Positions 1 through 64,000 of a stretch of DNA of 64,000 bases are shown here, one piece after another. The stretch is from Diploptera punctata (lineage: Eukaryota; Arthropoda; Insecta; Blattodea; Blaberidae): positions 1 through 64,000 of the forward strand of contig JASPKZ010009945.1 in assembly GCA_030220185.1 (NCBI GenBank). The letters are read 5' to 3'. Below the pieces are notes generated by a model that did no database searches, was not told where the DNA came from, and saw only the letters and a list, made by a program, of their open reading frames with translations. Numbering within the stretch: the stretch's first letter is position 1; each line of letters starts with the position of its first letter. The translations under genes and the position numbers were made by a program.

Positions 1-120
1 CTTCATCAGCCTCCGTAGATACCCACATCAGCTTTTTTTTATAGATATGAAAATTAGCAGGTCTGAATATATTCATATAGATATTAATTTTATATAAACT
101 TAAAATTCATAAGTTAGTTA

Positions 121-290
121 TGGTAAATAACATTATGAGTTCTTCGAATACCTCATACTTCATGTTTTTTAAGACAGCTGAGGATGAGAGGGATGCCTCT
201 TGAAAACAGCAGTTCCCATGTTAAAAAAAACATAAGTACAAGGTAAGATAAGAATTGACTCATTCATTAAACTTAGAATTACTATTATTG
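121..290. mobile_element. Short Penelope-type foldback element (family P1)
   Basis: A left arm around 140-172 is mirrored by a right arm ending in AAGGTAAG near 270. The family tail, here inverted as CATTATGAG, lies at the left edge. The right arm carries a hammerhead-like motif. No coding sequence remains. The family is recognised by comparison with the longer GIY-YIG-coding copies elsewhere in the window. Confidence 0.6.
178..216 (+). ncRNA. Hammerhead-ribozyme-like motif
   Basis: CUGAGGA plus an extra U is followed by a 6-bp stem GAGAGG/CCUCUU with a 4-nt loop, then GAAAAC (one A more than consensus) and AGCAGUU, so stem III would be AC/GU with loop AGCA. Stem I is poor in this copy. The stem II sequence differs from other copies but still pairs. 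Confidence 0.5.
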
Positions 291-339
291 TAAAATTTTT
301 ATAATAAATTAAGATATAACTGGTTTTAAAATAATTAGT

Positions 340-562
340 TAATAAAATTTGAATTGGATATTATGACTCACCACATAAATTGTAGATTTCTTGAAGACCA
401 GTTTTGATACACTATGTATAATTATCAACTCTAGGTAGATCTAATTGACAATGATATGCAGTGTATTGAAAGTGGTCTTTAAGAAATCTAAAATTTATGA
501 GGTGAGTCGTAATAACTCAAATTATTAATTAAAATAAACCTCATAGTGTCACTTCCTTTAAA
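340..562. mobile_element. Penelope-type foldback element (P1), tail on right
   Basis: A left arm at about 340-418 (containing CTCACC) is mirrored at about 462-535 (GAGGTGAGTC). The tail AACCTCATAGTGTCACTTCC follows at 537-558. The centre falls inside the hammerhead-like stem II, so only the GAAA side of the core survives (AAAAC on the left arm, GAAAG on the right). No coding sequence. Confidence 0.65.
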
Positions 563-623
563 CATTAATGAAAAATGGTTTTAAAATATTTTGAATATAA
601 TTCAATAAACAGAACATATAACA

Positions 624-1166
624 CTGGTCAACATGATTTTTGCCTCATGAGTACCAATAGTTGTACTTGATGCAGTTTTTTATTGTGTTTCCAAATATGT
701 ATTCAGAATTTCTCCATCACCTACAGTTTTTTTTTTAATTTCAATTTCAATTAATGGATTTAAATAATCATTTTTTAATAAACGTTTTTTCGTCCATTTG
801 TCCATTGTAAAATAAAACCAAACGAGCTAACTCAGGAGATTTCAGCTATGGAAAACAGATATCAAGGCAAATGGAATCCTAATAAGCTGGCCGATTATTG
901 TTGGACCATCAAGAGGGATGCTCCACAGGCAAAATATAGCAGAAAATTGTCACTTCTCACTTTCTAGGTGAATCTGGATGTTCAAATATTGTGTAGTTAC
1001 GAAAGTAGAAACTATTAGTGTTTGAATTTATAAAATTCCTGTCTCTCAGAAACCTTGCGTGATGGAGAAAACCGACATTATATTTGAATTCAGGAGAAAA
1101 AATACTATCAGAATCACACATTTTTTTCTTTCTGAGACAAAAAAGAAAAGTTTCTTTTTTGTTGCA
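624..1166. repeat. Repeat family alpha, copy 1
   Basis: About 540 bp closely matched by 6188-6745 in the same order and orientation. Shared blocks include ACACTGGTCAACATGATTTT, GATATCAAGGCAAATGGAAT and TTCTTTCTGAGACAAAAA. A short frame around 846-960 reads like a peptide (WNPNKLADYCW) that is open in both copies. I do not recognise the family. It could be the end of a larger transposon. Confidence 0.6.
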
Positions 1167-1170
1167 CAGT

Positions 1171-1745
1171 GTAATTATCATAAGTAATGCCACGAGTGAT
1201 TTCCAAATTATCGATAAATTCACGACTCACGAAAGAATAAAATTAAGCTGTTTACTCACAAATCATTGTTTAACTATAATTATTTTAAAATATTTATATA
1301 TTTAATGTAAACGGCGATGTTTGAAAACAAATCAGAAATGTGAGGTTATGTTAATTCACTGCTGCTTGATCATATTATTTATTGCCAAATAAGATCGCAA
1401 TATTGTAAGAGTGCACCCAAGTGGAGAAATAATGAAACACATCAAACTATATATCATAATCAATATTACTGGTTATTCATTTATTATTTTAGTAAACAAC
1501 TCAGTAAAATCAAGGAATATTTTCATTATTTGCTATATTCAATGTACTTGTTGGAGAAAAATAATGCTTTGACCTGTTCAGAACATTAAAAAGGAAGAGC
1601 TTTCTTTATCAGAAAAGCAGGAGCTGATAAAGAGAAATCATAAAGAGTGAGGTGAAACACGACTGTCATTGGTTATAAAACAAACTTCATTGAAACGTGA
1701 TTGGTTCATTGACTAGCATTTGTGGCATGAGTTAAATAGTTAAAA
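1171..1745. repeat. Repeat family beta, copy 1
   Basis: Shares blocks with 2355-3185 and 61890-62590, starting near CATAAGTAATGCCACGAGTG and ending near TTGTGGCATGAGTTAAATAG. No coding potential seen. The three copies differ by indels and by a nested insertion in copy 2. Confidence 0.65.
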
Positions 1746-2354
1746 TTAAAATATTTTGAATAAATTCAATAAACCGAACATATATATTAAAGGAGATGAG
1801 AGTAAATGGAAGTTTATCATCATTTAGACTCCTGATAAATGGTCATCAGATCACTCTACTGTCTTATTACATTACAGGATAAATTAACTCTTTATTTTTA
1901 AATCTAAAAAATAAAGTAGGAAGCATATGATAGGGTGCCTCTTCTACCCCTTTCATCGTTTGATCCTTGTGTATATTCTAAGTCACATGACTTAGTTACA
2001 TATGATTTCTTCAAGGAAAATACTCATCTTTGTTGAACCTTCAATGCAAAAACTAAAATAGCCTACTAATAAATCACTTCATTTATTCAAGTCCATCTTT
2101 TATCTATCTTTTTAAGCTAAAGTTGCCATATTTAAATTTTCTAATGTCCATTTCAAACCATAAGATCTTATCACATCATAGAATCCTACGATTAAACATT
2201 TTAAATACTTCTGGCAAATTACTAGCAGCAGCAACAATACAGTTCAATGAAATTAATTAAAAGAATTATTAAAATCTGAGATTTATTTTAAAGTTGTGTC
2301 ACATAAGGAGCTCTGTAATGCCTCATATTGCTAATGTTAAATAAAGTAGTCTTC
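1746..2354. other. AT-rich stretch without recognisable features
   Basis: No open frame, inverted repeat or known repeat is evident between the two beta-family copies. Confidence 0.5.
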
Positions 2355-3185
2355 TTTATCATAAGTAATGCCACGAGTGATTTCCAATTTATCTAGAGGA
2401 TTTGGAAATCAAGAGTAGCATCTGTTATGACTATTTAATGAATAATATTAATTCATTTAATTTAAAAAAGATTAAAACTTAAAAGTTTTATATGATTTTC
2501 ATATTTATTAAAATATAAATTAGTTACACCTGTTTCGGTACTTTGTACCTTCTTCAGACATGATAACAAATTAATGAATTTTGTTATTACAGTACATAAC
2601 AACTGTAATAAAATTAAGCTGTTTACTCGCAAATCATTATTTAAATATAGTTATTTTAAAATATTCATATATTTAATGTAAATGACGATGTTTGAAAACA
2701 AATGAGAAATGATTGGTTATGATTCCTTTGTTCGTCCACTGCAACTATACCATACTATATCATATTATTTACTGCCAAATAGGATCGCAATATTGTAAGA
2801 ATGCATCCTAGAGGGAAAAAAAAGAAACACATCAAACTGTATATTATAACGAACATTATAGGTTATTAATTATTTTTTTTAGGAAACAACTCTGTAAAAT
2901 CATTATTTAAAAACACAATTATTGAACACACAATTATCAAATGTGTAGTTCGAAGGAAGCTGTTTATTATTTGCTATACTCAACGTATTTGTTCGAGAGT
3001 CAGTCACTGCAAAATAATGCTCTGACCTGCTCAGAATATTAAAAAGAAGAAGCTTTCTTTATTTTGGTAATCAAAATTTGATAATTATCGAGGTGAAACA
3101 CGACTGTGATTGGTTGTAAAACGAAATTCACTGAAACGTGATTGGTCATTGACTCCCATTTGGGGCAAGAGTTAAATAGTCTACT
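2355..3185. repeat. Repeat family beta, copy 2, interrupted
   Basis: Same order of blocks as 1171-1745 and 61890-62590. It is interrupted at about 2444-2606 by a Penelope 3'-end insertion that is absent at the matching point of the 61.9-kb copy, which therefore acts as an empty site. Confidence 0.65.
2444..2606 (-). mobile_element. Solo Penelope 3'-end insertion with hammerhead-like core
   Basis: Inserted between GACTATTTAATG and AAATTAAGCTG, which are nearly adjacent in the 61.9-kb beta copy, with AATAA at both edges. The minus strand at 2532-2557 reads CUGAAGA, an extra A, stem GGUAC/GUACC with loop AAA, then GAAAC. No opposite arm of comparable length is visible. Confidence 0.6.
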
Positions 3186-3319
3186 TAATCAATTTAATTC
3201 AAATCTTCAGGAGATATTTAACAAATCTGTCAATAATTTTGTACCTCAGAGGTGTAGAATGGTAAATCTATTTTCTTAGTTTTATTATAGAGGCAAAAAA
3301 ATTATAATTTTAATTTCTT

Positions 3320-3448
3320 GCAGAGCTCATACTATTACTATTATTATTACTAATATTATTATTATTAGTATCATTATCATTATTATTATCATTATTATTA
3401 GTATTATCATTATTATTATTATTATCATTATTATTATCATTATTAGTA

Positions 3449-3497
<49 letters not shown>

Positions 3498-3650
3498 CAT
3501 TGTTATTACCATTATCATTATTATTATTAGTATCATTATCATTATTATTATTAGTATCATTATCATTATTATTATTAGTATCATTATTATTATCATTATT
3601 ATTATTTCATTATCATTATTATTGTAATATTATTGTCATTATTATTATTA

Positions 3651-3693
<43 letters not shown>

Positions 3694-4112
3694 TATTATT
3701 TAATCAATTGAGTTGGTGTTTACTTGATGGAAATCCATATTCATTAATTAAATAAAAATAAAACATAGTTTTATTTTTATTTAATTAATAATCATTATTA
3801 TTATCATTATTATTATTATTATTATTTAATCAATTGAGTTGGTGTTTACTTGATGAAAATCCATATTTATTAATTAAATAAAAATAAAACGCAGTTTTAT
3901 TTTTATTTAAATAATAATGATTATTATTATTATAGTAGTAGTAGTAGTAGTAGTAGTAGTATCATTATCATTATTATTAGTAGTATTATTATTAGTATCA
4001 TTATTATTATCATCATTATTATTATCATCGTTATTATTATCATTATCATCATTATTATTATTATTATCTTTATCATTATTTTATTGTTATTAGTATCATT
4101 ATCATCATCATT

Positions 4113-4144
<32 letters not shown>

Positions 4145-4175
4145 TCATCATTATCATCATCATCATTCATCATTA

Positions 4176-4250
<75 letters not shown>

Positions 4251-4254
4251 AGCA
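3320..4254. repeat. (ATT/ATC)n microsatellite with an embedded duplicated unit
   Basis: Long runs of ATT, ATC and GTA/GTAGTA triplets. Two copies of a roughly 90-bp non-simple unit sit inside at about 3699-3789 and 3826-3917. Each has a perfect hairpin made of ATTAATTAAATAAAAATAAA and its complement. The open frames here encode only runs of I, M, L, D or N and are not genes. Confidence 0.9.
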
Positions 4255-5290
4255 AAGGTATATATGTATTTATAATAAATATATATATGGTTTTTTATCT
4301 GAAGAAATACAGAAAATATCTGAAAATTGAAGATAAGATAGTTGGGACACATGGAAAGAATGAGTAATTAAAAAAAGCATAAAATGATTTTGAACTCAAA
4401 AATTGAAAGTCTAAAGAATCTGGGTGTGAGAAATTGGAAAGTCCAACCAGAGGTGAAACTGAATGAAAGACTGTTGTGCAAGAGGCAAGGTTCATTTTGT
4501 TGGACTGCATAACCATATACGATGATGATGATGATGATGCAGACACAAAGAGAAAAGCAAAAATGAAATGAGTGTAGAATATTGAGTTTGCAATGAAGGA
4601 TCTGTCTTTGGGCAGAAAACTATTAATGAATGCACTACTATATTTAACACATTCGTTGTAAACTGTCTTAAGTGCCATTTTGTTTTCTGGTTATGTGTTT
4701 CATTTGAAGAATTGTCATTTGATCTTTTTTTTTTTTTGGAATACAAGTAATTGTAAAAATTACTGATGCCTATTAGAAACATACAACCAGGAAAATAAAG
4801 CATTTTGGTAAGTAAAGCATCATAATGTTGCAGATAAACCCATTTAGCAGTAATCAATATAACATATTGAATAATATCAAATGAATTAACATCTGGTGTA
4901 TATGAAAGTCAAATAAGTAGGATAGAACAAAAATAATTAAAACTTCAAAAACATTTCAACAACAACAATGAAAACTTACAATGAATAACAATCAATGATC
5001 ATTCATATAAAAATCCAGATATTTTACCATATGCTAGAATTGCCTAGATCAGAAATTTTAATCCTGAAAATGAAGCAATTCCCAGACAAATTAGAGATAT
5101 GGCAACATTAGCTACTGATGCAAGCAGTTACAATAACATTCAAACATCTTCACTTGGCACATCAAGTTCACTTCAAAACAACAAATATACTTTGTTTTAA
5201 TGCAACATGATTTTCAATAGGTAAATAGAATGATAATTAAAGAAAAATCAGAGGGATATTTAAATTCAGAAATCTTGATTTGTATGGTCC
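4255..5290. other. Unassigned AT-rich stretch with a short (GAT)n run
   Basis: A (GAT)n run lies at about 4519-4536. A short open reading around 5025-5200 on the plus strand contains FNPENEAIPRQIRDMATLAT. It reads like protein but has upstream stops and I do not recognise it. Nothing else stands out. Confidence 0.4.
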
Positions 5291-5294
5291 CACA

Positions 5295-5450
5295 CCATAG
5301 ATGAGCAATATAAGACATCAAGCCTTGATGCAGAGTTATGGGACAAGCACTGATTCGAGTTCCCATGGGGGAAGAAATTTCCTCATAGAATTTCAGGAAG
5401 TATGGTGCCCATCCATCATCATGAGAACCCCCAGGGGGTTCGCACAAATA
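5295..5450 (+). mobile_element. Partial SINE, family C
   Basis: The tRNA-like B-box region GATTCGAGTTCCCATGGGGG followed by AAGAAATTT matches the better copies at 7318-7678 and 14880-15213. The 3' part is missing. Confidence 0.55.
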
Positions 5451-5519
5451 GTTCAAGGGGTTCGCCAAAACTTTTCCGTGATGGCGGGTTTTGAGGTTAG
5501 GTCTATTATTGTTTCCTTC

Positions 5520-5580
5520 ATACATGCAAGCATTATAATAATAATAATAATTTATTATTATTATTATTATCATTATTCTA
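5520..5580. repeat. (ATT)n microsatellite
   Basis: A run of AAT triplets followed by ATT triplets, forming a small inverted pair. Confidence 0.85.
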
Positions 5581-5924
5581 AAATTAAATTAATCCTATAA
5601 TGCTCCTTTACATATGTGTAACATTGGGAATTTATCACATTATTTCCACAATATATTAATATTTACCGTGAATGCCTGATTTACAGTTATGTAACAACAT
5701 TAGGAATGCATTTGGTTTCGCTACAACTAGGCCTACACGTTGTGTAACTTTTAAGCCATAAGTAGAGTAACTTTAGGTTTTAACCATTAAGGGTTAAGTT
5801 AATTAAGGTTCTTAAACCTTTTGCTTGGAATTAAATTTTATGCATGTCTGCTGTATTTATATTTAGAACTCAGATCATTGTGGAAGAGGTTCGCGAATCG
5901 AAAAAGATTGGGAACCGCTGGTCT
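5581..5924. mobile_element. Possible hAT-like element end
   Basis: The end at 5880-5923 (GTTCGCGAATCG, then TTGGGAACCGCTGG) resembles the terminal inverted repeats of hAT elements, which often read CAGTGGTTCCCAA. Related CGAACCCC-like text at 5425-5470 could be the other end. No 8-bp duplication could be matched. The sequence between them has no coding potential. Confidence 0.35.
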
Positions 5925-6178
5925 AGGAGTTTAGTTTGTTGTCTTTGGTCCTGAGGGTCATGGGTTCTTAAACCCAGCCAAGGTAGATGGATATTTAGGA
6001 TGGAAAACTCTAAATGTACAAGTCTTCTGGGAGGAACTTTAACCTATGGGTCCCGGGTCTGAAGATTTTCAGGCTCACAGAAGAATCTCATGCCTAAATT
6101 AGATACTTTAAGTAAAATTTAATTGATTTTTTCCATTCAAATAATACCTTAGTTGGCTACTAGGTGTCTCTGGTGATG
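5922..6178 (+). mobile_element. SINE family D (tRNA-derived)
   Basis: An A-box-like TGGTCTAGGAG and a B-box-like GGTTCTTAAACC are followed by the family body (GATGGATATTTAGGATG, GGACTTTAACC-like, GTCTGAAGATTTTCAGG). The same body occurs at 25485-25765 (minus) and 54495-54733 (plus). Confidence 0.65.
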
Positions 6179-6187
6179 AGCTAATAT

Positions 6188-6745
6188 CACTGGTCAACAT
6201 GATTTTTGTCTCATGAGTACCAATGATTGTACTTAATGCAGTTTTTTTATTGTGTTTTCAAATATGTATTCAGAATTTCTCCATCACCCACAGTTTTTTT
6301 TTATTTCAATTTTAATTAATGGATTTAAATAATTATTTTTTTAATAAACCTAGATTTTTTCCCAGAAAATCTTGGCGCAGTAAGCGATGAGCACGGGGGA
6401 CACTTTCATCAGAAGATTTCAGCTACGAAAAAGATATATCAAGGCAAATGGAATCCTAATATGCTGGCCGATTATTGTTGGACCATCATGAGGGATGCTC
6501 CACAGGAGAAATATAGCAGAAAATCATCATTTCTTACTGTCTAGGTGAGTCCAAATGTTTGAATATTGTGTAGTTACGAATATAGAAAATATTGAAGTGT
6601 TTGAAATTATAAATGCCTATTGTCTCAGAAACCTTGCATGATTGAGAAAAACCGATATAATATTTAAATTCAGGAGAAAAAATATTATCAGAATCACATA
6701 TTTTTTTCTTTCTGAGACAAAAAGAAAAGTTTCTTTTTTTGTTGC
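6188..6745. repeat. Repeat family alpha, copy 2
   Basis: Closely matches 624-1166 in order and orientation. Its downstream part is interrupted by the SINE at 6775. Confidence 0.6.
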
Positions 6746-6774
6746 TCTGTAATTTGTCACTTGCTGACATCTGT

Positions 6775-7045
6775 GGAGCACGCCATAGCATAGTGGTTAA
6801 GGCACAAAACTACAAGCCAGAAGGTCTAGGGTTCGAGTCCTGATGGGGTCAGGATTTTTAAACTGACCCAAACTTCTGGTGGCACTATGGCCCTGGGTTC
6901 GACTCAGCCTCTAATGGAAATGAATACCAGACATTTGTTCTGGGGTAAAGGCGGCAATCATGCAGGGCTGATGACCCTACTGACATCAGGTGCCGATTGT
7001 TAAGAAAAAGTGAGAGCCTTAACCTCCTACTATCCCAAGGGCCTT
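6775..7045 (+). mobile_element. SINE family A (tRNA-derived), 3' truncated
   Basis: Starts GGAGCACGCCATAGCATAG and has an A box in TAGTGGTTAAGG and a B box in GGTTCGAGTCC, the RNA polymerase III promoter elements of tRNA-derived SINEs. It is flanked by an 11-bp duplication CTGACATCTGT (6764-6774 and 7046-7056). Full-length relatives lie at 17257, 50556 and 62600. Confidence 0.85.
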
Positions 7046-7317
7046 CTGACATCTGTAAGGAAATATGCATAACAAATTATGTTTGGTTAAGTAACTACTG
7101 CAAGGAATCACCCTTGCCCCACATGGGATGCATGCGTATATATAGATAATAAATAGTGGCTTGAGATTGAAAAAATCAGCTATAACAACTGAGGGACTCA
7201 GTATGCTGATCACATGCCACCCTAAACCAGCTGGATTATCATCCACCTCTTAAATGACACATGTGGATGTGAGGCAAACAGTCAGCTGGTAGACCAAAAA
7301 CCTTTAAGGTCTGTTGC
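7046..7317 (+). repeat. Mixed repeat tail and partial SINE C
   Basis: 7050-7150 matches the tail that follows SINE D elsewhere (CATAACTAATTATG-like, GGGATGCATG-like). 7180-7317 holds the 3' half of SINE C in plus orientation (GGATGTGAGGCAAACAGTCAG). Confidence 0.45.
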
Positions 7318-7678
7318 AACACGTAGTTCGTTTGTTTCATGGCGCGGCAGGCCTAGAAGGCCCTTAGCCTAACATCCGGCTGCTGGCATCACATCCACAT
7401 GTGTCAATCACAGAGGTAGATAATCATCTAGCCAGTGTAGAGGTGACATTGTGATCAGCATGTCGAGTCCCCCAGCCATTACAGCTAGTTTTCTCAACCC
7501 GGAACGGCTACTTATTGTAGCTACCCAAATGCCTCACGATGCTGGGTGGGCACCAGTCCCATACGGGCCGAAATACCATGAGAAAAATTTCTTCCCCATG
7601 GAGACTTGAACCAGCACAAGTCCCGTAGCTCTGCACCAAGGCTTCCTGCATTAACCACTCGGCTATGGCGCAGGACTG
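7318..7678 (-). mobile_element. SINE family C (tRNA-derived)
   Basis: Read on the minus strand it begins with GTCCTGCGCCATAGCCGAG, then the B box CTTGTGCTGGTTCAAGTCTC, then the body ending in the ACATGTGGATGTGA region. Near-identical body at 14880-15213. Confidence 0.75.
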
Positions 7679-8027
7679 TGACATGTAGTACTCTAAGAAA
7701 TGTTATTAACTCATTCGCCTCAGAAGATGAAGTACACTCATAGGATGTCATATGATCTTCGCCTCAGAAGGCAAGGTAAGTTCGCTTAACTCTGCTTTAT
7801 ATATTATGCAATAATTAGTACATTCCTTGCAGGGTTATCTGTTGTTAACATTTATGAATAGTAGAGGAATGTATTTTGGCCTTCTCCCTTATTGTGATCT
7901 CAATTACCATTATCTTTTGTTCATTTTGAATGTATGAAAATAGACAATATAATTAAAGGTGACTTAAATGTGGTGTCTGGGGAAATGCATTGAATGTTTA
8001 AACCTGAATTGAATGGGTTAATAAGTT
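7679..8027. other. Unassigned stretch
   Basis: Contains ATTCGCCTCAGAAGATGAAG twice in variant form (about 7713 and 7756), also seen once near 20444. No gene seen. Confidence 0.4.
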
Positions 8028-8112
8028 ACAAGTAACATTATGAGGTTCTTCTTAATAATGAGGTGAATCCGAGTCACCTTACCTCACAATTTGTTGTGTT
8101 CTATTTAAACAT

Positions 8113-8142
8113 GTTTCGATATATCATGTATACCATCATCAG
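8113..8142 (-). ncRNA. Hammerhead-ribozyme-like motif
   Basis: Minus strand: CUGAUGA, extra U, stem GGUAUA/UAUAUC with a 5-nt loop, GAAAC, then AUGUU giving an ACAUGU stem III. Stem I pairing is weak. It mirrors the plus-strand copy at 9265. Confidence 0.55.
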
Positions 8143-8322
8143 CTTTTTCAGACTGTTGAATTTTATGTTGTTAGCTCTGGATGTTATTCCCACTCCATCT
8201 TTTGGCTGACCGAAGAACTTGTAAATCAAATCTTTTTCCCCAGGAATTTCAAAATTCACTATCCTGTTTTTGTTTTCCTGTATGTACAGAAGTACTCACT
8301 CTTTGAGAGAAGATCTACATAC

Positions 8323-9115
8323 TAACTAACTCACTGCCACTATTCAATCTGCAGGTTCATGGCCGCACAGACATAAACTCTCCATACATCCCTATCCTGA
8401 GCTAATATTTTTCCAATCATTCCCTGTATAATCTACTTCCTTCAAATCATGGTTAATGTTATTTTCCCACCTCATTCTTGGTCTACCAACTGGGCGTTTT
8501 CCCACTGGTTTTCCTACAGAAGCTTCCATCCATGTCTTTCATTACCCATTTGTTCCACATGTCTTGCCCATCGCAGTCTATGAGACTTAACTGTTCTTAT
8601 TATATCTGGTTCCTATAAAGACCATGTAGTTCTTTGTTATGTAGTCTTCTCCATTCACCTGTCTGTTCATCTCTTTTTGGTCCAAAAATTTTCCTAGAAA
8701 CTTTATTCTCAAATACTCGTAATCTCCTTTCCTCTCTTAAAGTAAGAGTCTATGTTTCGCATCCATATAATATAACTGGTAGAATAATAGTTTTATTTTA
8801 TTTTATTTTTTTTCAGTTTAACACGTTTTGAAAGGAGTTGGGACAACAAGAGTCACTGTAATGCATAATTAGCATGCATTTCCAGAACTGAGCCTATGTT
8901 TAATTTCTTTGTGCATCTCATTCCTATTTGTTATTATTGTTCCTAAGTATTTCAATTCAGCCACTTCTTCAAACTTCCAACAAATATCATTTGCTGTCCA
9001 TTTCCATTATATAATGTATTTTTATGTGTGACCATATATTAAGTTTTTAGTTTTATTGCTATTTATTTCCAGTCCCAATTTCTTAGTGTTACTGAATAGT
9101 GTTTGCGTGTTGGCC
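8323..9115 (-). pseudogene. 5'-truncated LINE: reverse transcriptase C-terminal region
   Basis: Minus-strand frames, shifting several times, read the C-terminal part of a non-LTR reverse transcriptase. In order: NTKKLGLEINSNKTK, FEEVAELKYLGTIITNRNEM, a run ending ILPVILYGCET, RLRVFENKVSRKIFGPKRDE, and SHRLRWARHVEQMG followed by GRPRMRWENN-like text. Such blocks are typical of the region after the catalytic core in insect LINEs. The 3' end terminates in GTTAGTTAG. The unit is bounded by AGATCTACATAC at 8311-8322 and 9116-9127, a 12-bp target duplication, so it is a retrotransposed and 5'-truncated copy that landed in the Penelope palindrome. No catalytic motif is present and the copy cannot encode an active enzyme. 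Confidence 0.8.
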
Positions 9116-9264
9116 AGATCTACATACAGAAGAACAAAAATAGGATTATGAATTTTGAAATTATTGGGGAAAAAGATTTGATTTGCAGGTCCTTTGATCA
9201 GCCAAAAGATGGAGTGGCAGTCAAAATACAAGTCAACAATGTAAAATTCAACAGTCTGGAAAAG

Positions 9265-9294
9265 CTGACGATGGTATACATGGTATATCGAAAC
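9265..9294 (+). ncRNA. Hammerhead-ribozyme-like motif
   Basis: CUGACGA, extra U, stem GGUAUA/UAUAUC, GAAAC. Mirror copy of 8113-8142, with N7 and loop differences. Confidence 0.55.
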
Positions 9295-9350
9295 ATGTTT
9301 AAATACAACACAGTGACTCCAGTTCACACCTTATTTAATAAGATATGTTA

Positions 9351-9582
9351 ACTATATAAACTTTTTGTAGAAAATATATGACTACACAAAGCCAAAATAA
9401 TCTTAGATGTAATATGATATATGATATAAGATGATTGAAAAACTCGAGATATATCAAAGTAAAATGGAATAATATTTGTTGTACCAAGTGATCAGAGACA
9501 ATCAGTCTTCCTAATTATAACCTTAAAATTATAATTACAGTTTGATATAGATCAATGTAGCATGGCTGCTTTCTGCATAAGT
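9351..9582. other. AT-rich stretch, nothing recognised
   Basis: No open frame or repeat seen between two Penelope foldbacks. Confidence 0.4.
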
Positions 9583-9643
9583 ATTAGTAGATCTAATATT
9601 TAAATTAAAATTCTTTTTACCTCACCTCGTACCCAGTCTTCTA

Positions 9644-9686
9644 ATTAAACCAGTTTCAAAATCTAGATGGTTTCATCATCAGTAAT
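9644..9686 (-). ncRNA. Hammerhead ribozyme candidate
   Basis: Minus strand: AUUA, CUGAUGA, extra U, stem GAAACC with GAUUUU (one mismatch), GAA, ACUGGU (stem III AC/GU), U17, UAAU. Stem I is AUUA/UAAU. Predicted cleavage follows the complement of position 9648. Confidence 0.6.
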
Positions 9687-9822
9687 ATCTGAACCAATTT
9701 TATGTCATTCAGGAGAACTGCTTCTTACTTATAAAATGGCTGACAGGAAGAAGTGCTTCTTACCTACAAAATGGTTGACAGGAAGAAGTAGTTCTCCTGA
9801 ATGACATAACATTGGTTAAATT

Positions 9823-9865
9823 ATTACTGAAGATGAAACCAGCTAGGTTTTGAAACTGGTTTAAT
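9823..9865 (+). ncRNA. Hammerhead ribozyme candidate
   Basis: AUUA, CUGAAGA, extra U, perfect stem GAAACC/GGUUUU counting G-U, GAA, ACUGGU, U17 at 9861, then UAAU pairing with AUUA. All three stems form. Confidence 0.7.
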
Positions 9866-9964
9866 TAGAAGACTGATTATGAGGTGAGGTATAAAAAATT
9901 TTAATTTGAACATTAAATTAAACCTTATAGTGATTTTTCCTATAAAATTAGTAGACCTACTATT

Positions 9965-10363
9965 CTGTGGAGAAACACAGTACCATTCAATTAGAATAGA
10001 TAGATTAGTGATGCCAGTTGCCAATTATAAAAGTTTTCACTGTTGCCAGACTTCTCTTGCTCTCTATCGCTGAGTTAACATTTAAACTTAATCATACAAA
10101 TAAATTTTCACTTATGAAATAAATTTAAATTTTATAGCTAATTTATGATACTTTCTTCATAAAATTACTTAATGTATAAAATACAATATGCCTATTGTAG
10201 TAGCCCATTTTTAATTTAAAATATTGAGGATATGTTCTAGAAAGAGTTCATTTCTACCTTCATAACTGTGAAAGTCCTATGTTTTTAAATGCTATCAGGA
10301 TAGAGAAGCCAAAAAATTGATGTGTTTCTCCAATAATCCTACCTTAATTATTATGAGTTAGTT
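9965..10363. other. AT-rich stretch, nothing recognised
   Basis: No coding or repeat signature seen. Confidence 0.4.
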
Positions 10364-10705
10364 ATTTTGACTCACCTCATATTTTTTTATATTCTGCAGA
10401 CTCCACATTGTCAATGCATTCTGTTTTTTTGCTGTTGTCCTTCTATAGGTTGATTTCTGCTCCCTCTGTTTGCTGACCGATGAACTTCCAATTTTTTTTT
10501 TTTCAGGAATTTTGAAATTTGTTTGTTTTCTCTTTATTCTTATGGATGTAAATTTTCTCCCAAATTGTGAGTTCCTTAGATTTATCTAACTGTTTCAGTA
10601 ATTTGGCAGTTAACAGTTCTTTGTTTGTGAGATTCTGATTGACAATTATCCTTTTTAACGAACACTTCCGATATTTTATGTTTTCCAACCTGCACATTGA
10701 GAATT
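10364..10705 (-). pseudogene. Penelope GIY-YIG C-terminal fragment (solo)
   Basis: Minus-strand frame carries LLTAKLLKQLDKSKELTIW followed by EKIYIHKNKEK. This is the C-terminal stretch that follows the GIY-YIG catalytic core in the P1 Penelope copies (compare 59700-59784). The catalytic GIY and YIG motifs are absent. The outer end CTCACCTCATA lies at 10371, so the 3' end points left. I see no opposite arm, so this is a one-sided insertion or a foldback that lost its partner. A hammerhead core is not recognisable in its 3' UTR. It is a retroelement fossil, not a host gene. Confidence 0.6.
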
Positions 10706-10904
10706 ATTCTGTTTTTTCAAATGTTTACACAAGCAAGCAACCGAAATCAAATTCTAACCTTTACCGCTAAAAAGTAATGTATAAATTCTCAATAAAAATA
10801 CTTTGAATAGAAGACATCGGCTGGTGTGATGGTGGCAACAGCTATTAGCTTTCGGACGAGTGAGAATTGTATAAGTTGAAGGAAATGTTAATGTTTGTAT
10901 CATC

Positions 10905-10977
10905 ATTTGAATGGTGTAATAGACAGCACACTAACACATAGAACTAGAGGTCCGGGGTTCAAATCCCGGTTCAAACA
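10905..10977 (+). ncRNA. tRNA-like sequence (pseudo-tRNA or SINE head)
   Basis: The ends TTTGAAT and GTTCAAA pair as a 7-bp acceptor stem. The T arm CCGGG/CCCGG has an 8-nt loop and a B-box-like GGTTCAAATCC. The D and anticodon arms are poor, so a working tRNA is unlikely. Confidence 0.45.
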
Positions 10978-10984
10978 TTAATTT

Positions 10985-12125
10985 TTCTTTCTTAAATTAA
11001 ATCAAATTCTAAGTTCAAAACCCAGTAACATGGTGGCTGATATTTGGTTTCATTAGTTTATCCACAGTTTGTCCAGTATTTTCCAGAAAAATAATTTACT
11101 TTTAATCAAAAATACAAGGAAACTCACACAAAAACAGCTTTGCTACATTGGTTCTGCTCCTTAACATCATGACAAAAAACATTATTAAAACGAATGCATT
11201 CTGTACAACTTTCAACCAATAACAGGACAATCAACAACTTCTGAACATTAGAAAAATGTTATTTTTTTAGTACAAGGTGCAAATATTTTTCAAAGATTTA
11301 TAAATCTCACAGAAAAGAGGTTTTTACACACCATTTTCAAATCCAACGAGGCTGTACATCTTTCACATTGTATCATAATTTTTAGTTACATTCATTTATT
11401 TATATATTCAAAATTAAACATCCCAAGATGTTTCAAATTACATTTACACCTACGTACATCGCTATACATACTTCTTTTGTTTTTTAAAATATTTATGAAC
11501 ACACGTTTACTGCATACATCCGTGAGCACAGCACATCCGGTGCAACAATATTCAGTAATTAAAAAACACATGGATCATAAGTTTACAAAGCCATTTTTAT
11601 CATTATATTTTGTTTTTAATATTTAACGTGCGTAATTAAAGGAAATTCGCACGAGGCTGGCATCAAATGACATTTCTACTTTACAGGGGGGAAACAGGTT
11701 TGCCTTCACAATTCAAAATTACAATCCTATAAATCAATCAGTCCATTTCTTCACAGCCCCATACCAGTGAACACTAGGTTTTTAAATAAGATTGTTCTAT
11801 CAAAGCGATTCCATTCAGAAAGCTGATTTTCTATGACATCTGTTAACATGCTGATAAGTAGTCACAAGAATTTAGTAGCAGTTAGGAAAAGATCAGAACA
11901 TCAAAAGCAGTTTTTTTATGTGTGTACTGTACAGGCTTTTTTTTTAATTGTAGAATTTAAAGAATCAAGTCCTGAGACAAATGAAGGAGCATTCACTAAC
12001 CATGCACCTGCAATTGGTTTTAGTTTGGGAATTGTACAATAAACTATTAAGAGATCTGCAACCTACATTTGCCAAATCACTAACATAGACATTTTATTCA
12101 GTGAATAAATACCAAATCACAAAAT
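10985..12125. other. Apparently unique stretch; possible host non-coding sequence
   Basis: About 1.1 kb with no recognisable transposon, long open frame or inverted repeat. One of the few low-repeat blocks in the window. It could be intronic or UTR sequence, but no splice or coding evidence is visible. Confidence 0.35.
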
Positions 12126-12159
12126 TTACATGGATAAAGTGATACTAATTTCTATGACA

Positions 12160-12235
12160 CATAATAATAAAAAAAATAATAATAATAACAATAAGAACAA
12201 CAACAATAATAATAATAATAATAATAATAATATAG
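12160..12235. repeat. (AAT)n microsatellite
   Basis: AAT/AAC triplets, mostly pure at 12202-12231. Confidence 0.85.
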
Positions 12236-12330
12236 CCATTGTCATCTATAGTATCTTTACGTCCCTCATGGAGATTGGATGCTCCCCTAACGGGGAGTTT
12301 CTAGGCCATGCTAATTTAGTTATGCTAATA

Positions 12331-12655
12331 TAATAAATATCCTCAACTTGTGTCCAACTCAGGGTTGGGTCGAGGGATGAGATGAGATGAGTCTGTGAAA
12401 GACAAGACTACCAGCCAACCACACCTGATGCACCATCATGGGGGCAGATGAACGAAATGAAACAAAATGGACGAGGTGAGTATGGAGAAATGGTGGAATG
12501 AAATAGTGGCAGGGGAAAATGGGAGAAACCCCCGAGAAAAATCTGCCCAAGCACCACTTCGTCCACCATAAAATCCACTTGTAGTGACCGAGACTCGATC
12601 TCAGGACTCCAGCGGTGAGAGGCAAGCATTTAACTTCTTGTGCCATGGAGCCACC
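12331..12655 (-). mobile_element. SINE family G (tRNA-derived) with 13-bp target duplication
   Basis: AGTTATGCTAATA flanks it at 12318-12330 and 12656-12668. On the minus strand it starts TGGTGGCTCCATGGCACAAG and has a B-box-like GATCGAGTCTC about 55 bp in. Its 3' end lies at the left in AT-rich sequence. No second copy seen in the window. Confidence 0.8.
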
Positions 12656-12763
12656 AGTTATGCTAATAATAATAATCATCATTATAATAATAATTATTAT
12701 TATAATCATAAACATAATAATAATATTAATAATAAAATAAGATTTATTTTACTGGGGGAATTA

Positions 12764-13318
12764 GGGTCGAATGTTTGAACGCATTAGACAGTAAAAGGCA
12801 TTCTCTGCTGATAAAGTTTTATCCAAACACATTTTTCTTACTCAGAAATCTATTCACGCGGTATTAATTATAAGCTACCTGACAAGGTACCTTAAGATCG
12901 TAGCTCAAGATATAAACTTATGTGAAAATCCCGAAGGGAACCGATGTAGTTTGAAACTTATCCAAGATGTCGGACCTTGAAGACTTCGATCATATTTTCG
13001 GTATACGCGGAGAAGAGGAATTTGATAGAGTCTACCAAAGAATTCAACTGGAAGAACAGGAGAATCGGCGTAATATTGCGCGTCGCAGACGTGTTTGTAT
13101 ACGGTATTATTTGCGGGATGCAAGCATAAATGCATTCCTCTATAGCAGATGAAAATAACGGAAGTGGTTTTATCGCTGAGAATTCTGGGTAATTCGTTGC
13201 CAATATTACAAAAACGTCAACATTCATGCATGACTGGTAAGGCGGCCGTTAATTCGATCTCAGCTCACCAGTGATTGGAAGTAATTTGAGTAGAGACTAA
13301 TGTATTTGCATACGACCC
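12764..13318 (+). mobile_element. Harbinger-like MITE, copy 1
   Basis: Flanked by TTA at 12761-12763 and 13319-13321, with termini GGGTCGAATG and CATACGACCC. A 3-bp TWA duplication with short inverted ends is characteristic of the PIF/Harbinger superfamily. It carries the short reading frame listed at 12967. Copies at 14112, 38984 and 53117. Confidence 0.8.
12967..13152 (+). CDS. 61-aa frame conserved in Harbinger-like MITEs
   Basis: The frame starts MSDLEDFDHIFGIRGEEEFD and continues through an acidic/Gln-rich middle (RIQLEEQENRR) to a basic stretch (RRRRV) and YYLRDASINAFLYS before the stop. The same start and body are recognisable in the copies at 14112 (minus), 38984 and 53117, with frameshifts in the last two. 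It is much too short for a Harbinger transposase. It most likely represents the N-terminus of an autonomous parent transposase, left by internal deletion, because MITE sequence continues directly after the stop to the 3' end. No catalytic DDE residues are present. Whether it is translated cannot be judged. The complementary strand is also partly open, so coding status is uncertain. Confidence 0.4.
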   Translation: MSDLEDFDHIFGIRGEEEFDRVYQRIQLEEQENRRNIARRRRVCIRYYLRDASINAFLYSR

Positions 13319-13384
13319 TTAAAGCCTTAAAGCCTTGTCTACCATTCAATCATGTTAGATAAATTTCCAATAATTAAACATATA

Positions 13385-13720
13385 ACTAAATTATATGTAG
13401 ACCAACCTCATGGGATAGTGTCAGAGATTCTGACTACAGTTCATTGGGTCCTAGGTTCAATTTCAGGTCAAACCTCAGGATTTTTTCCTAAGGGATTCAT
13501 TCCTGCAGTTGCCCATGATCTGGATTTAGATTAAGTTTATGTTTAAGGACTCTCTTGGTGCTTCATTATTATTCTTCACCTATCATATCACCAGGGTAAT
13601 GTAACTCTACTTTCCAGGCGCCTCAACTTAAGAAGTGAGATACATTTCTGCCAATACCAGAAGAGAACACCAGAAATGTCATAAAGACAACCTGGGGGCA
13701 TTGGTAAAAAAAAAATAAGC
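13385..13720 (+). mobile_element. SINE family E
   Basis: B-box-like GGTTCAATTTCAGGTC near 13453, body to an A-rich end at about 13710-13718. Its 3' half (TTTCCAGGCGCCTCAACTTA, ACAACCTGGGGGCATT) recurs inside the SINE B at 29585-29765. Confidence 0.55.
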
Positions 13721-14111
13721 TTTATCATCATCATCTTCAAGGTATGGGCCTGTTGGCCCGTTCTGCTCCCCGGTGCACTACATGCCGCAGGCGCAGGTCG
13801 TCCTTCCAACAACATTTTGGTCTTCCTACATTTCTTTGGCCTAGAGGCCTATAATGAAGCAGCTGTTTTGATAAACGATTAATAAGCTTTATGTTTAAGT
13901 AAAATTAATTATTATGTAGTAGCCATATCATTAATATTGTCATTTAAAATATATATTTATTTATTCTAAATTTTAAGAATAAAAGAGACAAACTATAAAA
14001 TAGAAAAATGTTAATGAATATAAAACTGCTAATGACACAGAATAAATTTCATTGTTTGGAAGAGAAAAATTAATTATCTGACATCAAGTAATAGAACAAG
14101 CTTGACTTTAA
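13721..14111. other. LINE-like 3' tail piece and AT-rich stretch
   Basis: 13721-13855 (ATCATCATC run, then GGGCCTGTTGGCCCGTTC) resembles text at 30480-30580 and 33130-33260 and may be an inverted LINE 3' end. The rest is AT-rich with no feature. Confidence 0.35.
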
Positions 14112-14718
14112 GGGTCATATGTTAGAACATTACTCTCTACTCAAATTACTTCCAATCACTAGTGAGCTGATTCACCGTGAGCAATTGCTGAGAACGAATT
14201 AACGGCCGACTTATCGGTAATGCATGAGAGGTCGACGTTTTCGTAATATTGGCAACGAATTACCCAGAATTCTCAGCGATAATAACACTTCCGTTATTTT
14301 CGTCTGCTATAGAGGAATGCATTTATGCTTGCATCCCGCAAAATAATACCGTATACAAACACGTCTGCGACACGCAATATTACGCCGATTCTCTTGTTCT
14401 TCCAGTTGAATTCTTTGGTAGACTCTATCAAATTCCTCTTCTCCGTGTATACCGAAAACATGATCGAAGTCTTCAAGGTCCGACATCTTGATAAATGTTG
14501 GATAAAGCAGCAAAGTACATCGATTACCATCGGTTCCCATCGGTTCCCTTCGGGATTTTAATTTGAGTTGCTCATGTAAGCTACCTCCGCAGGTAGCTTA
14601 CAAATTTAACCAATTATTATCGCATGAACAGATTTCTGAGTAAGCAAAATCGTATTAGCATACAACTTGCTCAGCAGAGAAGGCATTTTACTGTCTAATG
14701 CGTCCAAACATGCGACCC
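14112..14718 (-). mobile_element. Harbinger-like MITE, copy 2
   Basis: Flanked by TAA (14109-14111 and 14719-14721), termini GGGTCATATG and CATGCGACCC. Internal sequence is inverted relative to copy 1 and closest to the copy at 53117: both have a CTACCTCCGCAGGTAG-type hairpin near the 5' end. Confidence 0.8.
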
Positions 14719-14879
14719 TAAAGGTTCAAATATGCAAAAATCCCTGATATCTTGAGGGAGGAAATTGCAGAAGCAAGCTGTGGCTATTGAGAAACAAATA
14801 GAATACAAATAGAACTTGTAAGAGATATTGTTAATAGTTTCAAAATTGTGATGAGAAGATTCCGATTGATTGAGGGTCT

Positions 14880-15213
14880 TTCCACTTTTCAGCGGTTGCC
14901 CTTTTACCAGCCGGCTGCTGACCCTTCACATCCACATGTGTCAATCACAGAGGTAGATGATCAACAGCCAGTGTAGGGGTGACATGTGGTTAGCATGTCG
15001 AGTCCCCCAGCCGTTATAGCTGGTTCCTCAACCAGGAGCCGCTACTTATTGTAGCTACCCAATTGCCTCACGATGCTGGGTGGGCACCGGTCCCATACTG
15101 GCCGAAATACCATGAGAAAATTTCTTCCCCCATGGAGACTCGAACCAGCGCAAGTCCCCTAGCTCTGCGCCAAGGCTTCCTACCTTAACCGCTCGGCTAC
15201 GGCGCGGGACGGA
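14880..15213 (-). mobile_element. SINE family C (tRNA-derived)
   Basis: Minus strand begins GTCCCGCGCCGTAGCCGAG with B box GCGCTGGTTCGAGTCTC and ends in the ACATGTGGATGTGAAGGGTC region. Best-preserved copy of this family. Confidence 0.8.
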
Positions 15214-15410
15214 TGAGAAGATAACTGCTCAAATCATGACACCCAGGTAATCAGGAGTTTGTTAACATGTTGGTAAAAATTGCATCCTTTTTTGTGAATA
15301 TTAGGTGCACAGAACTATAAAATTACATTTTCTGGCTTTATGTATAATTGTAATGTACTGCAATTAGACATGTTATGAAATCAAATATCAGTCATTATGG
15401 GTAGTATGTC

Positions 15411-15765
15411 CACCCGCTGTGGTCCCTCGAGGTAGCATGCATGCCTTGTCATGCAGTGGGCCCGGGTTCGATCCCCAGTCGGGGCAGTTTTTCTGGGTGA
15501 GGTTTTATATCGGGGTTTTTCCTCACCTGTAAGACAAATGTCAGGAAAACTTTAAGGCTCAAATGGTCCTTGAAATCATATGGCCATCATCACCATCATC
15601 ATCCCTATCATTAATCATCATCATCATCATCATCTCCTCCTTCAACCAGTGTGGAAAACAACGGAAGCTCCACACCTACAATTCCCTAGTAAAGCTGCAA
15701 GCATAGCATGAAAATGCCATGATTGCTGTGAAGGACCTGCCTTCGGGCAGAAATTACTATGCATG
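15411..15765 (+). mobile_element. SINE family B (tRNA-derived)
   Basis: Head CGCTGTGGTCCCTCGAGGTA, B box GGGTTCGATCCCC, body TTCCTCACCTGTAAGACAAA, an ATC-rich middle and 3' end GGGCAGAAATTACTATG. Three more copies at 18205, 24398 and 29398. Confidence 0.8.
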
Positions 15766-15799
15766 CATGGGTAGTTAAAATTTCCACTGATTTTATTTA

Positions 15800-16260
15800 A
15801 CACTAGCTAACATCCAGCGTGCGCTGCTATGCCTAAATAAATGAAAATAATATGTTTTATGTTTAGTTGTTGAATAAATCAAAGAAAAACAATTATAAAT
15901 GTATGTTGTAATTATTTTATAGTATCCCATGCTGATTACCGGCGTTGCCCAGGAATCCATTTACCCTGATCTTCTTGGCATAAATGAGCTGAAAGAAGAA
16001 AATTATGTGTTTTTATGTTCAGTTGAATAAGTAAAAGGAACAATGTATGCCGTAATTATTTTTATGGATACCCCGTGCTGATTACCTGGGGTTGCCCAGG
16101 AATCTACTTATCCCCATCTTCTTGGCATAAATGAGTTTAATGAGAAAATTTGTTATTGTGAGTTATCCATAAAAGAATGCCTGCCGTGCGCTGTTATGCT
16201 TGTCCAGGAATCTACTTATCCCGATCTTCTTCGCATCAATGAAAGACAAAAATGGTTATT
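15800..16260. repeat. Diverged tandem repeat, three units
   Basis: The block GTTGCCCAGGAATC...TTCTTGGCATAAATGA recurs at about 15950, 16090 and 16205. The spacing is irregular, roughly 140 and 112 bp. Each unit is introduced by a CCGTGCTGATTACC- or CCGTGCGCTGTTATG-like block. No coding sense seen. Confidence 0.65.
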
Positions 16261-16609
16261 GTGAGTTATCCGTTAAAGATAAACGCATGCTGTCATGGAC
16301 TTTTTTCGTAGAGTTTTTTTAAAGTATTCAATTCTGTGTACATTAAATTTGTGTGTATTTTGTTAGGGTTTAGGGCAGCATAAAGCCATTTAAGCATCCA
16401 AAAAAGGATTTTTTCACGTTTTTTTACAAAGGGCAATTTTATGGGTGAAGGGTTGAGTACTACAACTCTCTTATAGCTATGTTCATCCTGGGAATCTTCT
16501 GAACATTTTGCAAAACGCCCCATCAGAATCCAATGAGCAGTATGGCAGGGCATAAAAATACAAACTTGCATTTCTATATTTATAGAAGATAAGTTTCTGA
16601 TATCAACTG
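16261..16609. other. Unassigned stretch
   Basis: A 92-aa minus-strand frame (16293-16571) has no recognisable motif. No repeat partner seen. Confidence 0.35.
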
Positions 16610-16800
16610 AAATTTCAGCTAACTAACTTAACTCACTGGCACTATCAAACCCATAGGTTCAATGGCCATGTGGACATAAGCTCTCCATCACTGATTTAAT
16701 TCACGGCTTTCCAATTTACCTAAGTGCTTTCCTTAAGTGTGTTGTTTCATGAAGTCAAAGTAAATTTGTCTCTTCCAGGATAAAAGGGATATGATAATTC
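16610..16800 (-). mobile_element. LINE 3'-end fragment
   Basis: CTAACTAACTTAACTCACTGGCACTATCAA matches the 3' end of the nested LINE at 8323 in two blocks (ACTAACTAACTCACTGCCAC and GGTTCATGGCCGCACAGACA variants). Only the 3' UTR remains. Confidence 0.55.
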
Positions 16801-17079
16801 ATAAAAATATCTATTTTAGAGTCCTTTTGTTTCAGATGTTAAAATATTCAAGTAATAAGCATAGAGCAACATACAACGGGTGAAAATTGAGATTAATGGA
16901 AAGAAATTATAGAACCAGTGTCTGATTCTCATACTTAGAAGTGTATTTGCAGAACATAAGAGTGACATTGATTCAAAATTACAAAATATAATGAAATTAA
17001 TGGGGTAATAAGAAGACTTTTGGTAAACATATGAGGACAGATACAAAACCAAGATTACATAACATCACATCAAAAGCTG

Positions 17080-17256
17080 TTCTAAAATATGGATTTTAAT
17101 TAAAAGAAATTCTCATAAACTTAAGTGAGACAAATGCGCTTCTTACATTCACTGTTAGGAGTTAATAGACTGGATCACCAAAGGAACACTATTATCAGAG
17201 AAAAACTCGGAGTACCAAGTCTAGATGAAGATATAAAAACATACCAACAAGAATGG
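17080..17256 (+). pseudogene. LINE C-terminal fragment, 5' of an inserted SINE
   Basis: The plus-strand frame VNRLDHQRNTIIREKLGVPS followed by LDEDIKTYQQEW matches the conserved post-RT region of many insect LINEs (R-D-x-R-N, I-R-x-x-L, then W). Reading resumes after the SINE at 17583 as about 150 bp of degenerate sequence ending in a (GAT)n tail near 17760. No catalytic motifs are present. It is a 5'-truncated, mutated retrotransposon end that served as a SINE target, as shown by the duplicated bases on both sides of the SINE. Confidence 0.6.
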
Positions 17257-17572
17257 GGGCACGCCGTAGCGTAGTGGTTAAGGCACTGAGCTACAAGCCG
17301 GAAGGGTCGAGGGGTTCAAGTCCCGTTTGGGGTCAGGGATTTTAAACTGACCCCAAACCCGCTTGGCGGCACTATGGACCCTGGGGTCGACTCAAGCCTC
17401 TAACGGAAATGAGTACCAGACGCTTGTTCTGGGGGTAAAGGCGGCCGTCACGCAGGGCTGACAACCCGGCTGACATAAAGTGCCGATTGTCTAGAAAAAA
17501 AGTGGGAGCCCTAACCTCCTACTACCCCAAAGGGCCTCCGGGCCTGTTGTGGGATCACTTTACTTTTAACAA
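17257..17572 (+). mobile_element. SINE family A with 10-bp target duplication
   Basis: ACAAGAATGG at 17247-17256 and 17573-17582. A/B boxes as in the other A copies (GCGTAGTGGTTAAGGCAC and GGTTCAAGTCCC). The 3' end is TTTACTTTTA. It splits a LINE fragment. Confidence 0.9.
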
Positions 17573-17582
17573 ACAAGAATGG

Positions 17583-18204
17583 AAAAATCAATCTGAGAAA
17601 AATGAAAAGAAATAGACTTTAAAAATTGGCATTTCAATATATCCAACTGGACACAGAGACTAAGGGAGACCAAAACATTGGTGGAAAGATCAAGACCATT
17701 TTTGTGAGGTTTACTGTCACAGGCCACATGTACTAAAACGGATTGTTCATGGTAATGATGATGATGAGGTTTAGATCATCTGGGAGGTCTTGATTCCTCC
17801 ATGAGGTGCCCCTTAGTGGCCTATTAGATGTCTCATTGAGACGATCTGCCTAACCACATGTCATTCATTGACATCTGTAGTTAAATAAGCCATAACTAAA
17901 TTATGTGGTTAAGAACTCCCACTAGGGAGCATCCATGTCCTCACATGGGACGAATGGGGATATACATACCATACTCTCATTTTAAGGAAAGTAGAATAAA
18001 AAAATGGGAATATTGGAGAGATTAAGAGTCATTTAATCACAAAACATAATTAAAATTAAGTTCATATTGTTTAGGACATGAAGAAAAAACAGACTTATTC
18101 TCAGAAATGCTCTGAAAAATAGACTCACAGGAAGAGATCATTATGTCTATCATATACAAAGATGGTGTGACCAAGCATGTACCATATTTATATGGACGAT
18201 AAGA
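17583..18204. other. LINE tail and SINE-D-type tail repeat
   Basis: 17583-17765 continues the split LINE. 17800-17990 matches the long tail seen after SINE D copies (GATGTCTCATTGAGACGA, CATAACTAAATTATG). Confidence 0.45.
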
Positions 18205-18573
18205 CCACCTGTCCACTGGCTGTGGTGTCGAGGTAGCGTTGCTGCCTTCCACGCAGCGGGCCCGGGTTCGATCCCCGGTCGGGGCAGTTTTTCTGGGTGA
18301 GATTTTTTTATCGGGGTTTTTCCTCACCTGTAAGACCAAATGTCAGGAAAACATTAAAGGCCCAAACGGTTTTCCCGAAATCATATGGCCATCATCAACA
18401 CCATCATCCTTTAACTTCATCACCACCCCCATCATCTCATCATCATCCTTCACCGGTGTGGAAAGCAACGGGAAGGCTACCACACCTACAATTCCCTAGT
18501 AAAAGCTGCAAGCAAAGCATGAAAATGCTATGATTGCCAGTGAAGGACCTGGCCTTCGGGCAGAATTACTATA
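18205..18573 (+). mobile_element. SINE family B (tRNA-derived)
   Basis: TGGCTGTGGTGTCGAGGTAG head, B box GGGTTCGATCCCC, 3' end GGGCAGAATTACTAT followed by an A run. Frames inside are by-products. Confidence 0.8.
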
Positions 18574-18599
18574 AAAAAAAAGAGACAACACCTTTTTGC

Positions 18600-19410
18600 T
18601 TCGAAAAATTACCTCAAAAATTCAGGGTGCGTCTTATACTCGAAATTAATATAAAAATGTCCAGTGTTTGATTAAAATTCCCGCCAATCTTAAAATGGCC
18701 ATATTTTGATGCCGCGGGAAACCTATCGCTATCTGGCAACATTGGATTCAACTGGCAGAGACAGTGCACCGATGCGACAAACAATGAGTTGTTGGGAATT
18801 CACAAGCGGGCTAACACTGTCTCCCTCCCTCCGCCCCGCCATTACAAACCCAGAACACTGTCCTAGTCTATGATGCGTCATTGCAGTCTATTCGATGCCA
18901 GTGAACTTGAACAAATGGACGATGGATGAAACTTACAAAGAGTGTATAATTAAAATGATTGCGAGAGTAACAAGAGGTAATAACAAAGTAAACTAACCAT
19001 AAGTTTTCACCTAACAGTATAACATGAATTCACACTGAAGGAGCTTTGAAACGACATACAATCAAACAGTGTGTCAGTGGATAAACAGCCATAGTCTAGA
19101 GTGAGAAAAAACATTTATTGTTAAATCTTTCAAGAAGTGTGGCATAAGTAATGCTCTCATTGGCAGTGAAGACCATCTTATATATGAAGAGGACAACGAT
19201 GACATAGACAAAGAAGAAGATGAAGAAAGTTCGGATGACAATTTTCAGGAATTTTAAAGATCAGAACTGTTTTATAAACTAAGCATTTTTTTATAGTCTA
19301 GCTTTACAATCTAATAATAAAAAGTTATAAATGTTAATTTTTTTTAAATTGCTTAAAATTAAGACACATCTTATAGTCTGTAGTGTTTTACAGTCTGGTA
19401 TTTAATTTTG
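18600..19410 (+). mobile_element. Pogo/Tigger-like DNA transposon, internally deleted
   Basis: Left end contains GGGTGCGTCTTATACTCGA. The right end complement contains ATAAGATGTGTCTTAATTTT, a degenerate inverted repeat of it. Near the right end a plus-strand frame reads FKKCGISNALIGSEDHLIYE, then an acidic run (EEDNDDIDKEEDEESSDD) and NFQEF before the stop at 19256. This is the usual acidic C-terminus of pogo-like transposases. The DDE catalytic core is missing, so this is a non-autonomous derivative. Confidence 0.6.
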
Positions 19411-19465
19411 ATAAAATATTTGATGATCTATCCAGAGCTAAATAAATAAGTTACAGAAATAAAAA

Positions 19466-19676
19466 AAGTAAAGTGATCCCACAACAGGCCCAGAGGCCTT
19501 TACCCCCAGAACAAGCGTCTGGTACTCATTTCTGTTAGAGGCTGAGTCGACCCCAGGGCCATAGTGCCGCCAGAGGGTTTGGGTCAGTTTAAAAATCCTG
19601 ATCCCAACGGGACTTGAACCCTTGACCCTCCGGCTTGTAGCTCAGTGCCTTAACCACTATGCTACGGCGTGCCCCC
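19466..19676 (-). mobile_element. SINE family A, internally deleted
   Basis: Minus-strand copy with the tRNA-like head at the right (GGGGGCACGCCGTAGCATAG) and AAAGTAAAGTGATCCC at the left. The middle block containing the CGGCCGCC-type segment is missing. Flanks carry an imperfect duplication TTACAGAAATAA/TTATAGAAATAA. Confidence 0.8.
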
Positions 19677-20514
19677 AAATTATAGAAATAAGATACATAA
19701 ATTGTACTGTTGGCTAAGAAAACTGATATAATCAAAATCCAGCACATTAAATCAACACAATCATAAATAATAATATAAATAAGTATAAATTTCCTCATTT
19801 TTAAATGGAGAAATTTGCTTTGTTCTTAGCAAAGGTTGCAGATCTCTTTGGATTACATTGAATACTGTCGTAAAGTTGCTATTTTTATCTTAATGTTGAT
19901 GAGACTTGAGTTTTTATGTTACAAATTGTGGATTTCATCTGTTAGTAACAATTAGTTCTTCACTCTATCTAAATAATAAACATGCATGCTGTAAACTTAA
20001 ATATATACGTAGTTCAGGTGCTTTCTTGATATTCTTTGTAAAAATCACCCTATTTCAGTCAGCAGAAAACATCACCGATGGCGGGAATTTACTATATTGT
20101 TTGACACTGGTTGATTACGAAGCTCTCATCTTTAAAAAATGTCACAAAGTATACATTATTGCAAGTTTCTGTAGATCACGTGCCCGGAATGATTAAATTT
20201 GACATCAATTTCACTCAATTTGTTATATAAGTTTAATTTTTTTTTCACACTCTTAAGTAAATATAGCACCATTTCACACATTTAAAACACTACTTCCATT
20301 TAACACTGGTAATCTTATAATTGCCATATCATTCCCACAGCAGATAAATCAGATTTTGGTCATATATTATTTGATCAATAATATTTCAGTATGAATAATA
20401 CCATTAAAATAATCATCTTTACACTGTATCTCATTAACCCATTCGCCTCGGAAGACGAGTTCTGCCCGTGTTTATGTTACAACCATGAATTCAGAATATA
20501 ACCAAAGCATGAAA
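19677..20514. other. AT-rich stretch, nothing recognised
   Basis: A 96-aa plus frame at 19906-20196 has no recognisable motif. ATTCGCCTCGGAAGACGAG near 20444 repeats text from 7713. Confidence 0.35.
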
Positions 20515-20720
20515 AAGTATTGTAATCAATGGTAAAGAGAAAAATTTTTGCCTGAACCAGGAATTGAACCCCGAACCTTCAGCTTTCGGAAAGCTGAAGG
20601 TTCAGGGTTCAATTTCCCGGTTCAGGCAAAAAGTTTTCTCAATGGTGAAGAAAGCTAAAGTTTGGAGTTAAATTCCCAGTTCAGACAAATTGTTTCTCTT
20701 TATCATTGATTACAATAGTT
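20515..20720. mobile_element. Palindromic element with tRNA-like arms
   Basis: 20551-20629 is a nearly perfect hairpin. Each arm is the T arm and anticodon-stem half of a tRNA-like sequence (GGTTCAATT on the right, its complement on the left) ending in GCCTGAACC/GGTTCAGGC. A third, direct copy follows at 20640-20690. Outer flanks TGTAATCAATGGTAAAGAGA and TCTCTTTATCATTGATTACA are also inverted. Confidence 0.7.
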
Positions 20721-20799
20721 TAATTGTATACATTAATTTACTTATTTCAATCAAAGTAATAGCTTTAGCTTCTTAATAATTAATTTAATAAAAAGTATG

Positions 20800-21250
20800 A
20801 TTTCTAATACCACCCATTGCACTTTACATGCTTCAGGTTACACTTTGGACAGATAGATGGCATTATTATGATTTATTTTCAATTTATGTACCACTTTGGC
20901 AGACCATTTTTAGTAGATGATATATTCTTGTATGTGTGTAAAAAAGGGAGTGTAGGACGAATGAATGTTATGTGTTGTATGAAGGATGATGATGAAGAGA
21001 AGGGAGAAGGGAGAAGGTGAAAATCAGTACTGGCAAGTAGTCTACTACTGTTGAAAAAGCACCAAGGGAGCTGCCAGGCATAATGTCCCCATCCAATGGA
21101 CAAATCACTAAAACAAATAGTACCACATGTCTTCTCCACATATGTACTGCAGGATATTTGCAAATTAATGCAGGAATCTGGTGCACAATCAAGCAATCAA
21201 AAAAATTGTACACCACCACCTCTCCTGGCTCCGAGATAAAAAATTTTAAA
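20800..21250. repeat. Repeat family X, copy 1
   Basis: About 450 bp shared with 50017-50465 and partly 61244-61635: CATGCTTCAGGTT, AGATGGCATTA, TGCACCACTTT-like and AGTCTACTACTG-like blocks in the same order. No coding sequence. Nature unknown. Confidence 0.6.
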
Positions 21251-21722
21251 ATTATATTAATTTAAATAAATTAATATATATATACACACACACAATATTT
21301 TGTATATTCCTTGAGAAGGCATTCTTTATTTATCATATCAGTGCCAATGTTTACCATATTTGTCTCATCTTGGTTACAAGTTTCCCAAGTTGAAACCCAC
21401 CTAGGGGTCGATGGATATTTAAGGGCATAAAAATCCTGACATGGCTTCCTTATGAAGAAAAGTAAAGCAATACATAGATGTAAAAGAACAACAAGCTTGT
21501 CTTTGAGCAAGATTCGTCAATCCTTTCACTTCCAATTGATTTGCATGCTAATAACCCAATCTGTTTAGAGAGTCATTAAATAAAAACAAATAGAGTTTAA
21601 TTAAGAGAAGAGTATAATCTGAAATGATTAATTTCTTTTTTAAATTTCATGTTTTTATTTTGGCTTAGAAGTAGGCCAATATCTTGGCAGCATGTTAGGA
21701 AATCCTTTCAGTAAGTTATATA
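21251..21722. other. Unassigned stretch
   Basis: Holds a short AT/AC microsatellite near 21275-21295 and a piece resembling SINE D (GTCGATGGATATTTAAGG near 21407). Confidence 0.35.
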
Positions 21723-23039
21723 CACTGTGTCCCATTCAAACCTCCCACATTTCAATTAATCGTAACTCTCAAAATATGCAGAATTATGAAATGAGGTTGG
21801 TATTAAAAGAAAGAGAAACTCAAAGAATTTTTGTTTTCATTTTTGCAGTTAATTCATCTATCGCATGTTGGACATTAATGACATAAAACAAAATGGTGAC
21901 TCCTCAGCAATGAGCACAAACGTTTCCTGGTATGCAGAGACGAAGTCAATAATTACAGTGCAAAGAAATTACCGGAGATAATATGGAGTAAATGCACCTA
22001 ATGGGAAGACCATTATGGCATGGCTTGAGAAGTTTCTGGCAACTGGAAGCATTAAAAAAGAATCAGGAGGTGCTCGTACACGTGTTTCAGAAGAAAAGAT
22101 TGAAGAAATTACAGCAAGATTTCAGAGAAGTCCACAAAAATAAATTCGCCAAGCTTCCTGGCAGTTCAATGTACCGAGATCAACTGTGCATTGAGTGCTT
22201 CATAAGCAGCTTCGTTTGTATCCCTACAAGGTGCAAATTGTTCAACAAATAAAGCCAGATTACAGGCCACGACGACAGGCATTCACTATTGAAATGCTGG
22301 ATCGTATTGACAAGGACCTTCAATTTCTTGGAAACGTCTTGACGTTTTCTGATGAGGCAACATTCCATGTATCAGGATCTGTTAATCGGCATAATGTAAG
22401 GATCTGGGTGCGCAAAATCCACACATCTACCGTGAACACGTCTGGGATAGCCCAAAGTAAACGTTTGGTGCGGCCTGATGAGAACAGGATTATAGGTCCT
22501 TTTTTCTTCCATGAGAAGTCAATTAACTTGTACCGGCCCCAAGTAGCGGAACAGTCTGTAACCCCAAGTAGCTGACAAAACCCAAATAATCTTTCAGCAA
22601 GGTGAAGCCCCATCACACTGGAGCCTGGATGCTCGGAATTCACTCAAAGAATCCTTCCCAGATAGGTGGATTGGACGTAACGGACCAATTCGCTGGCCAC
22701 CATGTTCACCAGACATCACTCCACTGGATCTTCTTCCTCTGGGGTATGTAAAAGACTGTGTGTATGTGACTCCAGTACAAGATCTTCATGATTTATGAAC
22801 CCATATCTTGACACAATTGCAACAGTACCAATGGACATGTTGGACAGAACATGGCACGAAATTGAATACAGACTTGATATTGTTCATGCTACTAATGGTG
22901 CAGATATAGAGGTGTTTTAGTGTGGGCAATGAAAATTCTTTGAGTTTCTGTTCTGTTTAATACCAGCCTCATTTCATAATTCTGCATACTTTGTTAGTTA
23001 TGATTAATTAAATGTGGGAGGTTTGAATGGGACACCCTG
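21723..23039 (+). mobile_element. Mariner-family transposon, degenerate
   Basis: TA duplications at 21721-21722 and 23040-23041. Long inverted ends beginning CACTGTGTCCCATTCAAACC (left) and CAGGGTGTCCCATTCAAACC (right complement) extend for about 90 bp. 1317 bp, a normal size for this superfamily. Confidence 0.9.
21893..22920 (+). pseudogene. Mariner-family transposase, frameshifted
   Basis: Starts near ATG 21893 (MVTPQQ, then a stop) and reads through several frames to a stop at 22918-22920. Recognisable blocks: LDRIDKDLQFLGNVLTFSDE followed by ATFHVSGSVNRHNVRIW, the first catalytic Asp region; IIGPFFFHEKS; a degraded GEAPSHW-like second Asp block; DWT-type text before PPCSPDITPLD-like third Asp block; and WHEIEYRLDIVHATNGADIE at the C-terminus. 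The second Asp codon is damaged (QQGEA in place of QQDGA). Multiple stops and frameshifts mean it cannot encode an active enzyme. The family uses an N-terminal helix-turn-helix to bind the inverted ends and a D,D,D core for cut-and-paste. Confidence 0.85.
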
Positions 23040-23360
23040 TATATGATCTTATAAGGCTTTTTAATTCTAAGAGCAAACAAATCTGGAATTTTGAGGAGGC
23101 AGTCCCTCCATCAGAACACTCATTGCAATTATTACTCAATTCTTCACAATTCTTGAGCTGGATATTGGATGCCTGAGAAAGATATAATCCTAACATTGTA
23201 GGGATGGAACAGGCAAGATTGCCTAATCCTTATAATGATGATGATGATGATGATGAACAAAGTGTGGCTTGCTTTTCATTCTATCTTGTTTAAGTTTAGT
23301 GCTTTTCAAATGGAGAAAAATTCAATGGGCCCATACTTTCCCATTCCCAAACAAAGAAAT
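23040..23360. other. Unassigned stretch with (GAT)n
   Basis: A (GAT)n run lies at 23236-23256. Nothing else recognised. Confidence 0.4.
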
Positions 23361-23391
23361 TGTTGGGTTTTATTTGAAGAGAAAAATATAT

Positions 23392-23572
23392 AAGATTAAA
23401 TTAAAATGCTTCATACCTAACCTCATATCCAGTCTTCTAAGTAGACTAAGATGAATCTGCCAAGGATTTGAAACTGCGGTCTAGTTAGAAGACTGGATAT
23501 GAGGTGAGAAATGAAGCATTTTAATTTAATCTTAAATTAAACATTATAGTGATTTTTTCTTATAAAAGTTCA
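23392..23572. mobile_element. Penelope-type foldback (P1) with 12-bp target duplication
   Basis: AGAAAAATATAT at 23380-23391 and 23573-23584. The short left arm ends at AGTAGACT, the right arm starts inside the hammerhead-like core, and the tail CATTATAGTGATTTTTTC is on the right. The left arm begins within about 3 nt of the predicted hammerhead cleavage site. Confidence 0.85.
23446..23480 (+). ncRNA. Hammerhead-like motif, core damaged
   Basis: CUAAGAU (G lost from CUGAAGAU), stem GAAUCU with GGAUUU, GAAACUGCGGUC giving AC/GU stem III and a GUC site. Probably inactive. Confidence 0.45.
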
Positions 23573-23895
23573 AGAAAAATATATGCCTGAATCAAGATTT
23601 TAACCTGATATCTCTGGTTCTGTACACCAGTGCTCTGACCACTGAGCTACTAGGCTTCTAACTCAAACAAATATTAATTCTCTCATTTTATATAAATTCC
23701 TGCACGCCAAGGCTATGAACTATTTGTTCTACAAGCTGTCTGTGGCTTCTTTAACAAGAAGACTTTATTGGGAACTAACATCACATTTATAGCCAGTGAA
23801 GATCGGTGATCAGAGCACTGGTGTACAGAAGCAGAGATACTGGGTTCGAATCCCAATTCAGACTATATTTTTTTCTCTTCAAATAAAATAAAACT

Positions 23896-24239
23896 GCCTG
23901 ATATTAATATCTGAAGCGAATGGTTTAGTAGTTAATCATTTTAACAAGTTGTATGATATTTTCTATTGTTTGTGACTTAAAACTGCTATTTTTCAGAACC
24001 AGACTTGTAAAATACATTTTACATAATGTAACAACTCAACAAATTCTATTAAAAACAGTAAAACTCTTATAACTTAAAAACTACATTCTTAATACAATGT
24101 TTATTTAATGGCATGATAAAAATTCCTTATTAATATAAAACAAAAGGAATTAATATATACTAATAAAATATATGATACAATCCTGTTGAGATGTTAGTCA
24201 CAAATATAAATTTATAAAATTAATACCTGTAAGGTGCAG
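23896..24239. other. AT-rich stretch, nothing recognised
   Basis: No open frame or repeat partner seen. Confidence 0.4.
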
Positions 24240-24318
24240 TCATCTTAAATGTATTGAAATTAAAATGAGCTGTACATCATCTCACCTAGTAGACTCTACA
24301 TTCTTCAATGCACAAGAC

Positions 24319-24355
24319 CATTGTTTCAGGAACAGTCGTTCCTATCTTCAGCCAT
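24319..24355 (-). ncRNA. Hammerhead ribozyme candidate
   Basis: Minus strand: CUGAAGA, extra U, perfect stem AGGAAC/GUUCCU with loop GACU, GAA, AC-AAUG-GU, C17 (GUC site). Stem I is weak (AUGG with UUGU, mostly G-U). Confidence 0.6.
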
Positions 24356-24397
24356 TTTTTCTATTATTGAATTTTTGCCTTCACCATCTTCTTCTAG

Positions 24398-24705
24398 GTC
24401 CACAGCTGTGGTCTCGAGATAGCATGCTGCCTTGTCACGCAGTGGGCCTGGGTTCAATTCCCAGTTGGGACAGGCTCCTGGGTGAGGTTTTTTTAGGGAT
24501 TTTCCTCACCTGTAAGACAAATGTCAGAAAGCTTAGGGCCCAACGGTCCCCAAAAATCACCCATATCATTATCATCATCATCCTTCACCAGTGTGGAAAG
24601 CAACGGTAAGCTAGCATACCTATAATTCCCTAGTAAAGCTGCAAAGTATAGCATTAATGCTATGATTGCAGTGAAAGACCTGTCCTCGGGCAGAATTACT
24701 ATGGA
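24398..24705 (+). mobile_element. SINE family B inside a Penelope foldback
   Basis: CAGCTGTGGTCTCGAGATAG head, B box GGGTTCAATTCCC, CCTCACCTGTAAGACAAATG body, 3' end GGGCAGAATTACTATG. It separates two continuous parts of the left arm. Confidence 0.8.
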
Positions 24706-25120
24706 TGGATCATTTTCTAAATTGCTATCTAGTGTTGATTTTATTAACTTTGAGATTAAAACTTCCTTACTGGGAATTTCAAAATTCATGGAACTAAATG
24801 TGTTCTTATGAATATATATGATCTTTTCCCACTAGATGGTACTTTTTTACCTAGAATAGCAGTTCAGAAGATGTGAAGGCAAAACTTTCAACAGTCAGAA
24901 AAATGATTGAAGATAGGTCCTAAAACTGCGGTCCTGTGCTATGAAAAACACAGAATGTATGAAGTGAGATGATGTACGACTAATTTTAATTTTATTAATT
25001 TGAAAGCCTCATAATGTTAATTCCCATCATAAGTTTTATGAAACATCCTAAACTTATTTAAAACATTTTATATGACACCTTCTACTGAAGAGAGAACTAG
25101 ACTCCAAAAGGCTTAAAATA

Positions 25121-25341
25121 TTATATTATTTGGAGTCTGTTTATCTTACCTCAATATATTAATGTTGATTTGTTCTTGAACATGTTTTAATTGGATATCA
25201 ATCATCCTCAGCATCTTGCCCAATCGAAACATGTTCAAGAACAAATCAACATTAATATTGAGGTAAAATAAACAGACTCCAAATAATATAATTAAAAGAA
25301 CCTCAAAATAGTACTTCCTAAAATAAAATATTAATTACAAT
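25121..25341. mobile_element. Penelope-type foldback (P1) with 11-bp target duplication
   Basis: GGCTTAAAATA (25110-25120) and GGCTTAAATTA (25342-25352). Arms TTTGGAGTCTGTTTAT... and its complement, with inner blocks AATGTTGATTTGTTCTTGAA mirrored. Tail CCTCAAAATAGTACTTCC at right. Hammerhead core degraded (AAAAC on the left, CTCAGCATC on the right). Same subfamily as 58279-59974. Confidence 0.8.
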
Positions 25342-25484
25342 GGCTTAAATTACATTTCTTCTTGTATCTTATAATCCCACGTTTCCCTTAACAGAGATTT
25401 AGGTGCTCTCCCCCTACAGGGAAGAATTTGAACCATACTAATTTAGTTACACTTGTTTTTGTATAGATGTCATTTGAGTGGTCC
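25342..25484. other. SINE-D-type tail repeat
   Basis: CTAATTTAGTTACAC and GGTGCTCTCCCCCTACAGGG resemble the tail blocks at 12250-12330 and 17880-17950, in inverted orientation. Confidence 0.4.
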
Positions 25485-25765
25485 GTGGTCAGCGTTCTGC
25501 CTCATACTGACGTCTAGAAAACCGAGATAGTACTAGGACAGGAAAATCCAGTAAATTTTGCTTAGAGGCCTTTTCATTCAGGCTTAAGGATCTTTTACGA
25601 ACCTGAAAATCTTCAGACTCAGGACTCATGGCTTAAAGTCCCTCCCGGAGGACTCGTTCCTTGGATTTTTTCATCCTAAAAAAATCCATCGACCCCAGCT
25701 GGGTTTGAACCCGTGACCATTGGGGCCAGAGGCAAGGAGCATAACCACTAGTCCACCGCGGCTTT
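25485..25765 (-). mobile_element. SINE family D (tRNA-derived)
   Basis: Minus strand: GCCGCGGTGGACTAGTGGTT head (A box), CACGGGTTCAAACCCAGC (B box), body GGATTTTTTTAGGATG, GACTTTAAGCCATGAG, CTGAAGATTTTCAGG. Best head sequence of this family in the window. Confidence 0.75.
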
Positions 25766-26178
25766 AAAAAATTAATCAAGTTGAGGATGACTGCACCTTA
25801 CAGGTACTAATTTTATAAATTTAATAGGAGCACCAAGATGTAAAATTAAATAAGTTAAAAGAAATTGAATTGATTACATACACCTCACCTCATAAGAATA
25901 TAAATAAAATTGAATCACAAATATACAACTTACATCACAAGAAGAATATTGTCATGTTTCAGAGACCATGTCCCAATTCTTGACTATATCATAGCTTTAG
26001 AAAGCACATGCTTTCAAACTATACCTCTTTTAGTATTGTAGTGCCGTTGTCGTCTGCTAACATGAAACGCGAGAGAGACAGAGAGTGTGAGGACAAAAAA
26101 ATATAATTTACTGCATGTCAAAAACCTGGTGATTATGCATAGTTCTTGAAGAAATATTTTTGGGACAACTATATCCCT
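25766..26178. other. Possible degraded Penelope arm and AT-rich stretch
   Basis: CACCTCACCTCATAAGAATA near 25882 resembles a P1 arm end, but no mirrored arm is clear. The rest has no feature. Confidence 0.35.
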
Positions 26179-26242
26179 TTTAGGTAGAATTTTTTATCTA
26201 CCTAAATGAATATACCTCATAGTGTGAATTCCTAAAATAAGT
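26179..26242. mobile_element. Minimal 64-bp Penelope-type foldback with 12-bp target duplication
   Basis: AACTATATCCCT at 26167-26178 and 26243-26254. The insert is a hairpin TTTAGGTAGA/TCTACCTAAA plus the family tail CCTCATAGTGTGAATTCC ending in TAAAATAAGT. No core motif and no coding sequence. It shows that the outermost 3' end alone can be present as a unit. Confidence 0.75.
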
Positions 26243-26254
26243 AACTATATCCCT

Positions 26255-26717
26255 GTCTAATAAAAATTTACAGCTATCAAGAGCAAGATATTAGAATAAT
26301 TTAAAAGAAATCTAAATTTATTTTTGCTTTAACTTTGATTTGAACATTACCTTCACATGTAATATACATGTATTAATTGAATAATTGTCCGAAAAGAGAT
26401 CTAACCCACAAGAAATCAACACAAAAACTTTCCAGCATTTGGAACATAACCTCAAAACATCACTGAATAGTAGTTTATTAGAACATATGCAATAGCAAAG
26501 TTTTCTTTCAGTTAATGCATACTTTATAGTCAGATAATATCTTAACTGGACATTATAAAATCAAACTACCAGTAAGTGGCTGAAAAATTAATATACACAT
26601 TACTGGAGTTATTAATAATTGGGCTTAGAACGAAAATAATGAAGTTAAATAGTGTAACAGTCAGCATGGAAGATGATTTTAAGAGTCAGTGTAACAAGCA
26701 TAAGAAACTTTATTGAT
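26255..26717. other. AT-rich stretch, nothing recognised
   Basis: No frame or repeat partner seen. Confidence 0.4.
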
Positions 26718-26997
26718 TTAGTTACACTTTTATCAGTCATATTCTTCTTCTTATTTTTAAACTACTTTCGGAACTTATTCTCATATTCTTCTTCTTTTTT
26801 TAAACTAGTTTCGGAACTTTACACTTCAGTTCCATCTTCGGTAATTTCGTGACCGTTGTTCTGTCGTCTTGAACAGCTGCCTCCTGGAACTGAAGTGTAA
26901 AGTTCTGAAACTAGTTTAAAAAAAGAAGAAGAATATGAAGTGAGTGATAAAAGTTTACCCAAATTAAATACCTAATAGTGTGAATTCCTAAAAAAGT
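26718..26997. mobile_element. Penelope-type foldback (P1) with 12-bp target duplication
   Basis: AACTTTATTGAT (26706-26717) and AACTTTACTGAT (26998-27009). Left arm carries the full hammerhead-like motif; right arm starts in stem II. Tail CCTAATAGTGTGAATTCC then TAAAAAAGT at the right edge, the same 3' end as the 64-bp unit at 26179. Confidence 0.85.
26801..26846 (-). ncRNA. Hammerhead ribozyme candidate (U4 changed)
   Basis: Minus strand: UUA, CCGAAGA (consensus CUGANGA, so U4 is C), extra U, perfect stem GGAACU/AGUUCC with 9-nt loop, GAA, AC-UA-GU, U17, UAA. Stem I UUA/UAA. Confidence 0.5.
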
Positions 26998-27009
26998 AAC
27001 TTTACTGAT

Positions 27010-27459
27010 GTTAAAATAACCATGGTGTTAAATGTGTTTAAAGTTTTCAAAGAAAGTAATGATGATTGTAAAACTGGAATTTCTGTTCTGGCATGTTTTG
27101 ATTGCTAAGGAACAAGTTCCTTCAAGTTTCATACAAATGATGAGTGCTATACACACATAGGACAAAGTTCTGTGCAGCAATAACCCACTAAAAGTTTTGT
27201 TTATCACTGAGACAAGCAGAAACAATTATTTTTCTGCAACATGGACATGTGCATATTGACTCAACAGTATTATTTTTGTTTCATAAAGAACAAACGTGGT
27301 GTGGTTAATCATGAAAACATGTTTAATAGAAGAAAGAAAAGTGAGAAAATGTATTTGAAATCCTTAAAATAAAAATTTCAGAATCCCCTGTTCAAATATT
27401 GCAAATATGAACACTCTTCACTTGTGTAGTAAGAACAAATCTATATGATACAAAATGTC
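27010..27459. other. AT-rich stretch, nothing recognised
   Basis: A short minus frame at 27028-27225 has no recognisable motif. Confidence 0.35.
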
Positions 27460-27467
27460 TTATACAG

Positions 27468-28077
27468 TAGGGTGGGCTGAAAAAACTATTTTTTTTTTAT
27501 TTTGAAGTTGTAATAGCACGGAAAAGTTGCAAATTATATAGCTAAAAAAAATTTTTAATTATCAAAATCAGTTGACATCTTCCAGTCTCGCAAAGACTGT
27601 GAAGTTTGGCAAAATATGAAAAAAATTTCATTTTTGCAATTATTTATTTTTTATTATATCAAGTAGGTATTGTTGATCTTTGCCAAGCAAGTTTATGTCT
27701 ATCTGTGGGTTCTGACAATCAATACCAAAAGTGCATAAAAATATAACTTGTTCATTATTCTGGCAAAATTTTGGAGCTTATGCGCGACCGGAAGATATCA
27801 ACTGATCTAAACCAAATTAAAACACAATGTTTTTAGGCTCTATTTGAAGACGTTACAAACTATCACATTACGAAAACATCTAATTAAAAAATTAAAGAAA
27901 TAATCTCAAAAACGAAGCTTTTTTTCATATTTTGTCAAACTTTAGAGCCTTTGCACAACTGGAAGATGTCAACTGATTTTGATATTTTGTTTCTTTTCTT
28001 TTGTCTATATAATTTGCAACTTTTCTGCGCTATTAAAACTTTGAAATAAAAAAAATGAGTTTTTTCGGCCCACCCTA
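27468..28077. mobile_element. hAT-like MITE with long inverted ends and 8-bp duplication
   Basis: TTATACAG at 27460-27467 and 28078-28085 fits the 8-bp nTnnnnAn pattern of hAT insertions. Termini TAGGGTGGGCTGAAAAAACT and its complement. The arms extend about 180 bp (TTGACATCTTCCAG, TTTGGCAAAATATGAAAAAA mirrored). 610 bp with no transposase. Confidence 0.8.
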
Positions 28078-28085
28078 TTATACAG

Positions 28086-28639
28086 TTGTATAAAAAAATG
28101 TTCCTGATGTTAACAGATCTTTACACTGGTTTACTACACTTCTTTCTCTCTCTCTAAATAGACTATAGGATTACAATATAGAACTAAATCTATTCTATTC
28201 ATTATTAAATTGTTTAAGAAGATGAAAGACAGTAAACATACTTTTAATAATACAGGATATTTTGGAAAGTTCTCACCATATACATTATCTAACATGTGTT
28301 AAGGTTTTCTTACTTTATAATTTCACAGCCAAGCAGACATTTTTATTTATAATTAGTAAAATGATAGCAATTAAATTTAAGTGAGGTACCCAAAACTTAA
28401 AGAACTTAAAGCACTTATTATGCCCATACCTGATGCATAAAAACCACATGGTTAATTGCCATAATGAGAATATAAGAACCGTTTACAGGCGATTATTTTT
28501 ATTCAATTATGCACGAGTCTAAAATAAAAGCTGATAGTGATTTCTGCCAGCTAATCTATTTTCAATGTAAATAAAAGCTGCATAGTTTATAATTAAAGGT
28601 AAAATAAGAACTGAATAAAGATTCAATCCAAAGAACGAT
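28086..28639. other. AT-rich stretch, nothing recognised
   Basis: No coding or repeat signature seen. Confidence 0.4.
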
Positions 28640-28815
28640 TCTGTTTAATAAATCAGTGCTATCTCGTCTGCTTGTACAGACTCACAAGCTGATGATAGTG
28701 CGAAGATATTCTGAAACATGTGCTACAAGAAACAACCCAATATGAGGTAGAGATGACAACAGACTCTACTTATTAAGTACAACCTAATAATGTTACTTCT
28801 TCCTATTGTATTTTC
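28640..28815 (+). mobile_element. Solo Penelope 3' end (P1)
   Basis: Hammerhead-like motif at 28689-28717 followed by CCAATATGAGGTAGAGATG and the tail ACCTAATAATGTTACTTC. No mirrored left arm. CUGAUGA, extra U, a weak stem AGUGCG with UAUUCU, GAAAC, AUGUG (G at position 17 would block cleavage). Confidence 0.55.
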
Positions 28816-28844
28816 ATAACAATTTTATTTGTTACTGTTGTGTT

Positions 28845-28872
28845 TAATATATATATATATATATATATATAA
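28845..28872. repeat. (AT)n microsatellite
   Basis: Pure AT run. Confidence 0.9.
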
Positions 28873-29397
28873 ACACACATGTTTCAGTGAGGATGGGACA
28901 GGAGCCATAAAAATCAAATCTCTGCAAAGCACTTTTGTTTTTCAATGATTCAGAATTATTATTCTTACAACTAAGAGTTCCAATGTGTGTCATGGAATGT
29001 TTTCAGAAGATGTCAGATATGCATTGTAGCAGGTGGAGAGTATTTGTTGTAAAACTGTCTTCACTGCAGAGTTACATAAAATTTGCCAGTCACCCAGGCA
29101 GCGCTTTAACAGAGAGTTGCCATGTGAGGGTCAGTAGTGAGTCAGTAGCTTCACATAAACATCTTGTATGTGTGAATATATATAAACTAACTCTAGGATT
29201 ATCCTCAACCAACTGTATCCAGTTCATATCCCTGATATCAAGTTTCCTAAGAAAAATGGTACATTAACCTCGTGCCTAGGCTTCTTAATGGCATTTCTCT
29301 ATAAAATCATTGAAAATATTTCTACTGATGCCCATTCATCATTTGCCCATTTCAATCCCATAGACTTAATATCCCTTACTATATTTATGACAAGTAC
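28873..29397. other. Unassigned stretch
   Basis: A 110-aa plus frame (28935-29267) has no recognisable motif and no homologous copy here. I do not call it a gene. 29270-29395 resembles inverted LINE 3' sequence. Confidence 0.3.
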
Positions 29398-29866
29398 ACT
29401 GCTGTGGTCTTAAGATAGTGTGCTGCCTTGTCATGCAGCAGGCCCGGGTTCGATCCCCGGTCGGGACAGTTTTTCTGGGTGAGGTTTTTATCTGGGTTTT
29501 TCCTCACCTGTAAGACAAATGTCAGGAAAACTTTAAGGGCCAAACGGTCCACGAATCATATGGCCATCGCAATCATCATCATTCATATTCATCTTAGATT
29601 AAGCTTAGGATTAGGAATTCTCCTGATGCACCACTATCATCATCATCACCCACCATATCATCCCACCTTCCAGGCACCTCAACCTCAGAAGTGGATTACA
29701 AGTATGCCATGCCAGGAGAGAACACCTGGAATGTCGAAAGACAACCTAGGGCATTTGCAAAAAAAACAATTTACGACAATATATATTATGAAAACTGCAA
29801 GCATAGCATGAAAATGCTATGATTGCAGTGAAGGACCTGCCTTCGGGCAGAATTACTATGGGATGG
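29398..29866 (+). mobile_element. SINE family B containing a SINE E piece
   Basis: TGCTGTGGTCTTAAGATAGT head, B box GGGTTCGATCCCC, 3' end GGGCAGAATTACTATG. 29585-29765 matches the 3' half of SINE E at 13560-13715, so one SINE invaded or recombined with the other. Confidence 0.7.
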
Positions 29867-30239
29867 GATGTATTATGAATTCCTCATTCTCCATTTTTAT
29901 TTTTATGAGACTGAATATTCATCTTAGGATTATTTTAGAAAGAAAAATTACGTTCAAACCGAGAGTTGAAAGTGTTAATTTAAATATAATATTAAAATTC
30001 AACTTTCAAAAACTTTTAGTTTCTTTTCATCCCTTTATATGAGATACCATGTTTCAAACCCATAGAGTATGTATATAATTACATATATTGATTTTTATCT
30101 TAGTTTTATGTGCTTTAAGTTCATATGAAGCTAGGCACCTCAATTTTAATTTATTGAATTCTGGTGTTGCAATAAAATCATTTTACAAACTGTAAACTCA
30201 TGATTGTGGCCAATAAGCTAGAAGACAACTTTAAAATAC
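29867..30239. other. AT-rich stretch, nothing recognised
   Basis: No coding or repeat signature seen. Confidence 0.4.
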
Positions 30240-30410
30240 GATACAAACTCCAGCCATGAAAGCCTAGAGTTCCTGATGTTTCACATCTGGCATCCTCTTT
30301 AGAAACAAGCCAACTCTTGATGATGCCAGAAGCAGTCTCTGATAAAGCATCAGAGGTATGAAAGCCTCATTACCATGACCAACAAACCCAGAAGACAATT
30401 TCAAAACATA
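30240..30410. mobile_element. Penelope-type foldback, family P2, degraded
   Basis: Two inverted copies meet near 30305. Left (minus): GAGGA, U, GCCAGAUGU, GAAACAUC. Right (plus, 30316-30348): CUUGAUGA, U, stem GCCAGA/UCUGAU, AAAGCAUC. Both are followed by AGGAACUC- or AGAGG-like text and a GCCATGAAAGCCT-like end, as in the P2 copy at 30760. Core bases are mutated in both arms. Confidence 0.5.
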
Positions 30411-30746
30411 AATCAACGTCTAAGTCGACTTAACTACAGAACAGGGGGACAAACACCTAACTAAAATATATCTAACTAATAACCTTCTTCTTCTTCTTCC
30501 TTCCAAGTATTAGGCCGAGGCCTGTTACGATCCTATAGAAAATTTTCCCTCCAGCCGGGAAATTCTCGTATAAGACTTGAAAGCATAATAACCTTTACTT
30601 AACAAAAGAACAATTATATGGTTAAACTGAGTAATTTTTGTTAGATTTTCTAGATTAAAGACTGGTATGAGTGAAAATATTATTGTGGCATATGCATATA
30701 TCCTTTATGGTCCATTATTCTAGATTTGTTCTGCCTAAGTCATTAT
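30411..30746. other. Unassigned stretch
   Basis: 30480-30580 (TTCTTCTTC run, AAGTATTAGGCCGAGGCCTG) resembles 33130-33200 and may be an inverted LINE 3' tail. Confidence 0.35.
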
Positions 30747-30854
30747 AGATAATCACTTTATGTTGAGTGATTCCGGGTTCTGTGGCCGTGGTCCATAGTT
30801 GGTGTTGATACCAGACGTATATCGACTTCCTTGTTCCTTGTTCCTTGTTCGTGT

Positions 30855-31303
30855 GGTAAACCATACATAGGGACCACAAAAAGAAGTATAGCCACCCGTT
30901 TATCAGAACACAAAGAAACTGCAGACAAGGAGAAATGGATAAATCGGCTGTAGCAGAACATGCCATTATGAATGGACACCAGATTCTATTCGATGATACA
31001 CAAGTTTTAGCCACAACTTCCTATTATTTCCCTAGATTATATCGAGAGGCTATAGAAATACACAAGCATAAGGAAAATATTAACAGAAAAGAGGAAGGTA
31101 TTAAACTGTCTAAGGCCTGGTACCGTACACTAGAAAATAAATGCATCAACACTAGGGACAACAAGGAGACGACCATTAGCCAATCAGCAAGAGCCACGCC
31201 CGCTCACCCTGCTCCCACCACTAGTATCAATACAACACCCGCAGCGTTCACTCTAAGTAGAGCTTCCCGACCAGGAAACACGCCTAGAAGCACTCGCCAC
31301 TGA
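30855..31303 (+). pseudogene. Penelope GIY-YIG endonuclease C-terminal fragment (P2)
   Basis: The plus frame begins inside the GIY-YIG domain with GKPYIGTTKRSIATRLSEHK, the conserved YIG strand and following Arg-containing helix of this nuclease family. A frameshift near 30930 moves reading to the frame with KSAVAEHAIMNGHQILFDDT, then LYREAIEIHKHKENINRKEE and a Pro/Thr/Ser-rich C-terminal tail ending SRASRPGNTPRSTRH. In Penelope-like elements the GIY-YIG enzyme nicks the target for reverse transcription. The N-terminal GIY strand and all reverse transcriptase motifs are missing because the copy is 5' truncated. The stop UGA at 31301-31303 is part of the CUGA that opens the hammerhead core. 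Inactive as a protein. Confidence 0.8.
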
Positions 31304-31339
31304 AGATGCCCTCCGCAGTGTGAGGGCGAAACGTCTGGT
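31296..31339 (+). ncRNA. Hammerhead ribozyme candidate, best in the window
   Basis: GCCA, then CUGAAGA plus one extra U, stem II GCCCUC/GAGGGC (6 bp, 8-nt loop), GAA, ACGU, C17 at 31335, then UGGU pairing with GCCA. Stem III is only A-U and C-G with no loop, so it would be stable mainly as a dimer through the self-complementary ACGU. Cleavage predicted between 31335 and 31336. All core residues match the hammerhead consensus except the added U after A9. Confidence 0.75.
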
Positions 31340-31432
31340 ATCAACACCAACTATGGACCACGGCCACAGAACCCGGAATCACTCAACATCATGATTACCG
31401 GCCGTGAAAGCCTGCATTCAGATAATCACTTT

Positions 31433-32005
31433 GTTTGAAAATATGTGACTTAAATAATACTTTATGAAAAATGTAACACAAGTCAACAGAGAGAGAAACC
31501 AAATAATTTATTCTTGATTTTCAAGAGACTCAGTAAACTTAACTGTAATATTATTTTATTTTAAAAGAAAAACATATGCCTGAATCACGATAATTCATTT
31601 TTTAAATAATTAATATATCCAAATTTCTCAATTTGCCCTTATCAATTGGGCAACATTTCTGATTTAATTAGATAAAGTAGTAATCATGCCAGACCTATGA
31701 GATTTAATATGTTATAATTAATAGAGTTTTGAAAACCAAATTTGATAAATAAATTAATTTATAAATCAATGTGTATTCTGAATCATTGTTAGCAATCAAA
31801 ACCTCGTAATTCCATGATTGAAAAAATTTCAGGAGAAAGAAGAAACATTATAACTGGTTGTAACTAGTTGATTATTGAGTTAAAATCTATTATATTTTTA
31901 AATTTGTTTCTGAAGAGTGTTATGCCGGAGATGAGAGTTCTTGAGATTAGAGCAATGATATAGGTCTAATAGGTGAAGTTTAGTTGAAGAATACATGACT
32001 AAACT
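31433..32005. other. AT-rich stretch, nothing recognised
   Basis: No coding or repeat signature seen. Confidence 0.4.
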
Positions 32006-32317
32006 TCAGAGGTCCCCATCAGGGGATATGTGGATGGTGACCACAAGGTGCCCAAGCTGAGCAAAACATTGCTTCCACTTACTTATGTTTTGCTCCTTAC
32101 TTTTATCTTTAACCCATCTGGCATTTCTTCCTTTTCTAGTACCAGATCCCTCTATCCAGTCTCCCTTGCCTGACCTCTTGTTTTCTTTGACCCTGATGGT
32201 ATTAGAGTATTCGAGGCCAAATGCTTTATTTCTGTATTTCCTATATCTCTTTCTTTTAATCTCGTGGACATTTGCCTTGAATGCCCACATAAGCTGCATG
32301 TTCAAATGCAGCCCCAT
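32006..32317 (-). CDS. Unrecognised 103-aa frame, Lys/Arg-rich
   Basis: The frame starts MGLHLNMQLMWAFKANVHEI and continues through a basic middle (RKRYRKYRNKAFG, KENKRSGKGD, RKGRNARWVKDKSKEQN) to TIHISPDGDL. It is the least AT-biased open frame outside the transposons and its composition looks protein-like, yet I recognise no domain. Just upstream on the minus strand there is no obvious promoter or splice acceptor. It may be an exon of an unknown transposon or a fragment of a gene copy. The opposite strand is also open, which weakens the case. Function unknown. Confidence 0.3.
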   Translation of the reverse strand: MGLHLNMQLMWAFKANVHEIKRKRYRKYRNKAFGLEYSNTIRVKENKRSGKGDWIEGSGTRKGRNARWVKDKSKEQNISKWKQCFAQLGHLVVTIHISPDGDL

Positions 32318-32490
32318 TGCAACTTATAGCATAAGTATACATGCAGCTACGGCTGGATACACGTAATGAAGAATGAATGCATGACTAGAATGGACTTTTT
32401 CACTGCTATAATGATGACAATCAAGATTTCATACCTGTTTCACAGTGAACAATTCATATTGACATGTGAAATCACATGTGCCTTCGTTAA

Positions 32491-32796
32491 AAAAAAAAGT
32501 AAAGTGATCCCACAACAGACCCGGAGGCCCTTGGGGTAGTAGGAGGTTAAGGCTCCCACTTTTTCTAGACAATCGGCACTTTATGTCAGCCGGGTTGTCA
32601 GCCCTGCATGACGGCCGCCTTTACCCCCAGAACAAGCGTCTGGTACTCATTTCCGTTAGAGGCTGAGTCGACCCCAGGGCCATAGTGCCGCCAGAGGGTT
32701 TGGGTCAGTTTAAAAATCCTGACCCCAACGGGACTTGAACCCTCGACCCTCCAGCTTGTAGCTCAGTGCCTTAACCACTATGCTCGGCGTGCCCCC
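32491..32796 (-). mobile_element. SINE family A with 13-bp target duplication
   Basis: GTGCCTTCGTTAA at 32478-32490 and 32797-32809. Head GGGGGCACGCCGAGCATAG at the right, TTTACTTT-type 3' end at the left followed by an A run. Nearly full length. Confidence 0.9.
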
Positions 32797-32949
32797 GTGC
32801 CTTCGTTAACAATCTGATATTCCATCTAAAGAATCTCAGATATTTGACTTTCCTCCAGGAAGTAGCTTGCTTACTGGTGTAATTATTGGAAAATTGTTGA
32901 GGAAATATGGTTGGAGCAGGACATTTTTCACTTACCATATGCAAAAAAG

Positions 32950-33140
32950 TTTCTGCAAGAGAAATCATGTCTTGACCATCACAGTCTATGAGACTTAACT
33001 GTTCCTATTATATCTGGTTTCCTATAAAGATCATGTAGCTCACTGTTATGTAAGTCTTCTCCATTTACCTATCCATCATCTCTCTTTGGTCCAAAAATTT
33101 TCCTAAGAGCTTTATTCTCGAGTGTCTCATGTATCATCAT
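32950..33140 (-). pseudogene. LINE C-terminal fragment
   Basis: The minus strand reads ETLENKALRKIFGPKRDDG, the same conserved block as VFENKVSRKIFGPKRDE in the LINE at 8323. It is followed by degraded sequence matching the later part of that LINE (AGGAAACCAGATATAATAGG and GTCTCATAGACTGTGATGG). No catalytic motif is present; this is a short relic. The neighbouring ATC-rich text at 33130 may be its insertion flank or another LINE tail. Confidence 0.6.
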
Positions 33141-34030
33141 CATCTTCCATGCAAGTATTAGGCCATGTGGCCTGTTATGATCTTGAAGAGGAATTTTCCA
33201 TCCAGTGCTTTTTTGGATGTCCCAGCGATCTTTTGCCTTGGGGGGCATAGCTTTTCTCATGGTGCAACCTGCTATTACAAATGAGGCTCTGGGGACTGAG
33301 TACTGCAGTGTACTTGTAGTAAACTGCAGTGACTATAACCACATCACCTTAATGTAGAGGAAATGCTACATTAGCGGGAACCCCACAACAATACCCCTCT
33401 GGGCCAGCAACCCATTGGGCAAAAAAAATTTACATTTGCTTTCAAGTCTCAACCAAGCCTCGTGTATCATATGGGATATAAAAACAACTGAAGATGGGTT
33501 ACTTGCTATCTAAGGACAAAATAGTGTTGAAAATCTTCATAAAAAAAGATTTTAAAAAACATTTTGTGGATTTAAGATCATAAATGATCAAGATTTAAAT
33601 AATATAATTTGAATTATATGATTTCAAATATTAAATTTAATTATGCTAATTATACTGTCTTTCATTTTTCTATATCATAGCACAAGGATTATCAAACTGT
33701 GCAGTGCACCAAAGTTTTACAAGGGACATGCAAGAATTTTGGAAAAAGTTCTAAAATGTAATAATATAGAACCTACACTATATTATAAAAAATCCTTCAT
33801 GAATGAATTCCCATAAACTAACCAAATTCCTCTCAACAAATAAAATTTGATTTTCCTAGTTTAAGGAATAATATTTATTCATTAATTAAATCCTATGCAT
33901 CCAGTTATATTGTAGGAAAACGTAGGAAAACAAATATGGCAGCTGCTACAGTGATTTTTTTTTTAATTTACAGCTTTCATTTTGCTGATTTTTTGAAAAT
34001 ACCATTCTCATTTTATTGCATTGGTTTATA
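33141..34030. other. Unassigned stretch
   Basis: 33140-33330 resembles inverted LINE tail sequence seen at 13730 and 30480. AGTAAACTGCAGTGACTATA at 33326-33345 recurs at 34457-34476 inside the mariner relic. The rest is AT-rich without features. Confidence 0.35.
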
Positions 34031-35352
34031 CAAGGGATATTCAATAAGCAGTGGCACTAATGCTCATGTAACAATTTATTATCAAAGAATATTCATACAG
34101 ACATTTGTTCCCCTCAAAATACTTTGCACCTCCCCCCCCCCAGTGCAATATACTTGTCACACCTCCTTTGTCATTGCTGAAAGACGTGCAGGAAGCCATT
34201 CCTTCAGAATCACCTCTAAAGCTTTAACTGCCTTGGTCTCATTGTCGAACTAACTTCTCTTATGATCAATTTTTTGGTCATCATATTAATAAAAAGTTAC
34301 ATGGAGCTAAGTCAGGACTATAAGGTGGATGGGGTACCATCGAGATTTTTTTTGCCAAAACTCAGTTACAGTATTAGCAACATGACACTTGGCATTGTTG
34401 TGATGGAACTTCCATTTTCCAACAAAGTGCCTGTGTTTTTAGGGGGACATTCTTGTAGTAAACTGCAGTGACTATAGTGTGTCTTGGAACTGTGTGAGTG
34501 TACACCAACCCCTAAAAAAAGTAATGACCATGGCCTTATTGGCTGACTTATGTGCCCATCTCTTTTGTGGTGATGGTTGACCATGTTGCACCTATTCTTC
34601 GCTGCTCTGCTTCATCTTTGGATCATAACAATACACCCATATTTTGTCAGCAGTAATCATTGGTCAGCAGTAATATTCTCGTTCTCAGAACATTATTTCA
34701 AAAGTGATTACACATCGACCACAAGGCGTGTGTGGAGTAAGGAATCCGTGGTAATCCCATCAAATCGCACAAACCTCATACATGGGCAAATTCTCTATCT
34801 AAAATTGTATGGGATGCTAACCACACGGAAATGCCTAAGGATGTGTGCAAGATGTCGCACAGTGAAGCAATGGTTAATCACAAATAAGGACACCCAATGT
34901 CTTTGTTGATTATCTCTTATGGCAGTAACAGGTGATACCTCTCGTTCGGTCCCATAAAATTTTGCATCTTTCCCTGGTCATTTAACAAAACATGATCCCA
35001 ATGGAAACATGCTCCATATGAATAATTACAGAGTCCTCCTATAAATCTCTCCTTCAAAACAGTCATCGGGTTTTTATCGTAGTGTCTTTGTTCTTCAGAG
35101 ACACAAACGTTATTTCTCAATTGAAATCAATCATTATGATGTGTTACAGGTAATTATGAAACATTTCACCAACCTCAAATACCTTCCAAAAGCAGGCTTT
35201 GACTGATAGAGCTATTGCCTGTGAAGACTTTCATTGATTCGCAAGTAGAGTAAATAGTTGCTCTCCACATGGATAGATGTAACTAGCAGTCTTTAACAGA
35301 AGGGAGGGGGGGGAAAGAATTCAGTGCCAGTCTTTATTGAACATCCCCCAAA
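34031..35352 (-). mobile_element. Mariner-like transposon, degenerate
   Basis: Ends GGGATATTCAATAAGCAGTG (left) and GGGATGTTCAATAAAGACTG (right complement) form inverted repeats about 1.3 kb apart. The TA duplication is unclear on the right. The interior reads as transposase remnants on the minus strand. Confidence 0.7.
34060..34600 (-). pseudogene. Mariner-like transposase C-terminal remnant
   Basis: Minus-strand frames read HPPYSPDLAPCNF, the block that holds the last catalytic Asp in mariner-type transposases. Here the final residue is N where D is expected. Downstream a block resembling NGFLHVFQQ then QRRCDKYIALGG matches the usual C-terminal FQxWxxRxxKCIxxxGxYFEG pattern. Upstream, VPRHTIVTA- and KNVPLKTQAL-like pieces show the middle of the protein in changing frames. 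Many stops and frameshifts are present. The element is dead, and the D-to-N change would by itself affect catalysis. Confidence 0.65.
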
Positions 35353-35739
35353 GCAGGTTTTATTGCAAAAATTAGAAATTTAATCTGCTAAAACAATTTT
35401 TAAGACTTGGCTTCAGGTGAACGTCCAATCTTAATGATTCAGTTTTGCTGGTTAAGAACTTGAACTATCTTTTCATAATTGATTGCTACGTGCAGAGTTT
35501 GGTTCTAGAAAAGAAAAAATTACAGCCACTAGAGAGTTATAAAAAATATATAAATTATTGTCATGGTCCATTTTCTCTGTCCAATTAGGATTGATGAAGA
35601 TTAAAAACTTTTTGAAAATCTTTTCATGAGATCAATAGCCATATTGTTTTCAGAATTTCCTAATAATCATATTTATAATGCAACATGTATACTTAATTCT
35701 ACCACTATAGTAGCCTATATGATACAATTCAAAGACTAA
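35353..35739. other. AT-rich stretch, nothing recognised
   Basis: No coding or repeat signature seen. Confidence 0.4.
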
Positions 35740-36165
35740 AGAACAATAGAGCTCCAGGCAAAGACTATAAATGCAAAACTTATCAAAAATGGTGTCAAGA
35801 AATCATGAAAATGCATATATGATTTAATAGTTGAAATTTGGAATATAGAACAAATGTCTATTGACTGGAATGTAGCTATCAAATGTCCTATTCATAAAAA
35901 AAGTAATATGCTAGAACATAATAATTATAGAGGAATTACACTCGTAATACCACATATAAGACTTTTACTATATTTTAGCTAAACATATTGAACATTAAAT
36001 AGAATTATTCCTTGGAGACTATCAGTGTGGCTTTTGGAAAGGGTGATCTACCACTGATCAAATATTTGCACTAGATTTATTTAAAAAAAAGTTTTATGAA
36101 TTTAATTTATCTTTACACCAGTTTTATATTGATTTCAAGCAAGCTTTTGACACAATTAATAGTCT
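35740..36165 (+). pseudogene. Non-LTR reverse transcriptase fragment (LINE)
   Basis: Plus-strand frames contain IEQMSIDWNVAIKCPIHKKS followed by NNYRGITL, the W...I.P.hKKg and NYRGI block at the start of the LINE reverse transcriptase domain. Next come FLGDYQCGFWKGSTTDQIFA and LHQFYIDFKQAFDTINS, the QxGFxxGxSTxDQI and FIDFKQAFD blocks, the latter holding the first catalytic Asp. The YxDD box and everything beyond are missing. Two frame changes occur between blocks. This differs from the C-terminal LINE pieces at 8323 and 32950 and could derive from the same or another family. Confidence 0.8.
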
Positions 36166-36611
36166 TATATATCCATACTCATCCATTTTGATTTATGTAA
36201 TTTCCTGTGCTCCTACGATTGTACAACATGCCTGGTCAGCAGGCATCCTTATATAACAGACCTTCAATAATAGGGGCTTTATCTCATCTCTATTCCTTAA
36301 TCTAGCATCACATTACAAGTATAGGGATTTTTATGTATTTGTATAATTCTCAGTCCTTAAATTTACAGTATACAAAGTATATTGTGATATAAGCATATTG
36401 AGAAAAAGAAAAATGAAGGTCAAGAGTAGTCAGTGCTTGGAGTGGGGTGAAATATGGTGGGATAACATCTCATTAGTTTTTTTTAAATGGCTTTAAAGCA
36501 TCCCATTACTTCTTAGCATCATTAACATCATTTTGAAACATTTTTTTGTACTATTAACTTATAGTTTATAGATGTATTCATTTAAAAAATATTTTCTTCA
36601 TTTTGAATTAA
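36166..36611. other. AT-rich stretch, nothing recognised
   Basis: No coding or repeat signature seen. Confidence 0.4.
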
Positions 36612-36759
36612 ATATAGCCCAAGACAACAATGTTAACTCTAGATCACAGTGGTTGGATGTCAGCCTATATTTATATTAGGTTGTCTCGTATATAATGTCA
36701 GTTTTTAACGTAATGATGTGTGTCTGATGAATTTTTTTTTTTCAACACTTGGAACAAAG

Positions 36760-36920
36760 TTGAAAGTGAAGGCGAAAATTCAACAGTCAAAAGGAGAAGA
36801 AAATTAAACAGTCGTAAAGATGGCTGAAAATAGGAATAACTTCCAGAAACCAGGTCCTATGCTTTGAAGAACACATAGTGTATGAGATGAGATAATTAAG
36901 TCTCATTTTATTTATTAACT
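36760..36920 (+). mobile_element. Solo Penelope 3' end (P1) inside the mariner relic
   Basis: AAATTCAACAGTC...AAAGATGGCTGAAAATAGG, then GAAACCAGGTCC and GTATGAGATGAGATAA match the right arms at 24838 and 63420. Hammerhead-like core 36824-36850 is damaged (CUGAAAAU). No tail recognised. Confidence 0.55.
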
Positions 36921-37069
36921 AGAACGAGTTCATATAATTTTAAGGGTTGCAAGTTCAAACCCAACCAAACATTGAACAACCATTTCTCAGGGTCTCTACT
37001 CGTAGGTAATGTCCTTTTTTAAATAAAATTTTTTATTAGAATGTTTTCTGACAGGAAATTAAACTACTC

Positions 37070-37195
37070 TTCAATGTAGAGACCATCAGATTCAGATTCT
37101 ATAATCTTTAGCCATCTTTCAGAGAGGTTTCTTCAATGTAGAGACCATCAGATTCAGATTCTATAATCTTTAGCCATCTTTCAGTGAGGTTTATT
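37070..37195. repeat. Tandem duplication of about 57 bp
   Basis: TTCTTCAATGTAGAGACCAT through CTTTAGCCATCTTTCAG occurs twice in direct succession, duplicating part of the mariner C-terminal remnant. Confidence 0.85.
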
Positions 37196-37617
37196 AACTC
37201 ACAATGGTACCAGTCTCTGGTTTCTGATGTGAAGAATGTGTTGAGACCTATTTCACAGTTTCAATGGTTTCGATGTTTTTAAAATTTCATCCAAGGTATG
37301 GGTACTGTATCAAAACAGGGTAATCTGAAAGTGCAAAAACAATGCTATATGTTTGGTTTGGTAAGTTCAATTCCTCCCAATTCCTGAATTTTTGTCATGG
37401 TTGTTTATGCAGTATTATGTCAGGTCGAGTTTGTACCCATGACCCCCAAAATTTCATAAACTCATCTCAGTTATTGAGAATAAAAAAAAATTCTACCAGA
37501 TACACAATATTACATTAAAAACCGATATCACTTATGAGACAATATAATATAAATATTGCCTGATATCCAACCATCGTGGTCTAGAGTTAACATTGTTGCC
37601 TTGGGCACAGTTGCCTT

Positions 37618-38750
37618 CTAGGATAACAATGGAATCAATAAGTTTTTGTCATGTTCCTTCAGAAACATTGTGCTGGCAGTGATAATTAAACTGGTATCTT
37701 TTTCCGATTCACTGAAAAAAATGCACAGCAGCTCCTTCTCCTCCATGACTTTGCAGAAGCCTTGAACATTGTCACCAACATAAAGAGCAAACTTGAACCA
37801 GAATTCCTTCAAATCACCATTGGTGATGGATAAGCTGTTGCCTTCATTTAATTTCCTACATAAACATTCCTTCATTCATGAAAGAAATCTATGTTTACTG
37901 CTCTTGAATATTCTGTAGTATTTCCCTGCTCCAGCGTCTTCACCCCATCTACAAAAATCTTCTGCTTAACAGTACAGGAGAGTACCCTAAACAATACTAT
38001 GAATACACAACGTCCCTTCCTGTCTGTGGTCTCGTCGCACATAATGACAACTTTTTTATCACTGTCTACTGTCATCACCGTATCTTTCCTTTCCATTCCA
38101 ACTCTTGGAGCGAGTGTGGTTCTACAAGTGCCTGCAGTAGGCATGTCTCCAGCTCCTGCAACAATAAAATAATTTTAATACATTAGGTTTTTATCCCATA
38201 GAAGCAATAAAGAATGAGAAAAAAATTATTTCATTTCTTACAGGAGAATTAAGCAAAACTTACCTGGAATATATTTGTTCCTCCATGCTTAAAAATTTGA
38301 GTCATAACTTTTCCAATCAGAATATTTGATTTAATCAGGGCATTAACTCTGTCACATATTAATTCATGCTTTTTGTTTTTAATTTCTTTGCATTTTTAAA
38401 AAATATCGGATAAAGACAATTGCCATAATTTATTGATTACAGTTTCATCAGACTTTTTTATATATATATTTTGTGTTTGAAGTTCTCCTTCATGTGCTTC
38501 ACATATGAATCTTTTCAAGCACAATCAATTATTATACTGAGTACTTGCACATAATTGGTGTCAAATATGTATAACCCCTCACTTTTAAACTCCTTTTGGC
38601 ATTTATATATATTCACAGTTTTCGGCATCTTTAAACTTAACTGCCTAATGAAATATAACTTCTCTATCTCACTCTTGGAATAACAAGATTCTAACATGGG
38701 TACACTCAATGCCTTTTTATAAATAATATAAAAATTGATTACTCTCATAA
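37618..38750 (-). pseudogene. BED-finger hAT transposase-like gene remnant with an intron
   Basis: On the minus strand a BED-type zinc finger remnant (FKSEGLYIFDTNYVQ then a C-x-C-like and H-type stretch) begins near 38640. It continues to LICDRVNALIKSNILIGKVM and ends FKHGGTNIFQ at a GTAAGT donor near 38272. A TTGCAG acceptor near 38162 is followed by GDMPTAGTCRTTLAPRVG, then KKVVIMCDETTDRKGRCVFI, which holds the first catalytic Asp region of hAT transposases. QKIFVDGVKTLEQGNTTEYS and WFKFALYVGDNVQ follow after a break. Stops and frame changes interrupt each exon. A separate copy of its 3' part lies at 41521 on the opposite strand. It may come from a transposon or from a domesticated relative of the CGG-binding type. 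Confidence 0.65.
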
Positions 38751-38983
38751 TACTGAATCTATTGTAATCAGTTCTGAGGACAAGTCAATAATTCTTGAAT
38801 GCATTTTTGTACATTCATTTTTACCTAAGGTAAAAGGTGAAATTTTGTGCTTTACAACATTATTTTTGTGAATAAGATTTTCCCACGAAATTCCATGTTA
38901 TTCAACTTTTGATGCAAATTACTCATGAAATAATGCATTTATAAATGAATTGGTCTTTTCTTTTTACTTAAATAAATAATTTA

Positions 38984-39550
38984 GGGTCGAATGTTTGAAC
39001 GCATTAGACAGTAAAAGGCGTTCTCTGCTGATAAAGTTTTATTCAAACACATTTTTCTTACTCAGAAATCTATTCACGCGGTAATAATTGTAAAGCTACC
39101 TGACAAGGTACCTTAAGATCGTAGCTCAAGATATAAACTTATGTGGAAAATCCCGAAGGGAACCGATGGTAACCGATGTAGTTTGAAACTTATCCAAGAT
39201 GTCGGACTTGAAGACTTCGATCAAGTTTTTCGGTATACGCGGAGAAGAGGAATTTGATAGAGTCTACCAAAGAATTCAACTGGAAGAACAGGGAGAATCG
39301 GCGTAATATTGCGCGTTGCAGATGTGTTGTATACGGTATATTTGCGGGATGCAAGCATAAATGCATTCCTCTATAGCAGACGAAAATAACGGAAGTGGTT
39401 TTATTGCTGAGAATTCTGGGTAATTCGTTGCCAATATTACGAAAACGTCAACATTCATGCATGACCGGTTAAGGCGGCCGTTAATTCGATCTCAGCTCAC
39501 CAGTGATTGGAAGTAATTTGAGTAGAGAGTAATGTATTTGCATACGACCC
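38984..39550 (+). mobile_element. Harbinger-like MITE, copy 3
   Basis: TTA at 38981-38983 and 39551-39553. Ends GGGTCGAATG and CATACGACCC. Closest to copy 1 (12764). The short internal frame is broken by single-base indels. Confidence 0.85.
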
Positions 39551-39867
39551 TTAGTCTTTTTTCAGGTTTTATAGCATGATGTCATGTTGCCATCTTGAAA
39601 CGTTCAGAAAACAATAATCAACATATATCGATTTGTGTGCTCTACCACATGATAAAGTAGTGGCATTTGTTACTGACTCTGCTTGATATATGACTGTGTG
39701 CCCAGTGTGCTGTATGCAATAATACATGTGCAATGTTAGGCTCACAAACTGAAAAAAAATAATTGCCAGTATGTGTGGTCATACGAGCTCCAAAACCTTA
39801 AACACTTGTGTGATAAATATCAAAATGTTCAACACCAAAAAAAAAAAAAATCTTCCATCAAGATATT
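39551..39867. other. Unassigned stretch
   Basis: Ends in an A run at 39837-39850. No recognisable feature. Confidence 0.4.
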
Positions 39868-39948
39868 TGGTCTGTGTATTCTTACTTCTTATGGTTATTT
39901 TTGTTGGACATATGTTTCAAGGCTTCTGAGCCCCATTACAGACTGTAA

Positions 39949-39990
39949 TTGCTGAAGATGGGGCTCAGAAGCCTTGAAACATATGTTCAA
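39949..39990 (+). ncRNA. Hammerhead ribozyme candidate, first of a tandem pair
   Basis: UUG, CUGAAGA, extra U, stem GGGGCU/AGCCUU, GAA, AC-AUAU-GU, U17 at 39987, CAA pairing with UUG. The ACAUAUGU stem III is self-complementary. Confidence 0.65.
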
Positions 39991-40034
39991 CAAAAAACCG
40001 TAAGAGGTAAGAATACACAGATTACAGTTTGTAA

Positions 40035-40075
40035 TCGCTGAAGATGGGGCTCAGAAGCTTAAAACATATGTTCAA
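40035..40075 (+). ncRNA. Hammerhead-like motif, second of a tandem pair, damaged
   Basis: CUGAAGA, extra U, stem GGGGCU/AGCUU with a deletion, AAAAC in place of GAAAC, AUAUGUUCAA. Starts 86 bp after the first. G12 is lost, so activity is unlikely. Confidence 0.5.
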
Positions 40076-40169
40076 CAAAAACAACCTTAAGAGGTAAGAA
40101 CACACAAACCAAATATCTTGCTTATTAAATAAACCTCTTAATGTTACTTCCTATTGTATTTTTAAAATA

Positions 40170-41517
40170 CACGGTGATTACAAATGATTGGAGCGATTTC
40201 ATGATTTTATTGTAGCGATCTTATTTGACATATCTTCACAGAACTTTAAAGTTATGTATAAAAACTCATAAGGTTTTTTTTTGTTTTCTCTCGCAGCCGT
40301 GTTTCAGCTTTAAACCGAGAGAGCGCAGCAGTTATCAAAGATGGCGACAGGCGAGGAGAAAGCATATGCTGTGCTTGAATTTCATTCAACTCAATCTGTG
40401 ATAACTGTGCAACGACACTTCAGAACGAAGTTCGAGAAAGATGCACCGAGTGCCAACTCCATTCGGCGATGGTATGCGCAATTTAAAGCTACAGGATGCC
40501 TCTGTAAAAGGAAATCAACGGGTCGTCCTTCAGTGAGTGAAGAAAAGGTTGAGAGTGTGCGGATGAGTTTCACACGTAGCCCACAGAAATCAACACGAAA
40601 AGCGAGAGCAGAGAGCTGAACATTCCACAACCGACCGTTGTGGAAGATCTTGCGGAAAAGATTGAAGCATTAAACCTTACCACTTGCAATTTCTACAAGC
40701 CCTTACGCCCATTGACAAAGTGAGTCGGTTTGAATTTGTACACAAATGCAGCAGTTTATGGATGAGGATGGTTTTTGTGAGAAATTGTCTTCAGTGACGA
40801 AGCAACATTCTTTGTGAATGGCAAAGTGAACAAACACAATGTGCGAATCTGGGGCACAGAAAATCCCCGCGTTATTGTGCAGCACATTCGCGACTCCCCA
40901 AAAGTTAGTGTGTTCTGTGCGGTTTCTCAGTTCAAAGTTTATGGCCCTTTTTTTCTTCTGCGAGCAGAAACGTTACAGGACACGTGTACCTGGACATGCT
41001 GGAAAATTGGCTCATGCCGCAGCTGACGACCGACAGTGAGACCTTCATCTACCAGCAGGATGGTGCTCCACCACACTTCCATCACGATGTTCGTGAATTT
41101 TTAAACATGAGATTGCCAAACCGATGGATCGGTCGCAGTGGAGAGAATGATCAGAAATTGTTGTCATGGCCTCCACGCTCCCCCGATTTGACGCCGTTGC
41201 GATTTTTTTGTTTGGGGGTATGTGAAAGATTCAGTGTTTGTGCCTCCTTTACCAGTAGACTTACCAGAACTGCGAGCTCGCATAATCAATGCCTTTGAAC
41301 AAATTAATAGGGACATGTTACGTCGAGTATGGGACGAACTTGATTACAGACTTGATATCTGCAGAATCACCAAGGGGGAGCATATGGAGCACCTGTAACA
41401 TCTCAAAAAAAAACCTGGGAAGTTGCTCTATGTATCTGTAAAAGTTCGTGAAAATATGTCGAATACTACAGCTACCATAAAATCATGAAATCGCTCCAAT
41501 CATTTGTAATCACCCTG
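40170..41517 (+). mobile_element. Mariner-family transposon, degenerate
   Basis: TA at 40168-40169 and 41518-41519. Inverted ends CACGGTGATTACAAATGATT (left) and CAGGGTGATTACAAATGATT (right complement) extending at least 45 bp. 1348 bp. Confidence 0.9.
40341..41398 (+). pseudogene. Mariner-family transposase, frameshifted
   Basis: An intact N-terminal frame (40341-40619) starts MATGEEKAYAVLEFHSTQSV and contains the RWYAQFKATG helix-turn-helix region and GRPSVSEEKVE linker. A frameshift near 40610 follows. FSDEATFFVNGKVNKHNVRI holds the first catalytic Asp, FIYQQDGAPPHFHHDV the second, and WPPRSPDLTPL the approach to the third, where a frameshift replaces the Asp. GRSGENDQKLLS makes the spacing between second and third Asp about 46 residues, longer than in the 48.1-kb element. 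C-terminus ELDYRLDICRITKGEHMEHL. At least three frameshifts; not functional. Confidence 0.85.
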
Positions 41518-41520
41518 TAT

Positions 41521-41881
41521 CTTTCATTCCTGAAAGAATGTTATGTAGGAAATGAAACGAACGCAACAGCTTTTCCTTCACCAGCAGTGACTAGATGGAA
41601 TTCATGGTTCAAGTCTGCTCTTTGTGTTGGTGACCATGTTCAAGATATGATAGACATCTACAAAACCATGGATGAAAGAGAAGTTGCTGTATTTTTTCAG
41701 TGAATTGGAAAAAGATTCCATTTTGATTACCACTGCAGCGCAATGTTTCTGAATGAATGGACAACAACTTATTGATTCCATTATTAGCCTAGAAGGATCA
41801 CCACATCCTTCTTCCATAAGCTGTAGAACAGAATTAGTGACTTTCTTAATTTTAAGTTGGTGAACAAACATCATGTTTGGT
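41521..41881 (+). pseudogene. hAT transposase fragment
   Basis: The plus frame reads VTRWNSWFKSALCVGDHVQD followed by MIDIYKTMDEREVAVFFQ, then in another frame FLNEWTTTY. The VTRWNSW block is characteristic of the C-terminal part of one hAT transposase lineage. It matches FWFKFALYVGDNVQ in the minus-strand relic at 37618, so these are two copies of the same family. It continues beyond the inserted foldback at 42057-42170 (NEHKVQEKTGEMAELFG-like). No catalytic residues are retained. Confidence 0.65.
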
Positions 41882-42056
41882 ATTGTTTATTTTTTATTTT
41901 ACTCACCTCATACTTCATAACTCCTCACAAACCCAGGGTTTCGTCACATCATTTGTGACGAAACTCTGGGTTTGCGAGAGGAGTTATGAAGTATGAGGTG
42001 AGTGAAATACACAATATTAAAAAACTTCATAGTGTTATTTCCTATCTACATAACTT
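41882..42056. mobile_element. Penelope-type foldback (P1) with 12-bp target duplication
   Basis: ATCATGTTTGGT (41870-41881) and ATCATATTTGGT (42057-42068). Perfectly nested arms CTCACCTCATACTTCATAAC and complement. The centre TCACATCATTTGTGA lies inside the hammerhead stem II loop, so each arm starts with GUGAC-GAAAC. Tail CTTCATAGTGTTATTTCC on the right. Interrupts the hAT relic. Confidence 0.85.
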
Positions 42057-42224
42057 ATCATATTTGGTCCTTCTTCTGCCATTAATGAACATAAAGTACA
42101 AGAAAAGACTGGTGAGATGGCGGAGTTGTTTGGAAAATTCAATTGCCTGTGTAAAACAAAATTAACAAGACTAATGTTATGATTAAATTAAATGCTTCAT
42201 ACCTCTCCTCATATCCAGTCTTCT

Positions 42225-42271
42225 AAGTAGACCACAGTTTCAAATCCTTGGCGGATTCATCTTCAGTACCC
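42225..42271 (-). ncRNA. Hammerhead ribozyme candidate
   Basis: Minus strand: GGGUA, CUGAAGA, extra U, stem GAAUCC/GGAUUU with loop GCCAA, GAA, AC-UGUG-GU, C17 (complement of 42230), UACUU pairing with GGGUA. All stems form. Confidence 0.7.
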
Positions 42272-42810
42272 TCTTGTTGACATGTTATTTTGATCAGAAG
42301 AACTATTTCTTCTTCCCTCTGTTGGTGGACCAATAATCCTCCAGATCCAGTAAGAATCCGCATGAATTTCAAAGTTTGTAAGTTTTTTCTTTCTTGGTTT
42401 TTTGAATGTGGATTTTTTCCCAAACCGTGAGTTCTTTTTGTTTTTCTATTTGTTTAATTAGAATGGCTTTTGATTGTGACAAAATTGATATAGGAAAAAC
42501 AAAAATAAATTTGAAAACAAGGGTGAAAGAACATCTTAGAAATGTCAAAAATGGTGAAGTGGAAAGTCAGCAGTAGCTGCTCATGCTTGGTTCGAAAAAC
42601 ATCTAATTGAATCAAAAGCCAGTCTAATTAAACAAATATAAAAAAAAAAAGGACAGTTTGGGAAAAAATCCATATTCAAAAAAAACAAGAAGAGAAACTT
42701 ATGAACTTCAAAATTTCCGCGGATTCTGACTGGATTCAGAGGTTTATCGGTCCACCTACAGAGGGAAGAACAAGTAGTTCTTCTGATCGACATAACATCA
42801 GTCAACAAGA

Positions 42811-42857
42811 GGGTACTGAAGATGAATCCACCAAGGATTTGATACCACAGTCTACTT
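42811..42857 (+). ncRNA. Hammerhead-like motif, core damaged
   Basis: GGGUA, CUGAAGA, U, stem GAAUCC/GGAUUU, then GAUAC in place of GAAAC, CACAGUC, UACUU. A14 change is expected to inactivate it. Confidence 0.55.
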
Positions 42858-42984
42858 ATAAGACTGCATATGAGGAGAGGTATGAAGTATTTAATTTAAT
42901 CTTAAATTAAACATCATAATGATTTCTTTCTATAAAGGTTCAAGACTATTGTTGTCAGGCCACTGCTCAAGTACTCAATATAAA

Positions 42985-43092
42985 CATGGGCAGTCTGTAT
43001 ATTTAAGAAAAATTGTATCACCTCACCTCATAAGGTGAAGTGATACAATTTTTCTTAAATAAATGGTACCTCATAGTGTTAACTCCTAAAAG
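42985..43092. mobile_element. Minimal Penelope-type foldback (P1)
   Basis: Arms ATTTAAGAAAAATTGTATCA and complement meet at CACCTCACCTCATAAGGTG with almost no spacer. Tail ACCTCATAGTGTTAACTCC follows. No hammerhead core and no coding sequence. Confidence 0.75.
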
Positions 43093-43210
43093 TCAAATAG
43101 GCAGACATTGTCATAAACAGTGCAGCAGCGACCAATGAAAAATCTCAACATTCAAGTGTAATAATTAAGACATTTTGTCTGTACATTCTTACCTCTTATG
43201 GTTGTTTTTG

Positions 43211-43252
43211 TCGAACATATGTTTCAAGGCTGCTGAGCCCCATCGTCAGCAA
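43211..43252 (-). ncRNA. Hammerhead ribozyme candidate
   Basis: Minus strand: UUG, CUGACGA, extra U, stem GGGGCU/AGCCUU with loop CAGC, GAA, AC-AUAU-GU, U17, CGA pairing with UUG (one G-U). The mirrored copy at 44161 has a damaged core (CUUUCGA, AAAAC). Confidence 0.6.
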
Positions 43253-43289
43253 TTACAGACAATTTTCTCAAGTTGTCGGCCCTGATTCT

Positions 43290-44119
43290 TGATTTCAGCT
43301 CTCTCTGCCCCTGGTCCAATAAATTTACTAATGAGGTTCCTTTCTCTGGGAATTTCAAAATTCATAATTATTTCCTTGTTCTTCTGTATGTAGATTTTTT
43401 CCCATATGGTCAGTTCATTTTTGTTTTCTAACTGTTTTAATAATTTGGTGTTTTCATCTATTTTTTGTGTTTTTCTGACCAAAATGAGCAGCCACTGCAG
43501 ATTTTTCTACTTCCCTTTTTTTTTACATTTCTTATGTGTTCTTTAATTCTAATCCTTTCTCCGGGAATTTCAAAATTCATAATTATTTCCTTGTTCTTCT
43601 GTATGTAGATTTTTTTTTCCCATATGGTGAGTTCATTTTTGTTTTCTAACTGTTTTAATAATTCGGTGTTTTCATCTTTTTTTGTGTTTTTCTGACTAAA
43701 CATGAGCAGCCACTGCAGATTTTTCTATTGTCCTTTTTTTACTTTCTTATGTGTTCTTTAGTTCTAATGGTTAAATTTCTTTTTGTTTTCCCTATGTATA
43801 TCGTATTACAGTCTGCACATTTTATTTGATATATTCCTGATTTTTTACCATCATCAATCTTTTCATTTTTATTAGTTTTTATCAGTTTATTTAAACTATA
43901 ATCATTATTTGGTACTAAATTAATATAAAATTTTTCAAAAATCTTTTGAAATTTGTTGTGCACCCAAGGGTGATATGTGAATTTCCTGTATTTCTTATCT
44001 TTTGGATTTTCTATCTGAAGAGTGCTTTCATTCCTCAATTTTTGTTTTTTGTACTTTCCCGGAGAAAGGAACCCCATTAGTAAATTTATTGGTCCAAAGG
44101 CAGAGAGAGTAGGAATCAA
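43290..44119 (-). pseudogene. Penelope GIY-YIG endonuclease region (P1)
   Basis: The minus frame from 44119 reads KDKKYRKFTYHPWVHNKFQ, a conserved block preceding the nuclease, then KKSGIYQIKCADCNTIYIGK followed by TKRNLTIRTKEHIRK. GIY and YIG strands are present. The intervening C-x-x-C pair is the cysteine motif typical of the Penelope GIY-YIG type, and the Arg of the catalytic helix (IRTKEH) is kept. Frameshifts follow, and the C-terminal part (LLKQLENKNELTIWEK) appears twice because of an internal direct duplication. Reverse transcriptase motifs are absent. The protein region would nick target DNA in an intact element; this copy is broken. Confidence 0.75.
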
Positions 44120-44299
44120 GAATCAGGGCCGACAACTTGAGAAAATTCAGTCTGTGATCGCTTTCGATGGGGCTCAGCAGCCTTAAAACATATGTTCGAC
44201 AAAAACAACCATAAGTGGTAGGAATGTACAGAAAAAAGTCTTAATTATTAAACAAACTTCTTAATGTTACTGCCTATCGTATTTTAAAATAAATTCAAG

Positions 44300-44897
44300 T
44301 GTAACTCTCAGGCTAGCTATGTCTTCAAATAATTGTGAAAGACAGTGTCCAGAAGGATGAAGATATTAATTTACTCGAGATGTTATTGTGAATGAAGGGA
44401 GACCACATGAATTTGTTGAATGCTGTGTGAAAGTACTGTGGATATATTGTTTAAACATGGACAGTGAACAAGTGGTTTCCTCTTATGGTAATATACTCAC
44501 AAACTTGTGAACCAATGCTTCCTCCAGAAACCTTGGAAATGCAAATATATGCATATTTCGGCTCTGAATGTTAGATATTAAGTATATTATATTAGGGATA
44601 TACTGTTTTTATAAGCTCAGTACTTCCTTGTAGCATTTTTTACCATAAATGACTCATTTATATTTACAGCTGCAATAAAAAATTCAAGTTTTTAATCTGC
44701 TTTGACCAACATTTTTTACACCACTCCTCCATAAATTGATTCAACACTTTTCAGGTTTCCTATTTATGAGAAAACATTTGTAACATTTAGAGGATGGAAT
44801 TAATATATATATATCACTTCCTCCGAGGAGTGATTTTCAAAATAAACAGGATGAAAATCCTACAAATTATGTTTAAGAAGAAGAAGATATATATATA
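44300..44897. other. AT-rich stretch, nothing recognised
   Basis: Ends in a TA-repeat run that served as mariner target. 44835-44880 (AGGATGAAAATCCTACAAAT) recurs at 60239 as a LINE 3' end. Confidence 0.4.
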
Positions 44898-45188
44898 TAG
44901 GGTGTTTCTAAATTAGACCGACAAACTTTGGGAGCAGATAGTTAACCTTCATTGAAGCATATTTTAAGAAAACTATAGGATGTGATGCTTCGTTTCAGTA
45001 CAAGAGGGGTCTTAGAGGAAGGGATAGAAGGAAGTAGGTACGTGCAAATAAGTCATTCTGTGTCACATAATTCTGTGTGTTAATCAAATACTTTACAGAA
45101 AAGCAGAAATAAAATGCACTTAATTCTAAAAAAAAAAAAAACTTACTCCAGTGTTGCATTGTCAGGATGGATCCAGTTTATTGTCCCA

Positions 45189-45560
45189 TCACAACAAGGG
45201 CTGGAACACATGTCCATTGACATCCAGACAATCAGCGCACTGACTTGCCATACTTTGTTGTAGCCTTCCAAAGATGTTAGGAGTTTCCTTTATTTCAGCT
45301 GCTGCGCAGACAATGTGTGCTACAAGATCTTCTTCAGAGCCAATATCAGTTTCATACACCATTGCCTTTATGTAGCCCCACAAAAAGAAATCTAGGCAGG
45401 TCAGGTCAGGCTATCATGCTGGCCAGACAAGGGGCCCACCTCTACCTATCCAATGAGTGCCAAATGTAGCTGTCATATGACCACGGCTTCATTCCCAATG
45501 TTAGATGATGTCCCATTATGTTGAAACCACATGCTGCATCTGATGTTCAGAGCTACAAGC
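45189..45560 (-). pseudogene. Mariner-family transposase C-terminal remnant
   Basis: Minus strand, in changing frames: MWFQHNGTSSNIG, where the second catalytic Asp is replaced by Asn (QHNG for QxDG); THWIGRGGPLVWPA; then PDLTCLDFFLWGYIKAMVYE with the third Asp present; and SEEDLVAHIVCAAAEIKETP leading to the C-terminus NGHVFQPLL before the stop at 45189. The N-terminal helix-turn-helix and first Asp are missing. The pattern R-W-I-G-R-G and DFFLWGY is shared with the DD41D-type element at 48106. Non-functional. Confidence 0.75.
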
Positions 45561-45935
45561 TAAGACACATGGAACTGTACAGTACAGTATGCACAGCAGT
45601 ACTGAGAATGAGGTTCCCCCACCACCCCTTGTTCAGGCTACGGATAACAACAGATCATACCAATGGATGTAAACAAACTTGCTGTAATTGATATCGGATG
45701 CTACTGATTTCTGGAAGTAAACAAACTAAGTGATAGTAGTAATGACAACCCCTCTTGGACTGAAAGGAGTGTTATCTGTTTCCTTCAATCCCTTCCTGTA
45801 AGATCCCTCTAGCACTGAAAAGAAGCATCACAGGCCATAGACCTTAACAAAATATGCTTCAACAAAGATTATTTATATTTAATTAATGTTGGGAAGTAAA
45901 CATTATGAGGTATTTAATTTGAAGAGAAAAATTTT

Positions 45936-46008
45936 CGCCTAGACCGGGACTCGAACCCGGGACCTTGGCTTTCCGGGCCAAGTGCTCTACCAACTGAGCT
46001 ACCGAGGC
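45936..46008 (-). ncRNA. tRNA-like arm (left)
   Basis: Minus strand: GCCUCGG acceptor 5' side, D arm GCUC/GAGC, stem UUGGC/GCCAA with loop CCGGAAA (C33 instead of U33), perfect T arm CCGGG/CCCGG with loop UUCGAGU, 3' side UCUAGGC. A cloverleaf forms but the missing U33 argues against a working tRNA. Confidence 0.6.
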
Positions 46009-46230
46009 AAGTTACGATCTAGACGCAAATTTTTCTCTTATATACGTTGTAATTCCCTATCGCCAAATGCTTTTGAAACCATTGTTTCTATCTTTGCAAA
46101 TGGCGGCTTCTTAGTTAAGAAGACATTTATTGGGAATTTAACATTACTTTATAAAGCTAGTAAGGCTTCTAATGATGTTTAGGGAATTACAACGTATATA
46201 AGAGAAAAATTTGCGTCTAGATCGTAACTC

Positions 46231-46304
46231 GCCTCGGTAGCTCAGTTGGTAGAGCACTTGGCCCGGAAAGCCAAGGGTCCCAGGTTCGAGTCCCGGTCTA
46301 GGCG
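46231..46304 (+). ncRNA. tRNA-like arm (right), inverted copy
   Basis: Same cloverleaf as 45936-46008 on the opposite strand, with one extra base and a T-stem mismatch (CCAGG/CCCGG). Ends in GGCGAAAATTTTTCTCTTCA, which mirrors the left flank. Confidence 0.6.
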
Positions 46305-46444
46305 AAAATTTTTCTCTTCAAATTAAATTTATCTTTCATTGAGAAATGTTAAATCAATAATAAAAACATCATTATGAGGTATAATCATTAAAATTCATCG
46401 GAAAACATATTGTTTAAACAACTCACCTCATAGGATTCATGCTT

Positions 46445-46492
46445 CCATGATATCGCGATTTCAAACATAGTCATGTTCATCGTCAGCCATAA
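46445..46492 (-). ncRNA. Hammerhead ribozyme candidate
   Basis: Minus strand: UUAUGG, CUGACGA, extra U, stem GAACAU/AUGUUU with loop GACU, GAA, AU-CGCG-AU, A17, UCAUGG. Stem I is 6 bp including G-U pairs. Stem III has A-U and U-A in place of the A-U and C-G of other copies. Confidence 0.7.
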
Positions 46493-46925
46493 CTCCGACT
46501 GACGAAATTCTTCGGCCGTCAACTATTCTATTGTCGCCATCTTCAGTGCTGCCATCTATGGTTGAATTTATGAACTTCGAAATCAATGTAATTTCGTTAG
46601 GGATATCAAAATTCATTGATCTATTTTTGTTTTTCTGAATGTATATTTTTTCCCAAACTGTCAATTCCAAAGGTTTCTCTACTTGTTTTAAAAGTTTAGC
46701 TTCTCTTCCAATTTTATGATGTTCTAATAAACTATGTGCAGCAATTGCAGATTTTTCAATTTCAGAATTTTTAATATTTCTGAAATGTTCTTTTGTCCAA
46801 ATTTCCAAATTCCTTTTTGTTTTTCCTATATAAACATTATTGCAATCTTCACAATTTATTTGATAAATTCCAGATTTCTTACTGTCTGGAACATTGACTT
46901 TTTTATTGGTACTTTGGCACCAATA
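46461..46925 (-). pseudogene. Penelope GIY-YIG endonuclease fragment, left arm
   Basis: The minus frame reads VPDSKKSGIYQINCEDCNNV, then YIGKTKRNLEIWTKEHFRNI, SEIEKSAIAAHSLLEHHKIG, LLKQVEKPLELTVWEKIYIQ and MNFDIPNEITLISKFINST, ending VMADDEHDYV. The GIY, C-x-x-C and YIG motifs are intact. The helix position usually occupied by Arg is W (EIWTKEH) in both arms of this element, whereas other copies have R (KIRTKEH, TIRTKEH). The hammerhead overlaps the extreme C-terminal codons in this reading. A 5'-truncated domain without reverse transcriptase. Confidence 0.75.
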
Positions 46926-46959
46926 AATAAATTTAGTCTGGGTAATCTTCTAAGTACCA

Positions 46960-47250
46960 ATAAAAAAGTCAATGTTCCAGACAGTAAGAAATCTGGAATT
47001 TATCAAATAAATTGTGAAGATTGCAATAAAGTTTATATAGGAAAAACAAAAAGGAATTTGGAAATTTGGACAAAAGAACATTTCAGAAATATTAAAAATT
47101 CTGAAATTGAAAAATCTGCAATTGCTGCACATAGTTTATTAGAACATCATAAAATTGGAAGAGAAGCTAAACTTTTAAAACAAGTAGAGAAACCTTTGGA
47201 ATTGACAGTTTGGGAAAAAAATATACATTCAGAAAAACAAAAATAGATCA
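46960..47250 (+). pseudogene. Penelope GIY-YIG endonuclease fragment, right arm
   Basis: Mirror of the left-arm fragment: KKSGIYQINCEDCNKVYIGK, TKRNLEIWTKEHFRNI, LLKQVEKPLELTVWEKN, then a one-base change in an A run shifts the frame before the IPNEITL-type end. The upstream methionine frame from 46734 is simply read-through across the palindrome centre and is not a natural start. The same W in the catalytic helix is present, so the change predates the inverted duplication. Confidence 0.75.
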
Positions 47251-47375
47251 ATGAATATTGATATCCCTAACGAAATTACATTGATTTCGAAGTTCATAAA
47301 TTCAACCATAGATGGCAGCACTGAAGATGGCGGACAATAGAATAGTTGACGGCCGAAGAATTTCGTCAGTCGGAG

Positions 47376-47423
47376 TTATGGCTGACGATGAACATGACTA
47401 TGTTTGAAATCGCGATATCATGG
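47376..47423 (+). ncRNA. Hammerhead ribozyme candidate
   Basis: Mirror of 46445-46492: UUAUGG, CUGACGA, U, GAACAU/AUGUUU, GAA, AUCGCGAU, A17 at 47417, UCAUGG. Confidence 0.7.
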
Positions 47424-47566
47424 AAGCATGAATCCTATGAGGTGAGTTGTTTAAACAATATGTTCTCCGATGAATTTTAAAGATTATCTACCTGGTCCCA
47501 AACTTTGTCGGTCTAATTTAGAAACACCCTGTATATATATGTGACATGAAAAGTAAAATAAATGCC

Positions 47567-47641
47567 TGAGTCGAGATTTGAACCCGAGTTTCTAAATTCT
47601 GTACATTTAGTGCTCTAACCATCTGAGCTACTCAGGAATCC
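47567..47641 (-). ncRNA. tRNA-like sequence, full cloverleaf
   Basis: Minus strand: acceptor CCUGAGU/ACUCAGG (7 bp), D arm AGCUC/GAGC, stem UAAAU/AUUUA with loop GUACAGA (U33 present, anticodon position ACA), T arm CUCGGG... with loop UUCAAAU. Related loops occur in the 23.6-kb arms, so it belongs to the same repetitive family and is not clearly a host tRNA gene. Confidence 0.55.
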
Positions 47642-47763
47642 TAACACAAACATTTATTTTTCTTATATATATATAGTATTCTCAATTTACATGTGAAGTA
47701 GTAGGATATCATTCCAACTACCATCTACTGGCTACTATAACAAGTAACTCTATATATATACAC

Positions 47764-47799
<36 letters not shown>

Positions 47800-48105
47800 G
47801 GTGTGAATTGCTTGTGGTAAATAGAATTAAAAATGTAAAAAATTTGAGTCACTCACCACCAAAAGTACAGTACAGTACCAATAAATTTCTATACTAAATA
47901 TTTTTTTTCTGAGAAAACCATAGATCCGTTATCGGTATAGAGATTACTAGTACTGTCTGACCTCCATAGATAAATCAAACAATTGAGAAACCAAAGAAAA
48001 TATCTGGGAAATATTCTAAAAGAATGTAAATGCATGCATGAATTTACTTTAGTGCATGTTTTTTTTAATGAGTGTAATATCCTCATAGTCGAAACAAAGA
48101 TTATA
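47642..48105. other. AT-rich stretch with (AG)n
   Basis: (GA)n run at 47769-47795. Nothing else recognised. Confidence 0.4.
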
Positions 48106-49432
48106 CAGGGTGGACCGCTCGAATGGACCTAATTTCAATTGCTTGTTACTGGCAAACGGTTGAAGATAGAAACTTAAAACAACGTTCATATTACAGAAAA
48201 ACTCACCAAGTTTTGATATCCAGATCACCACATCTCTATATGAGCCCCAGCAGTCACTGTGACGATATCAAAGCGATGAACAATTTCTTGCCAAGTACGT
48301 TGGAGTATGTCTTCTGGAATGTTCTCAATAGCCTCTATGATGCGCTCACGAAGATCACGAAGGTCTTTGACTGGGGTGGTGTAAACTTTATCTTTGACAT
48401 AGCCCCAGAGAAAGAAATCCAGTGGTGTTAAATCGGGAGATCTCGGGGGCCACGCGATTGGTCCTCCCCTACCAATCCAACGGCCAGGGAAAATGTTGTC
48501 CAAAGTCGTACGAACTTCATTGGACCAGTGGGGAGGAGCACCATCTTGCTGGAAAACGATGTTAGGCTGCAGTTGTTCAATTTGTGGAAAGAAGAACTGC
48601 TCCAGCATGTCAAGATATGTGGTACCACGAACAGTTTTCTCGGCGAAGAAAAACGGTCCAATGACCTTATTATGTGACAAACTGCACCAAACATTCATCT
48701 TCGGACTATCACGAACATGCTCTTGAATAGCGTGAGGATTCTCCGATCCCCAGATCCGCACATTATGCCGGTTTACCTTGCCTGACAAATGGAAAGTGGC
48801 TTCGTCCGAGAAGAAAATCTTGGTCATGAAGTCAGGATCAGCGCCGAGACGGTCCAGCATCGTATTGGCGAATTCCACTCGTTTCGGCATGTCATTCGGC
48901 TCCAGACGTTGCACTAACTGCACTTTATATGCGTGCAGTTTGAGGCGTTTGTGGACAATCCGTTGTAATGTCGATTTTGGTATTTGAAGTTCCCGCGAAG
49001 CTCTTCTTAATGACTTCCGGGGGCTTCGCTCAAATGCGGCTTGAACATTTGCTACCATTTCATCGGATGCTCTGCGACCACCACCATGCTTCTTCAACAC
49101 AGATCCTGTAGCTAATAATGTATCACGCCACTTCTTTATGCTTCTAGCAGTTGGAGCATCACGGTTTAAACACACGCCGGAACTCCCTTTGAACTCTAAT
49201 GATTGATTTAAACTCCGCATACCACAAAACAGCTTGCGCTTTCATCTGCGGAGTCGCCATTTTCACAAACAATTAAATCTAAGAACGAGAAACGTATCTT
49301 TGTGCCATCTACCGACAGGATTCGAAACTTGGTGAGTTTTTCTGTACTATGAACGTTGTTTTAAGTTTCTATCTTCAACCGTTTGCCAGTAACAAGCAAT
49401 TGAAATTAGGTCCATTCGAGCGGTCCACCCTG
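48106..49432 (-). mobile_element. Near-intact DD41D mariner (rosa-type spacing)
   Basis: TA at 48104-48105 and 49433-49434. Ends CAGGGTGGACCGCTCGAATG at both sides. The inverted repeats exceed 100 bp with a single obvious mismatch by eye. 1327 bp. The best preserved DNA transposon in the window. Confidence 0.95.
48225..49260 (-). pseudogene. DD41D mariner transposase, one frameshift from intact
   Basis: The family start is ATG at 49258-49260 (MATPQMKAQAVLWYAEFKS). That frame stops after RVFKP because of one extra A in a TTTAAAC run near 49168. The following 331-codon frame (49220-48225) is uninterrupted. Residue numbers in that frame: helix-turn-helix region 20-100 with ARSIKKWRDTLLATGSVLKK and RELQIPKSTLQRIVHKRLK; first Asp 139 in FFSDEATFHLSG; second Asp 226 in FQQDGAPPHW; third Asp 268 in RSPDLTPLDFFLWGY. 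There are 41 residues between the second and third Asp, the spacing of rosa-type mariners. All three catalytic residues are present. The enzyme cuts and pastes its own element at TA. Internal methionines could permit a shorter protein lacking the first helix. Confidence 0.9.
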
Positions 49433-49434
49433 TA

Positions 49435-50016
49435 CATCTCACAGTATATTTTCGTAATTATGCCTTAAATTAAATGAAGAAAACCATCCTAGTTCTTTTG
49501 TATTCCAACTCAAGCACTGATTATTTACAGTATTACGATTTCTTTTGTTTATATGACAAGCAGAGAACTTTTTTATTGCCAACTTACAAAACAGGGCAAA
49601 CTGTTTGAATGCACTTTGGAAACTATCAGAATATGACTTTCAATAAAATATATCAATGTCCAAAACTTACAAACAGATACCTTCATCAATACAGAACTCA
49701 ATATGTTCGGGAGTATATTTTCCTTAACAAAACAGTTACCTTATCTGTATGACCTATCATTCCCCAAAAGATTGTTGTTGGGTCATTTTAACATCCTTTA
49801 TATTTAAAAAAATAAGTTAAATAAAATGTATTCTTTTGTTAAGTTTGACGTTTTTAAATCAGACAAAAAATAATTCTAAATTTAAATAATTTAAATTCTT
49901 CTCCAAAAATAAAAATTAATTTTAATTCTTTTCAATTTTTAAAACTTAATAATTCTACGGTGCACGTTACGAATTGGCTTAAAAAAAACTTTTTTTTTTA
50001 GAAATATGTGTATGTG
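49435..50016. other. AT-rich stretch, nothing recognised
   Basis: No coding or repeat signature seen. Confidence 0.4.
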
Positions 50017-50465
50017 TTTTCCAATGCCACTCACGGCACTTTTCATGCTTCAGGTTCTATGTTAGAGAGAGAGAATAGATGGCATTAATGTTGTCTCTAT
50101 TCAATTTATGCACCACTTTAGCAGACCACTTTACATAAATGATGTGAACAGAGAGGAGTGTAGGATGACTAGGTGTTTAAGCTTTTCTGTGTAGTGTAAG
50201 CGTATTGTATGAGGGATGAAGAAGACAGGGTAAAAACCAGTGGCAGCATATAGTCTACTTCTGTAAAAAGCATCAAAGGGCCACCAGGCTTAACATCCCC
50301 AACTAATGGATGAACTGCTGTTGACAGTATAACATGCCTTCTCAGCATATGAACTACAAATGAGTTTGGAATTTAGTTCAGGCAACTGGTGCAGAATTTA
50401 GCAATTAAAAATTTTACACCACAATGTCCTAACCCCAAGATTGATAATTTTACAATTAAAATTTC
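50017..50465. repeat. Repeat family X, copy 2
   Basis: Same blocks and order as 20800-21250 (CATGCTTCAGGTTC, GATGGCATTAATG, GGGCCACCAGGCTTAACATC). Nature unknown. Confidence 0.6.
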
Positions 50466-50555
50466 TAACTTTTGTCAGATACCAAAACTGGACTACTAAT
50501 CAAGAAATATACCATCTGTAATCTGTTTCGCGATCTGACAGAAAAATATATACAG

Positions 50556-50865
50556 CGGGGGCACGCCGTAGCGTAGTGGTTAAGGCACTGCGCTACAAGC
50601 CAGAAGGTCGAGGGTTCAAGTCCCGGTGGGGTCAGGATTTTTAAACTGACCCAAACCTTCTGGCGGCACTATGGCCCTGGGGTCGACTCAGCCTCTAACG
50701 GAAATGAGTACCAGACGCTTGTTCTGGGGTAAAGGCGGCCGTCACGCAGGGCTGACATCAAGTGCCGATTGTCTAGAAATAGTGGGAGCCTTAACCTCCC
50801 ACTACCCCAAGGGCCTCCTGAGGCCTGTAGTGGGAATGCTTTACTTTACTTTACTTTACCCCAAC
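50556..50865 (+). mobile_element. SINE family A, nearly full length
   Basis: GGGGGCACGCCGTAGCGTAG head, B box GGTTCAAGTCCCGG, body with GGGGTCGACTCAGCCTCTAA, 3' end (TTTAC)n at 50845-50862. No clear target duplication. Confidence 0.85.
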
Positions 50866-50952
50866 TAATATCTGTTAAAAAATCTTAAATCCCATAAAAA
50901 AATAATAAACAATGATTTAAGATAAAGATGCGATTTTTCACTACTTCTAATC

Positions 50953-51952
50953 CTAAAAATGAGGGGCTCAGTGGAATAAGGGCCCATCCCAACCAATGGT
51001 TGATTTTTAGTTATTTGCAGATTATGTATCCTATGGCCATCTTCTGTTAATCTTTAGAAGCTCATAATTCTAACTTTGCTCGAAAGAGGGTAAATGAGAC
51101 TTTATGTGTAAGAAAAATTTCTAACTTCTTCACGCGCGCGGGGAATAAAGGTCCATCCCAACTGTTGACATGTGACCGTATATTGTCCGCTACTCTGTGG
51201 TCCGCTGCAATACTGACTAGCATTGCTGGCAAATATCAGTAAATGCAGAATGGCTAATGCGGCAGGTTCTTGTGCGAATGGAAATAGTGTAATAAAATCT
51301 AAGAAAAGAAAAAGAAATATGCAAGAGTGGAATAAAACGAAGCAGAACAGTTTACGCAATAGTGGAAATGTGACGCTGGACAAGCATAAGGTAGACATCA
51401 GAAAAGCATCTCAGTTTCGTTTTGTGGAAAACAGACATATAATGTACGTAAAATCCAGTTTCGGTGACTCGGCTTTAGAGGAAGTAATAAGCCTTAAAAA
51501 GGGAAAGGAAAGTGTCCTGTATTACGAGACGTAATATTGACAACAAAATATCCTAATGGTAGGATGATAAAGAAGACATCATGACTCTCATGAAATTTGT
51601 ACCACCTGTACACAGCAGCCTTAAATCAGATAATGATGATACAAATGCTGCAAACGTAGAATACATAGATTAATGCAATATTCAAGTTAAAAAGTGTTAT
51701 TTAATTTGTTTATTTATGTTGTATTTTTTTATATTCTCAATTTTCTTTTTCTTTGATTAGACATATGAAACAATATAGTGATCTATACATTTGCAGGCAG
51801 AAAGCTTATTTTATGTACAAGACATGTACCAAATATTATCAATGTGTGCTCTATATATTTTACTCAATGTAGAATTTAATAAAATGCAATTTTTCTCCAA
51901 ACTTAGTGCAGTTGGGATGGGCCCTTATTCCACTGACCCCCTCAATTGTTGA
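50953..51952 (+). mobile_element. TIR element with internally deleted protein (family not recognised)
   Basis: Ends GGGGCTCAGTGGAATAAGGG then CCCATCCCAAC at left, and the complement GGGGGTCAGTGGAATAAGGG at right. A partial extra copy (GGGGAATAAAGGTCCATCCC) lies at 51139. About 1 kb. The target duplication is not clear. It contains the frame at 51250-51673. Confidence 0.65.
51250..51673 (+). pseudogene. Basic-N-terminus transposon protein, middle deleted
   Basis: Starts MANAAGSCANGNSVIKSKKR then KRNMQEWNKTKQNSLRNSGN. The KRKRN...W...K...LRNSG pattern is one I associate with a repeated insect protein family of transposon origin. It then jumps to YVKSSFGDSALEEVISLKKG and stops at 51535. In a shifted frame DKEDIMTLMKFVPPVHSSLK runs to a stop at 51673, matching the usual KKxDLxxLxxFIPPVHxxFY end of that family. 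The long central region of a full-length protein is missing. The N-terminus has a nuclear-localisation-like cluster. I infer a non-autonomous derivative and do not assign a function. Confidence 0.5.
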
Positions 51953-52059
51953 CTCTGATCTTTGCTAAGAGTAAATAAATTGAGTTAGATTTCTTCAGAA
52001 TATTAATTTCTTTCCCTCCTTCATATCCTATAATTGATTCCAACACTCCATAACTTGTG

Positions 52060-52500
52060 ATGTTTCAGGATTTTTTCTCCTTTTTGCCGGTAATTATCTA
52101 GACTGCCATCTGGTGTTCTTTTGAAGGAATTCCTCTTCAAACTGCCATCTGGTGTTATTTTGAATGAATCATTTCCTAAACTGCTATCTGTTGTATTATA
52201 TAGTATTATATTATATGTATAGTATTATATAGCAGTTTAGGAAATGATTCATTCAAAATAACACCAGATGGCAGTTTGAAGTGGAATTCCTTCAAAAGAA
52301 CACCAGATGGCAGTCTAGATAATTACCGGCAAAAAGGAGAAAAAATTGACAGTTGTGAAAACAGCTGACGATGACGACAAAGTGTCGCCGATACTGCAAT
52401 GCTGTGTTTAAAGAAACATAGATGTATGAGGTAAGAATAAATCATGATTCATTTAATTATTATTAATTGAACCTCATAATGTTAAAAATTCCCAAATTTA
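52060..52500. mobile_element. Penelope-type foldback (P1) with minisatellite arms
   Basis: Arms 52070-52187 and 52225-52350 mirror each other. Each has two to three copies of a roughly 45-bp unit (CTGCCATCTGGTGTT and variants). The right side continues into a hammerhead-like motif, GTATGAGGTAAGAATAAATC and tail CCTCATAATGTTAAAAATTC. The left arm lacks the outer part. Confidence 0.7.
52361..52405 (+). ncRNA. Hammerhead-like motif, core damaged
   Basis: ACAG, CUGACGA, extra U, stem GACGAC/GUCGCC (one mismatch), GAUAC in place of GAAAC, UGCAAU, G at position 17, CUGU pairing with ACAG. Stem I is good but two core positions are changed. Confidence 0.5.
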
Positions 52501-52539
52501 ATATATAAAAAAAAATAAACGTTTATTTTTTTTGTAATT

Positions 52540-53116
52540 ATAATACTATAGGTATACTAATTCAATGCAAATGGTAATTTTAATAATGTATGTATGTATG
52601 TATGTAGCTAATGCTCTGAAGTTAACAACAAAGTTATTCTCCTTTTTGCTTCCGAACACTTGGATGTCACATCTTGATAATTTTAAAGAGCTACACAGTT
52701 TCTTATAACTGTTCTCTGTCCTTTTCCACATCTTGAGAACACAATATACACTCATGAGACTTTAATACACCAATTTTATGAAGATGTTTTCCTAAGCAGT
52801 CATGTCATGTAGTAAACCTCAGTATAGCAACTGCAGATTTTCGTGGTAGTTCTGGAATTACAGATGGATTTTGTAATAGTATTTTTATATTTCTGTTTCC
52901 GACTTTTTCAATTAAACTGAAATTGTAATTATCGTTAATTTTTTTCTTTATAATTATTTTAATTGATTCATAAGAAAATGAATTTGTTACTTTCTGCTTA
53001 ATTTGACATCCTTTTTTTTTTTTTGCAAGTATATGAGTCCTTCATTCCCTTGTATTCCACAATGAGCTGGAATCCATTGTAAGATTATATGTTTACCAAG
53101 TTTCTCAATAGTCTAA
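52540..53116 (-). pseudogene. LINE RNase H and C-terminal region, downstream part
   Basis: Minus-strand frames read TIEKLGKHIILQWIPAHCGI followed by QGNEGLI, the QWxPxHxGxxGNE block of retrotransposon RNase H with its catalytic His. Next come NFSLIEKVGNRNIKILLQNP, SVIPELPRKSAVAILRFTT, HDCLGKHLHKIGVLKSHECI and LC, the conserved region after RNase H in I/Jockey-like LINEs. The Harbinger-like MITE at 53117 separates it from the upstream half. Frameshifts occur in A and T runs. A (TATG)n run at 52586-52606 lies within. Confidence 0.75.
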
Positions 53117-53711
53117 GGGTCGCATGTTTGGATGCATTAGACAGTAAAATGCCTTCTCTGCTGAGCAAGTTGTATGCTAATACGATTTTGCTTACTCAGA
53201 AATCTGTTCATGCGATAATAATTGGTTAAATTTGTAAGCTACCTGCGGAGGTAGCTTAAATGAGCAACTCAAATTAAAATCCCGACGGGAACCGATGGTA
53301 ATCGATGTACTTTGCTGCTTTATCCAAGATGTCGGACCTTGAAGACTTCAATCATGTTTTCGGTATACACGGAGAAGAGGAATTTGATAGAGTCTGATAG
53401 AGTCTACCAAAGAATTCAACTGGAAGAACAGGAGAATCGGCGTAATATTGCGTGTCGCAGACGTGTTTGTATACGGTATTATTTGCGGGATGCAAGCATA
53501 AATGCATTCCTCTATAGCAGATGAAAATAACGGAAGTGGTTTTATCGCTGAGAATTCTGGGTAATTCGTTGCCAATATTACGAAAACGTCGACTCTCGTG
53601 CATGACCGATAAGTCAGCCGTTAATTCGTTCTCAGCAATTGCTCACGGTGAATCAGCTCACTAGTGATTGGAAGTAATTTGAGTAGAGAGTAATGTTCTA
53701 ACGTACGACCC
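53117..53711 (+). mobile_element. Harbinger-like MITE, copy 4, inside a LINE relic
   Basis: TAA at 53114-53116 and TTA at 53712-53714. Ends GGGTCGCATG and CGTACGACCC. It has a small internal duplication (TGATAGAGTC twice near 53387-53404) that breaks the short frame. It splits an RNase H coding relic. Confidence 0.85.
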
Positions 53712-53714
53712 TTA

Positions 53715-54060
53715 ATCATGTTTTGTATTTCTAATATTTTTCCCATTTTTGAATATATGGTTAATGCTATGGCCTGAATTGCTGCTTTGGAATCTGACAG
53801 AATGACAATATTTTTGCAGTGTTGTAGACAATTAAAAATGTTTTTAAGCAAGAGGTCAATAGCTTCAATTTCACCATCAAAATTAGTAGTATTTCTTCCA
53901 GTGTGTTTATAAAAGGAGAAGAATTAGCATGTTCCACCTGCCCCTGCTCCACTTCATCTAAGAGAAATCCATCTGTACAGATGTGTGTCCCGTTTTCAGA
54001 AGGGTAATTTGTGTGTATAGTTTCTAATGTCAAAGGTAATTTTAATCAGCCCCCTTATTA
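53715..54060 (-). pseudogene. LINE RNase H, upstream part
   Basis: The minus strand reads THICTDGFLLDEVEQGQVEH, the xDG block with the first catalytic Asp of RNase H. FDGEIEAIDLLLKNIF-like sequence with the catalytic Glu follows, then NIVILSDSKAAIQAIALTIY, the DSKAAI block with the next Asp, and KMGKILEIQNMI at the MITE junction. Together with the downstream part at 52540 this is a nearly complete, though frameshifted, RNase H domain. RNase H of this type is carried by I-, R1- and Jockey-related LINEs. Confidence 0.75.
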
Positions 54061-54368
54061 AACAGACCTGAACAATATGTGCTGCTCTTCTAAGTACAAA
54101 TTGAAAACATAATAATATTATTTAAACATTCAACTTAATAAATTACTGTGAAAATCTGAATGATCACTCAACATGTGTTTCTAGACCAATTCTATGCAAC
54201 ATAATATGTTCAAAATTGATAGTAAGAGTTTTTAGGTGGCATTAGAAACCCCCCCCCAATTCAATCCAGTATGTAACTTCTACTATTTCTACATAAATTG
54301 TCTTCCTCTTATCTGCAATGTTCAAGTTCACTCTCAACCTTAATTGGATAGGATAATGTGTGGCAGCC

Positions 54369-54419
<51 letters not shown>

Positions 54420-54494
54420 ATCATAAGAAATATAAAAATTTTCTTTAGGTTGGTATAAACAAATTGACATTAATAGTCTTCCCATTGGGTGAAG
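54061..54494. other. AT-rich stretch with (ATT)n
   Basis: C run at 54249-54257 and (ATT)n at 54379-54417. No gene seen. Confidence 0.5.
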
Positions 54495-54733
54495 ATCAGC
54501 CACGGTACTCTATTAGTTATATATCTTGCCTCTGGTCCAGAAAGTCGCAAGTTCAAACCCGACTGGGGTCAATGGATTTTTAGGATGAAAAAATCCAAAG
54601 GAAAAGTCCCCTAGGAGGGACTTTAAACCATGGGTCCTGAGTCTGAAGTTTTTTGGATTTGTAAAAATCTCAATCCTAAATCTGCCTCTAAGCAAAATTT
54701 AACCAATCTTCCCCATCCAAGTAATACTTTCAT
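54495..54733 (+). mobile_element. SINE family D (tRNA-derived), 5' part
   Basis: CCACGGTACTCTATTAGTTA head, B box AAGTTCAAACCCG, body to CAAGTAATACTTTCATTG. Interrupted by the foldback at 54734. The remainder resumes as CCTTAATTGCCTACTAGATG at 54912. Confidence 0.7.
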
Positions 54734-54910
54734 TGAACTTTTATAGGAAAAATCACTATGAGATTTAATTTATGATTTAAATTAAAATGATTTATACCTT
54801 ACCTCATATCCAGTCTTCTAATTATACCAGTTTCATACCCTAAGCTTAGAAACCAGTATAATTAGAAAACTTAAGGTGAGGTATAAATCATTTTAATTTT
54901 AAATCTTATA
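54734..54910. mobile_element. Penelope-type foldback (P1) inside SINE D
   Basis: Imperfect 12-bp duplication ATACTTTCATTG/ATACCTTAATTG. The inverted tail ATAGGAAAAATCACTATGAG is at the left. Arms AAAATGATTTATACCTTACC and complement meet at GTTTCATACC/GAAACC, so the centre is at the hammerhead GAAAC. Confidence 0.75.
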
Positions 54911-55000
54911 CCTTAATTGCCTACTAGATGTCTCATTGAGGTAAACCATTTGTCACTCATTGACATCTGTAGGAAAATAAGCATAACTAATTATATATGA
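54911..55000 (+). mobile_element. SINE family D, 3' remainder and tail
   Basis: CTACTAGATGTCTCATTGAG and TTGACATCTGTAGG continue the repeat interrupted upstream. Confidence 0.6.
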
Positions 55001-55625
55001 GTTGTATATTTTGACTCACCTCATATTTCATGATTTTTATGCAGACTAGTTTGTTGCTAACTCTGCAACATTCTCGATGCTTTACAACTGTTGCCTTGCG
55101 GTTGTCCATCCTGCAAATTGATTTCTGTTCCCTCTGTTGGCTGATTGATGAACTTCCAAATCAAATTTTTTTTCTCTTTCACCGGGAATTTCAAAATTCA
55201 TGGTTTTCTTTTTTATTCTTGCAGATGTAAATTTCTCCTAAATTGTGAGTTCCTTAGATTTTTCTAACTGTTTTAGTAATTTTGCCTTAGTTTCAATTCT
55301 GTGTTTTTCTGACCAAGCATGTGCAGCTATTGTAGATTTTTCTATTTCCCCATTTTTAACATTTCTAAGGTGCTCTTTCAATCTTGTATTTAAATTCCTT
55401 TTTGTTTTTCCTACGTATATTTTTTCACAATCTTTACAATGAATTGATAAATTCCTGATTTGTTGCTGTTTTCAACCGCAAGGCAACAGTTGTAAAACAT
55501 CGATAATATCGCACAGTTAGCAACGAAACTAGTCTGCATAAAAATCAAGAAATATGAGGAGAGTCAAAATATTCAACTCAACTATAATTAAAATAGACCT
55601 CATAATGTTATTTCCTACATATATT
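55001..55625. mobile_element. Penelope-type foldback (P1) with GIY-YIG in the left arm
   Basis: Left arm from 55015 (CTCACCTCATATTTCATGAT), right arm 55475-55570 (ATATGAGGAGAGTC). GGCAACAGTTGTAAAACATC mirrored at 55075. Tail ACCTCATAATGTTATTTCC at the right. Hammerhead core altered on both sides (GAAAC kept on the right, AAACU on the left). Confidence 0.75.
55130..55475 (-). pseudogene. Penelope GIY-YIG endonuclease fragment
   Basis: Minus strand, with shifting frames: NKSGIYQF, a degraded cysteine motif, IYVGKTKRNL-like, EHLRNVKNGEIEKSTIAAHA, WSEKHRIETKAKLLKQLEKS, KELTI then MNFEIPGE. Same order as the better copy at 59485. It is 5' truncated exactly at the nuclease domain start. Not translatable as one protein. 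Confidence 0.7.
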
Positions 55626-55849
55626 TAATAAAGCTTAACTAAATTATGCCTCGGTCAAGAAATTGCTGCTAGGAGAGCAACTATGTCTCCATGAGGGATA
55701 TATGGGGTACATACATACATTAAATGAAGACTTAAGACATTTATAAAACTCGAGGGAGCAAGTCTAAAAAGCTCTTAGGTCTACTGCTATCCTCACAACT
55801 AAATGTATCAATTCCAAAGATGATGATCATCCATTTTGGTGATGTGTTC
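55626..55849. other. SINE-D-type tail repeat and unassigned sequence
   Basis: AAGCTTAACTAAATTATGCC resembles tail blocks at 17890 and 7065. No gene. Confidence 0.35.
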
Positions 55850-56032
55850 AGCTTGTCAGACCACTTAGCCATTATAGCTGATTTTCTCAACCTGGAGCTG
55901 TTATTAATCATATCTACCTAAATTCTTCAGAAGAAATTTCGTAACTAACCAACATTCCATAAGAAAATGTATTCCTCATGAGGATCCACACCAGCACATG
56001 TCCCATAGTTCTGTGCCAAGGCCTGAAGCTTA
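55850..56032 (-). mobile_element. SINE family C, degraded
   Basis: AGCCATTATAGCTGATTTTC, AGGATCCACACCAGCACATG and TCTGTGCCAAGGCCTGAAGC match the family C body in minus orientation. Confidence 0.55.
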
Positions 56033-56149
56033 AAGCCTTACATTAACAGTGCAAGAACTAAAGAAATTTATATTGCCTAAAAAACATATCTTGTGATTAA
56101 TATAATACATAGAGTATATCAGAAATACATTTCATGCCGAAATGAATAA

Positions 56150-56420
56150 GTCTAAGGCATCATACTTGGGTGCAAAGTTACAGGATTTGTGCTGGTTTGA
56201 GAGCCCATGGGGAAAGAAATTTTCTTACAGAAATTTGACCAATATGGAACCAGTGCCCACCTACCATTGTGAGGAATTTGGATAGCTACAGTAAGTAGCA
56301 GCTCCAGGTTGAGGAAACCAGCTATAACGGCTAGAACACCATCAAGCTGACCACATATCACCCTTATACTAACTTGATTATCATCCTCGTGGATGTGAGG
56401 CGAGCAGCTGGCTGATTAAT
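56150..56420 (+). mobile_element. SINE family C, degraded, plus orientation
   Basis: GTGCTGGTTTGAGAGCCCAT B-box region, GAACCAGTGCCCACCTACCA, CATCCTCGTGGATGTGAGGC. With the copy at 55850 it forms an inverted pair. Confidence 0.6.
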
Positions 56421-57104
56421 TATGGAGACAAATATGGCTAAATATTGTGGGATTATTTGAAGAATGTATATTTGTGAAAACCATATGATGTCAACAGTTG
56501 AGAATAGCAAATGAGGAAGACATTCATGCTATTCCGATAGATATTTATTATGAAGGAATGAATGACTTTGCAAAGCATTGTCAAACATGCTTTGATATAA
56601 ATGGTGGAAAATTTGAGGTACCGATATGAAGTAACTGTTAGTATTTTGATGTAATATTTAGATTAACATGTTCCAGTCCTGGACAAATTTTAAAAATAAA
56701 TGTTTTAAAAAACATATTTGTTAGTAATTTATTTTTGTTTATTTGGAGAATTGCTTTTCCAACAGTAATATCATATATCCTATTAATAAAATATTGTCAC
56801 ATGAACAATCAAACGTATAGCCATATTTCAGACAGTATATTTTTAAAAAATTGTATTTTTTTTCCCCCCTCTTAAAACCTTTATACTGCACATCATAGAA
56901 CTAGAAATATCTCCTCTATTTTTGAGTTTCAAAATAATCCTTCTAACAATAGAAATTCTTTAAGAATAAATAATGTAATCAGAATGTTTGCAAATCCCTT
57001 TCAAATATACTAGTATTCCAAGACTTGGATTTGCCCAGTAATTCAAATGTTTCTATAGAATTGTGACTTTAAATTATAACAGAGCCTATTAATTTAACAT
57101 AAAA
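56421..57104. other. AT-rich stretch, nothing recognised
   Basis: No coding or repeat signature seen. Confidence 0.4.
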
Positions 57105-57410
57105 TTGACATGAAGTCACACTACGTGATTTTATCGAACAAATTGAATCTGTTCCTTACCACCTCACCTTATTATCTCTTTCTTGGATCAGTTTTGAAGG
57201 AATTGCCTTCATTCTCATCCAACAACTGACTATTTCAATGTCTATTGGAAGCTCTGCACAACCTCTCTCTCAGATCATGAGGTTCGTCTGGTCAACACAA
57301 CAGGAAACAAATACACAAAGATTCCTACAGATGTCTCGGCAGTCTGTTGTTGACTGGTCCAAGAGAGCTAATATGAGGTGAGGTGTAAGAAATTGATTCC
57401 ATATCTATGA
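57105..57410. mobile_element. Penelope-type foldback (P1), degraded
   Basis: Left end carries an inverted tail variant (GAAGTCACACTACGTGATTT). CTTACCACCTCACCTTATTA is mirrored by CTAATATGAGGTGAGGTGTA. The minus strand near 57191-57222 has stem GAAGG/CCUUC followed by AAAAC, a damaged hammerhead half. Confidence 0.6.
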
Positions 57411-57689
57411 CAGCCTAGTAAATTTTTATAGTTTTGGAAAAAGGAGAATAGGAAACAGGAATTAACATCATATATTGTAAATTAATTTAAAAATATAACT
57501 TGGACACATGTGTAGAATGAAGGACAGGGATACTATGAGATGTATTATTTGTATGAGCAAATTTTTGCATGGGTCTATAACAATATGAGCAAATTACATA
57601 TATTTCCTTCACTATAAACAATAAAACAACAAAAATTGCATGTTTTATTAATATAATAAATAATTAGATAGAGGAAAAAAATTTCAAAA
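57411..57689. other. AT-rich stretch, nothing recognised
   Basis: No coding or repeat signature seen. Confidence 0.4.
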
Positions 57690-58235
57690 GAAGTATAGTA
57701 GCAGCAGTATAATGTGGACGATGTTATTTCTATAGTCAAACAAAAACACATAGAAGATGCTTTAAAACTTTTGAATATAAGAGAAGAAAACAATCAAATT
57801 CACTTTACAAACAGAAGAGAACAAACTATGTCATTTTTTAGATCTCAAATTACGCAGAAATGAAGAAAAAAAGAAATAGAAATCGGCATTCACAGAAAAG
57901 AAACACATATGTAACAATACTAAATCAACGGGATTCAACCATATTTCACACAAAATGGCGGTCTTCAACAGCCTAGCACACAGATTGGTTGGTAAACATA
58001 TCCTTCAGCAGAAAAAATTATGAGTTAGAGAAAAAAACACAATTGAAGTGGCAAAAGAAATAGTTTTGAGGAGAAAATAATATATGAAAATATTGATAAG
58101 TACAAAGAGCAAAAATAGAGGAATGAAAGCACTCTTTTGATAGAGAAAGCAAAAGGAAAGAAATATAGGAAATTCACATATCATCCGTGGCAAAAAAATT
58201 CCAAAAATTTTTTAAAAATTTAATATCCTCAACTG
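57690..58235 (+). pseudogene. Penelope reverse transcriptase, C-terminal part
   Basis: Plus-strand frames begin at the catalytic YVDD box (NVDDVISIVKQKHIEDALKL, with one extra A splitting the Tyr codon). They continue with EENNQIHFTNRREQ, FLDLKLRRNEEKKIEIGIHR, a KETHM...NTKSTGFNHISHK block and MAVFNSLAHRLV, the order expected for the palm and thumb of Penelope reverse transcriptase. RKFTYHPWQKNSKNF-like sequence then leads towards the nuclease, which is missing. Several frameshifts. It is the only segment with a reverse transcriptase catalytic box from this family in the window and is a direct, non-palindromic copy. The 1.7-kb palindrome is inserted directly downstream. Confidence 0.7.
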
Positions 58236-58369
58236 TTGAGAAGACGGACCTAAAAGGTATATAATTTTATATTTAATTTTAGGAAGTTATATTTTGAGGT
58301 TATTTTAATTATATTATTTTTGGTCTGGACATCTTACCTCAATATTAATGTTGATTTGTTCTTGGACAT

Positions 58370-58401
58370 GTTTTCAAAACAATTCTCTGTTTTATCTTCA
58401 G
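58370..58401 (-). ncRNA. Hammerhead-like motif, left arm
   Basis: Minus strand: CUGAAGA, U, stem AAAACA/UGUUUU, GAAAAC (one extra A relative to the right arm). Confidence 0.5.
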
Positions 58402-58417
58402 CTTTCCCAGACTGGTT

Positions 58418-59090
58418 TTATTTATGTTGCATTATGTTGCACCACCTGGATGTCGATGTCAGCTCCATCCTGTGGTTGGCCAAAGAACCTCCAAACAAGG
58501 TCACCCTCCATCGGAATATCAAAATTTCATAACTCTGTTTCTGTTCTTCTGAATATAAATTTTTTTTCCAAATAGTCAGCTCGTTTGTATTTTCTAACTG
58601 TTTTAATAATTTAGTGTCTGAATTTATATTATGTTTTTCAGACCAAACATGAGCAGCCACTGCAGATTTTAATTTCTCCATTTTTAATATTTCTTATGTG
58701 TTCTTTGGTTCTAATTTTTAGGTTTCTTTTTGTTTTCCCTATATATATCTTTTCACAACCCATGCATTCAATTTGATATATTCCTGACTTTTATTTTTAT
58801 CAGTTTTTTCATTTTTGTTGTTTTTATTAGTTTATTTAAACTTCTCAAATATATTTTGAAATTTATTATGTACCCAGGGGTGATATGTGAATTTCCTATA
58901 TTTTTTCATAGGTGGTTCTTCTTTTTCAAGATTACTTCTGTTTATCATTTTTTGTTTTTTATACTTTTCTATCCTTTTATGTACCATTTTTTCATCAAAC
59001 CCATTTTCTCTTGCTACTTTGATTATGTGTTTTTTCTCATGTTTGAAATCTTCTTCGTTTAAGGGTAAGTTTACCAATCTATGAGTTAAA
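58418..59090 (-). pseudogene. Penelope nuclease region, left arm (mirror)
   Basis: The minus frame 59077-58832 reads MVNLPLNEEDFKHEKKHIIK and HPWVHNKFQNIFEKF, then shifts because of an extra A in a TTTAAATAAAC run. The following part reads SGIYQIECMGCEKIYIGKTK, WSEKHNINSDTKLLKQLENT and NELTIWK, with another shift near the end. GIY, C-x-x-C and YIG motifs are visible. The frameshift positions differ from those of the right arm. Confidence 0.75.
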
Positions 59091-59169
59091 CTATTAAATG
59101 CTGCTAATTTATGTCCAATTGGATTGAACCCTCTTGATTTTATAAATCAAGAGGGTTCAATCCAATTGG

Positions 59170-59784
59170 ACATAAATTAGCAGCATTTAATAGTTTAACT
59201 CATAGATTGGTAAACTTACCCTTAAACGAAGAAGATTTCAAACATGAGAAAAAACACATAATCAAAGTAGCAAGAGAAAATGGGTTTGATGAAAAAATGG
59301 TACATAAAAGGATAGAAAAGTATAAAAAACAAAAAATGATAAACAGAAGTAATCTTGAAAAAGAAGAACCACCTATGAAAAAATATAGGAAATTCACATA
59401 TCACCCCTGGGTACATAATAATTTCAAAATATATTTGAGAAGTTTAATAAACTAATAAAAACCAACAAAAATGAAAAAACTGATAAAAATAAAAAGTCAG
59501 GAATATATCAAATTGAATGCATGGGTTGTGAAAAGATATATATAGGGAAAACAAAAAGAAACCTAAAAATTAGAACCAAAGAACACATAAGAAATATTAA
59601 AAATGGAGAAATTGAAAAATCTGCAGTTGCTGCTCATGTTTGGTCTGAAAAACATAATATAAATTCAGACACTAAATTATTAAAACAGTTAGAAAATACA
59701 AACGAGCTGACTATTTGGGAAAAAATTTATATTCAGAAGAACAGAAACAGAGTTATGAATTTTGATATTCCGAGTGGAGGGTGA
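59170..59784 (+). pseudogene. Penelope nuclease region, right arm: best GIY-YIG domain in the window
   Basis: The first frame (59207-59455) reads MVNLPLNEEDFKHEKKHIIK, KMVHKRIEKYKKQKMINRSN, EEPPMKKYRKFTYHPWVHN. One base missing in an A run near 59423 shifts it. The second frame from about 59485 reads KKSGIYQIECMGCEKIYIGK, TKRNLKIRTKEHIRNIKNGE, IEKSAVAAHVWSEKHNINSD, LLKQLENTNELTIWEKIYIQ, KNRNRVMNFDIPSGG, stop 59784. GIY, YIG, the C-x-x-C pair and the helix Arg (KIRTKEH) are intact. The domain normally provides target nicking for Penelope retrotransposition. No reverse transcriptase is present here. Confidence 0.85.
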
Positions 59785-59881
59785 CCTTGTTTGGAGGTTT
59801 TTGGCCAACCACAGGATGGAGCTGACATCGACATCCAGGTGGTGCAACATAATGCAACATAAATAAAACCAGTCTGGGAAA

Positions 59882-59919
59882 GCTGAAGATAAAACAGAGA
59901 ATTGTTTTGAAACATGTCC
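59882..59919 (+). ncRNA. Hammerhead ribozyme candidate, right arm
   Basis: CUGAAGA, extra U, perfect stem AAAACA/UGUUUU with 6-nt loop, GAA, ACAUGU, C17 at 59918 (GUC site). Stem I is not convincing beyond one G-C pair. Confidence 0.55.
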
Positions 59920-59993
59920 AAGAACAAATCAACATTAATATTGAGGTAAGATGTCCAGACCAAAAATAATATAATATAATTTTATATTTAATT

Positions 59994-60290
59994 CTAAATT
60001 ATTTGATAGAATATACAACACAGAAATTAGAGACAATGTCAAATTCAAGACATAACGAAATTTATTATAGACAGATGAAAATATTGGAAAGATCATATAG
60101 AAAGAATTGAAGACCACAGACTTGTCAAAAAGAGCTAAAGACTATGAACCAATGAACAGAAGAAAAACAAGAGGAAGACCAGCCAACAGATGGATAGATA
60201 GTGGTTGCACATCCGAAAAATGATCTGGGAAATAAAACAGGATGAAAATCCTACAAATAAAGAATAAGAAGAAGATTATAGTAATAGGTT
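59994..60290 (+). pseudogene. LINE C-terminal fragment
   Basis: Plus-strand frames show WKDHIERIEDHRLVKRAKDY, EPMNRRKTRGRPANRWID and a 3' end AGGATGAAAATCCTACAAAT. The pattern W-x-x-H-I-x-R, then G-R-P-x-x-R-W is common at the C-terminus of insect LINE proteins. The same 3' end occurs alone at 44840. 5' truncated and frameshifted. Confidence 0.6.
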
Positions 60291-61243
60291 TTAGCTGTGT
60301 AATATTAATTTACTTTATTGGTCATAAATAAAATAAAGATTAAAATAAAATATGTAACAAGTCAAATGGAAAGCATTGTTATTGCATTAAATATTAGCAA
60401 TTTCAGTATATTGTTACAACCCAGGCATAAATCTGACGAGGATCCTCTTATTGGAAGTGGAAAATATTTCATGGCTCCCTCCTGTCAGGTGACGACAACA
60501 AAACACCATTTAATAATTTTTTTCCTCACTTAATTTAAAAACTGTGGCACTGAAACCAGCTGAAAACATAATTGCCATCCCAGAGCTATTAAAAATGGCA
60601 GTGATTTTTATTTTCTCAGTGGCGAAACTTGAAAATAAGTCCTCGACATTTAGAAGTTCCTAAATTTACAGACACACAAACTAATCTTTTGTAAAATTAT
60701 TTATTTTTTTGGAAAAATTGTTAAGTGAGTTTTAAAATACTTATGAGCACAAAGAATATATTTGTGCATTCCTATTTTCTAACTTAATTTTAATGTTAAT
60801 GCTAGAAAACATAGGCACAAGAATTATTCCAGAAAGTGATGACAACATATCCAAGTTAAAAAAATAGCTATGATAACACTTAATAGAAAAGAAATTAAGC
60901 AAATAGTATAGAACTGTTTTTATATTAATATGAAGTGAAAATGGTAGTTATTTATTAATAAAAAATGAAATGTCAAAAACATTCATAAAATCATTTAGGC
61001 AAAACCAATGTAAAAATCAGTTTTAATTGAAATTCTGATTACACTGCTAAAACTTGGCAAAAAGTTGAAGTGCTAAGGAAATCAATGTTTGTATTTTTCA
61101 GATATTTACATACTTTTATAAATTCTATATCATCAATTTTTTTTATGGCTAATGAAACATTATTTCATGTCATCAGCAACGAAAAATTGACAATTGTGCA
61201 ATTTTAAAAAAACACAAATATTACCACATCTCAAATGTGGGTT
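60291..61243. other. AT-rich stretch, nothing recognised
   Basis: No coding or repeat signature seen across about 950 bp. Confidence 0.4.
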
Positions 61244-61635
61244 TCCTAATGACATCCACTGCATTTTTCGCACTTCAGGTTCCACACTAAACAAAGAGAT
61301 GGCATTAACCCTTTAGGTGCCATGAGCTGATTAGATTGGCTCTGATGCTTCTGTCCGTTACCTGCCATATACTATACTTAAACTACTTGCAAAGCCGATC
61401 ACATTGGTGGATACAGTTTAAATCTCTAACACAAGAGTTTTTACCTGTGGCATGCAGAGGGTTAATGTAGTGTTTTTTTTTTTTAATTGGAAAGCTAGAG
61501 CATTAATGGCATAAGCCAAATTCCAGCCAGTGGACACAACAACATGTGGTGTGTTTTGAATTTTTACACAGCACTTCTGCAGATCATGTTGCTTAGGTAT
61601 TGTATATTTGTATTGTGTACAAAAAGGAGCAGATG
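61244..61635. repeat. Repeat family X, copy 3, partial
   Basis: CGCACTTCAGGTTCCACACT and AGATGGCATTAACC match the 5' block of copies at 20800 and 50017. The middle is unrelated and the 3' blocks are scrambled. Confidence 0.5.
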
Positions 61636-61688
61636 TTGAGTGTATGTTTATGTATATATGTATGTTAACATAACTAAGGAGAAAATGT

Positions 61689-61768
61689 TCTGTCTGAACT
61701 GGGAATTGAACCCAAGACCTCCAGCTTTACATGCTGGTGTTCTACCATTGTGCTATTTGGGCAATTTC
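61689..61768 (-). ncRNA. tRNA-like sequence
   Basis: Minus strand: stem CCAGC/GCUGG with loop AUGUAAA (U33 present, anticodon position GUA), T arm UUGGG/CCCAG with loop UUCAAUU. Acceptor stem does not close (GCCCAAA versus UUCAGAC). Flanks resemble the tRNA-like palindromes, so likely a repeat copy. Confidence 0.5.
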
Positions 61769-61889
61769 AGGAGCAAGTACAATTTTTTTTTTCTCTTTTA
61801 TCCTCACATCTCAATAGTAGTAAAACTTTATTCACAATACAATAGGGTTGCTTATAAATCAAGATATAATGGGATTTACACTGTGCTAA

Positions 61890-62590
61890 AAAATAATTAT
61901 CATAAGTAATGCCATTAGTGATTTCCAATTTATCTAGAGAATTTGGAAATCAAGAGTGGCATTTGTTAGGACTATTTAACAAATAAAATTAAGCTGTTTA
62001 CTCACAAATCATTATTTAAATATAGTTATTTTAAAATATTTATATATTTAATGTAAACGGTGATGTTTGAAAACAAATGAGAAACGTTATGTTTCACTTG
62101 TTTATCACTGCAACCAGATCATATTATTTATTGCCAAATTATCGCAACATTGTAAGAATGCACCCTAGTGGAGAAAAAATGAAACACATCAAACTGTATA
62201 TTAATTAATTTCTGATGTCCTATGATGTAAATATGTCAATTATATTTTTATTCCCTGGGAAATAATACATTTAAGAAAGTGCAAATAGTGGTTTCTTTTT
62301 TTTTTTTTGTGGTATAATCAATTGCTACAAATGTTTTTATATTACCTCCAGCAACCACGATAAGGTTACATTCGTGCACTGTATATACAATCTGGTAGCC
62401 ACATGTAATCACTGCAAAATAATGCTATGACCTCAGAATGTTAAAAAAGGAGGAGCTTGATTTTACAGTGATAAAATTAAACTGATAAAATCCAGGTGAA
62501 AAAAGACTGTGTTTGGTTGTAAATAAAAATCATTGAAATGTGATTGGTCATTGACTCCCATTTGGGGCATGAGATAAATAGTCAATATAA
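61890..62590. repeat. Repeat family beta, copy 3
   Basis: Same blocks as 1171 and 2355: CATAAGTAATGCCATTAGTG, AAATTAAGCTGTTTACTCAC, GAAACACATCAAACTGTATA, TTGACTCCCATTTGGGGCAT. It lacks the insertion present in copy 2, but has its own extra block at about 62210-62400. Confidence 0.65.
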
Positions 62591-62599
62591 TATGGAAAT

Positions 62600-62905
62600 G
62601 GGGGCACGCCGTAGCATAGTGGTTAAGGCACTGCGCTACAAGCCGGAAGGTCGAGGGTTCGAGTCCCGGTAGGGTCAGGATTTTTAAACTGATCCAAACC
62701 TTCTGGCGGCACTATGGCCCTGGAGTCGACTCAGCCTCTAACTGAAATGAGTACCAGACGCTTGTTCTGGGGTAAAGGCGACCGTCACGCAGGGCTGACA
62801 ACCCGGCTGACATCAAGTGCCGATTGTCAAGAAAAAGTGGGAGCCTTAATCTCCTACTACCCCAAGGGCCTCCTGAGGCCTGTGTAGTAGGATCACTTTT
62901 TTATA
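62600..62905 (+). mobile_element. SINE family A with 13-bp target duplication
   Basis: ATAATATGGAAAT at 62587-62599 and 62906-62918. Head GGGGGCACGCCGTAGCATAG, B box GGTTCGAGTCCCGG, full body. Inserted next to the beta repeat. Confidence 0.9.
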
Positions 62906-62984
62906 ATAATATGGAAATTAACATAATGTAAGCAGTAGTTAACACAACTACAGAGAGAAATGTATGTTTGCTCTTGGAGATGTC

Positions 62985-63055
62985 TGAGTAACTGAACACT
63001 AGAGCACCAGTAGGTAAACCTGGAGGTCTTCAGTTGAAATCCTGATTCAGGCAGA
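62985..63055 (+). ncRNA. tRNA-like fragment
   Basis: GAACACTAGAGCACCAGTAG, AAACCTGGAGGTCTTCAGTT and GAAATCCTGATTCAGGCAG follow the layout of the tRNA-like palindrome arms but the D arm is broken. Confidence 0.4.
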
Positions 63056-63284
63056 TATTGTATCTTTAGTTGCATCAACTATTGCTTACAGATGGTTTGT
63101 CTACATACTAATTTCCACATATGTTGCATAATTAATTCCCTTGTTGATCCCTAAGCACTTCAATTCTATTTCATAAAACTAATGATGGAAATTAACATTA
63201 TGAGGCTTTCGATTAATAAAATTTAAATGAATCGTACCACCATCTCACCTCATACACTCCATGTTCTTACAGCACAGGACTGCG

Positions 63285-63313
63285 GCTTCAGTAACAGACA
63301 TTCTTATCTTCAG
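63285..63313 (-). ncRNA. Hammerhead-like motif, left arm, damaged
   Basis: Minus strand: CUGAAGA, U, AAGAAU/GUUACU (weak), GAAGC in place of GAAAC, CGCAGUC then CUGUGC. Confidence 0.45.
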
Positions 63314-63452
63314 CCAACTTTTGACTGTTGAATTTTTGCTTCAATACTTGAAATTCCTGGCAAGCAAGATTAAATCTCAAAGTTCATTAAATCTACAACA
63401 GATGGCAGTTTAGAAAACAATGGTGAAGGCAAAAAATTCAACAGTTGAAAAG

Positions 63453-63496
63453 ATGGCTGAAGATAGAAATGACTATTCTTGAAACCGCAGTCCGTG
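63453..63496 (+). ncRNA. Hammerhead ribozyme candidate, right arm
   Basis: AUGG, CUGAAGA, extra U, stem around AGAAAU/AUUCUU, GAAAC-CGCA-GUC (stem III AC/GU with loop CGCA, C17 at 63492), CGUG. Stem I partly pairs. Confidence 0.55.
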
Positions 63497-63565
63497 CTGT
63501 GAAGAACACAGAATGTATGAGATGAGATGATGTAAGACTCATTTTAATTCCATTTTCAACTAGAG

Positions 63566-64000
63566 AAAACACCTAAATAGATATGTTAGATGGAAAAAAA
63601 GACAAAAATCTATTTTTTAAAAGTTTAAACAATTTTTCCATATTCTGTCTTAATATTCTAGAGTTTATACATACTCTTTTATACGAGTTGATTTTTTCTT
63701 AAATATTTACCTAGCTCTACTTCCTTATTGCATTGTGATGGTCAACATTTTGAACATCTGCTTTAAACAAAGAAATGTACAGTATTGAAGAGTACACAGT
63801 GTACCATACAGTGTTGTTTTTTTAATATAATCCTAATTGAATTAGTTTCAAAAGGACAATTTCTTAGTTTCGCCTCTGACGTTAAAATATTTCAAAACAA
63901 TTTCAACAGGTATATAGTGTTTTAAAACAACACATACTCTTTGCTTTAACTCACAGAGTAAAAAAAAAAAAGATATATCTGATAACAATTAATTTAATTT
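63566..64000. other. AT-rich stretch, nothing recognised
   Basis: No coding or repeat signature seen up to the window end. Confidence 0.4.

Follow-up and report, generated by a model that had tools for sequence, protein, structure and literature searches.

In the 64,000-nucleotide stretch of cockroach DNA analysed here (the window), 3′ ends of Penelope-like elements (PLEs) lie head-to-head in palindromes that bear an unpaired tail at one outer end only, and each such unit is best read as one insertion rather than as nesting or an assembly artefact. These palindromes probably arise from two primings, one per target strand, that begin at two adjacent start sites on a single RNA. Structure and tail alike were already known from PLEs; what is new is the mechanism.

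Palindromic PLE 3′ ends in the window

The initial annotation had described about twenty head-to-head palindromes of PLE 3′ ends, and 20 of the 21 loci that it listed were confirmed (335, 8028, 9591, 23388, 24247, 25120, 26177, 26713, 39859, 41888, 42172, 43000, 43156, 46381, 52070, 54733, 54988, 57105, 58282 and 63170), with the locus at 121 borderline (Table 1). Self-comparison of the window yielded 50 closely spaced inverted pairs, not all of them PLE. Without the tail, the units span from 31 bp (26177) to 1,668 bp (58308, in unit 58282..59975).

We searched for an inverted partner at 20 window tails, setting the threshold at the best of 60 random regions, and 15 tails exceeded it. Partner scores at 23388 and 54733 (49 and 41) fell under control maxima of 61 and 55, maxima that we attribute to further copies from the same subfamilies; both loci are palindromes by self-comparison. 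The tails at 26177, 28783 and 121 had no partner above the best random region. At 57105 the tail-like stretch matches 14 of 19 bases, a level reached by 7 of 500 random stretches, and its inverted partner, 273 nt inward, was equalled in none of 300 shuffles, so this locus stands, though diverged. At 121 the tail is clear but the partner weak: between 0 and 4 of 300 shuffles equalled it, according to the arm length used, and its score lay below the control maximum.

Table 1 Features of the window. Subfamily letters (A–I) are labels of this analysis; TSD, target-site duplication
Positions	Strand	Feature	Subfamily	Tail	Remarks
107..245	.	Tail with borderline inverted partner (121)		core 140–123 minus	partner ends near 245
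335..560	.	PLE palindrome	E	right, core at 539	~27-bp diverged candidate TSD
8028..9345	.	PLE palindrome		left, core 8045–8028 minus	arms 225/224
8321–9108		Nested insert in centre of 8028..9345			12-bp direct repeat AGATCTACATAC
9591..9945	.	PLE palindrome	B	right	~38-bp central tandem duplication (by eye)
10345..10640	−	Solo PLE 3′ end		without tail	
23388..23566	.	PLE palindrome	B	right, diverged	candidate TSD AGAAAAATATAT; tailed arm longer
24247..25045	.	PLE head-to-head arms	C	right	untailed arm longer
24395–24710		SINE-like insert nested in 24247..25045			
25120..25318	.	PLE palindrome	A	right	untailed arm 25 nt longer
26177..26243	.	Smallest PLE unit		present	arms 11–12 bp; flanked by an exact 12-bp direct repeat AACTATATCCCT
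26713..26992	.	PLE palindrome	F	right	left arm duplicated; TSD AACTTTAYTGAT
28640..28812	+	Tailed PLE 3′ end		28783	inverted partner sought, none detected
39859..40170	.	PLE head-to-head unit	D	right	right arm directly duplicated
41888..42043	.	PLE palindrome	H	right	centre 5 nt; candidate TSD ATCATRTTTGGT
42172..42940	.	PLE head-to-head arms	B	right, diverged	candidate TSD CAAGACTAWTGTT
43000..43092	.	Near-perfect 62-bp PLE palindrome	F	right	loop CATA, 4 nt
43156..44284	.	PLE head-to-head arms	D		216-bp tandem duplication; TSD ATTCAAGTGTAA
45880..46366	.	Head-to-head tRNA-bearing unit pair		PLE tail at left outer end	natural unit sequence at right
46362..47487	.	PLE palindrome	I	left, truncated	arms 97% identical, with GIY-YIG
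52070..52495	.	Variant PLE unit		core at 52472	118-bp arms, 99%
54733..54908	.	PLE palindrome	B	left, core 54763	
54988..55620	.	PLE head-to-head arms	E	right	TSD ~18–20 bp ending TAATTA
57111..57402	.	Diverged PLE unit (57105)		tail-like stretch left, 57129–57111 minus	untailed partner ends near 57402
58282..59975	.	Longest palindrome	A	left	GIY-YIG; TSD matching 22/23 bp
63170..63549	.	PLE palindrome	C	left	untailed arm longer

The arms had been taken for PLE 3′ ends with GIY-YIG coding sequence in the longer copies, an identification that the protein comparisons uphold: PF01541 (GIY-YIG) narrowly exceeded its threshold in arms at 46381, 58308 and 43156, and among 34 related proteins those with a named organism belong to the cockroach Diploptera punctata. 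In canonical PLEs the reverse transcriptase is telomerase-like; the nine window ORFs scanned gave no reverse transcriptase match, and the window copies are 3′ ends. We also looked for the minimal type I hammerhead that canonical PLEs have in the pLTR. Of 10 long arms taken from five loci, 9 contain a relaxed CTGANGA...GAAAC motif at 62–78 nt from the 3′ end, a count that allows one mismatch per part and has no chance control; Rfam returned no hammerhead match, including at six loci that hold tRNA-bearing sequence. Since the GAAAC core lies close to where many short arms stop, we considered hammerhead cleavage as the source of symmetric arms, but rejected it: by eye, 23388 alone stops no more than about 3 nt away from the expected cut.

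Each unit as a probable single insertion

Across the 3.12-Gb genome the tail consensus matched 74,427 times, against 67 in the control. A strict inverted partner was present in 25 of 40 fetched genomic loci with an exact tail, and of 30 cases in a matched control, 20 had an inverted partner with a matching outer end on the inner side of the tail and 1 had one on the outer side, the latter rising to 3 of 30 when the outer-end condition was dropped. Palindromes are thus far commoner than nested insertion predicts.

TSDs were sought by anchored tests, with significance assessed by permutation and the single-unit level set at 95% of mispaired flanks. As in canonical PLEs, the set of units is flanked by TSDs, which enclose palindrome and tail together (0 of 3,000 permutations as good for 19 window units; 0 of 10,000 for 24 genomic units). 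Singly, 6 of 19 window and 7 of 24 genomic units exceeded the 95% level, and a search at 39859..40170, 46362..47487 and 52070..52495 found no TSD. In 23 of 24 comparisons at 12 loci the closest relative of an arm was the other arm of its unit, indicating that the two derive from one source, and arms within window units differ by about 1–27%, which rules out double assembly of a single sequence. PLE copies are dense in the window, which speaks for separate solo copies having landed inverted, nested or side by side, by chance, but the excess of partners inside the tail, the enclosing TSDs and the kinship and divergence of the arms contradict that reading and an assembly artefact alike, and leave them a negligible probability. 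These observations support the earlier proposal that the palindromes are a regular product of one retrotransposition event.

A tail at one outer end

The tail consensus matched 14 times in the window at up to 3 mismatches, against 0.07 expected. With up to 5 substitutions allowed, 13 of 15 window units carried exactly one tail; those of 23388 and 42172 are more diverged and were read by eye. As first described, the tail is confined to one outer end: none of 19 window units tested had a second tail on the other end, and among the 25 genomic units that passed the strict partner test none was flagged with one, although inspection by eye suggests a possible second tail, diverged, at one composite genomic locus (L037), AAACCTCTTAAC. 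Untailed outer ends lie 0–16 nt from the tail core (median 4; 25 genomic loci), and at 52070 the untailed arm begins about 125 nt inside the element.

The window units thus show the 30–40-bp one-end tail of canonical EN-containing PLEs. DNA foldback elements and MITEs have symmetric terminal inverted repeats that a transposase recognises; in the window units, by contrast, both outer ends are retroelement 3′ ends and one alone is tailed. Short palindromes are frequent, as they would be if a non-autonomous family of MITE-like or foldback type multiplied in palindromic form; within subfamilies, however, centres and arm lengths differ with no shared centre (as in the subfamily B units 9591, 23388, 42172 and 54733), which argues that each palindrome formed anew, and together with the one-sided tail this makes such a family very improbable. 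The label "class of foldback retroelements" is fair as a description, but PLEs with inverted ends and one tail have already been published (PMC3846280).

Arm lengths and the order of copying

We compared arm lengths in 38 units, of which 18 could be assigned and 14 had centres that could not. The longer arm was the untailed one in 15 of the assignable units and the tailed one in 3 (p = 0.0075), and arm lengths correlate within units (Spearman 0.67; 0 of 100,000 shuffles as close; 24 units), both results being favoured by a detection bias, in that a long tailed arm with a very short untailed arm is harder to find. Adding five units assigned by eye gave 18 against 5 (p = 0.011). The untailed arm measures 485 nt against 118 in 54988..55620, 678 (with GIY-YIG) against 194 in 43156..44284, and 524 against 78 in the genomic unit L065; in 42172..42940 the tailed arm is longer, at about 434–438 against 304 (measured spacer). 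Tails with no detected partner, such as 28783 and the genomic L070, might be further cases of a longer tailed arm, and central deletion after insertion could also make arms unequal. For 46381 we tried reading the spacer as tailed-arm sequence; homology then favoured the untailed arm, and the final analysis assigns neither.

The initial annotation had proposed a tailed first strand followed by snap-back. Here tail-primed first-strand cDNA (or antisense RNA, PMC3846280) would fold at its 3′ end and prime its own copying, the hairpin then being ligated to the other target end. In 6 of 38 units the centre is under 10 nt and the arms are therefore near-equal, among them 43000 with its CATA loop and 58308 with arms of 832/833 bp (98.4% identical) around ATA, and PMC3846280 interprets palindromes at inverted junctions as self-priming. 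A strand folded on itself, however, cannot yield an untailed arm longer than the first, copy-back should traverse the tail and so leave a second one, and the model leaves unexplained why the second arm ends short of the tail. We therefore regard snap-back as unlikely overall, while it may account for some near-equal units. Template switching onto the new strand, the other route proposed, comes closer, provided that the opposite target strand primed the new strand as a second cDNA.

In the account of PMC3846280, Penelope of Adineta vaga resembles the window units in its GIY-YIG domain, its mostly head-to-head inverted ends with palindromes at their junctions and an optional 31-bp tail at one inverted end, with TSDs of 8–10 bp in the copies described. 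It differs in its low copy number and pLTRs around ORFs, against the very many short 3′-end palindromes here. The arm lengths here do not fit the explanation preferred there, self-priming on an antisense template.

Independent priming from both sides on two separate RNAs, followed by end joining, would place 3′ ends at both outer ends, generate TSDs and allow either arm to be longer. Under it, though, the choice of tail should be independent between arms, so that 19 mixed units in 19 would have a chance of 2^−19 at even odds, and arm lengths should not correlate, yet they do. We consider it improbable.

A proposed two-primer model on one RNA

The reading we favour is two primings on one RNA. 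The PLE endonuclease would make staggered cuts in the two strands of an AT-rich site, very roughly 11–27 nt apart, a range taken from TSD lengths, and both free target 3′ ends would prime copying of PLE RNA. This RNA is probably folded into a hairpin at the start site, with arm and tail able to pair. A primer at the inner site would give the untailed arm, and the other, roughly 20–35 nt further 3′, the tailed arm, an offset visible in the structure of the units; as two primers presumably cannot share one site, exactly one arm would be tailed. Both enzymes would copy toward the 5′ end of one and the same RNA, travelling as a convoy; the front enzyme, which begins at the inner site and makes the untailed arm, would usually outrun the one behind and leave the untailed arm longer, and a short RNA would make both arms short. 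The two cDNA ends may then join head-to-head by template jump or microhomology, and gap filling would leave a palindrome within a TSD.

A start-site hairpin pairs in 146 of 168 cells, against at most 96 when slid; covariation is weak with one unit per subfamily (p = 0.03, n = 11). Poseidon PAc of Anolis carolinensis offers close parallels in PMC11167929: AT-rich targets, both strands cut and extended in vitro, two reverse transcriptase start sites with the stretch between them forming the genomic tail, a stem loop at the start site and a hammerhead motif upstream. That work differs in being in vitro; it gives no palindrome mechanism in the portions drawn on here and calls the later steps still unvalidated. 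Points against the two-primer model include the start site, for which no difference between strands was seen in vitro (PMC11167929), and the six near-equal units, such as 58308 with its 3-nt centre, which are what snap-back would predict.

L1 twin priming offers a further comparison. There the RNA being copied is primed a second time, from the other target strand, and an inversion results, the second start lying well upstream so that the two cDNAs overlap little. Second-strand priming on the same RNA is shared with the model proposed here, in which both starts lie near the RNA 3′ end; in place of an upstream inverted segment without long overlap, the PLE arms overlap almost fully.

Among titles and abstract openings, with subscription literature thinly covered, we found no publication on two-primer PLE integration or PLE-mobilised tRNA elements.

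PLE tails on tRNA-bearing sequences

At 161 genomic junctions the PLE tail follows tRNA-bearing sequence in place of a PLE end (control 0). In the window, the tail of palindrome 46381 (unit 46362..47487) is shortened to ACCTCATAATG and joined to tRNA-element sequence. The PLE palindrome 23388..23566 sits inside a tRNA-bearing palindrome, its host site. An apparent TSD around 45912–46328 proved spurious, the right flank being natural sequence of the tRNA-bearing unit.

Metazoan retrozymes are described as non-coding tandem units of about 300 bp, close to the 304–314 bp of the tRNA-bearing units here, and PLEs have been suggested as their mobilisers (PMC7229834). Retrozymes carry hammerheads, whereas the six loci with tRNA-bearing sequence gave no Rfam match of that kind. 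The main text of PMC9191728, on German cockroach SINEs, does not use the word Penelope.

A broader reading, which we put forward tentatively and hold to be rather doubtful, is that convoy copying from two primers is the normal mode of PLE integration, with the palindrome as its obligate product, and that the same complex, soon after it starts, may desert its own RNA for a tRNA-bearing one, making the ~305-bp tandem unit a PLE-dependent non-autonomous element. If so, the palindrome would be no accident of PLE integration. For each event, the very many short palindromes of differing age in this genome preserve the two start sites, the two ends and the point where the copies meet, and their pattern shows how PLE copying starts on both target strands. 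They point to tRNA-bearing sequences that may be carried by PLEs, and they make of inverted PLE ends with a one-sided tail, an old puzzle, a testable two-primer model.

Palindromic Penelope 3′ ends with one-sided tails

Head-to-head pairs of Penelope-like element (PLE) 3′ ends, which the initial annotation had described as inverted arms with an unpaired tail at one outer end only, are a real feature of the window: the tail consensus has 14 matches at ≤3 mismatches against 0.07 expected, and self-comparison yields 50 close inverted pairs, the non-PLE pairs including TIR-bearing DNA transposons and SINE or tRNA sequences. At every locus end read, one arm runs directly into flanking DNA, whereas the other is separated from it by a tail resembling AAACCTCATAATGTTACTTCC. 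A second tail on the untailed end was found in 0 of 19 units examined (57105, named like all window loci by a coordinate, was left out). GIY-YIG sequence lies within the arms of 46381 (46362–47487), 58308 (58282–59975) and 43156, so that the outer ends of the units are retroelement 3′ ends, as the Penelope assignment had proposed; where relatives of the arm protein are labelled with an organism, it is the cockroach Diploptera punctata.

Inverted partners outscore every one of 60 random regions for 15 of 20 tails tested. Those of 23388 and 54733 fall under the random-region maxima, which we attribute to related copies, yet both loci are palindromes in self-comparison; those of 26177 (11–12 bp arms), 121 and 28783 (a solo tailed PLE 3′ end at 28640–28812) fail to exceed the 60 random regions. 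Of two loci listed initially, 57105 was supported by a later shuffle test (0 of 300 shuffles as good) and 121 was borderline (0 to 4 of 300); the same test gave no inverted partner for 28783. The total is 20 palindromic units, counting the variant 52070 (tail core at 52472), and 121 would make a 21st.

Some arms contain direct duplications, by alignment at 43338–43768 (216 bp) and 39935–40106 (85 bp) and by eye at about 9700–9790 (~38 bp) and 26713–26850 (~50 bp), perhaps made when copying slipped or jumped on the template. An insert (8321–9108) with a 12-bp direct repeat, AGATCTACATAC, on either side occupies the middle of the 8028 palindrome. A hammerhead-like core (CTGANGA, short stem, GAAAC) was seen by eye in arms of 8028, 9591, 42172 and 46381, and of 10 long genomic arms (loci L032, L041, L042, L046 and L069) 9 carry it at 62–78 nt from their 3′ end, a raw count for a relaxed motif without a chance control; Rfam gave no hammerhead hit.

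Tail loci across the genome

In the 3,123,318,691-base genome, the tail has 37,251 + 37,176 matches at ≤2 mismatches, against 29 + 38 for the reversed pattern. We sampled 40 pieces of 5 kb, representing 41 of 100 among the matches listed, with two sampled tails 79 bp apart within one piece; because all were chosen as exact tail matches, these loci are probably young insertions. A strict test (score >3 above shuffles, outer columns included, ≤1.6 kb away) identified inverted partners for 25 of the 40 loci, and a library of oriented arms added L040, L045, L048, L049 and L064, giving 30 of 40. A tail on the untailed side was flagged in 0 of the 25 strict-partner loci, and the composite locus L037 may carry a diverged one. 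Among 30 shorter loci overlapping the 40, 20 have a partner with a matching outer end on the arm side and 1 has such a partner past the tail (3 if outer ends are disregarded); direct copies occur on these two sides in 3 and 4 loci, respectively. This is a survey of the type that the initial annotation had envisaged, applied to a sample selected by exact tail.

Each unit reads as one insertion

Direct repeats flank palindrome and tail together, outside both. Permutation never equalled the mean TSD score (19 window units, 0 of 3,000; 24 genomic units, 0 of 10,000); individually, 6 of the 19 and 7 of the 24 exceed the 95% level, and none was found at 39859, 46381 or 52070. An arm's nearest relative is its own partner in 23 of 24 comparisons (12 loci). 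Each palindrome with its tail thus reads as one event. Such structure is already known, since PMC3846280 reports inverted ends, a one-sided tail, TSDs and palindromic junctions for PLEs. Among other inverted-ended sequences, the transposon at 48104–49434 is, from its sequence, probably Tc1/mariner-like.

Direct repeats and other elements in the window
Feature	Locus or coordinates	Details
Direct repeat	26177	AACTATATCCCT, 12/12 bases
Direct repeat	58308	22/23 bases
Direct repeat	43156	ATTCAAGTGTAA
Transposon, 118-bp inverted ends	48104–49434	338-aa ORF matching DDE_3 and Tc1-type HTH, all under Pfam cut-offs
1.0–2.0 kb stretches with inverted ends, not read as PLEs	21718–23044, 40164–41523, 36617–37606, 12761–14721	Self-comparison
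tRNA-headed SINE, ordinary-looking	15405–15768, 18211–18572, 24395–24710, 29394–29866	

Unequal arms and a proposed double priming on one RNA

Paired arms and unpaired centres were measured in 19 window and 24 genomic loci, leaving out the composite L037, and arm lengths within units are correlated (15 window units; again in 24 units). Centres were assigned by which arm they continue. References were limited to paired arms from other loci, supplemented by the 8028 arms, the solo arm 28783 and the tailed arms of L048, L064 and L070. Among 38 queries (14 window units, with 43156 entered as w43162 and 8028, 26177, 26713, 39859, 52070 and 57105 excluded, and 24 genomic units), 6 had centres <10 nt and 14 were unassigned. 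The longer arm was untailed in 15 and tailed in 3 (two-sided p = 0.0075; 18 versus 5, p = 0.011, with five more centres assigned by eye), a direction less secure than the commonness of untailed-longer units, because short untailed arms, lying at a distance from the tail, escape detection more easily than short tailed arms beside it. The initially proposed snap-back of a tail-primed first strand is compatible with near-equal units but not with those having a longer untailed arm, 15 of the 18 assigned.

The data show TSDs around the units as a set, a single tail per unit, outer ends at fixed positions, correlated arm lengths and an untailed arm that is often the longer. In vitro, the tail of an Anolis PLE lies between two start sites, and both strands are cut and extended (PMC11167929). 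Combining these data with our counts, two primings on one RNA are the simplest account of the palindromes. Both cDNAs would be copied from the same RNA, with a leader and a follower on the PLE RNA, and a joining mode would link their two ends. In literature searched with limited coverage, we found neither this two-primer reading nor PLE-linked tRNA units.

Around the start site, arm TATGAGGT pairs with tail ACCTCATA, 16–45 nt apart (21 tails); 146 of 168 hairpin cells are paired, against 39–96 after sliding by 1–4 nt. PLE subfamilies A and D (our letters) retain pairing despite changes on both sides (TTGAGGT/ACCTCAA; TAAGAGGT/ACCTCTTA). Support for the hairpin is modest, because with one unit per subfamily (n = 11) shuffled partners equal the observed pairing in 3% of draws.

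tRNA-bearing sequences joined to PLE tails

A head-to-head tRNA-bearing pair at 45880–46366 has a PLE tail at its left end and continues on its right as natural unit sequence; L035 is a further tRNA-bearing unit, with an exact PLE tail and the tRNA within the untailed arm. Units are ~304–314 bp long, tandem in L037 and paired head to head in L036, L050, L060 and L069. Another head-to-head tRNA-bearing palindrome, 23366–23890, is broken by the PLE unit 23388–23566 with candidate TSD AGAAAAATATAT. These units may resemble retrozymes, a comparison of our own; Rfam found no hammerhead in six tRNA-bearing loci.

Genome-wide, a tRNA B box is followed by the tail start within 22–52 nt at 77 + 84 exact junctions (161), against 0 + 0 in the control. 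Among the matches listed, the stretch that separates the tRNA unit from the tail varies, some stretches matching 3′ ends of different PLE subfamilies (e.g. AATGATTATACCTC as in 46381; ATTAATTGAACCTC as in 52070). Because of this variety, copying seems to start on PLE RNA and then switch to tRNA-bearing RNA.
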